A stretch of DNA of 64,000 nt from Bryoerythrophyllum caledonicum (taxonomy: Eukaryota; Streptophyta; Bryopsida; Pottiales; Pottiaceae): contig OZ020517.1 in the NCBI GenBank assembly GCA_963971425.1, positions 684,501 through 748,500 on the forward strand. Direction: 5' to 3'. The notes under the pieces were generated by a model. It was given only the letters and a program-made list of their open reading frames with translations, was not told the DNA's origin and searched no databases. Below are positions 1-64,000 of the stretch, piece after piece. The translations under genes and the position numbers were made by a program. How positions within the stretch are numbered: position 1 is the first letter of the stretch; the number at the start of each line of letters is the position of its first letter.

Positions 1-238
1 CGCAGGAGCAATCGAGTTGGTCCAGGATCTCAGTGAAAAGCTGCACGAAGCCTCGAAAACACTGGAAAGCTTCATGAAAAAGACTGCCAAAAATCTCTAT
101 CTCGGCCCTGCGACCGCAAAGAATCTCGCCGAACACAACAATGCGAAAATACTAGTCCGGTGGCAGTTCAGAGAGCCTCGCCATAATGTATTCCATCACA
201 ACCCAAGTTTCATAATAGTTGAGATCACTACCACCTAG
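1..238 (+). CDS. Partial ORF, unknown
   Basis: An open frame enters from the left edge of the window and ends at a TAG at 236-238. The first in-window ATG/GTG-type start is at 17, but the frame is open upstream of it, so this is probably the 3' end of a longer coding region or exon. The 73 visible residues are charged and helical at the start (leucine/lysine/glutamate repeats) and contain no motif I recognise. No splice site or poly-A signal decides its extent. It may be the tail of a retroelement or a chance ORF. Confidence 0.25.
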   Translation, partial: AGAIELVQDLSEKLHEASKTLESFMKKTAKNLYLGPATAKNLAEHNNAKILVRWQFREPRHNVFHHNPSFIIVEITTT

Positions 239-2987
239 CTCCGTAAAGCGCAACACAGGCGGGACAAGATGAGAGGAAGGTAGTCAAGAGTCGTAGAGAA
301 GATGTCGGGACAGGAGGAAAGCAAGGTAGCCGGGTCAGGAGTTGAGGAAGTAGTAGGCTTTGGTTAGACAGTAACCGAGACAGTTCACCTGGAGGCCTCG
401 TGCACGAGGTCTGCTTCCGATCACCAGGTCATGTTACACCAGAATATTCTAGGTAATCGGCTCAAGTAGAATCGCTGGACAGTCGAGGGTCAGGTAGTAG
501 TAGGCTCGAGGGTGAGTTAGTCAAAATCGCGGGAGAGGTAGACGAGACAGTTGGGGAGGGAGTCCCCACAGTTTGTAATAGGTAGGTTGTATCACGCAAA
601 GTTTTGACTTAGGGTATGCAGCGAGAGCACTTCAGGTATTGAATCCAATCGCGAACCAACGACGTCAAAGATTGCTTGTGGGTTCCGGCTTAGATACGCA
701 ACACAGATTGCAAAGATTTCTACACAATCGTTGCATACTTCAAACCCTAACTCGAAGTAAGTCCAAATAAAGGTCAGTTTTCATACCTCAACGCTTGGTG
801 ACGGTACTGTCGGAGCAGCCATTTCCTTGCTCGTGCCTCCTGATACCTGCCACACCCACAGAATGCGTAAGAACTTGCACACAGACCTTCACCAAGAGAC
901 CTTCACTGCAAGCACTTTTCGGTCTGTGAGTACAAGAGATGAGAAGAAGAGGTCAGGAAGCCGTCTTCGCAGATAAGCATTCCTGGGCGTTGACAAACGT
1001 TAACCCTAAACTGAACTATCCCCGTAGAGAAAAATCATCCATCCTCATTCGTTCACACGAATATGGACAGCCCAACATGTTGAGATGGCCGTCCAACGTA
1101 ACTTAACTCCTAAGGTACCGTGACAGTTTTACACCAAAACACTTCAAAATTGTTGGATTCTAGTAAAATGATCAAAGAAGGAACCAAAAACGTTGACTTC
1201 TGATTTTGACCGTAGGATCACAATTTAGACTTATTTAGTAACATACTCTAAATATTTCATAAACTTTGACCGCACGGATTGAAAGATTATAGTGTTTGAA
1301 GTCAAGCACATGATTCATTCTCTTTCCTAAGTCAACTGTATCAGCAGACTTTGACTTCACTTGGTGTCAAATTTTTGCACTACACAAGGTCTAAATCCAC
1401 TACCATCTTGTTAAGCATGATGTTAGTTCTTTATACACCAATTTTTGGAGGTAGAAGACGGGAGTAGCATATTCAAAACAACTGTGCAAGGAGTGGAGTT
1501 TCAAAATTTGTCAATTCACACTTTAATTTTTTGTGAACTTAATATGTTTTAGATTGGTAATCCGAATGATCAATAAGAAGGTTTACACCACATATTGTTG
1601 TGGGAATCGTAAAAAGTGAAAAATATTAAGTTTTATAGGTTTTATTTGATGCAGATGAGTACCTATGATCAATACTATTTCATTTACGTATTGTAGGAAA
1701 TCGGTGTACTGAGATTAGGGCCGTGCTATATTAGTTATGAATGTGAAGTGAAGATACATATGACTTGAGTGTGAATAGCGAAAGCTAACCTCTTCTCTCG
1801 AAGGCCTTGTTTGTGGAGATGATATACTACCCGATATATCGTGGCATTATGCTTCACTTCCTCCTGCAACTTTTGCCTGACAAACCCACACAAAAGAAGT
1901 TCAATAGATAGGCTTAAAGCACTTCGATATCACAGAGTACACACGTACAAAACAAGGAATAACATTTGAGAAGAAATTCAAAGACAACTTTGGGGCTAGC
2001 ATGTAACCGACCCTACTGGTTGAATATTTTCAACAACGCTATTACCAATACCTAAGATAATGACTCTCCTTCATTCTCTTCAATGTTTTGAAGTTCGCAA
2101 ACATTATCACGCTCGGTGGAGTTAAAGGACAGCACCTTTGCGGTTTCGGAATTGTCCAACTGACTACAAAATGCCTTTCGCTTTCCCATCCTAGATCTCT
2201 GCAACTCCTTACGACTTGAAAACAAAATACCTCGCTTTCTTCGCCTCTTCTTCTTCTCACACGATGGAACAAGAGATTGGTAGCTACACTTCCTAGTCAT
2301 CTGAGATATGCCAGATTTCCCATCTCACTCAACTTATCAAATTCAACAATTTGTGAATTGAAGATGTTGCTCATGAAAGTCAACAGAAATCCAATGTCGA
2401 CATTACACTTCATTATTGCTATTTTCAATACTGTAAATTTTGTCAGAACTTATCATAGGTATTTAGCTGTCACCCGCTATCATTTATCAGTATTCAAATT
2501 TTGAAATTATAAATAAGCACAACCTTTATGACCTGGTTTGACTTAAATTATATGCACTACCCCTATATTATACATTTTGTTGAGATTTTTGGAAGCGCGC
2601 TTAGCCAACCTTACATGCTCACTAATAACTTTAGTGTATAAATGTACATTCCAAAGTTTGACTACTACACGCTGGTTTAGACTAAAAATACCTCACTCAT
2701 TCAGATTCCAACTGGAAATTTATCTTTTTTTAGGTCAAGTAGATTGACACTGTTGTTTATGTCAAGAATGCCATCATTTTGAACATTGTCAGTCTCCATT
2801 ACGTGCTCTATCTAGCGCGACGCATAAAACGGATCTAGACTTGCCCAAAATTATGTCATACTCTTTATCATGCTTTTCATCCATAATTTGACAAAATATA
2901 ATAACTGATTATTTTGAAGTATAAATCTAATTAGGTTGCTTGTTTTAACTCTCTCATTTCATACTTGAACTTCTAAAACTTTTCGTG
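239..2987. other. Non-coding, no supported gene
   Basis: This stretch holds only short ORFs without recognisable motifs. The part at 240-1,000 is moderately GC-rich with degenerate GGTAG/AGTAGTAGGCT repeats and may be the tail of an element. The part at 1,130-1,640 is a copy of the AT-rich interspersed family described separately. The 2,505-2,980 part is AT-rich and lies directly upstream of the MULE-like ORF, so it could contain that element's 5' end, but I see no clear terminal inverted repeat. Confidence 0.5.
1130..1640 (-). repeat. AT-rich interspersed repeat family, copy 1
   Basis: This segment is similar, in reverse complement, to 35,850-36,420 and 57,916-58,570 and, in the same orientation, to 12,300-12,720. 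Shared blocks include a 'tgagatcctacggt'-like block, 'ctataatctttcaat', 'gacttcac/gtcaaag', and 'ggaactaacatcatg'. No ORF is present. It is likely a non-autonomous DNA element whose ends I could not define. Confidence 0.6.
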
Positions 2988-5900
2988 ATGTCGTCTGCTG
3001 GTGTAGGTAGTCTAGGCACAGTTGTGATTCATGGTGATGGTCAAGAAATCCCGATTACGTTTCGTGTGTCTTTTGATGGTCATTACTCTGTTAGTGCGAG
3101 TCGACTTTCTTCTAGATTCCATTTACTGGAGGCTTCAGTTTATGTTGATGAAGAAGTACGTGATTTAGAGTCCGGAGTTGTTACTCACACCATAGGTCAG
3201 GAAGCCGTCACTACTAACGAAGGGAAATCCTGGCTGCTCAAGTGTGGAACTTTTAAAGTGTACGGCGTTAGAGATAATACGCACAGTTCATCCAGCCAAA
3301 TGTTGGCAAGTCGTGTCTCTATTACAAGCAACCAACAGGATAGTGGTCCTCGGACAATCAAAGTTGAGCCGGGTTTTGAAACAATTCACATTTTGAGTGA
3401 TGACTCAGATACTGACACCCCTGTTCTCGTTTACCTAGAGAAACCAGATTCTACTCCATCTCTTGTCAATGTAGATTCTCCGGTGCGTGATACCTCTCTT
3501 GACAATCGACCCCTTCATGTGAAACCTCCACATCTACCTTCTACATCCCCTCCAACTTCCATAGTAGATTGTATAAGGAACCTAGGTGCCAGGAAGGGGT
3601 CAAAGTCCATATTGTCGAGGGTTGATTTTTCAAAGGTCCCGATTTCTACCGTGGATTGCTTGCCTCCGAGCTTTGATGGGGATCTCATTTTTGTTTTGCC
3701 TCCTGCTTCAATGTTGTCTTCGCAGTCACAAGCCAAACTATTACAAGGCATGGACAAACGTCATGATGGTCATGCATGGACTCGTACTGTCACAACCCAC
3801 ATTCAGAATGACATGGATCTGTCATTTAGAATGTCATCTTGTCTTGGGCACCTGCAGTGTGTCAATAACAAGTGCGCGTACCTTGATAGAATTCATAGGC
3901 CAACTCCCATGAATGAGACCGAGTAGGATGGATCATCGTATTTACGATTTGATATTGACTCAAATCCTCCCAAGAATTCTACAATCGTCTGCAAAATCTG
4001 TCAGACTCCTCCTACTTGTTTGAACGTTTGTTCATCCAAGATATACTATATTTTAAGTCCCCCTCCAATGTCTCGTGCATGTGTCCATATTGGTCATCAC
4101 AAGCATCCAGTCAAGAAGGGTGTAGACAGTGAGTCTGCGGAGCGTCTTACGACCCTACTGAGTGACCAGGTGGAAAGAACACCCACTGCCACGAATTCAG
4201 CTATTATTTTAGAGGCCGGCAAGGACTTTGTAGCGTCTATCCTGCTTAATCCTGAAGGTGCGCCTGAGAAAAGTCTATCATCTGAGGAGTTGTTGCCCGT
4301 CCTCGAGACTTGCAAGAACTTGACATCTCCAAATCTGCGCAACCAGGTCACATCATTTCGATACCTCAGGCGTTATGGAGTCATGGACAGTATTACGAAA
4401 CTCAGAGGATCCAGCAAATGGGCGTACCTGCAAAATAACATGTTCCCTGGACAAGGTTCTCAATCAGATAAGGTATTTGTTTTCAAGATGTCTGAAGTTG
4501 GTCCGGGAAGTGGTGTTGACCTTGTTAGGCGAATGCAATCTGATGGAGATTTGTGCAAAGCATGGATGATGTTTGATCATGTCAAGCGTGTGAAGGGTTG
4601 GACCACGATGGCTTGTCATGTGTACGACTCATCATATTGTCGTGTCATGACCATAGCTCTTTGTGACATGCAATCTGAGGATGTTGAGGCCCAGCTTGTA
4701 TTTTGGAAGAACTTGAATGTCGTTGCAGAACGACATGGCATTCTGAAACCTCAATTTAAAGGATTTATGGCGGACAGTGCCCAAGCTAATTGGAATGCAG
4801 TGAGGATCATCTACGGCTCCGGTGATGCAAAGACCCCAATGGAAAATTGCGAACGCACGTGTCTATTTCACTGGACGCAATCTTTGGAGAAGCATACAAA
4901 AGCCAACATTCGACCCGACCTACAAGAGCAGCACCGCTCTCTATGTAAACAGTACAAGAATGCTGATTCGCTGGAAGATGCAGAGAGGAAGTACCTTGCC
5001 ATCCGGTCATGGTGGTTGTCATCAGGCGCTACAACCGAAGAAGGTGTTCTTCGACTCGACCTTTGGCTAGCGTTTTGGCACTTTCGTTACCGCCAATGGG
5101 GTGGATTTCTTGAGCTTGTAAGTGATGTCTTCTTTGCACGTTTGTTTTTTTTTAAAATTAGAGTTGTTATCCCTACGGTGATTTTTTGGCTAACGTTTTG
5201 GTCCATGAGTCAGGATCTAACGGAGGAGGAACTTGTGGAAATGCCTTCCTGCAATCTCGCTCAGACGGTGCACAACAAGTGGCTTCAATAATCCGGGAAA
5301 CGAGGAAATGATCTGTATGTAGCAACGGTGGATGATTATGTCCGAGCCTTTACGCAAGTTCTAGCATACTATCAGTTCTCCAAAGGTGACCGTACAGGCA
5401 CAGGACCTAGTAAGGAAGATCTTCGTCTTCGACTTGCCCAACGAAATGCAAAAAGCTCCGGAGATCCGAAGAAGTTGCATGCGGCGTTAGAAGAGATGAG
5501 AGGCGCTTCGGAATTTTGCACAAGAGAGCCACACTTGGAAGGCGAAGAGGTTTTTATCTCTATAAAGCGGAAGGCAGATATTCCCATAGGATCAGAGTTT
5601 GACTCACATCGCCCTGACAAAATTAGCGTCTCTCGACCCATGAAGAGAACACGCTACGGTGCTTGCACCACCATTGTCGATCTTACTTCAGAAGAGGTGC
5701 CTGCCTCTGCTGTACAACTGAATCGACCAGAAGTGCAGAGTAGTCCACATGAAGAGCCAACGACAACCGTTCCAATTCCATATCATACGAAGGCAGTCCT
5801 TGAGACGTCTTGTGATGAGAAGGAGTGGCATATAGCGCGGCTTTCGAAGACCTCAGCGAAAGCATGTTTTGCACAACATGCTATCACAAAAAAAAATGCG

Positions 5901-6682
5901 TGGCAAAAATAGTTCAGTACAACAAACCTACCGCTGCTCCTACTTACACAGGCATGATGACGTCATACAAGAAAAACAAGGTAGAGCAAATGCAGTTTTT
6001 CTTTTGCAATGATGATATTGAACGTTGTGTGAAGGGCACTAGGCGCAAGTGGGTTGTTGCTAAACCGCCTGTGCCAGAGATTTGGCCCGTAAAGCTTGGT
6101 ACTAATCTTACACAAGAAGAAGTGTTTGCTCTCGAACATGCTGGATTTTGCTTGGCTAAACGACCGGCCTTTGCACCGCACTAGTTGTTTAGTGATTTCA
6201 ATGGTCTCATCAATTTTGATGACTTCCCAGCACCAATTGCCCCTGACGAGTATCCAAAGCGCAGATTTGGGAAGAACATTCGACGCAACTCCAAGGCACC
6301 AACAACAAAGCATTCCAATAGCTACGCATCAGCGCTTTCAATAAATGGTAAAATTCTGAAAGCCAACTTGCTTCCTTCTCCAGCACTAGGTTCAATTGTA
6401 TCATTTGAGTCTCGTCAAGGATCCAAATCATCCCAATATCTCATCACTGTTGGTCGATTTCCAAGTTGTGATTGTCCTTTCTTTAAAGATATGGCAGCAA
6501 AGTCATTAGGTAAGCGTGGTCAATGGGTAAATTGCAAACATATGTATTTTGTTTTTACCCGGCTTTGTAATCTGCTTCCTGAAGTAGATCAGTTTATCCA
6601 CGCACCTAGTTTCAACTACAACGAGATCAAACGCGTGTTAGAAAACCTGCTACCACACTATCACACTATAAAAACAGTGTGA
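2988..6682 (+). pseudogene. MULE-like transposase with SWIM finger (decayed)
   Basis: This is a Mutator-like DDE transposase that would cut and move DNA in the nucleus. The ATG is at 2,988. The N-terminal third ends in a Cys-rich zinc-binding region (CxxxxxCxxxxC near 3,840-3,885, continuing as CKIC...C...C and RACVHIG after a TAG at 3,924). The core (4,370-5,110) has candidate catalytic Asp codons near 4,574 (MMFDHVKR) and 4,773 (MADSAQ), followed by a C/H-containing block. A 96-bp in-frame intron with GTAAGT donor and CAG acceptor fits 5,118-5,213. A SWIM-type CxC...CxH finger lies at about 6,465-6,545. Breaks are TAG 3,924, TAA 5,289, a frameshift between about 5,825 and 5,912, and TAG 6,182. 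A sumoylation consensus (IKVE, 3,358) and two SUMO-interaction-like motifs (IHILSDDSD, 3,385; IVDLTSEE, 5,672) are visible. The family is clear; the exact MULE subfamily is not. Confidence 0.75.
5118..5213 (+). other. Predicted intron in the MULE transposase
   Basis: The donor GTAAGT follows the codon for Leu, and the acceptor CAG precedes GATCTAACG. Removing the 96 bases joins two coding segments in phase 0. The segment is T-rich and its translation (runs of Phe and Ile) is unlike the flanking protein, which supports an intron even though the frame stays open through it. Confidence 0.65.
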
Positions 6683-7358
6683 CAAATAGTTCTACTGTAC
6701 TTCTGATTTCTTTTCTAATTGAAATGGCGGTGAGACAGAAAGGGCCACCGTGTAATATTGTCATACATGCGTCTCCCCTACCATATTATTATCATCACAA
6801 ATATTCTCTTACAAAGTATCATCCTTCTTATAAAAAAACCAGGCATGATGTATGAATTAATTTCAAACCTAATTATATAAATAGTTCTTCTGTATCTACC
6901 ATTGATGTCATTCTATATATTCCCAAATTCTAGTCTGCACTTCTAATACTATCAAGGTAAGGGAGAATTAGGTTGTAAACAAAAAGTTAAGTTCATCATA
7001 TATGCAACCCTAAACCGCATTGCATATTTCTACCTTGTGAGTGGGAACAACATGGCCAAATTTCATCTTTATATTGGAACAATTTTGTTTTTGATGGTAC
7101 AATGTTAAATAAAATAGTCTTTAAGTATTTAAAACATGCATGATTTAAGTATATTCGGGCGGAATATATAAGATCTTTCATTCTATATGTCTGTAACTGA
7201 TTAAAAATATAATCATTTCCAAGGTTATAGGCTCATATATTCTTCCACAATATGAGGCCAAAGTTTTTACCAATCTCCTTTTTCACGGTTATAGGTTCAT
7301 TCATTTTCCACGATACTAACCAAATTATGAACCCAAAATAGTCAAACTTCTTATTTTA
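6683..7358. other. Non-coding AT-rich stretch
   Basis: AT-rich DNA between the MULE remnant and the gypsy fragment. It has a repeated 'aggttataggctcat / ggttataggttcat' pair near 7,222 and 7,287 and no credible ORF. The 3' end of the MULE element may lie here, but I see no inverted repeat matching the 5' side. Confidence 0.4.
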
Positions 7359-8372
7359 ATGTACATCAACAAATTCTTAAAACTAATACCCATGTATTTT
7401 AAGAAAAATCCTGCCAAAAACCCTAATTTTTCTGCTCACCGCTCACCGCTCACCGCTCTCTGCTCACAAAATAGCTTCGCTCCTACCGTAGCTGTGAACT
7501 TTTCTACAATGGAAGACTACGGCGCCCCTGAAATAGCTGTGGAAATAGATGGGTGCTTAATCCGTAATGTACCCGTTGACGGAGCATCGAGAATCAACCT
7601 CATGACAGAAGAGACCGCCAATGACCTAGGGTATACAGCCTTTGACCAATCACGCGTCTTACCTCTAGGACGGTTATCAGGTATTCCCACCAAGATAGGT
7701 CCCATCACCTATCCCCTCAACTATGTCATACTCAAAGTCGAAATGGGTAAACCTTTCCCGTTGTTGCTCGGACGCCCTTGGTTATATCTTGCAGATGTGC
7801 GGGTGAATTGGGGAAAGAAGGAGTTCACATTCGGCAACCCACCTACCTCCATCCCATGGAAGCACGAAGAGGCCATGGGAGAGACGAGTGACAACGAAAG
7901 CTACACCTCCAACTGGTCAGACCAAGAAGGAGATGACTCCACCTCTTCGTACCTTGTGGAGAACTTTCGGGACCAAGTCGAAACGGACTATGGCTTCCTA
8001 GAAGCAGTACCGGAACAAGGTGTGGTAGAAGAGGTGGACGAAGAGGAACCTGGCCCGGATGTTTACCCCTGGCCACAGGAAGATCGCTCCCTAGGAGAGT
8101 CTTCGATGACTCTTACTCAAGAGTGGCTGAGGAAGCAACTGGAGGATGGGACTCTTCCGATACAAGAAGGGGAGCACGTTCAGACCCCCCCACACAGTGG
8201 AGCGATCCGTGCTTGCTCGGATTGGAAGGAGCGGATCGCACCAAACCAGTCGTGTCTCCTGAAGATTACGACAACATCGAAGTCCTTCCAGGCAAGTCTT
8301 TCAACCTCGGAAATGATAAGTACGAAACATGATACTATCAATGATAAGTATGAAACATGGAGTACGTCATAG
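7359..8372 (+). pseudogene. Ty3/gypsy-type retropepsin fragment
   Basis: The open frame of 337 residues contains a retroviral-type aspartic protease domain at about 7,530-7,850. In order it shows a beta-strand-rich start (EIAVEIDG), the active-site region PVDGASRINLM, and the C-terminal signature LLLGRPWL followed by VNWGKKEFTFG, all typical of plant gypsy Gag-Pol proteases that cut the element's polyprotein. The catalytic triad reads D-G-A, not D-T/S-G. A long acidic linker follows to about 8,160. No reverse transcriptase or integrase is found downstream, so this is a truncated remnant. The first 50 residues look non-coding, so the true start is uncertain. Confidence 0.65.
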
Positions 8373-9818
8373 AAAGCTGCCTGGTTGAAGCGACGGATGG
8401 TTGACTTTGATTCCCGAGACAGCTGAGAGCACTGTCAAACAAACACACAGATATTTATGTCAAGAACTGGGTAGAAATCAACTTAACCAGTGATAATGAT
8501 GGATTCAGGTTGCGATGATTTGTGCCTGAGACGGAGGGGGTGAGGACGCCGTCGGCGATGACGCAGCAGTGGCCCACGACAGCCAGCGTGAGCGTGAGCC
8601 GCTCACGCTGCAGAATCCTTCATGCAGGAGGATCTGCATGAAGCGGCTCCACTCCAGGAAATCCTTGATCCGGGCAGCGCGCTTGGCTGACTGATCACAC
8701 AGATAGAGTACCAATCTCCGCGTAAAATTAATGTGTTGGTGTTTGCTCATGGCTTTTACTAGGTGACGTCGACGCAAGTAAAATGCGAGCTGGAAACCGT
8801 GTACAAAAGGTGAATAAAAATGGCATTTCAGGACAACCTATTGTGGTGAAGGCAAAGTAATTATTTTCACAAACGCTTTTCACAAACGCAAGTAAGATTC
8901 AACAATGGATTTGCAGCACCCACTCAAAGTGACACCTGCCACATTACTGTAGCAGTGTCCACGTTCACACATGACCAAAGAAATCCAATGTGAATTTTCC
9001 AAAACAAGTTGACAAAAAACGACACATTCAGAGAATCAAACATCATCAACCGAAGTCCATCACCATGCCTTCCATCCAAAACTCCAACCTTGCCAATGAG
9101 AGGGTTACAGTACTACCTGTAACACCCCATGCCTTGCCTACTATACCTAATTACTATCTAAAACACAGTCAACTACCAACAAATGCCACAATTAGCATGG
9201 GCACGTGCAGGAAAGCAACACATTCAGGCTCCCCTTTGCAATTGCAACCTCACTGTACAGAATGAAACAAGAACAAGCACAATTGAATCTTCAGGAGCTC
9301 ATTGTCAGGTTCCTCGCTGCACAATGACGTAAAAAGCTTTCACGAACACACCCAGTCCATGCCAGAAGGGGGCTCAAGACCATTTGAGGCCGCCCGTTCG
9401 AACAAGCATTACGGAGGCTGATTCAGTACTGGACCCCACCCCTCAGGCGGCCAAATCTGCAGTACAAACCGCACAGTTAGAACCTTACAACACAGTTAGA
9501 TATACAGATTGCAAAGAAAGAGGAAAAGTCCATCATACATTACAGAAATGACAGTTCAATGAGTAGATTTGAATCCGAGCCAAGCTTGCAGCATTGAAAG
9601 CGAAGTGTTATAAATGGTTCTGCAAGGAGATAGACCCTACGAAAAGACCCTATCACTTTCTCATCTGCAGAGAAGGAACTGGATACAACACTACTGGCGA
9701 GACTGAACAGATACGGCAGTCTGCGATAAGGACCGGGTCTGAGAACAAAGGGCACAAAGAGTGATATTCTAATAATAAAAAACAAAAGAATAACCAATAG
9801 CTCACGTGCACCGTTCAA
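8373..9818. other. Non-coding, 3' side of IMP1 gene
   Basis: No supported coding region. A GC-rich patch at 8,500-8,700 holds two adjacent perfect hairpins (listed separately). The 9,300-9,818 part lies just downstream of the IMP1 stop and may include its 3' UTR. Confidence 0.4.
8584..8642. repeat. Two adjacent perfect hairpins
   Basis: CAGCGTGAGC (8,584-8,593) pairs with GCTCACGCTG (8,601-8,610) with a 7-nt loop. Immediately after, TTCATGCAG (8,619-8,627) pairs with CTGCATGAA (8,634-8,642) with a 6-nt loop. They lie in a GC-rich island in AT-rich DNA. They could be a transposon end, a terminator or a structured RNA; nothing else identifies them. Confidence 0.5.
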
Positions 9819-10662
9819 TCATGATGAACGCTTGAGAGCGGTGCTGCTTACTCTGTAAAACACTTTTCCTTGGATTAGGGCGTATGGCACGGGACCGTAA
9901 TGCCTTGAGTCGGTGGAGTTGTAAGCATTATCACCTTGCAACCATACATGGCCCTTGGGTACCTATATCAAATGCAGGGACCATAACATCATCGTGAGCA
10001 GACCTTCAAAACCAAACAGAGCGCAGAACCGAAAATAAAAGGAAGAAAGAAAATAGCATGACGATGTTCAGTACAAGAGACAAATGCTACCTTCTAGACA
10101 GACTCTGAAATTTTAAAAAATGTCAATCATACTGGTCCAATGTGAAGGAAAACAAACCCAGCAGTGCGAACTCAGAAGGTTTGGAGAGAGAATATAATGA
10201 GAGAAAAGACATCTACATCATAAGGAAACGAATCTGACCACAGCTTGACGAATGTGGCCTCTGCTGGAAGTTGGAAGAACGGTGACAGTGTCCCCTTCTA
10301 ATCCAAGAACTCGCTTACAGACCACGAGCCGCGGATTAGCTGGCGATCGGGCCATAACCACATCCCCTGGCTTGATCCTCTCGAACTTCGAGGAGAGATG
10401 CTCCAGCAGCAATATGTCCCCGGACACATTGAAGGTTGGGAGCATGCTTGGCCCAAGGCACTGTCAATTACAAAGAGACACATTAACCCGAGTAGAATTC
10501 AGGGATTCGCACCAGATCGAGGTCGAGAAGCTTGACGCCACTGACAAACCATACCTGGTGCACTTCAGCAACATGGTTGGAGAAGACATTCAAGAAGCAG
10601 ATGAACTGCGTGAACACTACCGACCTCTCAAAAGCTTCCTGCAGCAGGGCCCTCCACGACAT
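9819..10662 (-). CDS. Mitochondrial inner membrane protease subunit 1 (IMP1-like)
   Basis: This is a signal-peptidase-I-family serine protease that, in the family, sits in the mitochondrial inner membrane and removes sorting peptides of proteins bound for the intermembrane space. Three exons on the minus strand are predicted: 10,662-10,555 (ATG; ends CAG, donor GTATGG), 10,460-10,239 (after TTGACAG; donor GTCAGA) and 9,962-9,819 (after ATATAG; TGA stop). All junctions are phase 0, giving 157 residues, close to the usual plant length. Exon 1 carries a hydrophobic N-terminal segment. Exon 2 begins with GPSMLPT containing the nucleophile Ser, and carries the general-base Lys in [10 protein letters not shown]. 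Exon 3 has [12 protein letters not shown] and DSRHYGPVP, the conserved end of the domain. No stop or frameshift is seen. The last few residues (after FYRV) could change, since GTAAGC there is a possible further donor. Confidence 0.88.
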
Positions 10663-10712
10663 AGCGTATCTTCTGGAAGAAGAACCCCCGCAATGCTCGA
10701 CACAGTGCACCA

Positions 10713-10747
10713 ACACACACACACACACACACACTCACTCACTCACA
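10713..10747. repeat. (CA)n and (TCAC)n microsatellite
   Basis: About ten CA units are followed by four TCAC/ACTC units. The tract lies about 50 bases upstream of the IMP1 ATG, so it would fall in the 5' UTR or promoter of that minus-strand gene. Confidence 0.9.
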
Positions 10748-11389
10748 TTGAGCTCTGCACAAACCAAAACCACGGTCACAAATCATATCCATTCCCAACC
10801 AGGATAATCAAGCACAGATATCTCGATTCCAAAAACCACGCCAGAAACTGATACAGACGTGAAATATACCATGCCGAGAACGGTAAGAGATTGGATGCTC
10901 CGACGACGTGAACACCAACTCCAAATTTCGAACCATCGGTGAGCCATGACAAACTTCGAGCTCAAAAATGATCAATACTGCACCAAAAAGGGCGAGAGAG
11001 ATGGCAATCGAAAGAGGAGCACAATGTGAGTGCAGTGGTAATACGGAAATACAGGTTCGACATGAGAAAGAGCATCCGAAGAACCGCGAGCGCAGCGGGG
11101 GGTGCTGAATGAAAATACGAACTGAGACTTAGAGTCTCAATTAGGGTTTCAACTCCTCACACGTCCCCCAGAGGATTCGTCGTGTTCCCGGAAGTTCTCC
11201 GCGCTTTTGGTTTTCGGGAACGTTTTTCCCCTGGGTGCACCACAAAAGCGTCGAGTTCCTAAAACTTTTTCCATTTGGTCGCTTTGAAGGAACACCGCAG
11301 AATCTGGCGTTGTAAAATCAAAAGAGCTATTTTTATTTTATTTTTTGGCACAAATAAAATCAAAATTTAATTGCAAAGGAGAACCAGTA

Positions 11390-11870
11390 AGAGCATCGCC
11401 AGCACAGCGCCGTAATGGTCACGGCAACGGTAATAGAAAGAGTACCGTTGCTTTTCGGCCAGAAAATAGCCCTAGCAACTCCACTGCAACTTGAATTTTT
11501 TGTAGTTTTCCACGGCACATTCACAAATGAACGGCAAAGAGGGGGGTTTGTAGAGTGAGGAAGTACCATCCCTATATGTTGGTCAACTTTTGACTGTGGC
11601 TGAAATAGACAGTGTTTGTGTGGATGGCGTGAGAGTGAAGAAGGGAAAGAATTTTTTTGAGGAGAAAGAGTGGCAGTTGTGTTTCTCGTCCTTGCACGTG
11701 GCAGCTTGTTGATGACGTGGCAGCTTGCACTTATGTGCCGCGTTGAAAGTAGAGAGTGCTGCTGTGGAGCAGCTAGCTCGCCCCGCTACATCTTTCCCCA
11801 TGCCATGCAAACTGACGCGGTAAAGGGATGTACCGCGTCAGTTCCTCGTTGTAGTGCTAGCGATGCTCTA
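11390..11870. mobile_element. Mutator-type MITE with 10-bp target duplication
   Basis: A non-coding element of about 480 bp. Its ends are inverted repeats (left AGAGCATCGCCAGCAC; right, reversed, AGAGCATCGCTAGCAC). The flanks carry the direct repeat AGAACCAGTA at 11,380-11,389 and 11,871-11,880. A 9-11 bp target duplication is characteristic of Mutator-like elements. Near the right end is a strong internal hairpin, ACTGACGCGGTA (11,811) pairing with TACCGCGTCAGT (11,831). No transposase is encoded, so it would depend on one elsewhere. Confidence 0.8.
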
Positions 11871-12299
11871 AGAACCAGTATAATTTGGATTGGGCGCAAC
11901 GACCTCAACATCAGAACTTATTTCACCAGATTCTTTTTATCATGTGACTTAATCCTTAAACGCCAGTTGGGAACCGTATATACATGCACGTGTTTTGCTA
12001 TGTAGAATACAAAAAATGTATAAAAGTTTAGCAAGACTTACAACTTTGGATCAAATATTCTTCAACTAACATCTTTCATTTGGAGGTCATTTTAGTATAT
12101 GAACCTTATCATGTTCAAATACAACACCATACATGTGGAACATTGTAGCCACCAAAGGCACCTTCTGATGTTTAAAGGTTAAGTCCACTTTACATGAGAG
12201 GCCAAGGTTGGTTCATGTACAGTCATACTCCCATAAGTTATACTTGCTAAGTTATACCTAATAAGTTATAATGCCGTCAACTTATAATATTTGTTGACT

Positions 12300-12720
12300 A
12301 TAATTTCAGCTAAATTATAACTATTGTTGATAGATTTGTTTCCATCTTCAATAGTAAGATTACAATCAATACTACTAAAATGGCATGCTCACAAATTTTC
12401 ATAATCTTTGAATGCATGAATTGAAAAATTATCAAGTTTGAAGTGAAGAAAAATGTTTTCTTCTACCTTGCATTTAAAGGATCTGTAAACTTTGACTTCA
12501 CTTGCCTCGAAAAAGTAATAAATTTTATACCACTATAGTATATGTGATGTTATTTCCTTGTAGACCAATTTTTAGAGGTAGTAAAGATTTGTAGTATGTT
12601 CAAAAAATATAAGCAATGCATAGAGGCTAACATATCATCAAACCGCATTTTGATTTTTAATTGGTTCATTTTGTTGTAAATTGAAAATCCAAACGGTTCA
12701 AACTAAGGTTCATGCTTCTT
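12300..12720 (-). repeat. AT-rich interspersed repeat family, copy 2
   Basis: Shares ordered blocks with 1,130-1,640 in the same orientation: a 'gaattgaaaaattat' block, 'aaactttgacttcacttg', 'ttccttgtagaccaatttttagaggtag', and 'aaattgaaaatccaaacgg'. Non-coding and more diverged than the other copies. Confidence 0.5.
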
Positions 12721-13689
12721 CTTGAAGAAAAAAATTGAATGAGAAAAAAATGAAGGCCTCTACATTGCTTAATTCTTATGAAGAATGTAATTTTTTTTTG
12801 TGCACCTTGTTAGAAAAAGGTGAGAAAACTTTGACTTGTCTTGGAGCGAATTTTTTATGTTATGGAAGGTTGTTACCGTACGTAGTGGTCACTTTCAACA
12901 CCTCTATGTCGAAAGAATTATTTTTCTCTGACACATTGATTTGGACACAGTGGATATCACCTAAGTATTATATGGTTATCACCTATGCATTATAGAGGTA
13001 GCATGTTGACATTACATGGGTAATTACCTGGACAAAAACTTTACATTTTCCAAAATTTTGGACAGCTCTCCATTCTGAATTAATTATGTACGAAAGTGAA
13101 CATGGCATAGGGTATATTGACAATCTCAAATAAAATAATGTCACTTACATGTATGAAAAATCTTGTATTTAGTAGAGCGTCATAGCAAAAAATATTGGCC
13201 TTGGCAAGAAAATTTAAGATGACACAATTCTTTTTTCTATAGGCTGATAAAACCAAAAATAGCTTATATTCTCAAATAGCTCTTATCTTCTTGCATCTTT
13301 GCACAAAATTTCAAGATTTGGAAATTTAATTTGGAACCATAGGAAAATGACAAAGATTTGTAAAACTCATTCTAAGACTTTTGCTCTTTTGGGGTTAAAC
13401 TTGCTCAGGAACTATCCTCCTTTAATCCTTTGGCGCCCAATTCAAGTTTATGCAAAATGAAGATATGTGTTGTTTTATTTCTTTGAACTATCTTTGATGA
13501 ATATATATTGCCTAATTTTTGTATCTAACCTTACAAAATTGAACTCAAAGCATGACCTAAACTTTGGAGAAAAGTCACACAACATCCAACGGTTGATAGA
13601 ATAAATTATAGTGTTTAAAGTTACACAATACAATCAGAATTAATGAAGACCATCCATATATATACAAAGACAATGGGAGACATCTAATC
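12721..13689. other. Non-coding AT-rich stretch
   Basis: The only ORF (86 residues, 12,735-12,995) has no recognisable features. A short piece at 13,560-13,640 resembles the interspersed repeat family. Nothing else can be supported. Confidence 0.4.
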
Positions 13690-14725
13690 ACTACTCATGT
13701 CATTAGGCTCCAATGGCTTTGGAACAAGTACCATGACAAATTACAAACTCCGACAAACATAGAGCCAATAATTCAACCATTTGAAGCTGAAATAGTTTGG
13801 CTATACCAAAGATATAAATACCGCATCTTTAAAAAGGACCCCCTTAAACTTGCACAATACACATTACCCTCGCCTATTCTAAACTCACTAATCTCATCCT
13901 TCAACATTCAACACTCATACTTCTCATCCTCGTCACATGCCCCGTTCAACTCACTAAATTCCATTCACCCTTTGAAAGAGACAAAATTTGTGGCTCACTA
14001 GGAAACGCCTTTCACCACAAATGGATTGGAAACCGTATTGCGCACCCCCACAATATATAAGAAACACAACAAGCAATACATTGGACAAGACTTGCGGCCA
14101 AAAATTATCTAAAATATTCTTCCACTATTATTATCACACTAGATAATAACTGGTACCAAAATTTTAATCCACACTCAGGCCATTTCCCACATTCTCGCAT
14201 CATTGCGCTATTTGAGGTAGACTCGGTACCATATGAAGAACCCACCATCCCACCCAAATCAAAAAAACAAACCTAGTCTTGAGCCATCCACCATACAGAC
14301 ACTATGCATACACCATCAAAATAATCATATTGGTACTATGGGACAACTTGCCACACTTACCTCTATTACAAATAACCTCAATATACACCAATTATATACA
14401 AATATAGCCCCACCTACACCTCCTCAAACCCCACTAAATTGCAATAAAAAATGGTCCCAGCTTAACTATGCAAACACAACACAAATCCACCTCACTACAC
14501 CACCCCAAGCCACGTGTTGTGACCATACCCCTTGAAATTCAAACCCGCATATAACTATTACTCAGATGGTTCCTTCAAAGAACCAATAGAAGCAAGCCCC
14601 GGACATTGGCATAGAGAAAAAGCCGGATATGGCATATACAACTTCAACCAAGCTATACTAACATCTAACATCTATGGTTCAAATGCTATAAAACCGCACC
14701 CAAACTACAACCCTCTATAAAGTTA
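13690..14725 (+). pseudogene. Fragment of a second LINE copy (RT C-terminus to RNase H start)
   Basis: The plus strand here encodes pieces matching the minus-strand LINE. 'LQWLWN.YH.KLQTPTNIEP' and 'IVWLYQRYKYRI' at 13,700-13,830 match residues encoded at 17,500-17,620 of the other copy. The RNase H start YYSDGSFK...HREKAGYGIYN at 14,545-14,640 matches YIDGSFK...RREKTGYGIYN near 16,720-16,790. Frames change several times and stops interrupt the copy. It ends abruptly at the MITE-like sequence near 14,758. It lies in inverted orientation to the larger LINE copy. Confidence 0.75.
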
Positions 14726-14757
14726 GAGCACATATCAATATAGAAGAAAACAAACAA

Positions 14758-14890
14758 GCAACACCATATTCGTTATATTGGGAGATTTAGCAACTCCCAA
14801 ATTAACACATGTAGAACATAAGAGCTAAAGTGCACATCTAAACTCTACACTATGGCGGGATATGAGTTTCTATTAAATTGGGAGGTAATG
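14758..14890. mobile_element. Degenerate copy of the ACACCATATTC MITE
   Basis: Begins ACACCATATTCGTTATATTG and continues GGGAGATT. It contains 'gagctaaagtgcac' and ends near 'ttaaattgggaggt'. These features match the 163-bp element at 37,820-37,982 in the same order. The right inverted repeat is not intact. Confidence 0.55.
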
Positions 14891-15029
14891 TTCACTACAA
14901 AAATCCCTAGAAAAATAAGTACTACGAATAACATTACATTACAAATCTAACTATAATATTGAAAAGAAGAACACATTAGTCGACACTTCTTTATACCACA
15001 TGTGTTCAAGAAGAAGAAGAATGCAGGTT

Positions 15030-15300
15030 CCCGGAGGGGACCGGCGTGAATAAAGTGTCTGTTCGTTCCACTATTAAGACCATGCCCATCGGACAGGGAA
15101 TTAGAAAGCTGGAACTACTTCCTCCTTTCGAGGGTAGACACTATGTAACGGGTAGCCAGAAACTCTCCAAGCAAACAACCAACCGACTAACCAACCAACT
15201 AACCAAGCGAGTAGCGAAAACCACAGACCAACCAAGCAAGTAACCAAAAACCACAAAACCAATCCAAGCAAGTAGCCAAAACCACAAAACTAACCACTCT
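15030..15300. repeat. CCAA/AGCAAGTA tandem repeats at LINE 3' tail
   Basis: From about 15,160 to 15,295 the DNA is made of imperfect direct repeats: AACCAACT, then a unit of about 30 bases with 'ccaagcaagtagccaaaaccacaaaac' repeated twice. It sits just beyond the 3' end of the minus-strand LINE and may be its tail. A short ORF at 15,046-15,243 runs through the repeats and is not considered real. Confidence 0.5.
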
Positions 15301-15325
15301 AGATAAGTCAAGGCGAGGGGAGAAA

Positions 15326-18300
15326 TTAGGGGGGGTCTTGCGTATTGAGGAGGGCTTGGTTGTTTTCAATTTTGCGTTTATGTAGTAAAATGGACATGGC
15401 ATATTGGGTAGCGATGGTGTTAATGTTTTTAAAGGTGGTTTTAATTGTTTCAATGGGCATTTTGAAGGTATCTTCAAGAGTTTTCATAGATGGGATAAAG
15501 GTGGTGGCACGAGCGCCAGATGTAATTACAATAAGGGGGTCCACATTCCATCCGAGGGCAATGATGTCGTCAATAAGGGGTTGGTATTTATCTATTTTAT
15601 TTTGGATTGTTTCCGGAGAAAATCTATCGTTGCAACATGTGAATTCAATGAATTGAATGGTGTAGTCTTGGTTAATGTGGTCGGGTGGTGGATCATTGTA
15701 TGGTAAACTTTTAACACAAAGGATGTCCGGTTTAAGCCGAGCATTGCAATGACATCTTTGGGTTACACATGAGCACGGGAGTAGCCAAGGAAGGACTGTA
15801 TTTTCTTGTGGATTGTTATTAAAGGTGCCGACGTTCATAAGTATAAAACATCTCGATTTGTTGTAGGAGGTGATTAGTTTTCAGATTTTTCAAACCGCTT
15901 TATTATGTCTTTTAACAATTAGAGAGTGTATGTGGTGGTTTCGGCATTTGAGTAGAACATGAAGCCATGTGTCGGGGTCCGTTGAGGGGCATATGGAGCA
16001 TGTTATGGATGGGAATCTTTCTATTCCAAAGAAGAGTTGTTTGCGAGCGTTTCCCATATATTGACCAATATAGAATTTGATGAGGCATGTTATTTGTGAG
16101 TCTGAGATGATGGGGTTTTTCCAAAAATTTGTAGAGAGTTCGTTGTCTATGTTATTATTGTTAGTCTATTTTTCTATGTTAGGAATATTTTCAGAGATTG
16201 TGTCAAGGTTGTTGTAGAGATCTTGTTTTTTGAGATATTTGCCCAAGAATCTAATTGGGCCTTTGTCGGGGGTATCTTCTTTGGAAGGCCAATCTTCTTT
16301 TTGGAAGTAGTATGGGGTGGCATGGGCATGTTCGTGTGGATCTTTGGCATTTTTGTGTGTTTTTTCTCGGCCTTCTTTTGCTAATTTGTCTGCTTGTTCA
16401 TTACCATCAATGTTGGCATGGGCTCTCACTTTGTGGAGGGTTGTGATTTGTATTCGGTTTTGTAACATTTGAACCATTGACGTTAATATGGTTTGGTCGG
16501 GGTGGCTATTGTGAAGGGTAGGGTGTGTTATTTGGGTGTTTAGTAGGTAAAGTGCATTTATACAATCGGTAAATATATGTGCGGGTTCATTGTTGTATTT
16601 TGTTGTGATGATTTGTAGTGTTTTGTGAATGGCCATGAGTTCTGCTCTAAGGATATTTTGTAGTCCATGAAGTCTTTTCACTAGTTTAATTTCCTTGGTA
16701 GTATTATATATGCCATAGCCAGTTTTTTCTCTGCGCCAAGAACCTGGGCTAATTTGTTCTGGTGGTTTAAAGGAGCCATCAATGTAATAACTGTGTGCGG
16801 GGTTAAATTTTGGTGTGGTATGAGTTGGATAATTTAGGGGAGGGGGCAGTGTGACAAAGTGGTTTAATGTATTATTGATATAGTTTAGTTTTTACCAGTT
16901 TTTACTACGGTTTACGGGGGTCTGTATAGGTGTTGGTGGAGCTGGTTTTGTATATAATCTGTGTATGTTTAAATTGTCTGATATGGAGATAAGTTTGACA
17001 AGTTGCTCTAGGGTGCCTATGGTTTGATTTTGATGATAGAAACATAGTATTTGTAATGTAGATGGCTTGATTCGGGGTTTTTTTAGCTCGGGTGGGATAG
17101 TATTTTCTTCGTATGGTATTGAGTCTGCCTAAAATAATGCAATGATATGAGAGTTTGGAAATGGGTTTGAGTGTTGGTTGTTGTTTTGATACCAATTGTT
17201 GTCTGGTGTGATGATGATTGTATTTGTGTTGTTTGGGTCGTGTTTGGCGGCAAGTCGAGCCCAATGTATTGCTTGTTCCATTTCCTTCTCGTTGTGGGAG
17301 TGAGCTATGCCGTTACCGATCCATTTGTAGTCAAAGGCCTTTCCCAAGGATCCAAATATTTTGTCTCTTTCATAGGGCGAGTAGAATTTTTTTAGTTTGC
17401 TAGAACACGTGACTGGGGAAGAGAAGTATGATTGTTCAATGTTAAAGGATGAGATTAGTGAGTCTAAAATGGGTGTGGGTATCGTGTATTGCGCATTTTT
17501 AAGGGGGTCATTTTTTGGTATTCGGTATTTATACCTTTGGTATAGCCAAATTAATTCGGTTTCAAAGGGTTGGGTTGTTGGTTCAATGTTTGTAGGACTT
17601 TGTAGTTTTGTATTGTATTGATTCCATAGCCATTGGAGTCGAGTAATGGGGATAGTGTGCAAATGTCTGCCATTTTCTTCATATAGATGTGCCTGATTGT
17701 TATATATTTTAATTGTGTTTGAGAATGTAAGGATATCATTTTCGGGGTTGCATTCTGTTGTATAGATGTTTAAGAGTGGATAATTATGGGTGGTGTTACG
17801 GATCTTGAATCTAAGAGTTGTTCTTGGAGGTGGTGGGCTAGGATGATGTCCGAGTAAGTTTTGTTTTGAATTTTTTGGTAGTATTGTTTTAATTTTTCGA
17901 TGTTATGTGTGGAGGTATTGGTGTTCGTGGAAAGAGGTCTCTTTGGGGAAGCCATTTATTGTATGTGTTAGCATTGTGTTGCCATTGGCATAAATATTTT
18001 GTGTATGTATTTTGTATATTATTTGTGTCTGTGTGTTGGATATGTTTATGGTGTATGATCTTATTAATGGGATATGTGGTGGGTTTTTTGGAGATGTATG
18101 TTGGGGGATGGGGTTGGTATGGATGTGGGGGGTTAGGGGGATTGATTGATGGGGGGAAGTTTCTTGGGGTGATGTTATTGTTGATGGTGGTGAATGTATC
18201 TTGAAGTATATATGAGTATGTGTGTATCTTACAAGGGATATGACATGTGGTGGGGCATGTTGGATGGCAAAAAAGTTGTTTAGCAACATTTAAAGCACTT

Positions 18301-21300
18301 TTTAATAATTTAGATGGGGTGAAGTGGTAGGCTTTGAAGTCATCATTGTTCATGATGTGTGTGCCGTTAGGAAAAGTGATTTGGTTTAATTCAAAAATAT
18401 TTTTTGAGAGGAGTTTTTGTAGAAGTTTTTGGGAGAGTTGGGCATTGAGTGTGTTGTGCTTTAGTGTTTCTTGGAGCCATATTATTTCTAGTGATGTTGG
18501 GTTAATGAGGAAGTTTGGGAGCGTACTTTTAAGGTGGATTTTAGCTATATGTTTTGATAAGAAGAATGTTCTTGTTATTGGTGATCTTATGCAGTCACTT
18601 TTTTTAAGTCTGGGTATGTTTTCGGCGCCACCATATTGGACAAGGACATAGTGAGTTAGTCCGTTATATATTCTTCCAAGTCTGCCTTTATCGTTTAGAG
18701 CATTTTGTAGTTGTTCACCTATACATGTGAGATATGCATTTTTGAGGGAGAAAGCTTCAAGCCCAAATAGATTATGTGGTAGTTGTGTTGTTGCATTTGG
18801 CATACATTTTGGTAATCCACATATAGTTTTTTGTATGGCTATTATTTTTTGATCAAGTTTTTTGATAGCTGGCATAGAGTATGGTACACCATAGAAGCTG
18901 TATGCCACACCTGGGCGTAGTAAGGTATCAACCATTTTTATTTTTTGTTTCATGGTGGTCGGACATGTTGTTAGTTCTTTGCATTGTTTGATGAGTTTCG
19001 TGGTTGTAGTGTGGATTTGGATTTTCCATTTTAGTGAGGGAACAAGATTTGTACCTAAGTATATGTATGGTTCATTTTGGTGGAGTATAGGGATTGGTTG
19101 ATTGCGGTAATTGATGTTAGAAGCTTGCATTAAAGCTTTGAAGGTGGTAGGGTTCAATTTGGATTTGTTAGGGCATCCGGGAGCGGCACATTTTGGGACA
19201 CCTACGTCCATACCGGTCCATTTGCAATATCTATCAATTTGATTTAGTTGTATTTGGATGGATTTAATTTTGTTAGTTATTGCGGCGAGGTCATCCGCAT
19301 ATGCGGCAGAGTTTATTGTGACTTGTGATGTGCCAAAAGTATATCCATTGTTGCCTCTTTCTAGCCATCTGAGGAGTGGTTCTAAGAATATAATGAATAA
19401 GTATGGGCTAAGGGTGTCCCCTTGTATAGTTCCTCTTTGAATAGGTATAGGTTTTGTTTTTCCGAAGTGTTCACCGATATAGCAAGTGGATGATTGGGAA
19501 TAGATGTTTCCACAAGTGTAATTGCATCTTTTGGGTAACCAAGGTCCATCATTATTGCTAGTAGTCGGGCATGGTCTATTGAGCCAAAGGCATTTTTAAA
19601 GTCAACGTATAATATGTATATATCTTGGTTTGTGAATCTCGTGTCTTTTAGTGCGGCTATTATAGTTTGTATTTGTCGAGCGGTACTTCTTTCTGCTCTA
19701 AATCCTTCTTGACTATCATGTAGGATTTTGAATTTTTTGCCATATGAGGATAGTATAGAGGTGAGTGTATTAGTGAAGAATTTATATGTTGTGTTAGCTA
19801 GTGCAATTGGCCTATGGTTGGGTAGTATGGACGGGTCGCCTTTTTTGTATAGTAAAATTGTTGCACTTGATTTCCATTATGTCGGTATTCGTTTTTGTTT
19901 ATAGCAGTGAGAAAAAAATATGAATAATAATTTATGAAATCTTGGGGGCATGTTTTTGAGTATTGAGTTTGGTATGCGGTTTGGGCCTGGGGTTTTGTTG
20001 TTACCAAGATTTTGGAGACATGTGTCGTATGTGGCTCTGTTAAAATATTTATGTAGTAGAATTTCTGGTTCGCCTTGTTTGTCAAGGGTAAATCCATCAA
20101 GGTCATGCCATGGGTATTGGCGTACTGCACATGTACAATCAGTTAGATGTTGTAGTTGGTAATTACATGTTGGTACTGTTGATCTATTGCTTTTTGTTTG
20201 TTGGTTGAAGATTTCATTCGCGATGTCTTCGGGGCTGGTTAGAATGTTATTATATTGATCTGTGATACAGTCCATCGGTGGGGTTTCAAGGTTTTTAAAG
20301 ACTTTCCTATTAATTTTTTTGGGGCTAATTTCGTATAATTGTATGTATTTTGAGATGGCTTTCTTGATGTTAGCTTTGGCATATTGAGGTTATTTTTCGA
20401 GCTTCTATGTTGGCATTTTTTGTAATTAGTGCAATATCTTTTATCCATGTGTCGTGGGGTAGGTCCGGGGGCGGCGGGGTGGGGATTTGGGTATGTTGTA
20501 GAGTTAGTAGTTCATTGTATATGGGGCGGTTACGCCATTGAGGGTTGTTTTTTACAATTCTAATGGTTTTTCTTATAACATGGTATGTAGTTAGGTGTTG
20601 TTTCCAAGTTTTAGAAAGTTTGCGGGGTAAATAGCCGCCTTGTTGGGAACTTCCGTTTGTCATTTGAGGTATTGGATGGGCTCTACAAGTTTGTTCTAGT
20701 GTGTCAGAGATTTCATTGATGAGTTTGTCTAGGGTGTGGCATGCTTCTTGCCATTGTATTTGTGGTAGTTGATTATTATTTTCAAGAGTGTTTATGAGGG
20801 AGTTTATTTGTATGGAATTTTCTTCAAAGAATTTTAGGTTGAATTTTTCTATATTTTCTTTTGGAATGGGGTTGAGTATGCATATAGTGTCATTTTTTGG
20901 GGTTGTTGGGGTCCTATTAATTAATGTGTTGTTTGGGATGTGCAATTGTATAGATGAGTGGTCCGAGTTGAGAATAACATCTTTGTTTGTTGTAGAGGTG
21001 CATTGTGAATTGTTGTTTGTGTTTATATAGAATCCATCTATTAGACTCCAATCACTATAATTATATCCACCTTGTCTAGAGAATTGTGTATCGGTATTGA
21101 TGTAAGTGAAGTTTAAGTTTTCTGTGAATCGGCGCCATTGGTAATCGGTGGTTTGAGGGGGGGTGTTATGATTTCCATTTTGGCGACCAATTAGTGCTAT
21201 GTCTCTGTTGAAGTCTCCGCATAATAAGTATGTGTGGTTGGGGTTATTGTTAATTTGAGATGTAATAATGTTTTGTATGTCTTTGATAAATCTAGTATCT

Positions 21301-22506
21301 TCGGGATGAGATGGCATATACATGTGAAAGATTAACCACGGTTGTAGTGGGTGATTGGTAATTTTGATTATTTGAATGTAAGGTGATATGTGCATTGGGG
21401 TAGGAATTTTGTTGATGTTACCCGGGAAGGCGTATTTTTTGTGTATTAGTGTAAGGAGGCCACCGCGGCCCGGTGTGTATGGTCTTCGTTGTTGAATGCA
21501 TCTTGTAAGTGCATGTGTATTGTTAAAGATGAGTTTATAGTCTTGAAATATATTTTGTATATATTTTGTAGATTTTGTGGCAGATAATTTTGTTTCTTGT
21601 ATTATTATGAGTGTCTAAATGTGTGACCAGAGTTTGTAAGCTAGGAAGGGCAGTGTTTAGAGAGAAGGCATTCCATGTGATTATGTATGTATTTTCTTGA
21701 TTTGATCTAATGTTTTGATTTTGTGGAGGGATGTAAGGAAGTGGTGGAGGAAGGTGGGTGTATTCTGGTATAGGGTCGAAACATGTAAGTGATTCATTGA
21801 TGAGTTTGTTAGGGAGGTAAGGGAATTTTAGTTTTATTGTTTCATTTGAAGGAGGTATGGTTTGACTATGTAAAAAATCATATAGTTCTTTATGTATTGA
21901 GTTTTTATGTTTTATAATATTTTGGTTGTCTTCAAGAAACTTTGTATCGAGGTGCGGGGCGTGAATGTGTCGTTCTGGTGGATTTTGTAGATTTAGTAAA
22001 TTTTGTAGAAGTGTATTGGTCCATATAATTGTATTCAAATTTTGTGAGTTTAGAAGATGGTTACATTGATTTGAGTAGTGACTCTTAGGGCATATAGAAT
22101 GTGGGGTGGTGGATGCGTATTTTTTTGTTGTATGTATTGGGCAATGTTTGGGTGTGTACTGTTATATGTGTAGTGTAATGTATGTGTGTTTTTTAGGAAA
22201 GGTGCAAAGGTTTTTGCAATGTGTCCATATTCCGGTTGCAATTTTATGGTGTTAGCTATGAAGTATAGTTTGGCATTTTTGTTATGTGATGTAGGGTGTC
22301 TTTTTAGTATGTTAGGCATGGGTCCCGGGTTGGTTTCTATGTCTCCTCCTAGAAGTAGTAGTAATTTATGATGTATATGTTTAGTGTTGTATTTTAAAGT
22401 TTTTCTCTTTTGAGTAATTTTTTGAGGCCTTATTATGTTATTGAGGTCTTGTTTGTTTGGTGGTCGGTGGGTGTTTGTATTTTGTATGTGGGTAATGAGT
22501 TCATTT
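15326..22506 (-). pseudogene. LINE polyprotein: APE endonuclease, RT, RNase H, PD-(D/E)XK-like domain (broken)
   Basis: A non-LTR retrotransposon read on the minus strand, broken by frameshifts. From 5' to 3': a 2A-like peptide near 22,320-22,364; APE endonuclease about 21,720-20,900 (TYIITWNAFSL, CGDFNRD near 21,215, LNSDHSSI near 20,955); RT about 20,275-18,000 with VDFKNAFGSIDH near 19,590 and the catalytic YADDL at 19,287-19,301; RNase H about 16,800-16,170 (YIDGSFK, RAELMAIH, FTDCINAL, NEQADKLA); a CxxC...H...C knuckle near 15,960-16,010; and a C-terminal domain with KPDIL and IEFT plus a downstream KxxKY (15,420-15,740), resembling restriction-like PD-(D/E)XK nucleases. Such an element would target-prime its own reverse transcription. 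It is at least seven reading-frame segments, so it is inactive. Carrying both endonuclease types recalls the Dualen/RandI group of green algae. Confidence 0.8.
22320..22364 (-). other. 2A-like (StopGo) ribosome-skipping peptide in the LINE ORF
   Basis: In the frame of the ORF segment 22,050-22,319, the upstream codons read LLLLLGGDIETNPGP followed by M. This fits the 2A consensus D(V/I)ExNPGP with the usual hydrophobic lead-in. In known 2A peptides the ribosome skips the last Gly-Pro bond and so releases the upstream product. The frame is open for at least 60 codons upstream. Here it would separate the N-terminal leader product from the endonuclease/RT polyprotein. Confidence 0.75.
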
Positions 22507-23199
22507 TTAATAGTGGGCGTAATTGTATTTATCGTTAATAGTAATTTTTTTTTGTGTCCATGTGTTTATTTGCGTAATTGTTTTTATTTTGTTGTATAGG
22601 TATGTGTATGTTTGTTTGTATATTTTTGTGTTTGTTTTTGGCCATGTGTGTATGTGATTGTTATGTGTAAGAATATTTGTATATGGATTTACGTTGGTAC
22701 TTAGGGGGGTATTTAAGTCGTTTTTATATGTAGTTGCGTTAGTATATATGTTGGAATTTATACTAGTGTTTGTTTTGATGTTTGTATTGATATGTATTTC
22801 AGTATCTACGCTATTTTTTATATTTGTATTTGTATAGAGGTCAGTATTTTTGTCCAATATAGTATACATATATTTATATATGTATGTATATGTATTGTAT
22901 ACACAATATTTGGTATAATGTTTGTATATATTTTTGGAGGATGTATGTATGTATTTTTGGTGGTAGTATTTGTGTATAGTTCGGTATGTAGTATTTCTTT
23001 TGTATTTTTTGAAGTAATTTTTGTATTTGGTATAGTACCTCGTACATTTTTTGATTTTAGTGTATTTGTGTCTATATTTTACTATGTGTCTAAGTACTAG
23101 TATTTTGAGAGGTGTATTGTAGTCTATACTATACCAAGTATTGTACCTATGGGAGTGAGTGTGGTAACTAATGATTACCGTGTAGTCTTGTAGCCTCAC
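22507..23199 (-). CDS. Low-complexity Tyr/Thr/Asn/Lys-rich ORF at LINE 5' end
   Basis: A 230-residue frame dominated by Tyr, Thr, Asn, Lys and Ile, encoded by T/G-rich plus-strand repeats (TGTATTTGTATATG-like). It lies directly upstream of the 2A-bearing segment. A run of nine A at about 22,543-22,551 is a likely frameshift point that would join the two frames. It may be a divergent ORF1 or leader of the LINE, or merely simple-sequence DNA that happens to be open. No RNA-binding motif is visible. Confidence 0.35.
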   Translation of the reverse strand: MRLQDYTVIISYHTHSHRYNTWYSIDYNTPLKILVLRHIVKYRHKYTKIKKCTRYYTKYKNYFKKYKRNTTYRTIHKYYHQKYIHTSSKNIYKHYTKYCVYNTYTYIYKYMYTILDKNTDLYTNTNIKNSVDTEIHINTNIKTNTSINSNIYTNATTYKNDLNTPLSTNVNPYTNILTHNNHIHTWPKTNTKIYKQTYTYLYNKIKTITQINTWTQKKITINDKYNYAHY

Positions 23200-23837
23200 A
23201 TGCTTGATGGGTCTTTGTCTTCAAGTGATAGGTTCTTCTTCCCCGTGATGACGGACATGCTCTTGAGTACCCCAAGCAAAGCATCTTGAAGGTTTTCCAT
23301 CTCACCTTTGAGTTCTTTGTGCATTTTGTCGGTATACTCTTGTGTTTCCTTCCTAATCTTCTTGTTGTTGGTCTCCAAGAGCTCCACCATGTCTTTCTTG
23401 GTGATGGTCTCGTTCTTGTCTTGCAAGGTGTAGGTGGAAATGGTGTTGACAATTGCGGTGTTGATGTCATCAAATCCAAATTCCTTCACTTCTTCTTCGG
23501 TAGGTCGATTGATGCCTTCCAAGCTCCTTCTATGAGGTGCAAAATTTACATAGTTGTCATTCATAACAACGGTTTTGTGTAAAAATGTTCTATACACAAT
23601 GGGGTTAGCACATAACAGATTAGCATTTCCATTGTGACAATTTCCATCCTCTTTGTGGAACCAAATGTTCCTTACATTACCTCCTCCCATGATTTTATAG
23701 ATTTCATGTGAGGTATTCATAACATCAAGATGAATAGAGAGGGGGGAGAGCGTTAGGGTAAGGGCTTCTTTCCTTGCTTTGGTTTCTACCACCCTGTTGC
23801 AGTTTGTAGAGTCAATACCCCTCCGGAATGCACCCAA
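23196..23837 (-). CDS. Unknown protein with C-terminal coiled coil
   Basis: A 213-residue frame without recognisable domain. The middle has several Cys/His residues and GGGNVRNIWFHKEDG. The last 90 residues (TLQDKNETITKKDMVELLE onward) are strongly charged and helical with heptad-like Leu/Met, suggesting a coiled coil. It stops next to the LINE leader ORF. Its first codons lie at the edge of the TCCGGA-rich insertion, so it may be the 3' part of the gene at 27,600-28,549, split by that insertion. It could alternatively be a LINE ORF1-type protein. Confidence 0.45.
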   Translation of the reverse strand: MGAFRRGIDSTNCNRVVETKARKEALTLTLSPLSIHLDVMNTSHEIYKIMGGGNVRNIWFHKEDGNCHNGNANLLCANPIVYRTFLHKTVVMNDNYVNFAPHRRSLEGINRPTEEEVKEFGFDDINTAIVNTISTYTLQDKNETITKKDMVELLETNNKKIRKETQEYTDKMHKELKGEMENLQDALLGVLKSMSVITGKKNLSLEDKDPSSM

Positions 23838-26800
23838 TCGTCACTAAGTGCTTCCCAGAGTAACCGCTCCGGTTTCGTTCCCACAGAGACCTAATGTTAT
23901 TTTCCAAATACTCCGGATTACTAAGCTTACTACAACAACCTTGTACAAATTAGCTCTCCTCTTATCTTTAGTAGGGTAGGTCCGGATCCTTCCGGAGTCC
24001 GGATTATGTACAGCGATTTCCGGAAAGTAATTTCTGGAAGCCGGGAAGGTAGTTTGATTAATCTCTAGTCCTCTTCAGAGAATCTCCTGGAATTTTTAAA
24101 CGAGTGGCCGGAGTCCACTGATCCTGTTTTGTGTAAGTGGCTGGATTTCCCACTACCTTGTGACTTTAAATGGCTAAGCACCCACTGTCCAGAACTTACA
24201 GTGACCGAACACCACTCTCCTACTCTGCTAACGTGATGAATTGATTGTTGTTGCTAGGCTTAGACTCTCACGACATCCGGAAGGCCTTCCGTACGCGGTC
24301 ACACAGAGCTAAGTCCAGACTACAACGACATTCCGGTGAGTGTAATTGTGATCCTTCGGGACTGATGGTGCTACCTCGTCAGAATACTCCGTCTAGACCT
24401 ACGCGTCGAGCTTTTTCCTATCTTGGGGGAAAACTCCGGCTTTGACCATAATTCAGGTTACCACGGATTCCTCCGTTTCCTAGAGACTACCAGGAACACC
24501 TCTGCAGTTCGTCCCCTCTCCTCCTAGCTACTTCCGGGCCGTGGAGTCTACCAGGCACACCTCTGCAATAGCCCTCCAGCTCTCCCAGGCAATCTCCCGA
24601 CACAAGTCTTGACCGGTATTTCTCTATCGGAACTAACCCTCACCGCACTCCGGAAGGATATTGACACAACTTCTTCTACAAGAATGGATCTGCTACTCAC
24701 AGAGTATACACCACACCCACAAGAATATCAGAGAGCAAATCTAATACAGAAGAGTGTGGTATATTAACCAAGTGCGAAAGACAAGATAAAAGGGTTTTGC
24801 CCAAAACCCCACTACTAAATACTAACTAAGTTCTGACTAAACTTAGCTTTCCTCCTCGCCACCTACGGGAAGTCCGCTAGATCTTATCTAAAGATCCGAG
24901 AAATCCGGAAAAGTTCCAGATCGGATCTCAGATCCAGAAATCACGGAACAGTTCCGTCTCCGAAATTCCTACTCTAACTACAAAAGTGGCTGATGATTCC
25001 GGCAGCAGCCGGGTGCACTTGGGGCCCCATCGTTAGTCGCTGCTGATCCGGACTCTAACCCTGAGAAAAAAAAGAGAAATACAAAGCCTAACTAATCCTA
25101 AGTTGGAGCTCCTAGGCCCCGATTTCTCCCACTCCGGCGGGAGGGGGAGATCTCCACCGGAACGCGCCGCTTGCCCTTTGCCTTCTTTGACGTTGCGGGC
25201 GAAAGGTTGGTCTTCCGAGTCGATGGTCCAGCTGTTGGAGAAACAACCACCACCGGAGTCCTGGCGTCCAGCGGTGGAGGAGGCTGTTGCGGTGATCCTT
25301 CCGGGATAGGAGGTGCTGGTGTTTCCGCCGCGGAAGCTGTCCCGGTCTCCCGAACCAAGTCCCTATAGCTTCCGGATGGACTCCTTGGTCCGGGCGCCAA
25401 CCTCCGGGACACGGACCTTGGTGCAGCTGGGAGGTCGCCTTCCGCCGGAGGATCTGGCAAACGCATGTTGGATGGTGACAATAACTCCGGAAGCTTCTTC
25501 AGGATCTCACTCATACCCAGATAGGGAAGTATGATACCCTCCGTCGGTGTCCGAGGCGACGAAGTGTCGAGAGACTTCGGATTCACCGAGGTGCCCGGAG
25601 CTGGAGTGGTCTTGGTCGGTGGTTCCGGAGGGTCTGCGGTTCGTGTTGTGGTCGGGGTGCCTTCTGGACCAGGTGCTGGTGGTTCTTCCGGAAACTCCAC
25701 AACGATGTTGTCGACCAACAGCTTCATCTGTTCCCAGGTCCGTCCCATCTTATCTCCCTGATTGAGGAGGAATCAGATGATGTTGGCCTAGGTGACCTTC
25801 TCCTTCTTCTCTACCAGTTCGGTGAAGAGCCGGCTTCGGTTGAGCACATCAACCACAATATCCAGGGCTGCCCGGACCTCAAGCAAGGCTGCTGCAGAAG
25901 CGTTGGCCTTCTCCTCGGCCAGTTTCCAGGCCGTCACCGCCAGAGCTGCCTCCGCAAGGTATTGCTTCATCTTCCGCTCCATATCATTACTGGCCTTGTA
26001 CAGAGAAGCGATCTAGGTGTGTAGTGCCCACCTCCCGGCTCCGGAGTTCCTCCACCCTGTTGATGGCGTCCTCCAGCCGTTCGACGCCCAGGCTCCGGAA
26101 AATTTGCTCCACGCTGGTGGTGATGATGTAGTTGGTCTCTTTAAGGAGCCCAACCCTCCAGCCAATGTCGCGGGTGAGCTCATCCATCAGCTTGAGCTGA
26201 CCTTTGGAGTCGTCCCGGTCCACCTTCCTCTTCTTCCGGCTGGTCCCTTCTGAGGGTCCGGACTTGTCTTCTCCGGACGACGCGGATGAGCTGCGGACGC
26301 CCGGACTCTCCGTCTCGGGTTCCTTCCTCCGAGGTCTCTTCGGAGCCTTCCGGCCTTCCGGAGTGCTTGTAGTGGCTGCTTCCGGAGCAGGCTCCTCCTT
26401 TCTGGATTCTTCCTCTTCAGACTCGTCCCCTCCGTACTTTTGGAAGTTGAGGACTTCGTCGTACTTCCGGATTTCCGCTGGAGTGAGCTGCTGGTGGTGC
26501 GCATAGAGGTGCACCACATAGGATGCCAAGGGTGTTGCCGTCTTCTTCACCCTCTGGAGGTTGGCTACAAGACGGTTGATCATGTCCGTCATGAGCGTCC
26601 CCCAGTCTATGACTATCTTCTCCCGGAGTGCCCCGAGGAAGGTGCAGGCCCACTTCGCCACCACCCTCTTCGGCTTTTCCGGATGGAAGATAGGGTTTAA
26701 AAACCCTAGCACGAGCTAGGCGTCCAGGTGCTTAAGATCCTGCAGGTTGTAGCCGTCCTTCGGGTCCGCCGGTCCGGCAAACTCGTCCTTCAGGAACTCG

Positions 26801-27595
26801 TCCCGCCGTTCCACCACCTTGGTGCGGCCACCCCGGAAATCGTACGCTTGAGACCATTCCGGGACTCCCCAGTTTTTTGGATGGGCTCTCATCAACCCCT
26901 TGTACTTCTCGTCCGGGGTGCCTATGAGTTCCCAGACGTAGACCTCCTCCCGCATGCCCCAAGGGACTTCGAGCAAACCTCCACAGCCCATAATCTTCAG
27001 AAGGTTAAATTTGTCCAGGTCCTCTGGAATGTCCGGAAGAACCCGGGCCAAGGGTGGGAGCACAACTGCCGGCTCTTCGTCTCTCCGGTCGCGTCCGTCT
27101 CTGTCCGTTCGCTTCTTCTTGGCCATCGGCACAAACTTCATGGGAATTCCTGCGACCTCACAGTCTCAGAAGGTAGTCCTTGCACGCACTGTCCTCACAA
27201 AAGCTCTCCCTAACGGACGCACGTCCGTTCTAACCGTCTAAGTTTCAAAACCTAACGGCCAATAGTTAGAAAACTGTAAGAGAGAGAGAGAAGACGAAAA
27301 CCCTAACGCAAAACCCCAGTACGCGAGGAAGAAATGGAGAAGAAAGAGTTTTCCCCCCGAATCCCAGCCTTAAGTAGTTCGGCCGATAATACGGAGTCAT
27401 GATGATAGTTGATGGCGATGGTTCCGGCTAACAGTTCCGGATACTTGACTACCCCGGGATTCTGGTAACTGCTCCGGCTCCGATTTTAACAGCTTTAGGC
27501 TTAATTAGGATTTGCAGTACGGTCCATCCGCCTTTATTCTTATCTAACGACTATAGGTTGTATCCTAACGCGGACTATCATAACAATTTAACTAA
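23838..27595. mobile_element. TCCGGA-rich insertion carrying gag-like ORFs
   Basis: A compositionally distinct block of about 3.7 kb, GC-rich against its AT-rich flanks, with TCCGG/CCGGA strings throughout both coding and non-coding parts. It separates two parts of an unknown minus-strand gene. It contains a 1.2-kb non-coding left part (23,850-25,080) and a minus-strand ORF series (25,098-27,141). I could not find matching terminal repeats or a target duplication, so the boundaries are approximate. A non-autonomous LTR element is my best guess. Confidence 0.45.
25098..27141 (-). pseudogene. Gag-like / plant-transposon-type ORF series
   Basis: One degraded coding unit in at least three segments. 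The first (27,141-26,716) starts with a basic KKKRTDRDGRDRRD stretch and has a Trp/Gly-rich core (LLEVPWGMREEVYVWELIG). It ends at a TAG at 26,716 and continues in the next segment (26,712-25,987), which has a helical, capsid-like region, then an acidic/basic low-complexity linker (EESRKEEPAPE, KRPRRKEP) and a helical tail. The region at 25,982-25,788 is rich in Ala/Glu helix. The last segment (25,748-25,098) is Pro/Ser/Thr-rich and ends with the basic RRSGRNRG. The order of helical core then disordered basic tail resembles Gag or plant mobile-domain proteins, but no zinc knuckle, protease or polymerase is present. Confidence 0.45.
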
Positions 27596-27599
27596 TTTT

Positions 27600-28549
27600 T
27601 TTGTTTTAGCCGGATTTTATGGTTAACTTCTGGCATCATGTAGAAACGGAGTCCCACACACCCCATTGCCTCGCTTGTTGTCCTGTACTTGTTTTGCTTG
27701 TACCACCTCTCCTCGAATGGTGAAATGATGTGCAAGCATTTTCTTCGTTTGTAGTAGTGTTGTAGCAATGATGAATGCGTGTGCATCACCATGGCCTTTT
27801 TGCACACTGAAGATCTTGAGTTTGTGTCCCCGGTGGAAGCTACTCTAAAGAATTTCTTTGAAGAGGGCTTGGGCTGAAAAACCTCTCAAATTATCACTTT
27901 TGACCTTCACGGAGAGGTTAGCACTTTTTGCAATCCCCAAGTAGGTCTTGCATACTTTTCCAACCACAAGCTCATCATCAATATCAAGGATAAATGGCCT
28001 AATGCCCTTCATGAGTAATAGACCATCATATTCGGGTTTGAGTAAGTGCATTTTGATACTCCCAACCCAAACTCCATTCTTCCCTCCTTTTTTGATGCTC
28101 AAACATTGAATTACTGGTGGATTTACTATGCTCTTTCAAAGTACTATGTCCATTTTATTATGCCTTTCAAGGACCATCTTTTTAACAATATCATGCATGA
28201 GAGGGATTTTAGGAAGTTCAAAGTGAATTGCAACGTGGTAATTGTGGGATAGGCCTGAATTCTCATTAATCTTGATGTCACATGGGATTTGGGTTAGGTT
28301 AAAATGTTGTCCCTCGGTTCCTTTTATTGCCATGGAATATAGTGTTTGTGGAATCCTACAAAACGCAATTCTTGCAACACTGACCTCTTTTTCTTCTTCC
28401 TTGCGCATACCTCTTGTCATCATGTCCTTCATGTTCTCGCCGATGTAGAGTTCCTCCTCTCCTTCTTCCACCACTAAGGCCTCCATAGCTTGAAAGCCCA
28501 ACCAAAATTTAAATTTGGTTAGTTCGGGAGTTTGAGTGTACTTACCTTT
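27600..28549 (-). pseudogene. Unknown spliced gene fragment
   Basis: One minus-strand frame runs from about 28,501 to 27,623 with a TGA at 28,136 and a TAG at 27,845. It begins with an acidic Lys/Glu/Met-rich segment, then a beta-rich region (SVARIAFCRIPQ, MHLLKPEYDGLLLMKGIRPF, DDELVVGKV). No family is recognised. Upstream, 28,600-28,549 (minus) reads like an exon end with an AAAAAG/GTAAGTA donor, and a pyrimidine-rich 'ctttcaag' acceptor precedes GCTATGGAGGCC near 28,490. This suggests a spliced gene whose 5' part was displaced by the cluster A insertion and whose 3' part was displaced by the TCCGGA-rich insertion. Confidence 0.4.
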
Positions 28550-28619
28550 TTCGGATGAAGAAGCTCTGCTCTTCTTGCTGATGCTTGTGGTTTCTTCTCC
28601 TTTCCTTCAATGTTGTCAG

Positions 28620-28900
28620 GACACTTGACGTCCCTGACGTGCGGACGTCCGAACGGAGGACGTCCTCTGGCCTATCAGGACGTCCGGTGACATAACGAGT
28701 TTCGTCAGTTTACCAGGGGATAAATTGTCGTCCGCAGCCCCGGCCGACCGCCCATTCCGTCCGCTTGGGCCGACCACACGGTTCTCCGTTGTTTTCCGCG
28801 GCCGACCGCACGGCCATCCGCTTCGGGCGATCGGCGTCCGTCGTCCGCCGTCCGCATGGCCGTCCGCCACGGCGGACGGCCTTCTCACGACAGCTCCCCC
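28620..28900. repeat. GC-rich CGTCCG/GACGTC array, left end of element A
   Basis: Contains GGACGTCC/GACGTCC at least four times in the first 75 bases, then many CGTCCG, GGCCGACCGC and GGCGGACGG blocks, in an otherwise AT-rich region. It closely resembles the array at 39,080-39,440. It sits just upstream of the hAT TATA box and ATG, so it may act both as a transposase-binding subterminal region and as a promoter. Confidence 0.7.
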
Positions 28901-28953
28901 GTCCCCTATTAGATTGACAATGTATCGTCTCCCAACGGTTGGAATCACCGTGA

Positions 28954-28961
28954 GTATAAAG
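28954..28961 (+). promoter_or_regulatory. TATA box for hAT A
   Basis: TATAAAGA about 200 bases upstream of the hAT ATG (29,156) and just inside the GC-rich terminal array. Its spacing fits a transcript with a leader of roughly 170 bases. Confidence 0.5.
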
Positions 28962-29155
28962 AAAACAACACATGGAGCCTCACTTCACTTCTGAACTTTT
29001 GTTTCCCAAGAGCTTTGAGCTGCATTATGTATCCATTGCTTGGTAATCATCGAGTTCGGAAGTCTTGAATATCAGAGTTTCTTTCGGAACTCCTGATATT
29101 TCTTCCACATACTATCTATTGCGTTTGTTCATTTCTCGATATTACACCCATCAGA

Positions 29156-32100
29156 ATGGCTACCAAACCTTGGTCTCCTTGGTATATTGAAATCACTAAA
29201 GTACAAGGCAGGAAGACCAAATCCGTTCGATGCAATCTTTGTCACCGCATTTTTGCAAGAAGGCTAGAATGACAACTAGATCATCTCGGGTACGAAGAAC
29301 TTCCTGGCAAGCGCAATAGCGGTGTTGACCTCTACACCAAAATGACACCCCGCGTACAGACTTTATTTAAAAATTGTTGTGGCCACTACCCGAAACACAA
29401 TGGAGAACATTTCTCCGAACATTGCCCCACCCCACCATTGAAATCTGCGCTTGCCTGAGGATATAGCACGCCCAAGTCCACTGGTGGAGATTCTTTTGTA
29501 GGGTCCACTCAAGCCCCCCCCCCCGTGATTATACCATCAACCATGGTTGAACCGACGCCCACCTTCCACGACTTCACCGAACAAGGGAGTGTAGGTGCCA
29601 CCTTCCCCAGATTGGTGAGGCAATCCGTGCTCGAAGAGGGCTTTCAAGAAGTGGAGCCGTGGGAGCTAGACAAAGTGTGGGCGAAGTTTTTCTATGAAGC
29701 AAACGTGCCATTTGCTATAGCACGGAATGCTGCATTCAAGGAAGCTGTGATGAAGACTGCCTCTTTCAAAAAACCATGTCCCACCTTCTTACCATGACAT
29801 TCGGACAAGGTTGTTGGGACAAGCGAAGGTTGATTTGGAAGCACAACTCAATAAAAGACTGTTCGAGAGTGTTTGGAAGTTTGGAGGAACTCTAGCCATA
29901 GATGGGTGGACATCTGTGACTAGTCGTCCTTTGTGCAATGCAATGCTCGTGTCTCCCGTTGGAGAGCTCTTCTTGGGAGCTGTAGATACTACGGGCAAAG
30001 GAAAAAAACGCTGTGTACCTGGCATCCATCATGTTCAAGTTCATTGAACAAGTTGGCCCTCACAACATTGTTCAAGTGTGTACTGACAATGCTCCAGTCA
30101 TGCTCAACGCCTCAGAATTGGTCGTCATGAAATATCCACACATATACATTCAAGGATGTGCCGCGCATGCCATGGACTTATTGTTGGAGGACTAAAGGAA
30201 TGCTACATGGATAAAAGAAATTCTTGAGAAGGCCAAGTTCTTGGTTAAGTTTGTCAAGAATCGGCAAATGTCCCTCGCCGTGTTTCGTAAACACAAGGCC
30301 AAGTTCAGCCTATTGCTCCCCGGACAAACAAGATTTGCATGTAATTTCATAATGATAGATCGCCTGTTGAAGGTCAAGGAATCATTAGAGCAAACCATCG
30401 TTGATCCTGAATGGCGGGCATACGTTTCTAAGAAGTCACTCTTAGCTAGAGATAAAGTAGTCATCTCTCGAGCCATCAAAAGAGTCGTTCTAGATGAGCG
30501 TTTCTGGGAGCAGTGCACGAACTTCCAAGAGATGGTAGCCCTTATAGTGTATGCGCTTCGGGAATTCGATGCCAAGGAACCTTGCATGCCCAAGGTTTTG
30601 CACATCCTTTGCGACCTCGAAAAGCATGTCCTAGCGTTGCGTAATGAACCATTCTGTTTCGATAGCAATTTAGCTTTCATTGCTGACGACGAGTTCTACG
30701 CGCGGAAACGGATGATGACCACGGATTTACATTCCGCCGGTGCACTTCTCAATCCTTATTTACTCCATGACAAAGAGTTGGCCGATGATCCAGATGTCAT
30801 CACGGCATGCAAATGAGTACTACAAAAGCTATCTGATCCTAAGACTAACCCGGACGTGGTGAACGAGTTCCTCGCATTTCAAAACAAGGATTTACCATTC
30901 CATGACATGTTGGATCCTAAGGACCAAAAATGTTCTCCGTATGCTTGGTGGGGTTTTGAAGGTGCTTGTAGAAAGCTTCTTGCACCAATTGCAAAGAGTA
31001 TACTAGCGCAAACAGTGTCATCTTCTTCTTGCAAATGCTATTGGAGTAGCTATTCTTTCGTCCATGACAAGAAACGGAATCGGTTATTACCGGGAAGGGC
31101 TGATGACTTGGTCTTTGTGTATACGAACTCAAAGTTGCTTGCAAATGCAAAGTTGACGGATGAGAAGAGGTGGTACGCAGAGAACTTGGATTTAGAAGAT
31201 CCACAACCACGTGAGTCGGATGACCCGGACTACTCTGACGATTCAACCACCGGTGCCCTTGCCAATTACGATGCAGAGCATCTAGACAATGACATCGACA
31301 GCAACCCTTCTCAACGTATGGATCATACTCACGGCGCTCCAATCACCGAGTATGATTTTGTCGATGACGACGTTCTTGGAGAGAAAGAAGATGACTTGTT
31401 GCCCATAGCGCGGTACTTGAATGGAGACGGCATGGTTAATAGCAATAATATCCTTTGTCGTGGACCGACTCCGCTTCCGGAAGACACGAAGGACAAGGGA
31501 GGAGAAGATTTATCATTTTCACGTGCAACGGCACTACACGGGCAAAAAACGCAAGGGCCCTCAGAGAAGAGTGTTGGGGAAGGCAAACACCACGGTCTCG
31601 CAGTTGTGGAGAACCGCGAGCAAACAACGAAAGAGCCATTCCTAGACGACACAGTTGTTCTCGGGGAGAAAACTATGGAGGGCGGTACTTACGGCGGTAC
31701 ACGGAGTCCCATTCACGTTACGGAGAAGAAGGCATCCTCCTCTAAGGATCAACCGTCCTTGCATGGTCGCGCATTGCGGTCTCTATCTGCAACCCCTCTT
31801 GCAACGGTCACTACAACCAATTTGAAATCTTCCCACGGTTTGGTGTCCCTTTCAAAACATGTGCGACCCCGAACGCCGCAATGCCAATCCGATGGCATAC
31901 CTAGTGATGGCGATGTACCTCTGTCTGAGCTCTTCATACATCACCCCGAGGTTCAGGGAGGTTTAGAGTTACAACCTAGGCGGCCTACAAACGACACGAA
32001 GAAACGTAAAGCTCCCATGCATCCATTTCTTCGCACGCGACCTAGTAATCCCACTGATGTCATTGGAACTTGCAAGAGATTCAAAACCATTAAAACATTG

Positions 32101-32223
32101 TCGATCAAACGGAGAATCAAACAAGAAGCCGCCACGGATAATGAAGACGATCCTTCGGGATCTAGTGGAGCTGAAATCAAAGATGACAGTGATTACGAAC
32201 TTTCTACCGACGTGAATGAGTAG
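29156..32223 (+). pseudogene. hAT-family transposase A with acidic C-terminal tail (decayed)
   Basis: Reads from ATG 29,156 (MATKPWSPWYIE). A BED-like finger with CxxC and HLGY follows, interrupted by TGA at codon 39. The RNase-H-like core shows DGWTSVTSRP near 29,900 and CTDNAP near 30,085, then AAHAMDLLLED, TRFACNF, and the insertion helix region. The dimerisation motif near 31,020-31,085 is SSSSCKCYWSSYSFVHDKKRN; the usual CERNWS reads CKCYWS here. A long acidic, low-complexity tail with basic clusters runs from about 31,150 to the TAG at 32,221. Breaks are TGA (about 29,270), further stops and two frameshifts between 29,455 and 30,013, TAA at 30,193 and TGA at 30,814. It is paralogous to the transposase at 49,792-55,681. 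It would have cut and pasted element A. Confidence 0.8.
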
Positions 32224-32738
32224 GAAAATTTGGCCCATTTACGTAGTATGCGTTCACCGCACTTATTTTGTTTGTAAATAGTGTAGTTTGAGTTTAGGGT
32301 ACTTTATAGTTGTTCTGCGTATACATTAAAAGCTTCTATTGTCTCAATTGATTCTTGGATTTATTCCAAATATCAATAAATTTTTTTAATATATGCACAA
32401 CTTTTATATCCATCTCTTTTGCTATTCTATTGTCTTGTGTTTTGTGTATGGATTTAGTCATCCCATACTAAATGACTTAAACATCACATTCTTGTTGTAT
32501 GCAGAATGTAATTCGAGTTTGCAAACTTCTATTCATTTCACTGCTTCGCATCCACTTGATGCACCACAACATTTCTAACATCTACATACAATTAAAGAAT
32601 GAACAAGTTGACAAAATATCTTATAAATTGTAAACCTTTATTTCAAATAGTATGCCCCATAACGGCATGCTTCCAACTTCTTGCCACACCATTCCTTAAA
32701 CAACAACTACGCTAAGCTTTACATTCATCTACCCCATT
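32224..32738. other. Intergenic stretch between convergent genes
   Basis: About 500 bases of AT-rich DNA between the 3' ends of the hAT A and RING A genes. AATAAA occurs near 32,374, suitable for plus-strand 3' end formation. No ORF of interest. Confidence 0.45.
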
Positions 32739-35684
32739 CTATTGCCTTGAAGAAGAAGGCTCGTCGGTATGATCCGTTCGAGTGCTACTACGAGTCCGCG
32801 GTCTCTGGCTTGGCCTAGCAATCCTCTCCCCCTCTTCGTACTCTCGATCCACGGCTGCAATTTCCCTATGCATCTCCGACCACCAACTATCGTCGTTGTC
32901 ATTGCCATCATCCCTCTTCCCGCCAGGATCCACCTTCTTTGCCGCAAAGATTTCCATGGCCTTCTTTATTAGTTCCACCACATTGTTCACAAAAGCGTCA
33001 TTCTCTGGGAATGACACCAATAATTTTCTTCCGGTTTCTATAGCACGTTCCGCCAATAGCCAATGATGTCGCCAATCCTCCGATCAAATGCTTGCACCGC
33101 ATTCCAGTAAGAACAGTCTACGTCTTTAAAAGAATCTTCTTCCTTTGAACTCCATAGCTTTGCAGCCTCTTCCAACTTTGAAAGAAGTAGGGCTCTTCCC
33201 ACCAAAGTACGATTGTACTTCTTATACTCATCTCTCAACTCAATGCCATCGTTTACCTCATGCCATACACCATCTTCTCCCTTCTCAACTCTCCTCGGAG
33301 GAAATCGGAAGAAACACTTGTGCTCAGTGCTCTAATGCCCCCCAAAGTTGCGGCAAAACAAGTCTTATTGCTCGCCATCTTCAATCTCTCGCGCCCGTAT
33401 CTCCACGTCATAGTCTTGTGTCATCCAAAATAATGGATCAATTTCCATCCCATACTCCTCATATAGTTGGTGACAAGAAAACTCACTATTCCATACAAGT
33501 GGTTTTCCCCACTCATGATAGTTCTGGGATTTCTTTGGAAGTTGATCCAAAGGGAGATTCCATCGGTTGAACTCGTGCCCCGGTGGCATAACATCTCTTA
33601 TCCACATCACTTCGTAGAATCTTGTGCTAATTGGAGAGCGACACATAGGACACGCCGATTGTATCATGGAACCTGCGGAAATGCAAGTAATATGAAAGTT
33701 ATGGCCACATTGGCCCAACATATACGTTCCCTCCGGACCGAAATGATTTTGGCACAAGCTGCCATTGTCATTGAGGAATGACGGGATAGGGTCGCAAGTA
33801 TGGATTATTCTTCGTTCCGATTCTACAAAATGTGATGAGAAGGTATTGTAGGGCACCCATCCTTCCTCCACTTCTAAAGCCCAGTCAATACCATGGTTCT
33901 TTCCCTTCCGATGATAGTTTGTGCGATCCATCATCTCCGGTACATCACCTCAAATAGTAACATTTGTGGACTCATGTCCACGTTGTCCAACAAATTTCTT
34001 CAATCTCTCCAATGAGGTATCCACAAGTTCACATGATTCTTGTGATTCGGCGGCAAAATTCTTGAGATCATGTTGTGCTTTTGAGACCATGGTCTCCCTG
34101 TCCTGAAGGCGATGAACCCAACCCAACCAAGGCATTGTGTTCTCGTTCCATGGTGTGTCGTCCACCGATCTCAATGTCCTCCGCAGTGTCTCTAGTTCCG
34201 CTCGTGCCAAGTCCCTCTCTTTATTTGCCACCGCCAACTTCTGTGACATCAATTCCATCTCTCCCTCACATTCCACTATCGCCTTCCCTTTTCCCTGCGC
34301 TTCTGGTCGTACTTGGCTACTACCAATTGGTATTGCCAATTGAATAGAAGATGGCTCAGCTGGTCTGCTAGATTTAACCGATGTGGCATCCTCTGCATTG
34401 TTTCCTCGAAACTTGGAAAAAGAAAGGTCGTCAGAAGTTCCACCGTTGTCCTCAATGACTACCACATCCACCTCATGAAGCTGCGCATTCATCTTCTCCG
34501 ACATCATTGTTAACGAGTCTCCTACAGGGCTCCAGCTGCCGCTTGTTCCCTTCCAATTCCCATTTAAGGTGTTTAGTGAGGATTTCATTTTTATGGGCCT
34601 CCTCCTCCATATCCATCACTTTCTGAGTTAGTGCGATCTTGTCTTGTAACATTGGCATTATAGAAGAAGCCAATGTGTCAAAGCCATCAGCGGCTCGTAG
34701 CACACTTGGAGTGATACTTAAAAAAGTATGAGCCATATCTAGAAGATAAGGAGCCATTGTTGCAAGAATTTTGGCCCCGTCCATCAAATTACGTGCCACT
34801 CTCACTACTCCATGTATTTGGGCCCAGTTGCTCGAATCACTTCGCACATCGGCTGGATGACCAAATTCTGTTACTAGAACACACGCTTCAGTCCACTTAA
34901 CACTCAAGTCGAGCAAGTCTTTGAACTTATCCTTGTTTGGCATTGTTCGAAGCGTTTCTTCAATATTGGAAATCAAAGTACCCTTGTCAATGATCGGGTC
35001 ATTGGAATTTGGTTCCAATGTTTCCCGCGTTGAAATGCTTGGCCCGGCATCCATTGTCTTTGGTGCCATGCCTTCCAAAGTTTGAACGTTTGGAACAGCG
35101 ATTTCTTCTCCATCCGTATTCTCCCCCCCTCGTTCGGCGTTACCATCGTCTTCACCTCCTACAATCACAATATTCGGAATATCTGATTGTACGGGGTCTT
35201 CTATCGTCGTTACCTCCAAAGTCTCTTTGGGGATTGTGGTTGACAATATATTGTTGACCACAATGTCCAAATGTTTGTCAAACTCCGTCACAATGGCAAT
35301 CTCCTCCACCGATGGTTGTATTTTCAGCATGGTATCCACCGTGGTCATCTGACGAGGCATTTTCTTCAACTCCTCCAAAATAGCCTTTGTCAAGGTCCAT
35401 TCAGGATTGAATAAATCAGAAATATACTTATGATTTCGCCCAATCCTAAACGGATATTGTGTAGTAGTCGGAAATGTGCTCCAATCCACCTTTCGTTTTA
35501 ACACAACCTCGGTGTATACCATTGATAATAGGCTGTAATTGAAAAACCCTTTGCTTCTTGGGCGATTTCCAAACAAAGCCTGCCAAACCTCCTCCGCACG
35601 ATAAATGAAGTGGTCATCTTTGCACATCCACGGCTTGCAAACAAAGTAAGTTATATGACTTATGTGGCAATCTCTTGGCCACAT
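32739..35684 (-). pseudogene. Coiled-coil RING-finger protein A (decayed)
   Basis: A minus-strand paralogue of the RING gene at 58,821-61,105. The start used (ATG 35,684) lies within the conserved N-terminal domain: WMCKDDHFIYRAEEVWQALFG...VYTEVVLKRKVDWSTF aligns with WKCTDEAFKNRCIEVYQVLYD...VHAEVKLGKRVDWSTL of the other copy. A helical acidic middle with coiled-coil potential (to about 34,000) is followed by a RING region at about 33,800-33,660 (GSLC...FGPEG...CGHNFHITC...CPMC). The first zinc ligand is Gly in place of Cys. A C-terminal conserved block (FFRFPP..., 33,330-33,240) and a charged tail follow. Breaks are a frameshift near 34,500, TGA at 33,950, and stops/frameshifts near 33,365, 33,300 and 33,050. 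RING proteins are usually ubiquitin E3 ligases; that role is inferred only. Confidence 0.65.
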
Positions 35685-35726
35685 ATGAGGGTTGTTACAA
35701 TGTCATGGAAAACCTCATGAGAAACG

Positions 35727-36420
35727 ATGTTTTTCACCATTCCCTTGAAAAAACAAGTCTTCTCTTTATTGAAATTTTTTAAAATAGCATACCAACCCAA
35801 GTCAAACATTTTCACACATTGTCACTCATTGTTGGGCAAGGTACCAAAAGATCTTATTAATTTTCACATAAAACCTACATATCTTTGTCTTTGTTACATT
35901 TTATTTTCTCCACATTAATATGTCATGTAATTTGTAAACCTTCTTATTGACCATTCGGATTAGTAATCCAAAACACATTAAGTTCACAAGAAATAAAAGT
36001 TTGAATTGGCAAATTTTGAACCTCCACTACTTCCACAGCTGTTTTGAATACGCTACACCTATCCTCTACCTCAAAAAACTGTTGTCTAAGGAACTAACAT
36101 CATGCTTAAGGTAGTGGATTTAGACCTTGTGTAGTTCAAAATTTTGACACCAGGTAAAGTCAAAGTCTGTTGATCCACTAAACGCAGTAAAGTAAATGAA
36201 CCATTTGCTTCACTTCACACACTATAATCTTTCAATTGTGCGGTCAAAGTTTTTGAAATTTTGTAAACATATTTTTTAATAAGTCTTAATTGAGATCCTA
36301 CGGTCAGAACTAGAAATCAAACTTTTGGTTTCCTTCTATGGTCATTGCACTAGAATCCAACAACTTTGAAGTGTTTTCGGTGCAAAACTGTCACAATAAC
36401 TTTGGAGATACAGGAGACAT
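35727..36420 (+). repeat. AT-rich interspersed repeat family, copy 3
   Basis: Matches 57,916-58,570 in the same orientation over most of its length ('ttttcacacattg...gggcaaggtaccaaaa', 'cacataaaac', 'ttcttattgacc', 'gaactaacatcat', 'attgagatcctacggt', 'gaagtgttttcggtgcaaaa') and 1,130-1,640 in the opposite one. It lies between the RING A and kinase A genes inside element A. Confidence 0.65.
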
Positions 36421-37131
36421 GTTGTATGAGTAGGGAGTTGGGCCTGAGGAGGCGTTTCAAATGGGGGTAATTTCTATAAATGCTAAATTATATTCAAGAA
36501 ACATAAAATGGTTGAGGTTATGTATGATTTAGTGCCATGGGCACTATGATCTATCCCAAAAATTCGAACCCAAACTCGTAAAATTTGATATACGTCTTCT
36601 CTACATAAAACCTAGAGATCATCATATTTTACACATTTTGCTTTATCAACAACATGTAGTGAAAACCTTCCTAAACCTAGGTTTGGATTATCATTTGAAA
36701 TCAAATTTAGTTTACAACAAAATAAAACGTGGAATGGCAATTTTTAAACTCCAGTATTTTCGCACTTGATTTGAATATGCTACAGTTCTTGTCTACCTCT
36801 AAAAAATGGTGTGTAAGGAAATATCATCATAAGGTTGGATTTGGATATTTTGAGGTAATTTAAAAAAGAAATTGAAATACAAAATTTTTGAAATAGAACA
36901 CATTGATAAGTTAAAAAATCGGAACTATGCCTCAAGCAAAACCATATAAAATACAAAAAATGTCGGTCTTTGCACGGCTATATAAAAAAGGTTTTCTTAT
37001 TTCTTGAGCCCAAACTTCAAAGGCATGCAGTACATATTAATCTAAGACTATTGCTACAATCACTTACAATGTGCATGCTATCTAGTACAGTCTAATAATG
37101 CCGAAAGGAATAAAGTAAAACCTATGTATTA
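36421..37131. other. Non-coding; partial repeat copy
   Basis: A partial copy of the same interspersed family lies at about 36,590-36,900 ('gtctacctctaaaaaatggtgtgtaaggaa'). No gene is visible. The kinase A stop is just to the right. Confidence 0.45.
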
Positions 37132-38784
37132 CTAATACGTTGACCGAAAATGCTCATGAAGGGTGGCCCAGTTGTATGTGACGTTGAAGCATGTAATGAT
37201 ATGAAACAATCCTCCAGCGCCGTCTCGGTTTTCGTTGCAGACTCTCTCCATGTACATATGAAATGTATCCGCAAATTCTTGATTTGAGAATACTACGGAA
37301 CTCCGAGATTTGCGTTGCAGATTCTCGTAGTCTATGGACATTGTCCGCCCGTTGATTCGTTGCGCTATTCGGACCGTAGCAAACTCCTCCGAAGCTATCG
37401 ATAATTTCGGAATCATTTGCACATCCGCATCTGGTTTGTGCAAGTACGCAATCCGCGGATCCACCCACCATCGCTTTCGCAGAGTCTCGGCCATGTCTTC
37501 ACGGTTCGTGAACGTATAAAGAGACTGCATTGGTTCGTTAACCTTTGTGGTCATGCCCCAATCGTATACTCCAATATACACTCGCCATTCATCTGGAGGG
37601 AAGTGGAGGAGGATATTGTCCGGAGACAAGTCGTTGTGGAGATTGTTGCTCTTGTGGACCTCGTTCATGATGCGCAACAACGCCCACGCAAAATCGGTCC
37701 TTTTTTTGCGAAAACAAACCAACTGATGAACTCGAATAATCTCATCATCGGGGAATCTCCCATAGTTCAAATGTACAATGACATCGTCACCAAACTCGAT
37801 ATCTTGGTTCAACATCTCTAACACCATATTCATTATATTGGGAGATTTCCATGATTTTGATCTAGTGCACATTCAGCTCGACTCGAGCTGAATGTGCATA
37901 GTGGGTACATTTTAGAGCTCAAGAGCAACATACGTATTAAATTGGGAGGCTCACAATCTCCCAATATAATGAATATGGTGTTCTCTCGAATTGTCCCGCC
38001 ACTCCGCCAATACCCATAGCCTTTGTACATGTCCGGATGAATGGCCACGAAACAGATGACACCTGGATGTGGAATCCTTACCGCCATCGACTCGTTCTGA
38101 TGCTCCACTTTTGCCAAATCCGGCCGTGTCTCCGATTGGTTGAACAATTTGGCGGCAAATTCTCAGAATGGTTCAATGCCCGGTGCACCTTCAATGCGGA
38201 CTTTGCGAATGGTGGCGTATCCACCTCTCCTGTTGGCATTGTTCATTCGTATAACCACAGCTGTTGGTGGAATGGCAATGAGATGGGCTTTTCGCAACAC
38301 GTCTTCTTGGTGCCCCTCTATCGAGTTTCACCATCCCACGGAGCCACGACTGTTTCGATTCTTGGCGAATGACTTAATCTGGGCCACGAACAAATCCGCC
38401 TTCAACAGCACGTCGTTGAAAACTCCATCCGCCGCGCAATTGAACCTCCCAAACTTCGTCAACAAGTTCTTGGCATTCCATAGTGAATGGAGCACTCTAG
38501 CATACAAGATCTTAAAAAACCTGCGCTTCTGGGTCTCTGTATTCCACATCGGGGCTTGAAGCGCGTCCATCATGTGCTGCCGCATGTCCCGTCCGGAACT
38601 TCTCGGGGCCTTCATCCCGATTTCTGACGTACTTGCTCTCCAATGATCGAAGAGTATTTGTCTCAAAGAATCTGACGGTCAGTTCTATGAGGAAATTCTT
38701 GCAAGCCTCAGATAGAACGTCGTGGATTGGATGAAGCTTTACTCCGAAGTCCGCAACCTTCTGCTTTTTCTTGTCCTTCGGCAT
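37132..38784 (-). pseudogene. Protein-kinase-like protein A (decayed, MITE insertion)
   Basis: Begins MPKDKKKQKVADFG at 38,784. The N-terminal helical region shifts frame near 38,520. Kinase motifs then appear in order: IPHPGVICFVAIHPDMYKGY and WRSGGT (strand 4/hinge region, 38,080-37,990), a 163-bp MITE insertion (37,820-37,982), then the catalytic loop HNDLSPDNILLHF and the metal-binding YDWGMTT. The tail ends TYN-rich at the stop near 37,132. Asp and Asn of the catalytic loop are kept; Lys is replaced by Ser, and DFG reads DWG. It is paralogous to the intact protein at 61,730-63,310. The frame also shifts between about 38,330 and 38,150. A phosphotransferase role is possible for the ancestor; this copy is broken. 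Confidence 0.7.
37820..37982. mobile_element. 163-bp MITE inserted in kinase A
   Basis: Perfect terminal inverted repeats of about 28 bp start AACACCATATTCATTATATT (left, 37,820) and end ...GAATATGGTGTT (right, 37,982). The flanks carry CTCT on both sides, a probable 4-bp target duplication. The centre holds a 33-bp palindrome (37,866-37,898) around CTCGACTCGAG, related to the palindromes in the introns at 44-48.5 kb. A degenerate relative is at 14,758-14,890. Confidence 0.85.
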
Positions 38785-39079
38785 CTTCTTAAAACCGCCG
38801 CCGTTCGAATTTTTAAAAAAAACTTTTTAGAACAAGTTTTTTAAAAAACTTTAAGAGAAAAACTGTTTAGAACAAATTTTTAAAAAAACTTTTAGAAAAA
38901 AACTATTTGGAACAAGTTTTTGAAAAAACTTTGAAAAAAACGGCAAAATCTCCCCCCTAATGTGAATCACTATTTCCCTCCCAAAGATGAGGAGCCAATG
39001 GATGGAAAAATGCCAGCCAAAGCCACTCCGCATCCACTCAAAAATATATTTTGAGAGAGGAAAGAAAAAGTGAGAGAGA
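38785..39079 (-). other. 5' leader of kinase A, homopolymer-rich
   Basis: Between the kinase A ATG and its TATA box. It contains three imperfect direct repeats of 'aacaagttttttaaaaaacttt' type (38,822-38,935). It would form the 5' UTR of the minus-strand gene. Confidence 0.45.
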
Positions 39080-39440
39080 GAGGACGACGGACGGCCTTTT
39101 ATAGGGTGGCGGACGGCCATGAGGCCGACCGCCACCACGGCCGTCCGATTGGACGGCCGAGCGGCGGTCGGCCTGATCGGACCGCCATCATGCGCCCGCG
39201 GGATCAAATTGCGGCCGTCCGATCAGGCGGACGGCCGAGGTGCCGTCTGGTTGCTCCGACGGCACCGACCGATCGGACGACTTATCGCAACTTGACGGGT
39301 GCAATCTGGCCGCATGGCACTTTGTTGAATCTGACGGTCCAGAACACTTACCAGGGCCTTCCATAAATGCATTTTACCCCCTTCGGACGGTGCGTCCGAC
39401 TTGATGTCAAGACGTCTTCATCCTAGGACGTCGTAGGACG
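39080..39440. repeat. GC-rich CGTCCG/GACGTC array, right end of element A
   Basis: Dense GGACGGCC, CGTCCGAT, GGCGGTCGGCC and GACGTC blocks, the counterpart of the array at 28,620-28,900. The minus-strand TATA box of kinase A lies inside it. Confidence 0.7.
39096..39105 (-). promoter_or_regulatory. TATA box for kinase A
   Basis: On the minus strand the sequence is CTATAAAAGG, a near-perfect TATA box, about 310 bases upstream of the kinase A ATG and flanked on both sides by GGACGGCC motifs. Confidence 0.6.
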
Positions 39441-40124
39441 CTCTCAGATCGCCAAGAACGTCGGATTGGTAACCCTGTGTATCACTTATTGCATCAGGCA
39501 TAATTTGATGTTCGTAATGTAAGTAATTTTGAATTTATTTATACATGCAAAAAAAGAATAATTAGTTTTTGAGCACGTTCCAGTGGTCGCAAATTATATT
39601 TTAAATTCTCAAAATTTTGTAGAAGGATGATAGAAGTCATGAGGCATATTTATAAGTAATTTATTTTCTCAATGAACGTCTTCAATAAAAGTTATGCTAG
39701 CCAAAAGAGAAACTTCTCAATTGCCAAAACGTCGAGCAACTTAAAACCCTTTTGCTATGACACAGTATGGAATGTGATATTTTCAATACATAGAAGTAAT
39801 ATTAGAACGATTGATATTGTGGAAAAACATATTATTTTTCTAGTGAAAAATAAGATTATATCCCAATTCATACATTTTCACACATTGTCTCATATTATTG
39901 ATTTAGGGTACCAAGAATACTTAGACTTCATATCCACTGAAGACTAGGGGATCGTCATATTTTTTTGCTTTTTAATATTACTATTGGAGATTTAGGTCCA
40001 CATATTTTGAAAATCCTTTGAAAATTCAAAAGATTTCTATTTCACTTGTGAAATATTTAACCATAAAGAGAAGTACGGAGTTCAAAATGATTGTTTGAAG
40101 AAGTGGAAATACACATTGCACATA

Positions 40125-40385
40125 CATTAGCTCGGTTTTAGCAGAGGTGTGCACCATCACTACATGCAATGAACTAAAAGGAGTGTGTGCACACACTTTA
40201 GCTCCAGTAGTGCTAACGTGTGCCCCATCACTAGGTGCAGTGAACTAAAAAGAAAATATGCACAGTTTAGCTCTACTAGAGCTAAATTGTGCACCATCAC
40301 TAAATGGAGTGGATTAGAAAGCAAAAATGCACTATGTAGCTCCAGTACACACAAGATGGCTTCTAGTGTAGTGGACACTAAATAG
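40125..40385. repeat. 67-bp tandem array with TTTAGCTC palindrome
   Basis: About four units spaced 67 bases apart, each with 'tttagctc..agt/cta.agagctaaa' followed by 'gtgcaccatcacta' and 'gtgaacta'. The same unit occurs twice at 42,015-42,122 (spacing about 69). The arms resemble those of the intronic palindromes further right. Confidence 0.7.
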
Positions 40386-41008
40386 GAATCCATACACTAA
40401 TTGTAAAATTTACAATAAGTGTAGTGACAAAACTATATTACACTAAATGTCAACTACTACACTAAATGTCAATCCTAGTAAATAGTGGAACATAATGTTT
40501 TTTACTTGTGGACAGTTACTGTAGGAAACCTTAATCATGATTTGATTACATCTTGAGCATCAAAGTAAAGAAGGGTTGAGTGCATGTAGAAAAATAAGAA
40601 TTTGCAAGAAAGAGCTTGGGAATAATCGGACGTAGGTATGGAGCAAAAGGAAAATATAAAAAATTGGACAAAGTAGAATGTAAAATATGGAGGGAAAATG
40701 AAACTACAAGTAGAAGATTGGAAATATAAGAACATTCTTCTGGGAACGAAAGTGAGAAAAGAAAGGAATATTGGAAAAGGAAAAAACTTAAACTTACAAT
40801 AAATATAGAAATACAAGTAAAATACTCATTAGATATCCATCACATATGCATTCAATGTGCATTACATATTCAGTAAATATTCATTAAGTACTCATTGAAT
40901 ATTCAAATATACATTGATTTTACATTAGAAATTTATGCACTATTCATTAACTATTCATTAACAATACATTAAATACTCTATAAATAATCATTAAATATAC
41001 AAAATTTT

Positions 41009-41150
41009 AATTAAACTATCACAAAATCTTCTTGTCAAATTTTAAAGATTTATAAAAGTAATATTTAAATATTCTTTAATTAAACTATCATAAAATCTTC
41101 TTGTCAAATTTTAAAGATTTATAAAAGTAATATTTAAATATTCTTTAATT
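41009..41150. repeat. Tandem duplication, 69-bp unit
   Basis: The block starting 'aattaaactatc' at 41,009 is repeated from 41,078 with almost no change. It is recent by its near identity and lies in non-coding AT-rich DNA. Confidence 0.9.
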
Positions 41151-42014
41151 GTTCATAAAAGTTACAGATATACAAATATACATTAAATATTCTATAAAAA
41201 TTTAATACAAAGTCATTAGTTATTGGCTAAATACAAGATTACACATTAAATGTTCATTAGATAATATTAAATAATGTAAAGGAAATGCAAGAGATGGGAA
41301 TGAGAATAGTTGTAGATAAGACGATAAGAATTTGAGGTTGAAGATGAGACAAGAAGAATAAATGCATGGTGACTGGTAGGCAGAAGATTCTGAGCTAACA
41401 CTATTTATCAAGTAACAAATTTGTGTGTTAGGGTAGAGTTTTGATTCAGGGCTATTACAAAATGAACTGCAGTAGGTGAACGAATGAGGGATAATATTCA
41501 GGACAATGGTGGCTAAAACTAATTGCCAACTTGTTGACAAATAGTGTACTGGAAAAAGAGAATCTCTACCGGGGCAGAGGGATTGCGAGAAATATCAGAA
41601 TGCAGGAATAAACACGGTAAAGCCCACTCTGCGAGGCCTAGGCCGCTGTCTCGGCCCATCAAGGTGGCGGCGCCGGTTCTCCTGAACAATAAATATACGA
41701 AAAGTGCACGGGACACCAAAATTCCCCGGGAGCATGTGTTCAATCATGTAATGACACGAGGGAATTAAAAAAAACAATTAAAACCCCAAAAAAATTAGCC
41801 AACTACTGCGTCAGTGCCAGGCGTTGGCATTCCCTTAGAGTGGCCAATTCGGGGACGATGCGGGGGGGAAAGGATAACCCCCCTCCCGTCATCTCAAACT
41901 TGGGCACCTTCCTGTTGGTGTGGAAAATTCCCCGTCAGGGGTGGAGATGCTCTAACTACAATATTTGTACCGTTACACTAAAAGCAAAATGAAGTGGAAA
42001 AAAAAGAAAAAATT

Positions 42015-42122
42015 CACACTTTAGCTCTATTAGAGCTAAAGTGTGCACCATCACTAATTGTAGGGAACTAAGAAGAAAATATGCACACTTTAGCTCCAAA
42101 AGAGCTAAAGTGTGCACTGCCA
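42015..42122. repeat. Two palindromic TTTAGCTC units
   Basis: CACTTTAGCTC is followed by five or six loop bases and then GAGCTAAAGTG, at 42,015-42,045 and 42,084-42,117. Each is a near-perfect hairpin of about 12 base pairs flanked by 'gtgcac'. They belong to the same family as the array at 40,125-40,385. Confidence 0.75.
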
Positions 42123-43189
42123 TTTATTTTAAAATTATACTATTGCAAGATGTGGTCTTAACATACTTATTGTCTGTTCGATTCTCATAGTAAATAATAT
42201 CAAACTCACAAATAAACAAAACTTGAATTCAAAGTAATAGAATCTTAAATCGTAGCTTTAAAACTCTCTTAAATGTGCTTCACCTAATAACTGGTGTAGG
42301 AGGAACTTATATATATTGATGGTAATGAATTTACTCCTTGTGTAATGCAGAAATTGAAACCGAGTCAAGTGAAAGCCAGTTGATCCACCGAAAGCATGAA
42401 AGAAAACTAAACACTATAATCCTGTTTCTAACACTAAACACTATAATCATTCACTTCCGTGCAATCCAAGTTTGTGTATTATTGAGAAAATGTCAATTTA
42501 TAAGTTTTAATTGAGATCATATGAATGAAATTGGAAATAATCTTTTTTCCTTTGCTTCCTGCTCGTTGCCCCTGATTAAGCAAAATTGTAGTGTTAATGG
42601 CTCAGATAAATTGTGTAGGACATTTACGAGTACAGAAATACTAAACGTGCATGATATCTTGAACTTATTCTAGTAAGATCAAATTGACTTCTTGAAATTC
42701 CGGGTATCAATAACAAAGGTGAATGATTTGTGGTGCATCCACCTTTAATACCCGAGGGTCTCACCCCAATATTTCAAAGGGTATCTCAGGAGCACCACAC
42801 AGCTACAGGGTTTTGACCCTCACGGCTTTAGGTGCCCCAAGAAGTACCCCAGGAAATCGTGGCGCGAGCTTTTTTTTCTCTTTTCGTTGCTCTCCAAGTT
42901 TTCTGTTTGTTCTTCCACATGTTGTTTTAGTTTTGTGAGTTTATGTGTCATTTCGTCGTTGCGTCTTTGCGGTTTGTGTTAGTTTCGATATCTACAGGGT
43001 TTGTTAAGTTTGTGTATACTCTAGTGCTGCAGTTTAGGCTTTCTTGCGCAATTTGCTGGAGTTTAGGGTTTTCTGCGGATAGGGTTTGTAGGACGTGCGA
43101 TTCTGGTTGTGTGAGTTTGTGAGCACGTAGATGAGTTTGTGTATACTGTAGCATTGGAGTTTAGGGATGTTTGTGTGAGGATGTGTGAG

Positions 43190-43310
43190 TTTGTGTAAGT
43201 TTAAGAGAGTTTGTGTGAGTTTGTGTGAGTTTGTGTGAGTTTGTGTGAGTTTGTGTGAGTTTGTGTGAGTTTGTGTGAGTTTGTATGAGTTTGTGTGAGT
43301 TTCTGTGAGC
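43190..43310. repeat. GTTTGTGTGA decamer array
   Basis: About eleven head-to-tail copies of a 10-bp unit (GTTTGTGTGA), with a few variants at the ends. It lies in the putative 5' UTR/promoter region of the ParB-methylase-like gene. Any ORF through it is an artefact of the repeat. Confidence 0.9.
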
Positions 43311-43400
43311 ACGTAGAGTTTGAAACGGCCGTGCGCGGAGGATTGACGTGAACGAGGAACAAGACTTGCAGCTCTAGGAGTCGGATTTCTCAGTCTTAAA

Positions 43401-44033
43401 GGTAAGTACACTCATTCAGTCTTGCATTTCTTTTGATATATGTGTAGTATTGCTTTTGATATAATGTGTTGAAACATTATATATGTGTAGCATTGCTTTT
43501 GATGTATGTGTGAGCACGTAGATGAGTTTGTGTATTCAATGTGTTGGTTTCAAGGTGTTGGTTTGTGGTGGTTTGTGGTGGTTTGTGGTGGTTTGTGCTA
43601 GTTTGCGCTCCTTTAAATGTGCTGGTTTGTGCTGGTGTCAATGTGTTGCTTTCTGCTAGTTTCAATGTGCTAGTTTCAATGTGCTAGTTTCAATGTGTCA
43701 ATGTGTTGCTTTCTGCTAGTTTCAATGTGCTAGTTTCAATGTGCTAGTTTCAATGTGCTAGTTTCAATGTGCTAGTTTCAATGTGAATGATTTCAATGTG
43801 CTGGTTTCAATGTGCTGGTTTCCATGTGCTGGTTTGTGTTGGTTTGTGCTCGTTTAAATGTGCTGGTTTGTGCTGGTTTGTGTTGATTTGTGCTGGTTTG
43901 TGCTGGTTTAAATGTGTTGGTTTGTGCTGGTTTGTGCTGGTGTCAATGTGCTGCTTTGTGCTAGTTTCAATGTGCTGGTTTCAATGTGCTACTTTGATTG
44001 ATTGTGTGTGTGGGTTTGTTATTGTTGTTGCAG
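43401..44033 (+). other. Predicted 5' UTR intron with minisatellite
   Basis: The donor AAAG/GTAAGTAC at 43,401 and the acceptor TTGTTGTTGCAG ending about 44,033 bracket a T/G-rich intron. Its interior (43,540-43,995) is a minisatellite of 10-14 bp units, TTTCAATGTGCTAG and TTTGTGCTGG. It would be the first intron of the gene whose ATG is at 44,081. Confidence 0.5.
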
Positions 44034-44091
44034 GACGACTAGTTCCAGCAGAATTTGTCTGGGATTAAAGTTCATAATCAATGGCTGAAAG

Positions 44092-45187
44092 GTAAAATCC
44101 ATACTCTCTCCCACGAGCCCTAAACCCTAGGCCTTGAATATCATACAACGAAAGACAAATCTGCACAAATTGCAGTAAATAAGCTTTTCAATCAACACAT
44201 TTTAGCTCGAGTCGAGCTAAAGTGGGACCTCCACTGTGCACTATTGGCCACACTTTAGCTCAAGTCGAGCTAAAGTGGGCTCTCCAGTGTGTTCTTTTGG
44301 ATCCACTTTAACTCGACTCGAGCTAAAGTCTGTCCAATAAAGCACACTGGAGAGCCCACTTTAGCTTGACTCGAGCTAAAGTGCACAATAAGATGGATTA
44401 GACCAACACACTTTACCTCGAATCGAGCTAAAGTGTAAAACAAATGACCTAAACCACATCTCAAACAGAACACTATCGAAACTAAAATCATTCCAAAAGT
44501 AAAGATTACCGATGATATCGATGACCCAACTCATGTCTACTTCTCGTTCACCTCTCACAAGTGTGCATGAGCTTAAGTCCCACTCCAACCACTTGAGAAC
44601 CTCAAAGATTGAGCTTCGTGAGTGATTGGATCGGTTCGTAAGTTTTTTCACTGTTTTGGGAGTTGAACAAGAAGTAGGCATGAATTGAATAAAAAATTCA
44701 TGGAAAGTCTTCCGAAGAAATATTGAAAGTGTCAAAATTGTACAGATATACATTCTATGTTGTAGCACTTTAGCTCGACTCGAGCTCAAGCTAAAGCTAA
44801 AGCTTGATTACAACAATGTTACAGTCGTGTAAATGCAGTCTAGTATCTCAACTCATGTCTACTTTTCGTTCACCTCTTCTGAATCGTGCATAAGGTTCAG
44901 TCCCGTTCCAACCACTTGAGAACCTCAAAACCTGCGGTTCGTGAGTGATTGGATTGGTTCGTAAGCTTTTCTACGGTTTAAGGGAGTTGAACAAGAAGTA
45001 GGCATGAATTGATTGAAAGGGTCTAGGAAATTTTTTCAAATGACTATATTCTGTTGCAGAGTATTATTGACATGCTTTGTATTTGGTTACACTTTAGCTT
45101 GAGCCGAGCTAAAGGGTAACCTCTCCATCCTAATTGGATGATCAATTTAGCAATCTAATATGTGTGCTCGGTTTCGTGTGTGTGCAG
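44092..45187 (+). other. Intron 1 of ParB-methylase-like gene, with nested hairpins
   Basis: Donor GTAAAATCC, acceptor GTGTGTGTGCAG. It contains seven copies of the TTAGCTCGAGTCGAGCTAA-type palindrome (near 44,206; 44,254; 44,310; 44,362; 44,408; 44,762; 45,093). Two of them are arms of a larger inverted repeat (44,251-44,291 with 44,342-44,382). A 180-bp segment (from 44,528) is duplicated from 44,850 at an offset of 322. Confidence 0.6.
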
Positions 45188-46634
45188 TACTGAGAGGGAC
45201 AAGATGGTGACTCAACTGTAGCACTTCTTCCAGCAAAAGCCCGCCGACCTTTATGATGACGATGGAGACAACAACAATCACTTGGATTGCTGGGAGTTGA
45301 AGAACCCATCAATGACATTGAAGTGGACGCTTTTGTAGGCCACCTATACGGATAATCTAGTGTTTGGTCAGACCTTCGCTCGTGATATCGTTGAACCCTA
45401 GCACATCGACTTCACGACCAAAATTACTGATGTAGTCCACGAAGATAACGAGCACGATAAGTTGTCGTGTGTAACAACCACTGAGTCCGTAGAGCCTTAG
45501 ATGTTTACTATTGTAGTGAACAATGTTTCATCTCCCTTCTGTATCCACGATTTAGTCAATTCTCTAAGGGGGTCCAAATTTGATGAAATAGTGGCTCAGG
45601 TGAACCTCAAAATCTCGCTAAAGAAATGGGAGACTAGTAGTGGTCAGCCGCTAAAAGCAAAGGCTATAGCGAATAAACTCCGCGTCATTCTATCGAGAAT
45701 GAATACCTTTGCCGCTCTAGAGAAGGCAAAAAATATCGCAGCAAGGCGCCCGATAGAAATTTCGATAGTTTCGGGGGGCGTGACCGGTAGCCAAGAGTTG
45801 AGTCAAGCGTCGGTATTGGTTAGAACACCAGGTGCAAGAACGAGTCGAAGCACCTTGCGCAACACGCTGTCTGCTTCCCCCGTCAAGAAGCGCTCAGCTG
45901 CCAAGAAGCTGGAGACCTCTTCCAGAAAGAAGACGAAGCTCGTATCAGAGGAGGAGTTGGCTAATTTGATGGCCTCTGCACTCTTGGAGCTTTCTCAGGC
46001 GCTCGGGTTTGGAGAGACAATCGACTACAACAACGTCCAACAGATTTACCAAAAATTCTGGACGGAGTGTCAGAGCTGCTTCTTCCAGGGAGACAGAGAG
46101 ATGAAGATCGAGCTTGACGTGATGAGGCTGCATAATGCATTGCCGGAGTGGACGATCCCTACATTCAAACCTCGAGACATGGAGGAGTTGATGCATTATT
46201 ACCTCGAAATGCTCGACAAGACGCAGAAGCAGACTTTCTGCGTCATGCCAAAGCTCGATGCTATGCCAACGATGGTTGAGGAGCTCAGCGACTGCGACTA
46301 CTATATCATCAACGGCCAGCACAACGTTGCAGCATCAAAGGCGATGATAAACGGCAACGTTCCGAAGGTAATGAGAAGGCACTTCCGAACATGGCAGTGT
46401 TACATTGTCTGGACGAAGGATCCGGAGAAGCTGAGGAAGATTTCCGCGTATTATAATCGGGTCAATCACTTGGTCCAATTCAAGCCGACGTGGACAACCA
46501 ATATCTTCGGCTCTCGTGCTTTGTGGATCCAAGCTGGGAGACCAATGCCGAAGCACTCCGCCACAGGCATTCGCGGGTCTCACAAGTCAGGTTGGAGAAT
46601 GGCACTTGAGATTGCCAATGACAAGAAGTTTGAG

Positions 46635-46859
46635 GTAAACCAAGGTCGTGCACATTAGCTTGACTCGAGCTAACTTGCATATTTGCTCACTTTCTCTGTA
46701 GTAGTGTATATAGATTCAATCGCATATAGTGTATACTTTCTGATTGCAAGTTAGCTCGACTCGAGTTGACTTGCAGTTTCCAAACCCTACTAGACATGTT
46801 TATTTTCTACTCTAATTGTAAACTAATTCCACCATGTTAATGTTCTGCACAACCATTTT
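46635..46859 (+). other. Intron 2 of ParB-methylase-like gene
   Basis: Donor GTAAAC after TTTGAG. The acceptor is unclear, since the expected CAG near 46,860 reads GCGG. Two palindromes with the CTCGACTCGAG centre occur (near 46,652 and 46,750). Confidence 0.45.
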
Positions 46860-48221
46860 TGAATGCGGTTCGTGAGCACTTTGCAATGATCGACGTTGCA
46901 AAGAGCCAAGCTGCGCTCAAGAAAGCCGGAAAGGTGAAGGAGCTCTCGGTTACGAACAAGGTGAAGATCATCACCTCGACCGATGAGACCTTCTAGCTCT
47001 GGTCGGATGTCATCTCTTCGGCGGCACATGGCGACCTCATCAACGTTGATTTGACTTCAACGCCCTTGGCAAAGCTCAAGGACGCCAAGTCTTGGGTCCC
47101 GGAGAAGGATGGGGTGCTCACGCACGAGTTCTTCAAGTTTCTCGGCAACATGACGGAGGCTCATCACGCGAAAATGTGTAAACACATTCTCAATCGATAA
47201 GGCCATCGCGGAAATTGCCTTACTCTAAGGTGGTTGTGAAGCAGCCGCAATCTATGCTCGAGGATTGCTACACCGCCCGAGACTGGGTGGATCGGAGGAA
47301 AAGGAAGGAGGTCGCTCAAATGGAGCTTCAAGTGATCAGGCCGGAGCTGGGCCTCTTCAATAGCGCAGGAGCATAGATTTGGGCCAACTGGCGGAAGTTC
47401 AAGAAGGACTACAACGTCAGCAAGGCCTAAAAGCGTGCCTTCTTGGATTGGGGTCCACCAGATTCGTACTACTCCAACACGAGACAGACGCAGTTTCGCA
47501 ACTGCAAATGTGAAGATCTCTCTCCGTATGCTAAGGAGTTCTTCAGAGTCTTCCTCGATGTGCGGTCGCGGCTCATTCCACCTCAGGGGGCCTTGCACTT
47601 TCGATCCTACAAGGCGGCAACAAATTCACTGAGGACGTGGCCTTCGGATTTGTGGCGCAACATGGGCTGCAACGTGAAGCTCGGCATCATCGACTTCCGG
47701 AATGTCCCTAGTTTCTCTAGGAAGGCAACGTCGTCGTTGGAGAAGCCCTTCTTTGACGAGTTCATGGCGATGTTCGCATCAAAAGGGCAGCCTCCCCTCA
47801 TCGATCTTCTAGCCTGGCTCTTCATTTGCGGCGATGAGCAGTCACACCTTCAAGTGATAGCGTTTGCTGAGGGCCGGTCGTTGTGCCATGCGTACGATGT
47901 GCTGTAGTTGAAGTATCTTCCCACCGAGAACAAGCGCTTGAGGGGATACGCGCCAAACAACAACAACGCTCTCGACCCTGTTTGCCTCCTCTTTCCTTTC
48001 AAGAAAGAGCTCACGCAGATCTCGGCCGTGAGGAAGACCTACGCAGCTCCGAAGCATGTGTTGCACACAAAGCTGCGCAAGTACAACGAGTTGGCGTACT
48101 CCATGAACATGAACGAGCTGAGGATGGAGTTTTTCATCAAGGTCCTGGAACTGTTCTGCAAGAGGGGGGAGGCAGTTGTCCAATTGTTTGGGGGACAAAA
48201 TTACTAATTGCGAGTGTGGTA

Positions 48222-48502
48222 AGTTTCCCTCCAGCTTAGCTCGAGTCGAGCTAAACTGTTGATACTCTTTCTGACTCGTTCATGGTATTAAAGAGGTCGT
48301 TTCTTATGCTTTTGTAGCATGGCCCTTTAGCTCGAGTCGAGCTACAGTGCCGGCTTATATTTATATGATTTTCTAGCAGTCATTTCAAACGCGCCGTATC
48401 CTTTCAAGTTGTAATAGCTGAGTTTTTGTACCAGTAAATGTTTGTATTCACTTTAGCTCGATTCGACCTAAAGTGTAATTTGTTCAATCCATTGGTGTGC
48501 AG
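48222..48502 (+). other. Intron 3 of ParB-methylase-like gene
   Basis: Donor GTAAGTTTCC, acceptor GGTGTGCAG before ATGTTGGATC. Three copies of the CTCGAGTCGAG-type palindrome occur (near 48,236; 48,326; 48,454). Confidence 0.65.
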
Positions 48503-49479
48503 ATGTTGGATCTGGAGGCATTCTGCATATCCCACGACACCGATGAGTAGGACCTCGACGACGCCGTGGAGGTCGCGTTGACGTTAGATTGGGTCGATTT
48601 TGTTGTTGGTGCGTATCATGTGAACGCGGAGATCTTCCCCGAGCTTAGAATGGTCGTTGCCAAGGGGAAGGGGAAAGCAAGTATTGAGCTCGTCGATGAG
48701 GAGGAAGATGTGGACCCGAACACCCTGGTTGTGTGCCTGAGCTCGAGCACGGCCACTCCGGATGATGAATCCCATGGCGATTTAGATACTGCCACTCTGC
48801 CGGAGATTCAGAGTGGTTCTCAATCTGAAACGGGAGACACAATCGGTACCTCGCGGCAGCGGCTCGAGTTCCTGGAGTTCGAGTCGCTGAATATCTCCGA
48901 GAGGCCTCATTCAGCTCTGACCTTGGGCGGGTCATCCGCTCGGCCCGCGCCCAAGAAGAAGAAAGTCGCCAACGCGAGCGGCCGCTCTCCGTTGGTTACG
49001 GCGAGCAGTGCTCAGGATAACAGCAAGTTCATCACCCTTAAGAAGAAGCTCGAAGAGGAGACCACCCAGCGGAGGTTGATGGAGCAGCGGCTGGCGGAGC
49101 GTGACGAGGAGCTCAGGGATTTGCAGCGGAGGCGTGACGAAGAGATGAAGAGGGACCAAGACCAGAGGCATGCCGACATGATGCTCATGAGCATCATGAC
49201 ATGATGCACATGATGCTCATGATGCTAATTTGTCTGCTGTCGCCACAACACCACCCACAGTTAATGCTGCAACTTCCCAGCCTCCTATCTCAGCGGAAGA
49301 AGGGACTAGGACAGGGTTGTCATAACGGACGGGTTGAGGTGATCGAACGGGACAACCGGACGGGCGGTCCGGACGGCACGGACGGACGGTTCGGACGGAT
49401 TGCCCGAAGTGCGCCGAGTAATTTTTTGCAAGTAAGAAATTTTTACTGTGATCGCCACGTCACATTCGTACGTGTCACG

Positions 49480-49580
49480 CCACCGTGGCACTAGGGCGGG
49501 GACGTCTCCATGAGGGGCGTAGACGTCTCCATGAGGGGCGGGGACGTCTCCCCTGGGGCGGGGACGTCCCCGCCCTGCAT
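49480..49580. repeat. GACGTC palindrome array
   Basis: Four GGGGACGT(C/T)-type units with GGCG spacers, the leftmost of the arrays in element B. It lies just downstream of the stop of hAT B, near the CAGGG terminus, so it is subterminal. Confidence 0.8.
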
Positions 49581-50904
49581 CATTGAGCGGAGAGACCTTA
49601 ATGTTTGGGAGCAAAATATGTTTATTACATTAAAAAGTTTCACGATAAAACAACAATTCCCTAATCTCATACTTCCAAACGAAGTAATATCTTATAGATA
49701 TCTAAGAAACTTTTTATTTCCTAGCTTCTTCTATGAATTATCACAACTCTCTTGATTTCGCATACATATATGTAGTTACTTTTCTTGTCCTTTAATTATT
49801 CAAACGGCCCGATCTGCGCACTCCTTCGATGGATGGGCCACCCATAACCGCATCTCGAAGGACGATATCATCATCATCTGGTGCCTCATCGCAATCTGGA
49901 CGGTTGTCATCATCAGCTCCTTCATCGCTCTCATCTGAGAATTCTCCATTGCTAACATCCGTAGTCCAAAAGCCCTCTATTTCAGAGTTGTCATTGCGAA
50001 GCTCTACGACTGTTTCACCATCGCAACGCGAGCGTCTGAATCTCTTTTGTCGATGTGCGTGAGGATCATTGCCGTCGGAATTTATGGTTGGGCCGCTGGT
50101 AGGACGAACTGCTCGATTCGGAACAACAAACGCCGGAGTTGTTGAAGAGCGTCCTGGAACATACGTGTCCAAAAACGGTTGTACAACCACGTTCAGATCT
50201 CGTGCCCCTATTCCAAGGAGGGGATGTCTACGATGCCTTGAGGAGGATGCTTCGCCGGTGTTTCTTCCTTCACGGCCTCTAGCCGCTCCACGGCCTCTAG
50301 ACCCTCCACGAGCATTAGTCCTTCCACTCGGTTGTATATATTGACCCATTGGATGAAGAAGTGTCCTTGTAGCGGCCAAGGGGGGTCTGCCATTTCTGGT
50401 AGTAGTAGCGGAAGTGTTTAGACCCATCCCCTCAATGCCTACACTTCGTTGGAAAGGTCCATACATGGCATTCGCCGTTCTAGGAGAAGAGGAATTCCGG
50501 GAAGGTGGCGTTGGTACATTCTCCTCATTGATAACCGTAGGCAACACCACAACCGGAGATGGTTGTGGCTCAAGGTCCTCTGTGAATGCAAAAGCATCAT
50601 CGGGGTCTACATATTCCGGGTCAAAACGCTTTCGCTGATTAACAACCCTTTCATTTCTTCGAGTCGTCCGTACAATTGTTGTGTTTTCAACATTTGCGTT
50701 AGAGTCTCCTTGAACGACTCCAGTGCCCTGAAACGATGTACCCATTCCAATAGGGCTCTCTTGGTCATACCGATTTTCAACCGATGCTTGGTTGTTTCCA
50801 GTCGCAGTATTTACTACGTTCTCTCCCGCTCCGTTGTTGTCGGCATCTCCATTTCCACCTCCATAGTCTGAAGGGGAATTGTCACCGTCGCGAACATTCC
50901 CGAC

Positions 50905-53257
50905 CACTATAAGAAACCCGTGTTTTTTGTTATGTCCTTAATCATGTCAGCGTGTTTTTTTGATGTCTTGGAACTAGCCAGTAATGTCCCCGTGAACGTG
51001 AGGATGTCCACGCGTCAATTATGAACAATGGAGGTGGGAGGGTCCCGAAACGCGCGTGCGAAATAGGAGACGCGATGATGTCTCCAACAACGCGCCCGTC
51101 TCCGAGGACGTCATCGAGGACATCTTGGGTGACGCAAAACTGCCACGTTGGCAGCGAACAAGCGTTTCATCTGAGGTAAGAATGTCAAAGTTATTGTTGT
51201 GCAAGGTAGAAAGCAGCCCAACGTTAAAAAAAACAACGAAACGGGCAGCGGTCTACAAGAGGAGGAAAAAAAAGGCACGAGCCTTATAAAACTAGATTTT
51301 TTTTTTAAAAATAAAAAATATAAAGTATATAAAATTGAAGAATATTCTGATTATATTTATTAACTTTGATCCTCTGAAATTTTTTATTTGTCCACTTCGT
51401 ATCAAAATGGTTTCCAAAATAAAATTTAATTTTAAATATTAAAAATACAAAATATTAATTAATATAATAATAATATTTGATAAAAACTGATCATTCTGTA
51501 ATTAAAGCGGACATATTAAATTCAGTACTGTATATTTAAATATTAAATAATATTTATCAATTAATATAATATTAAAATACCACTTTTCTACTAAAACCCG
51601 AATTATAAGGAATTTAGGGTGATTTTGTAAAGTCCTTGGTGGCTTACCCATGTGGACATATTATATATTTTGTAGTTTACAGCACTTCATCTACATGGCA
51701 AACACAATTCCATGTCGGACAAGGTGACACGTCATTTTGTGTATAGGTCCACGTCACTTGAGACATCCAATTGAAGATGTCTCGAGTAACGTCTACATGT
51801 CTTTGAGGACATCCCACAGAGACGTCTCTGAAAACATCAGCAGTGTTTGGCAAAACATTGACATGTCCTGGAAAACATCATCGTGTCTTGCAAAACATAG
51901 TAGGATGAATTTCGTCAAGTTCATTGGATGAATAGAGGCGGCAAGGGTTAGCTGCTCCAGCCATAGTTAGGTCATGAGGCGGCTAGGGTTAGCTGCTGCA
52001 GCCATAGTTAGGTCATGAGACCTTTAAGTAGAATTTGAGGTTGCACAAAGCTCACTTTGGCCTTTATTTTTCCAAGTAGTTAGAGTTTAGAATGTAGAGG
52101 TTGGAGTTTTAGAGTGTAGACTGAGTTTAGAAGTTAGAATGTTAGAGTTTAGAGTGTAGAGGTTAGAGTTTTGAGTGTAGAGGTAAGAGTTTAGAGTGTA
52201 GAGGTTAGAGTTTTGAGTGTAGAGGTTAGAGTTTAGAGTGTAGAGGTTAGAGGTGCAGTGTTGGACATGCAATGTGCTGTGAGCGACATATAGACGTGAC
52301 CATGTTGTAGAAGACGTATGCCGCAACACTTAGGAAACGTAGGGACGTCTTTTGAAACATCCCCGTGTCTATGGAGACATATTTTAAATTGCGTGTATAT
52401 CATATTACCACATTTGCAAGTAGGCCACTAAGCATGAATTTGGATGAATGTACATGTTACATGTAAGATCAGGTATTCATGTCTTGTACTCATGTCTTGT
52501 ACAACATACTCATGTCTTGTACAACATATTCATGTCTTGTACAACATCTCTTGATGTCCCTCAAAACACCATCACATACACAGCGTCAACAATACCATGC
52601 ATCAGGGGATGTCACGTCAGACACGCATAAGTTCTTTGAGACGTCTGCAATGACACCCTCAGTGCCGACGACCATGGGTCGGCAATGTATTGGAGGACGC
52701 CATCATGTCCATCGCCACGTCCTCTAGGGCATGGCGATGTTCAACGAAATCAGCATCAAAATCCAGGTAGCGTTGGCATAGACGTCGAGCAGGACATCTC
52801 CACGTCAACTCGGGACGTCTTAAAAAACACAGCCATGTTACCAATGATGTCCCCGCAAACACGAATCTGAAAAAAAAACCACGCAAATATCTGCTGACGT
52901 GGCACGCCACGTCACTCTTTCCCGGGTCCACATCAGAGGCCACGTGGGTCCACGTCACATGCCACGTCATATGCCACGTCACCAATGGAGAGGATGAATT
53001 TCCCGGCCATGTGGCACTGCCCGTCATCCTGCCGCTTAGGTGTCGTCTACGTGGCGCCCAGTTGGCACCATTTCTAGCCTCCCAAAATCTCCGAAAATCG
53101 TCCCTGTCGTAGGGATGTCCTCGCGTTTTTGGTGATGTCCCCACGCGTTACAGCGTGTTACGCGCGTTGGTACGTCAGAGGGATGTAAATTCGGATGTCT
53201 ACATGTCTCCTGGGACATGATTCAGGACGTGACAAAAAACACGGGTTTCTTATAGTG
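50905..53257. mobile_element. Non-autonomous CACTA (En/Spm-type) element
   Basis: Perfect terminal inverted repeats of at least 27 bp: left begins CACTATAAGAAACCCGTG (50,905), right ends with its complement ...TTCTTATAGTG (53,257). The 3-bp target duplication is GAC on both sides (50,902-50,904; 53,258-53,260), as expected for CACTA. The subterminal regions (50,930-51,200 and 51,700-53,230) are full of degenerate ATGTC...GACAT/ACGTC motifs, typical transposase-binding sites. The core 51,300-51,620 is extremely AT-rich. No transposase ORF exists. Confidence 0.93.
51700..53225. repeat. Subterminal ATGTCTTG/GACGTC repeats of the CACTA element
   Basis: Many imperfect copies of a roughly 20-bp unit of the form 'catgtcttg.a.aacat' and 'gacgtctc.gaaaacatc', in both orientations (51,765-51,900; 52,340-52,375; 52,480-52,560; 52,690-53,220). 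Between them, 52,080-52,250 is a 20-21 bp tandem repeat (TGTAGAGGTTAGAGTTTTGAG). Confidence 0.75.
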
Positions 53258-55974
53258 GACATTGCCCCCCCCCCTTTCAGGCTCTTCAAGGTTAGTTACA
53301 TTTGGAATGTCGCTCTCTGAGGAAGTAGACAAAAGTTCCACTTCATGAATGCCCTCATTTTGGGGAAGAGGAGGCGAAGGACTCCGACGAGGACTTTGAT
53401 TCCAAGGTCCCCAACGACCTTGAGCCAATTCTTCTTCCACATTGTCATCATCTCCGTAATAGTTTCTCGTTTCCTCAAGATGATCGGCACCTTCCGCCCA
53501 AAGATTAGGCTGACCTCGATACTCTAGCGGAGAGCGGGGAGCTGCGGAATTGTGCTCCTCCTCTTCCTCGGCTATCAACACATCAAATTCACGATTAGGT
53601 TCACCCACCGGGACTGGCCCTAGGGCATCTGGGTCGGAATCCTCCAAGTGAATATTCGCCTCGTACCATCGAATGGGATCGGCCCCTGGTCTTTGTTGAA
53701 GGCATCGGCTATTGGTATAAATATACACCAATGATGCAGCCTTTTCTGCCGCTAATCGATTTTGGCTCTTGTTGTGGACAAACGAATACATACTCCAGTT
53801 TCGTTCGCAAGAGCTAGCTGAACACGTAAGGGCTAGAATACGAACAGCTATTTTAGACTATGCTTTGTCTGCGATCCTGGCCCACCATTGGTGGAGTTGA
53901 AGCTTTGTCTGGCGGATGTCAGATGCCTCGGTAGGGCCATATGGTCCTGTGCCCTCCTCGTACTGTGTTAACTCATATTGGACATCGTCATATGAGACTT
54001 CCAATACCTCCATCATTTTGCGAACAACCTGATTCAATGCTCTTTGTGCGATTCCGTCAGCCCTAAGCGCCACATTATCCTTGAGGTACGGATTCAAAAG
54101 AGCCCCGGCGTAGTGAACATCGGTAAAAACCATTTGCCACCGGGCATCAAAAGATTGCTCAAGAGTGGATGCTATGTCAGCTCGTAGAGTAAAGGGTGAC
54201 TCTCTCAAAGAGTACACGTGTTCTCGCAAATTATGCATCACAAGCCACGCACGACCCATGGCTGGTTCTCGGCCATCAAACACACGCAATGCCTTCAAAA
54301 CATCCCTAGTCATGTGTACGTAATTCTGACATCGTTGCCAAAAGGCCACATCTTCGATGGTGAGCACCACATTACGCGCTGCGGTTGCTGCTTGCTCTCC
54401 ATTCTGTCTATTCCGTAGGGTTGCAAAGTAGTTTACAACACGGGGGTGGTCTTTCAACTGCTCCAACACTCCTTTGAGTCTCACCAATCGATCCAACATA
54501 AGGAAATTACAAGCAAAGCGGGTTTCAGTGGGCACTATAATATGCAAGTTTGGACTCAACTCACGAAGTGCCCCCATTGTCGAATGATGGTTTCTAATAT
54601 ATTTGCACAATTTCTTTGCCCTCTCTATTAAATCTTTAAGTTCTTGGACCTTTGCCCAATCTTCCAACATGAGATCCAATGCATGCGCCATGCACCCCTG
54701 CTTGTGAATGTGCGGGTATGTGAGAATAATATCATCCATCGCTCCAAGCATGTTGGGAGCATTGTCAGTACAAATCTATGTCACATGGATGGAACCCACC
54801 TTCTCAATGTAAACTTTCACTTGGTCCGCTATGTAACGCATGGACTTCTTCTCACCACTGGTGTCTGTGCTCCCCAAGAATATGTCACCAGTGGGGCACG
54901 ACATCATTAAATTCATGAGGGGCCTTCGATGGACATCATCCCAACCATCCGTGCATATCGACACCCCATAATTCTTGATTGCAAAACCAACTTTGGCTTC
55001 AATCTCTTTCTCAATTTGCAACCTCTTAGGTTCAATCAATCTAGTCCTCAACTGGTGATATGTAGGAGGAGTGTACTCAATCTTTGCCACGGATGTTGCC
55101 CTCACTGCATCGATGAACGCCTGATTTCGCGCCACATTAAAAGGCACATTCGCCTGATAGAAAAAGGTCGCCCACTTCTCATCAAGTTCCTTCCTTTTTG
55201 CAATGTTAAAAGCATCAAGCATCCGTTGTTGATGTAGTTGCCCAGATCTAGTGGAATTCGAGGCGGTAAGACCACCCGACACATGGTCGTGGTCGTTTCC
55301 TTCAGAGATATTAGGCACTCCTTCCCGAGGCGCACTTGTTACCCCACCCGCCACATTATTTTGAGCATCGGATTGGCTTGAAGTGTCAATAGTTGGTGCC
55401 CTTAACGGACCACTCGGACCTAAATCTCCGCCATACATATCCCCGCCCATCATTCGTTGCGGAACAATGTTTCCACAATTGGCAAATCGACTTCGCACAT
55501 AGGGAGGTAGGCTACGACAAATCGACCTCTCTGACTTGGCGCCATATCCTAAGTGAGCGAACGCACGCTCACGTTTATAGCTAAAAGTATAGTTGCAGAA
55601 AACACAACTCACTTTGCCCCCGTTGTCACCAAAATTGTACCAAGGTTCCTATTCTTTTTTTTGCTTCCTTTGACTTCCCATTGCATTCACGGCTTATGCC
55701 AAATAATGTACAAGTCCCGTCTTCGCCAAAATACGGGTCTAGTTATAGTATAGAATCAGGTGAAAATATGAGGTCTGATAGCGCTGGTGCACTGCTTGAA
55801 CCAATTTTTACATCACCTCAGCCGCACACCAGTGCCGCGTGCCACCCAAGTAGACTCGCAAGGAGCTCAAACTGAATTGAGGTCCAAGGGATAGAGGCCA
55901 GAGTGACAAGCGTGAGGACAAACGGCCCTCCCCGTTCCTTTCATACACAAGGAAAGAAGTGTGACCTGACGCGC

Positions 55975-56180
55975 TAAGGGCGGGGACGTCTCCGTGAAGG
56001 GGCGGAGACGTCCCCGCCCTTAATCGGACAGGGGCGGAGACGTCTCCGCCCCTGCCCGATTAAAGGCGGGGACGTCTCCGCCCCTGCCCGAGTAAGGGCG
56101 GGGACGTCTCCGCCGCACCAGGGCAGGAGATAGACGTCCCCGCCCATACTCCGTGAAGGGGCGGGGACGTCTCCCCAACC
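55975..56180. repeat. GACGTC palindrome array upstream of hAT B
   Basis: Six to seven GGGGCGG(G/A)GACGTC(C/T)CCGCCCC units joined by short 'ttaatcggacag / tgcccgattaaag' spacers. It lies about 300 bases upstream of the hAT B start. A perfect unit is its own reverse complement. Confidence 0.9.
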
Positions 56181-56409
56181 CAGGAGAAGGAGGCCTTTGG
56201 GGCATTTTGGGTGCTTAGGCACTCCTCCTCTCCATTAGGAGGGTGGAGGTTTTAATACACGGTCCCTTATTTTTGGTTCCTACAAGATTGCGACACACTT
56301 AAAATAAAAAGCAGATTCTGTCTATGAAGGAAGGCTAAATGGAAAGTACTACTTTTGTACTTTGACGACATGCTCTCCAATGATGAACACCTTTATTAGC
56401 TCCCTTTTA

Positions 56410-56669
56410 GATCAAGTAGTGAATAGCTTGTGAGCTATGCAAGTCCCCATCCATAACGGGGGACATAAACCTCTAGTAGAATGTATCGTGCAAGTTCTCT
56501 AAATAAATAATTTAAACACAATTGCCCCACAAAAGATTAGGAATGTACAACATACCATTAAAGAAAAAAATAGATCAAGTAGTGAATAGCTTGTGAGCTA
56601 TGCAAGTCCCCATCCATAACGGGGGACATAAACCTCTAGTAGAATGTATCGTGCAAGTTCTCTAAATAA
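56410..56669. repeat. 99-bp direct duplication
   Basis: The block beginning 'agatcaagtagtgaatagct' at about 56,410 is repeated almost exactly from about 56,571, separated by about 60 bases. The larger flanking block (56,240-56,410) also resembles 57,725-57,910. These lie in the 3' flank of the RING fragment and show local segmental duplication. Confidence 0.85.
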
Positions 56670-56777
56670 ATTGTACCATTACAAACAAAAAGGATATTTA
56701 AAATCATGTAATGTTTAGAGCAAAAGTATTGTTCACAAAATTGATTTCCTACGTCCTAAACCTTTAAATACTCCTAA

Positions 56778-57434
56778 TCAGTTGTAACGTTGGTGAAGGG
56801 CTCGTTCGGTCCTCCTCAACCTACCACGTGCTTGTGCCTTTTCGCTCGCAACTTGGACGTGGGTTCCGTCGGAGTCAGCATGTGAACTTGACGTGTCAGT
56901 ATCATAGCTAGGTGTGTCGTCCATCACAGTCATGAACTTGCCCAATCCACCTTCCGGATACTTGCGCCATCCCATTGGAATTATTCCATTTTCAGGGCGA
57001 GGAATTTTTACCTTCCCCGGCATCGACTTCAAAGTGGACCAATCCACTATCTTGCCCAACTTCACCTCCGCATGAACACCCCGCGCAATGAAGAGATTTA
57101 CTTCGTTGCGTTTGACGAATGGGACGTCATACAACACTTGGTAAATTTCGATGCATCGGTTTTTAAACGCCTCTTCGACGCAATGTTTCAAGTTTGCCTT
57201 GTGGAAGCGCCGGTGATAGTTGTGTCGCGCCTCTAGGAAAGCCTTGTCGATGTGGCACCACTCGATGTAGTTCGCGCAATCATCAAAACTCCATGGCTCT
57301 ACTACGTCCTCCCAACCTCGAAAAGCCAACTTCTCGGGATTACGAAGAACGTGCAACCGCTTCCGATGGGCGTTCCCCGCTCGTGCACGGGTCTTGTCTC
57401 GCTCCTCCTTGGCCAATTGTCCGGATGAAGACAT
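56778..57434 (-). pseudogene. N-terminal fragment of a RING-type cargo gene
   Basis: The ATG at 57,434 gives MSSSGQLAKEERDKTRARAG. About 190 residues align with the first part of the full RING gene on the right: RLHVLRNPEKLAFRGWEDV, PWSFDDCANYIEWCHIDKAF, HNYHRRFHKANL, GVHAEVKLGKIVDWSTL, PMGWRKYPEGGLGKFM. It stops with TGA soon after a basic, nuclear-localisation-like segment (RGRLRRTERA), so the coiled coil and RING are missing. The 5' flank (57,480-57,640) is similar to that of the full gene (61,160-61,290), which shows a duplicated gene that lost its 3' part. It might still encode a short protein. Confidence 0.6.
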
Positions 57435-57564
57435 GGTGTGCACGTGTGAATGCAAAAATCTGGAGTGGATGGATGAATGAGACCTCGCACAACGCCCACA
57501 TCCAGCTCAATGAAGAGATGGTGGATAGGAGTATGCGAGGCGGGGACAAATGAGGTCCCCCTCC

Positions 57565-57635
57565 ATTAAAATAGTAATCCGGTGGGGGCGGAGACGTCCC
57601 CGCCCTACCAGGGCAGGGGCGGGGACGTTTGCTAG
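57565..57635. repeat. GACGTC palindrome units upstream of the RING fragment
   Basis: Two units, GGGGGCGGAGACGTCCCCGCCC and GGGCAGGGGCGGGGACGT, about 140 bases upstream of the fragment's ATG, matching the arrays upstream of the other genes. Confidence 0.8.
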
Positions 57636-57915
57636 TAAATTGGGGGGGGGTTCGTCCCGACAAAACTTCCCAAGGAGGTGTTTGAAGCCACTCTTGCTTG
57701 GCCGAGGCACTCCTCATCTCCATGAGGCGGGTGCACAATTAAATATGGGGTGATTTATTTTTGGTTCCGACAAGATCCTAATGCACTTAAAATAACATGC
57801 AGATTATGTCTCTCCCTAGTTCTAGGGAGGAAGGCGAAATGGAAAGTACAACTCTTGTACTTTGACGGCATGCTCTCTAATAAGGAACACTTTTATTAGC
57901 TCCCTATTAGTTTTG

Positions 57916-58570
57916 GAGCAAACATAAGAGTGTAGAAAATTATTTCCTTTCAAATTTAAAAAAAAATTCCTTGTCTTTAGTGGAAAATAACGCTTCAACT
58001 CAAGTCAAAGATTTTCACATATTGCCAAAAATATAACGGGCAAGGTACCAAAAACAAAAACGTCTTACCACATAAAACTTAGAGATTTTAACTTTTTATA
58101 CTTTTGATTTTTTCCACAACAATATGTGGTGTAGACCTTCATATTGACCGTTTGGATCATCAATCTAAAACATATCAAGTATCTAAAAACTAAAACGTTA
58201 ATTGCCCATTTTTTAGCTTCCACTACTAGCATAGTTGACTTGAATAAGCTACACCCTTTGTCTACCTCTAACAATTGGTGTATAAGGAACTAACATCATC
58301 CTAAACTACCATTAGTAATGGATTTAGGTCTTATCTAGAAGTAAAATTTGATACCAAGTAGTGAATAGCATGGGAGCTATGCAAGCCTTTCAATCCGTTT
58401 GGTTAAAATTTATGAAATTTTGTGGGGACATTAACAAAGAAGTATTTATTGAGATCCTACGGTTAGATGTAGAAATAAAAAGGTTTTCTCTCCCTTCTTA
58501 GGCATTATACTATAGCCTCGCAGTTTTGAAGTGTTTTTGGTGCAAGATTGCCTTGGTCTTTTAGGGAGTA
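57916..58570 (+). repeat. AT-rich interspersed repeat family, copy 4
   Basis: The best match to 35,727-36,420, same orientation. It extends to the 'gaagtgtttttggtgcaagattgcc' block. A small insertion of 'agtagtgaatagcatgggagctatgcaag' type resembles the 99-bp duplication at 56,410-56,669. Confidence 0.65.
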
Positions 58571-58820
58571 AAAATGTTTGGAGGTTTAAAACTTGGTCCA
58601 CACCATTTTTTTTTTACAATAGCACAAATCCTTATGAGGCTTAAGTACATCCATAATCACACGGATTCTCACCACTATTATCAAGTAGAATGTAGACAAT
58701 ACTATTCATATTTTTTTAGTATCCATAATGTAATACGAAAATGGGAAAATACATTAAACGCAAAAAGATGAAGCATTGTAAGAAAATTGTCTCTTGGTAC
58801 CGCAAAAACAAAAAATACAC

Positions 58821-61105
58821 CTAGTCAATATTCATCGGGCTATTAGTAGTGCTACTCGCCCCTGCCTCGTTGTCGTGTGCCCCTACGTGCATAGGGAGGT
58901 CTTCATCTGAGCCCAATACAAGTCTACGAGACGCCGATCGTGTTCTCCTCGCTGGTCCATCTTCATCCAACACGGCCCTTAGGATTTGGGATTGCATGAG
59001 TTGGTCGAGCGTTTGCCGTGTCCCTGGACTGTGCACATCGAGCAAGAAGTCGATTCCGTCATTTCGGAAAATTTCTTTCCACTCTGATTCCGATAATTGT
59101 CTTAGTTCTTGCGGGTCCGGTTGGTCAACGTCGTGAGAAATGCGATCCCCATTGCCGTCTGTGATGCGAACTCCGTCAACGGCCCACAACCATTGCCGTG
59201 GATGAGGTCCAAAACGAAATTGCTCCTCGTTCTCGTCCCAATGGCCATTAAAGCATTGGTAGAAGAAATTTCGTTTTCCTTGACCGTATTTGTCCTTTAA
59301 CGGGATCAAACTCTTACACACCCAGACAATCTGATCCGGGTCCCTTTCCCAACCCCACTCGTTTGAGAGGTGCATCTTATCCAACGAGTGCATCTTCAGT
59401 TTCCAGCTCCACACCAAATCCTTTCCCCACATCTGTGATTGATCAGGGGCATTCGTCACATTGAACTCCCAATGCGGGGCATGTATGGAACTAATCCAAA
59501 AAGTTCGTACAATCGCTCGTGAAAAGGGGCCTTGCACAATGAGCACCGCCGGCGTACAACCATCAAGCTAATCAAGCAAAATGGATGGTACAAGTGCTCA
59601 CAAGTGCCTAAATGCATCCCACCTTCTGGACCAAATGGGTTTAGACAAATTGAGCAAGTTGTACCGTCGGATACGAAGCTCGAAGGTTGTGGCCACAATA
59701 ACATGGGGTTGCGCCGATGATCGAGTGTGGATGAAACCTCCTTTTTGAAATCCCATTTGTAACGGGACAAATCGATGGTTGTTTGCCCACCGGCGGTTTT
59801 CACCATCGCCATTTCATCCATCTTGAAAAGATCATCTACGAGGGCCCACGATGTCAAACCAAACACCCTCTCCTGGTTGTTTTCGGTATAGTTGTTGTCA
59901 ATTTTTTGGAATTCCGCCACCAATTGTCGGGATCGATCGACCGTGAAGACGCATGCCAACTTCCATGGATAGTAATGTTCTACCAACACATCCAAGCGAC
60001 TTTGTAGTCTTGAATTCTCTTCAAGCGCTTTAGCCAGCTCTTTGCCGCCGTCACCCGCCGCACCTTCTTCTTTGTTGACCATAGCTTTGTCTGTGTTGGT
60101 AGGGGCCTCATCAAACGACAGTGAATCGTCTTGAGTTGACACGTGTACAAGCCCTTCCTCCTCCTGTCGTGGATTCCGATCTTCTGTGGTCATTGTACTA
60201 GCTTGTAGGGCAAGTCGGAGCTCCTCCATATCACGTCGTTGCTGGTCAATAACAATGTTTTTATCATTGACTTCGAATCTCAACTTGCGAACCTCATCGC
60301 ACAATGACAATAGTTCTGTCGTCTTCCCTTCCAATTGGTTCAGCAAGGTCTGGATAGTGCTGGCAAAAATAGCACCAGTAGAAGCTTCTAACGTTCGATC
60401 AACAACCGCGGGGGATTGTACCTGAGCTACAACTTCATCAATGGTATCGTTAACGACTATGTTAACCGTCTGTTCCGCCCTCCTTCGTTTGGTGCGCGCT
60501 TGTGTCCTTTGGCTCCTTGTGATTGGAACGTGGGATCCGTCAGAGTCAATATCCGTATTTGAGGGATCGGTCTCGTACGTGTCGACCGGTTCAGTCTTCG
60601 CCATCAATTTGCCCAATCCGCCTTCTGGATACCTCCGTGTCCCCATTGGAATCAATCCATTCGCCGGAGAAGGAACTTTTATGCTATCTCCCATGGCTTT
60701 CAAGGTGGACCAATCCACCCTCTTGCCCAACTTTACCTCCGCGTGGACACCTCGCGCAAGGAAGAAATTTACTTCATTGCGTTTGATATAAGGGATGTCG
60801 TACAAGACCTGATATACTTCAATGCACCGATTCTTGAACGCCTCGTCGGTGCACTTCCATAAATTTGCCCTGTGAAAGCGTCGGTGATAATTGTGTCGCT
60901 CCTCCGGGAAAGCCTTGTCGATATGGCACCACTCGATGAAGTTTGCGCAATCCTCGAAACTCCATGGCTCCGGAACTTCTTCCCAACCTTTAAAAGCCAA
61001 TTTAAGAGGATTCCGAAGCACATGCAACCTCTTCCGTTGTTTGTTTCCTGATCGTAGTCGACTCTTGTCTCATTCTTCTTTATTCATTTTTACCGGCGTG
61101 CCCAT
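58821..61105 (-). pseudogene. Coiled-coil RING-H2 protein B
   Basis: Best copy of the RING cargo. The ATG at 61,105 leads to an in-frame TGA at codon 12; the paralogous fragment has CGA (Arg) there, so it is a C-to-T change. The next usable frame starts at 61,027. Conserved N-terminal domain (GWEEVPEPWSFEDCANFIEWCHIDKAF to VDWSTL), basic segment (RTQARTKRRRAEQ), coiled coil (about 60,380-60,180), Glu-rich linker, then RING-H2 at about 59,670-59,535: CSIC...FGPEG...CEHLYHPFC...CSLC with the C3H2C3 ligands all present. Just after it, near 59,475-59,505, a one-base shift breaks the frame; the second frame continues with HWEFNV, KDLVWSWKL, RNFFYQCFNGHWDENE...FGPHPRQW and a basic tail to 58,821. 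RING-H2 proteins commonly act as ubiquitin ligases; the target is unknown. Confidence 0.7.
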
Positions 61106-61229
61106 GGGTGGGGAAAATCTGAATAACGTATGTAATGCGAATGGATGAAGTCCTCACACGACGCCCACAACCAACTCAATAAAGAGGTGGATGAAGAGGG
61201 AGTATGTGAGGCGGGGACAATAAAGGGTG

Positions 61230-61245
61230 TGCACGATATTATATA
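61230..61245 (-). promoter_or_regulatory. TATA-like box for RING B
   Basis: On the minus strand, CTATATAATATC about 130 bases upstream of the RING B ATG at 61,105 and immediately beside the GACGTC array. With the kinase TATA box at 61,532 it forms a divergent promoter pair. Confidence 0.5.
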
Positions 61246-61261
61246 GCCGATAGACGAAGCA

Positions 61262-61520
61262 CTGGTCTAGGGTCCCCGGGCAGGGGCGGGGACGTCTCCG
61301 CGGCATGGGCAAGGACGTCTCTGCCCTTGCTCGTTAGTGGCGGGGACGTCTCCGCCCCATAACAGGGCAGGGGCGGGGACGTCTCCGCCCATAACAGGGC
61401 AGGGGCAGGGACGTCTCCGCCCCTTACCGGGCAGGGGCGGAGACGTCCCCGCTCCTTACCGGGCAGGGGCGGAGACGTCCCCGCCCCTGCCCGGGTAGGG
61501 CGGGGACGTCTCCGCAAACC
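61262..61520. repeat. GACGTC palindrome array between divergent RING and kinase genes
   Basis: About eight units of GGGCAGGGGCGG(G/A)GACGTC(T/C)CCGCCCC with short spacers such as CATAACA and TTACC. It fills the space between two divergent TATA boxes. The ACGT core is what plant bZIP-type factors bind, so a shared enhancer is possible; a transposase-binding role is equally possible. Confidence 0.85.
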
Positions 61521-61531
61521 GAACCCTACCC

Positions 61532-61541
61532 ATATAAATAG
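61532..61541 (+). promoter_or_regulatory. TATA box for kinase B
   Basis: CATATAAATAGG about 190 bases upstream of the kinase B ATG (61,730), directly downstream of the GACGTC array. Confidence 0.6.
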
Positions 61542-61729
61542 GGGACATTTTGTCCTTATTCTCTGCCAAGTCGACTCCCTAGGCCTCACGTGTCAGTTCG
61601 CTTTGCGGCCTGAAAGTGAGTTTGGTGGGTGATCGGGCTTGGCGCATTTATTGTACCTAGACTCTTTGCGGTTTTTTTTAAAACCATCAACTTGGAATTT
61701 CGACCACGGTAGGGAGTTGGCTGTCACAT

Positions 61730-63310
61730 ATGGCAGGAGAAGGAAGTAGGTCGATGGAGAAGCGCCCAGTATTTATGGATTTGGACGATGTTGATAAGAC
61801 GGTGCTTCCGTCCACCAACACGGAGTTGACTTCGGGATCATTGAATCCGTCGTCATCGAGCGGGAAGAGGCGGAAGAAGACACCAAATCCAGACATGCCC
61901 CCGCACGAATACATGGTTGAATGTAGAGGGATTGCCGTCGAGTTTTACAACCGCCGGACGACAGGGGCGTTGACGAGGAGCTATTTGAACGACAACGAAG
62001 AGGGATACCACAAGTTGACGGTTGACATGCAACACGAATTAATGTCAAACCTTGATAAATCTGAGAAATTTAATAATTTCTCAGATTATTGGTTGCATTC
62101 GAAGTGGTTGGACACACAAGTGACCGCACTAACCACCAATATCGTTGCGAATTGGTGTTACGTCACAGGGAAGAAGAAGGATGCAAGCACCTGGAACCTG
62201 GAGGAGCACGCACTAGTGGCGAAGATGAGGATGATCCAGGGCTTCGTTCAACAGTACTCTACTTCCCATAAGAAGAAACTAGCTCCTCGGAAAGCGACTA
62301 TTGAGGAGCAAATTCTGGCTCATTGCGTCGGTGGAACTTTCAAGTGGCTTGAAAGTTGCGCTAAGGTGATTCCAATGGCTGGACAGAAAGCGGTGGGTGG
62401 CTATGGGACTGTTCGGAAGGTGATGATAACCAAATTGGAAAACATTCCAAGTTGGATTTACTTCGCCGGAAAGACTCTGACCAATACCAACGAGAGGGAG
62501 AAGCGCCGAAACATCATCAACGAGGCTGGAGGGTGTCCGGTAGTGCATCCAGGGATCATTCGACTTGCGTACATCCACCCGAAAACTATGGAAGGGTACA
62601 CGCTCTGGTGGAATGGGGGATCTCTGGGGAGTTTTTGGTCCAAGTTTGACTCGAAAGTGGACGAAGCATTGCCGTTTGAACGGATTGAGATGCATCCGAA
62701 TACCGGGTTGTCGATCCAAGAGCTTCGGTGGGTAAAAACTTACCGCCAAAATCGAGTGAACCTCGTGCTATCGTTGCTTGTCATTGTGGGGAAATGCCAC
62801 GACGCGAATTATATACACAATGACATCTCTCCATCGAATGTTTTGCTCCACTTTGATGAGTGGAAACCCGATACGGTGTACATCGGAATTTGCGATTGGG
62901 GGCTTTCTAGTCGGGTTGTGGAGAATGAGCCATCAAGGTATGGTTATCAATTCAAGGAGAAGCTTCAAGAAGAGAGAGAGCGGCGGCAGTTTGTGGCACC
63001 AGAATTGTTCTATATTTTTGGGCCGCAGCACTCCACCAACTTGCTTGAAGTCATGCAACGGTCACACCTCTACTCCAAGGCAGCAGATGCATTTGCGGTG
63101 GGTTGGATTTGTGAAAAGATTTGGAAAGAAGATTGGGACACTTCGTATTTCACCACCAAAAATACGGAGCAGTATGTAAACCTGAAGCTGAAATTTAAAG
63201 CGTTGCGCGAACAATTGCTCAAAGATCGGTCTTCTGTGCCAGATGTTTTAGACACATTAATGAAACCCCCCCACAACTGGACTATGCCTCTATGTTGTTA
63301 CCGACAATAG
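61730..63310 (+). CDS. Protein-kinase-like protein with DWG motif (TE cargo)
   Basis: An intact 526-residue frame. The N-terminal 210 residues hold a disordered start with a basic segment (GKRRKKTPNP) and a helical domain. The kinase-like domain follows: Gly loop GGYGTVRKV (about residue 224), YFAGKTL with the candidate ATP-binding Lys, a Glu in NIINEAGG, HPGIIRL, hinge-like GYTLWWNGGSL, catalytic loop YIHNDISPSNVLLHF (Asp and Asn kept, Lys changed to Ser), metal-binding ICDWGLSSR, VAPELFY (APE-like), and DAFAVGWICEKIW (DxxxxG of helix F). The order matches a eukaryotic protein kinase. The C-terminal lobe is short. It lies head-to-head with RING B and has its own TATA box. Kinase A at 37,132-38,784 is a paralogue. 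Activity is plausible; the substrate is unknown. It is the only unbroken cargo gene here. Confidence 0.78.
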   Translation: MAGEGSRSMEKRPVFMDLDDVDKTVLPSTNTELTSGSLNPSSSSGKRRKKTPNPDMPPHEYMVECRGIAVEFYNRRTTGALTRSYLNDNEEGYHKLTVDMQHELMSNLDKSEKFNNFSDYWLHSKWLDTQVTALTTNIVANWCYVTGKKKDASTWNLEEHALVAKMRMIQGFVQQYSTSHKKKLAPRKATIEEQILAHCVGGTFKWLESCAKVIPMAGQKAVGGYGTVRKVMITKLENIPSWIYFAGKTLTNTNEREKRRNIINEAGGCPVVHPGIIRLAYIHPKTMEGYTLWWNGGSLGSFWSKFDSKVDEALPFERIEMHPNTGLSIQELRWVKTYRQNRVNLVLSLLVIVGKCHDANYIHNDISPSNVLLHFDEWKPDTVYIGICDWGLSSRVVENEPSRYGYQFKEKLQEERERRQFVAPELFYIFGPQHSTNLLEVMQRSHLYSKAADAFAVGWICEKIWKEDWDTSYFTTKNTEQYVNLKLKFKALREQLLKDRSSVPDVLDTLMKPPHNWTMPLCCYRQ

Positions 63311-64000
63311 TTTTTTGTTAATTAGCTGCATTAGTTTCGCATGTGGTGGTTAAATAGGCAATACGGCATCTTCGTAGAAGAATATGTGTACTTGGCAATT
63401 GCCATATGTTATATTTTAATCAATATTGGATACGTCCAAATCTTAAATTTTCAGTCCGAGATTTGCATTTGTTCAAGCACAAATAATTATTGATACACTA
63501 TTGATACACTAAATGTGCACAAGTGAAAGAAATAAATTTATTATTTAGAAAAAAATTGATACATAGTGTAGTAAATGGCATTTCGTGTCTAGTTATGTCA
63601 CTACACTAAGTGCCTCATTTGCAATTAGTGTATGGGTTCACATTTAGTGAATACCACAATAAACATAAATTTTAGTTTACCAACATAGTGTGAATAGTTA
63701 AACACTATTAACTAACTCATGAAGGGGCGGAGACGTCCCCGCCCCTTTATGGGCAGGGGCGGGGACGTCCCCGCCCCACACGGGCAGGGCGGGGACGTCT
63801 CCGCCCACCTCCCTCTTGGCATTAGTCCCCGCTCCTACTCAAACATGACGGTGTCCTACGTGGCAGCCATGAGGTGCCAACATGGCTGCCACGTCGCCTG
63901 TTTTTTACCTAGCGGATAAGTCAACCCTCAATTGATTTACTCGGACGGGCGAGAGCTTTATCGGACGGGCGAATCGGACGGGCGGGCGTACCGGACGTCC
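63311..64000. other. 3' flank of kinase B and terminal arrays
   Basis: AT-rich to about 63,715, with a block (63,540-63,680) shared in reverse complement with 40,370-40,490 ('catacactaattg', 'agtgtagtgac'). Then comes a GACGTC palindrome array (63,720-63,810, three to four units). A 'ggcagccatgaggtgccaacatggctgcc' inverted repeat follows near 63,860-63,890, then CGGACGGGCG repeats from 63,940 to the window edge. The region probably marks a right-hand element end. Confidence 0.6.

Follow-up and report, generated by a model that had tools for sequence, protein, structure and literature searches.

Two gene clusters, A and B, lie in the 64,000-nucleotide stretch of Bryoerythrophyllum caledonicum DNA that we analysed (contig OZ020517.1, positions 684,501 to 748,500; hereafter the window). 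A reading of the sequence alone had assigned to each a hAT transposase, a RING protein and a kinase. This raises the question of whether the three genes travel together as one mobile unit, and what the kinase and RING genes would do for it. Pfam, profiles built from relatives and tblastn together bore out the gene content of both clusters.

Results

Extent and ends of element B

All of cluster B belongs to one hAT element, which runs from window position 49312 to 64019 (14,708 bp including a CACTA insert), with its final 19 bp beyond the window end at 64000. Short inverted ends, CAGGGTTGTCATA, stand at both termini, and the right copy of the target duplication GACTAGGA (64020-64027, outside the window) was read in locus L004. 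An 8-mer and inverted-end search around A and B, made before the copies were known, gave matches within the arrays or at chance level; the true ends were taken from comparison with copies. Rfam gave no match within the window. The features of element B are as follows.

49304..49311: target site duplication GACTAGGA, left copy, 8 bp, exact
49312..49332, + strand: left terminal inverted repeat CAGGGTTGTCATAACGGACGG, with an identical start in copies L012, L008, L014 and L017
49326..49397: left subterminal CGGACG array (motif-hit clusters)
49494..49568: left GACGTC array
49792..50937, - strand: acidic C-terminal tail of the hAT transposase; the CACTA insert lies between it and the core, and the two are joined in the C7 copy
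50905..53257: CACTA-type insert of 2,353 bp, with the 3-bp duplication GAC on both sides and an empty site in the C7 copy
53222..55648, - strand: hAT transposase core (DUF659, hAT dimerisation; Pfam), with in-frame stops at 54776-54778 and 53858-53860
55978..56192: internal GACGTC array, where the C7 copy is longer by 3.7 kb and holds a second kinase
56408..56671: repeat of about 163 bp, 1.6 units, expanded in copy L021 to several kilobases
56778..57506, - strand: short RING-less protein made of the RING protein's N-terminal domain only
58821..61069, - strand: RING-H2 protein with N-terminal domain, coiled coil, RING and C-terminal domain, its frame broken between 59456-61069 and 58821-59567
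61272..61515: internal GACGTC array
61730..63310, + strand: protein kinase (Pfam Pkinase), 526 aa, open
63723..63806: right GACGTC array
63942..63997: right subterminal CGGACG array

The sequence-only reading had proposed a large composite transposon, and this part did not survive: no two complete elements flanking a cargo were found in B. It has one pair of ends with the genes inside, and is therefore one large hAT element. The same reading had reported CGTCCG/GACGTC arrays in both sets, and clusters of at least four CGTCCG/CGGACG hits were found solely at the edges of A and B (28642-28873, 39088-39393, 49326-49392 and 63942-63992).

Genes of element B

The transposase core scored above the curated Pfam cut-offs for both DUF659 (4.7e-18) and Dimer_Tnp_hAT (4.9e-5), and its named database relatives are from the mosses Ceratodon purpureus and Physcomitrium patens. 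In the copy on contig C7 the frame is open at both places where the transposase of B has in-frame stops. The insert at 50905-53257 carries CACTATAAGAAACCCG at both ends and is flanked on each side by GAC, as in CACTA/EnSpm elements; it is a later insertion into the transposase gene. Element B's own transposase gene is now dead.

The kinase of B matched Pfam Pkinase at 1.9e-9 and found PDB entries with a kinase fold. In an alignment of kinases (n=27), Lys 248 is invariant and Asp 365 (HND) and Asp 389 (DWG) are present in at least 90% of sequences, so that by sequence the catalytic Lys, HxD Asp and DxG Asp of the protein kinase superfamily are all in place. The RING protein matched zf-RING_2 below its cut-off (4.3e-5). 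However, the spaced C3H2C3 residues of a RING-H2 domain are found in the alignment columns, and the RING matched PDB entries at 1.3e-7. The protein is thus ubiquitin-ligase-like in its residues, with a predicted E3 role. In a Foldseek search with its model no hit reached E 0.001; the hits were mostly RING domains, and none accounts for the N-terminal domain. Searching a collection of genome contigs with the kinase returned three bacterial MAG loci at 33-34% identity over about 50-60 residues, and no kinase relatives were confirmed in viral contigs. Close relatives already appear in sequence databases, labelled as a 'Bacilli bacterium' MAG.

Other copies of the element

From the 2325 candidates that the kinase search gave, 82 copies were scored, and 28 of these have no stop. 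The right terminus is common to all 30 kinase loci fetched; their distinct flanks number 28, one being shared by L005, L006 and L007. RING 5' sequence adjoins the kinase in 27 of the 30 (exceptions L005, L019 and L031; partial in L023). Aligning copies for common ends and 8-bp duplications, as the sequence-only reading had advised, yielded both: six copies were read at both ends, five with exact duplications (B GACTAGGA, L012 AGTGAGAT, L014 TGTGCTGG, L017 GTTGGAGG and L024 GCACGATG) and one, L008, with 7 of 8 positions matching. These are the 8-bp duplications expected of hAT elements.

The C7 copy (L012) is 15.9 kb long, colinear with B at 93-95%, and carries, besides its own duplication, a second kinase. 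Its kinase has CNWG in place of CDWG, and its transposase, RING and second kinase each hold a stop or frame break; no fully intact copy of a B-type element was seen among the copies read. Of the 11 B-family copies probed, 7 contain sequence of the transposase and 2 do not, the other 2 having been read too short a way; L010 and L019 showed none within 16.9 kb.

Hosts commonly encode proteins with kinase and RING domains, and host families of these genes could have expanded by other means and then received hAT insertions. We consider this extremely improbable, since the homologous unit ends at the inverted repeat and target duplication while the outer flanks differ among copies; for B the shared termini already contradict it.

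Cluster A and its relatives

Cluster A is less well preserved, with the following features.

28608..39477: cluster A, an element surviving as a remnant or in rearranged form, its ends of a related kind; the left one has decayed, the right one is CAGGGTTACCAATCCGACG inverted, and the flanks do not match
28642..28878: left subterminal CGGACG array
29459..32223, + strand: hAT transposase with an acidic tail, split over several broken frames
33365..35702, - strand: RING-H2 protein, in several frames
37132..38826, - strand: protein kinase, broken by an insert
37820-37982: the insert in the kinase, about 163 bp long and bounded by inverted ends of 28 bp
39088..39398: right subterminal CGGACG array

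Its kinase matched Pfam Pkinase at 3.8e-5, under the curated cut-off, and its RING protein matched zf-rbx1 at 6.9e-8. Profiles built from relatives detected the kinase (2.5e-39), the RING half of the RING protein (1.2e-25) and its N-terminal domain (1.1e-9). In tblastn with proteins of one B-family copy, the best segments reached 36% identity for the transposase, 35% for the RING protein and 33-34% for the kinase, others lying at 26-42%. The flanks of A, CTTTCCTT and TGTATCAC, differ and so form no 8-bp target duplication.

Two complete elements of the A kinase family, E51 and E58, are 9.5 and 10.5 kb long with exact 8-bp duplications. Both contain kinase and RING-N-domain sequence; neither showed a detectable hAT transposase (2 of the 2 complete A-family relatives read), which indicates that the kinase and N-domain genes can move separately from that for the transposase. 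The interior of cluster A from 29.0 to 35.7 kb is absent from both. A LINE-like stretch was seen in E51. Cluster A probably comes from a related lineage that has diverged deeply, and has itself decayed or been rearranged.

That the three genes travel together, as had been proposed, therefore holds for B, which is one unit with termini and a duplication and has a colinear copy on C7, and partly for A, which has ends of the same type and all the genes but differing flanks. The proposal was to fail if most copies of the kinase and RING genes lacked a hAT neighbour; most B-family copies sampled have one, and the two A-family relatives do not. Our analysis also refined extent and gene structure, adding the end of B at 64019, the two stops and CACTA insert in its transposase, the extra RING-less copy of the N-terminal domain and the interruption of the A kinase.

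Nested insertion had been named as the main alternative, in which separate kinase, RING and hAT elements came together by chance, nested or adjacent. GACGTC arrays do occur inside B (55978-56192 and 61272-61515), later inserts are real (the CACTA element in B, the small inverted-repeat insert in the A kinase and the LINE-like stretch in E51), and cluster A has unmatched flanks and an interior missing from E51 and E58. However, B is one unit with a single pair of inverted repeats and one duplication, and the C7 copy has the same gene order at 93-95% with a duplication of its own, which argues against separate nested insertions in B; all 30 loci have the shared terminus next to the kinase. Overall, we regard nesting as highly improbable; in A it may have occurred.

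Signs of selection

Between the C7 copy and B, dN/dS is 0.31 for the transposase, 0.27 and 0.27 for the RING protein, 0.35 for the short protein and 0.25 for the kinase. Among 13 intact kinase copies, chosen as best protein matches, a choice that lowers dN, it is 0.51, 0.32, 0.29 and 0.25 by dS bin (32, 14, 27 and 5 pairs). The B genes look as though selection has maintained them in working order, suggesting that the element makes use of its kinase and RING genes; both seem to be under purifying selection. Two other transposase comparisons gave values near 1, at 0.93 (8 synonymous and 26 non-synonymous changes) and 1.03 (a partial stretch, possibly misaligned). For transversions the kinase copies showed no fall (private 0.58, shared 0.66-0.75), whereas transitions fell from 0.76 for private changes to 0.37-0.45 for shared ones. 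Compared with L010, kinase copies with stops (0.46) and intact ones (0.42) differed little.

These counts bear on the idea that an ancestral hAT element took up the kinase and RING genes by chance and spread them without use to itself. The two transposase comparisons and the transversions, with no clear constraint, would fit it, and plant transposons often capture genes (review, PMC13317346). Nevertheless, the kinase and RING values of 0.25-0.35 between two full copies, the drop with age among kinase copies, and the persistence of kinase and RING-N-domain together in the B family, cluster A and E51 at about 30% identity make it improbable.

Discussion

Cluster B is very probably a large hAT DNA transposon that carries the kinase and RING as accessory genes of the element; this degree of confidence covers the element and its accessory genes and neither function proposed below. 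For B we observed that copies are numerous, share their termini and carry 8-bp duplications, that one full copy elsewhere is colinear, and that dN/dS between the two full copies lies far below 1 for transposase, RING and kinase. The gene association is established for B and partly for A.

The transposase would bind the inverted ends together with the subterminal CGGACG/GACGTC repeats, and would move the element by cut and paste. The most likely function of the kinase and RING/N-domain proteins, which we put forward tentatively, is that they jointly target a host protein limiting the element, for example one that works in silencing or repair; the kinase would mark this protein and the RING protein would ubiquitylate it. 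As a second, more doubtful choice, they may act on the transposase through its long acidic tail, setting its level or timing. A broader scheme, which we think unlikely, is a giant hAT lineage with its own phosphorylation-plus-ubiquitylation pair, in which a host factor for silencing or restriction is marked by the kinase and removed by the RING protein; relatives that are non-autonomous would keep the kinase and N-domain and borrow a transposase, the pair and not the transposase being the constant core. In annotation, such transposon genes could be taken for host kinase and RING families.

Element B resembles the hAT superfamily in its transposase domains, 8-bp target duplication and short inverted ends starting CAGGG, but differs in carrying kinase, RING and N-domain genes and a long acidic transposase tail. 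Usual hAT elements are a few kilobases long, compared with about 15 kb for B. In the literature, among the matches listed from open-licence PMC papers, we found no hAT element that carries both a kinase and a RING gene.

DNA transposons with accessory genes are already known. Fungal hAT7 elements carry a TET/JBP dioxygenase and IS3EU elements an alpha-kinase (PMC12730594). As in B, an enzyme gene lies beside the transposase, hAT elements being among them, and IS3EU families carry a kinase gene, with transposase and kinase oppositely oriented. However, hAT7 makes 7-bp duplications, the alpha-kinase is of a different class from B's Pfam Pkinase, and the available portion of that paper mentions no RING gene. 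Arabidopsis VANDAL elements, like B, encode an accessory protein, the anti-silencing protein VANC, which is described as recognising short repeats outside the coding parts of related elements (PMC13317346); the arrays of B could serve in a similar way. Unlike B, VANDAL belongs to the MULE superfamily, its VANC protein is unrelated as far as seen, and VANC function is known from experiment, whereas the accessory functions of B are predicted from sequence. Transposon-borne enzymes such as fungal TET/JBP and plant VANC are relevant to the ways in which elements avoid silencing. A hAT element present in many copies, with an apparently constrained kinase and RING, may make use of ubiquitin signalling, and offers a case in which this can be tested.

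Cluster B is a single hAT-type element

Copies of the cluster B kinase were searched in the 437-Mb assembly of 894 contigs, which gave 2325 first-look candidates and, among these, 82 scored matches; identity was 89-100%, and 28 of the 82 are free of stops. In all 30 loci fetched, a common right end, ...CCGTCCAGTATGACAACCCTG with small variants, lies about 0.7 kb past the kinase, and the flanks differ beyond it. These loci occupy 28 distinct insertion sites, one flank being common to L005, L006 and L007. Element B itself begins at window 49312 with CAGGGTTGTCATAACGGACGG and ends at position 64019, 19 bp past the window's end, and GACTAGGA adjoins both ends as a target duplication. A second full copy, E, on contig C7 (loci L038, L034, L035 and L012), is 15,860 bp long and colinear with B at 93-95%, with AGTGAGAT on each side. 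It is without B's CACTA insert and is longer by 3.7 kb, encoding a second kinase.

Genes of element E (coordinates on E)
474-3808, minus strand: transposase with acidic tail, frame breaks
4836-6806, plus strand: kinase 2, one stop
8671-9396, minus strand: short N-domain protein, a RING-less relative of the RING protein's N-terminal domain (N-domain), open
10749-13079, minus strand: RING protein, one stop
13534-15114, plus strand: kinase 1, open

Nine further copies were followed upstream, and four of these yielded both ends: the duplications are exact in L014, L017 and L024 and match at 7/8 in L008. Transposase sequence was present in 7 of the 11 probed copies (B and E counted); the fetched pieces of L008, L014 and L017 took in only its tail part, those of L021 and L030 stop short of it, and L010 and L019 showed none in the 16.9 kb probed. 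L020 has transposase sequence, and no left end was identified in it. A repeat of about 164 bp within the element forms, in one copy (L021; L036, L037), an expanded array of about 7.7 kb.

The whole B unit has thus inserted in the manner of a hAT, and element B is a real, unusual transposon, a variant of hAT. The sequence-only reading, whose coordinates were right, had the three genes travelling together as a large composite transposon. Common ends, duplications and the colinear E uphold joint travel for B, but it is unproven for A, and "composite" was mistaken, as cluster B is one element.

In B, kinase 1 is open, the RING frame is broken, and the transposase is dead, owing both to its two stops and to the CACTA insert. 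Kinase 2 of E (L034-L035), absent from B, is divergent (34% identical to kinase 1). Kinase 1 of E may be inactive, because CNWG replaces the expected CDWG.

Cluster A is an ancient relative

According to Pfam and family profiles, all three proteins (hAT transposase, RING protein, DWG kinase) are present in both clusters, some of the Pfam matches lying below curated cut-offs. Within the window, dense groups of CGTCCG/CGGACG mark the four cluster edges (28642-28873, 39088-39393, 49326-49392 and 63942-63992) and occur nowhere else. Cluster A is, in its best-matching segments, 33-36% identical to the B family, which indicates that the two gene sets are ancient relatives rather than recent duplicates. 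Mosses are among the named relatives of the hAT transposase, so the host is probably bryophyte-like.

The cluster A kinase belongs to another large family, with 150 scored copies from 1790 candidates, which may overlap those of the B-kinase search. Two of its copies were read from end to end: E51 (10,546 bp, CCGAAAAC flanking both ends) and E58 (9,482 bp, CCATCATG flanking both ends). They share the ends CAGGGTTGTCAGGACG and, inverted, CAGGGTTACCAATCCGACG, and their kinase frames are open. A 413-aa protein encoded by E51 begins with a match to the N-domain (5.9e-12), and E58 is 98% identical to E51 along that stretch. When the E and cluster A transposases were used as tblastn queries, no transposase was found in either element, E51 having an N run near its left end. 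Cluster A has ends of the same type, at 28608 (decayed) and 39477, and its kinase part is 90-92% identical to E51 and E58; its interior, with transposase and RING genes, is missing from both, and its flanks do not match each other. Cluster A is a rearranged copy or else what decay has left of an autonomous parent.

Its kinase is broken by an insert of about 163 bp (37820-37982) with 28-bp perfect inverted ends, one end of which also matches window 14760-14788. Elsewhere in the window, a dispersed repeat (67-80% identity) occurs at 1104-1649, 12354-12697, 35793-36845, 42286-42521 and 58060-58545. The stretch 13612-22565 is LINE-like: its minus strand has reverse-transcriptase-like frames, and it includes a putatively 2A-like motif, GDIETNPGP; E51 contains a related stretch. 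Between A and B, 45501-49204 holds frames with an NGQHNVAASK motif, of which one of 385 aa had no significant Pfam match.

Selection on the accessory genes

The comparison of E with B gave dN/dS values of 0.31 (transposase core), 0.27 and 0.27 (the two parts of the RING gene), 0.35 (short N-domain protein) and 0.25 (kinase); RING 5' parts from 25 further loci gave 0.28-0.60 against E. The ratio decreases with age across 13 intact copies of the kinase (0.51, 0.32, 0.29 and 0.25; 32, 14, 27 and 5 pairs), although dN is lowered because copies were chosen by similarity to the query. Transitions in kinase copies fall from 0.76 (private) to 0.37-0.45 (shared), whereas transversions show no drop (0.58 to 0.66-0.75). 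Also on the contrary side, broken and intact kinase copies are near-equal against L010 (0.46 and 0.42), and two other transposase comparisons gave 0.93, on few changes, and 1.03, on a partial, possibly misaligned stretch. Weighing both sides, selection seems to have maintained the kinase and RING genes in working form during the spread of the element, about as strictly as the transposase. It is improbable that they are passengers.

Open relatives in environmental data number 30 for the kinase, at least 23 for the RING protein and at least 117 for the transposase. Close kinase and transposase relatives labelled as a "Bacilli bacterium" MAG (P0004 and P0103) are most likely mis-binned eukaryotic transposon DNA.

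Possible functions and known systems

The kinase was modelled well (mean pLDDT 83.5); it shows kinase-fold matches and an additional helical N-terminal part. For the RING protein, the N-domain and part of the coiled coil are well modelled, and a search with this model returned no explanatory fold match for the N-domain. The transposase would bind the element ends and arrays. We tentatively favour, at somewhat less than even confidence, a reading in which the accessory proteins would jointly target a host protein restraining the element. That they instead control the transposase via its tail is rather unlikely, and some other use is less likely still.

Among the papers listed by literature searches, none reported a hAT that carries both a RING protein and a kinase of the Pkinase type. 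The tested case of anti-silencing is VANDAL/VANC. PMC12730594 (2025) reports hAT7 transposons carrying a TET/JBP dioxygenase and IS3EU transposons carrying an alpha-kinase gene in rust fungi, so DNA transposons with accessory enzymes, a kinase among them, are already in print.
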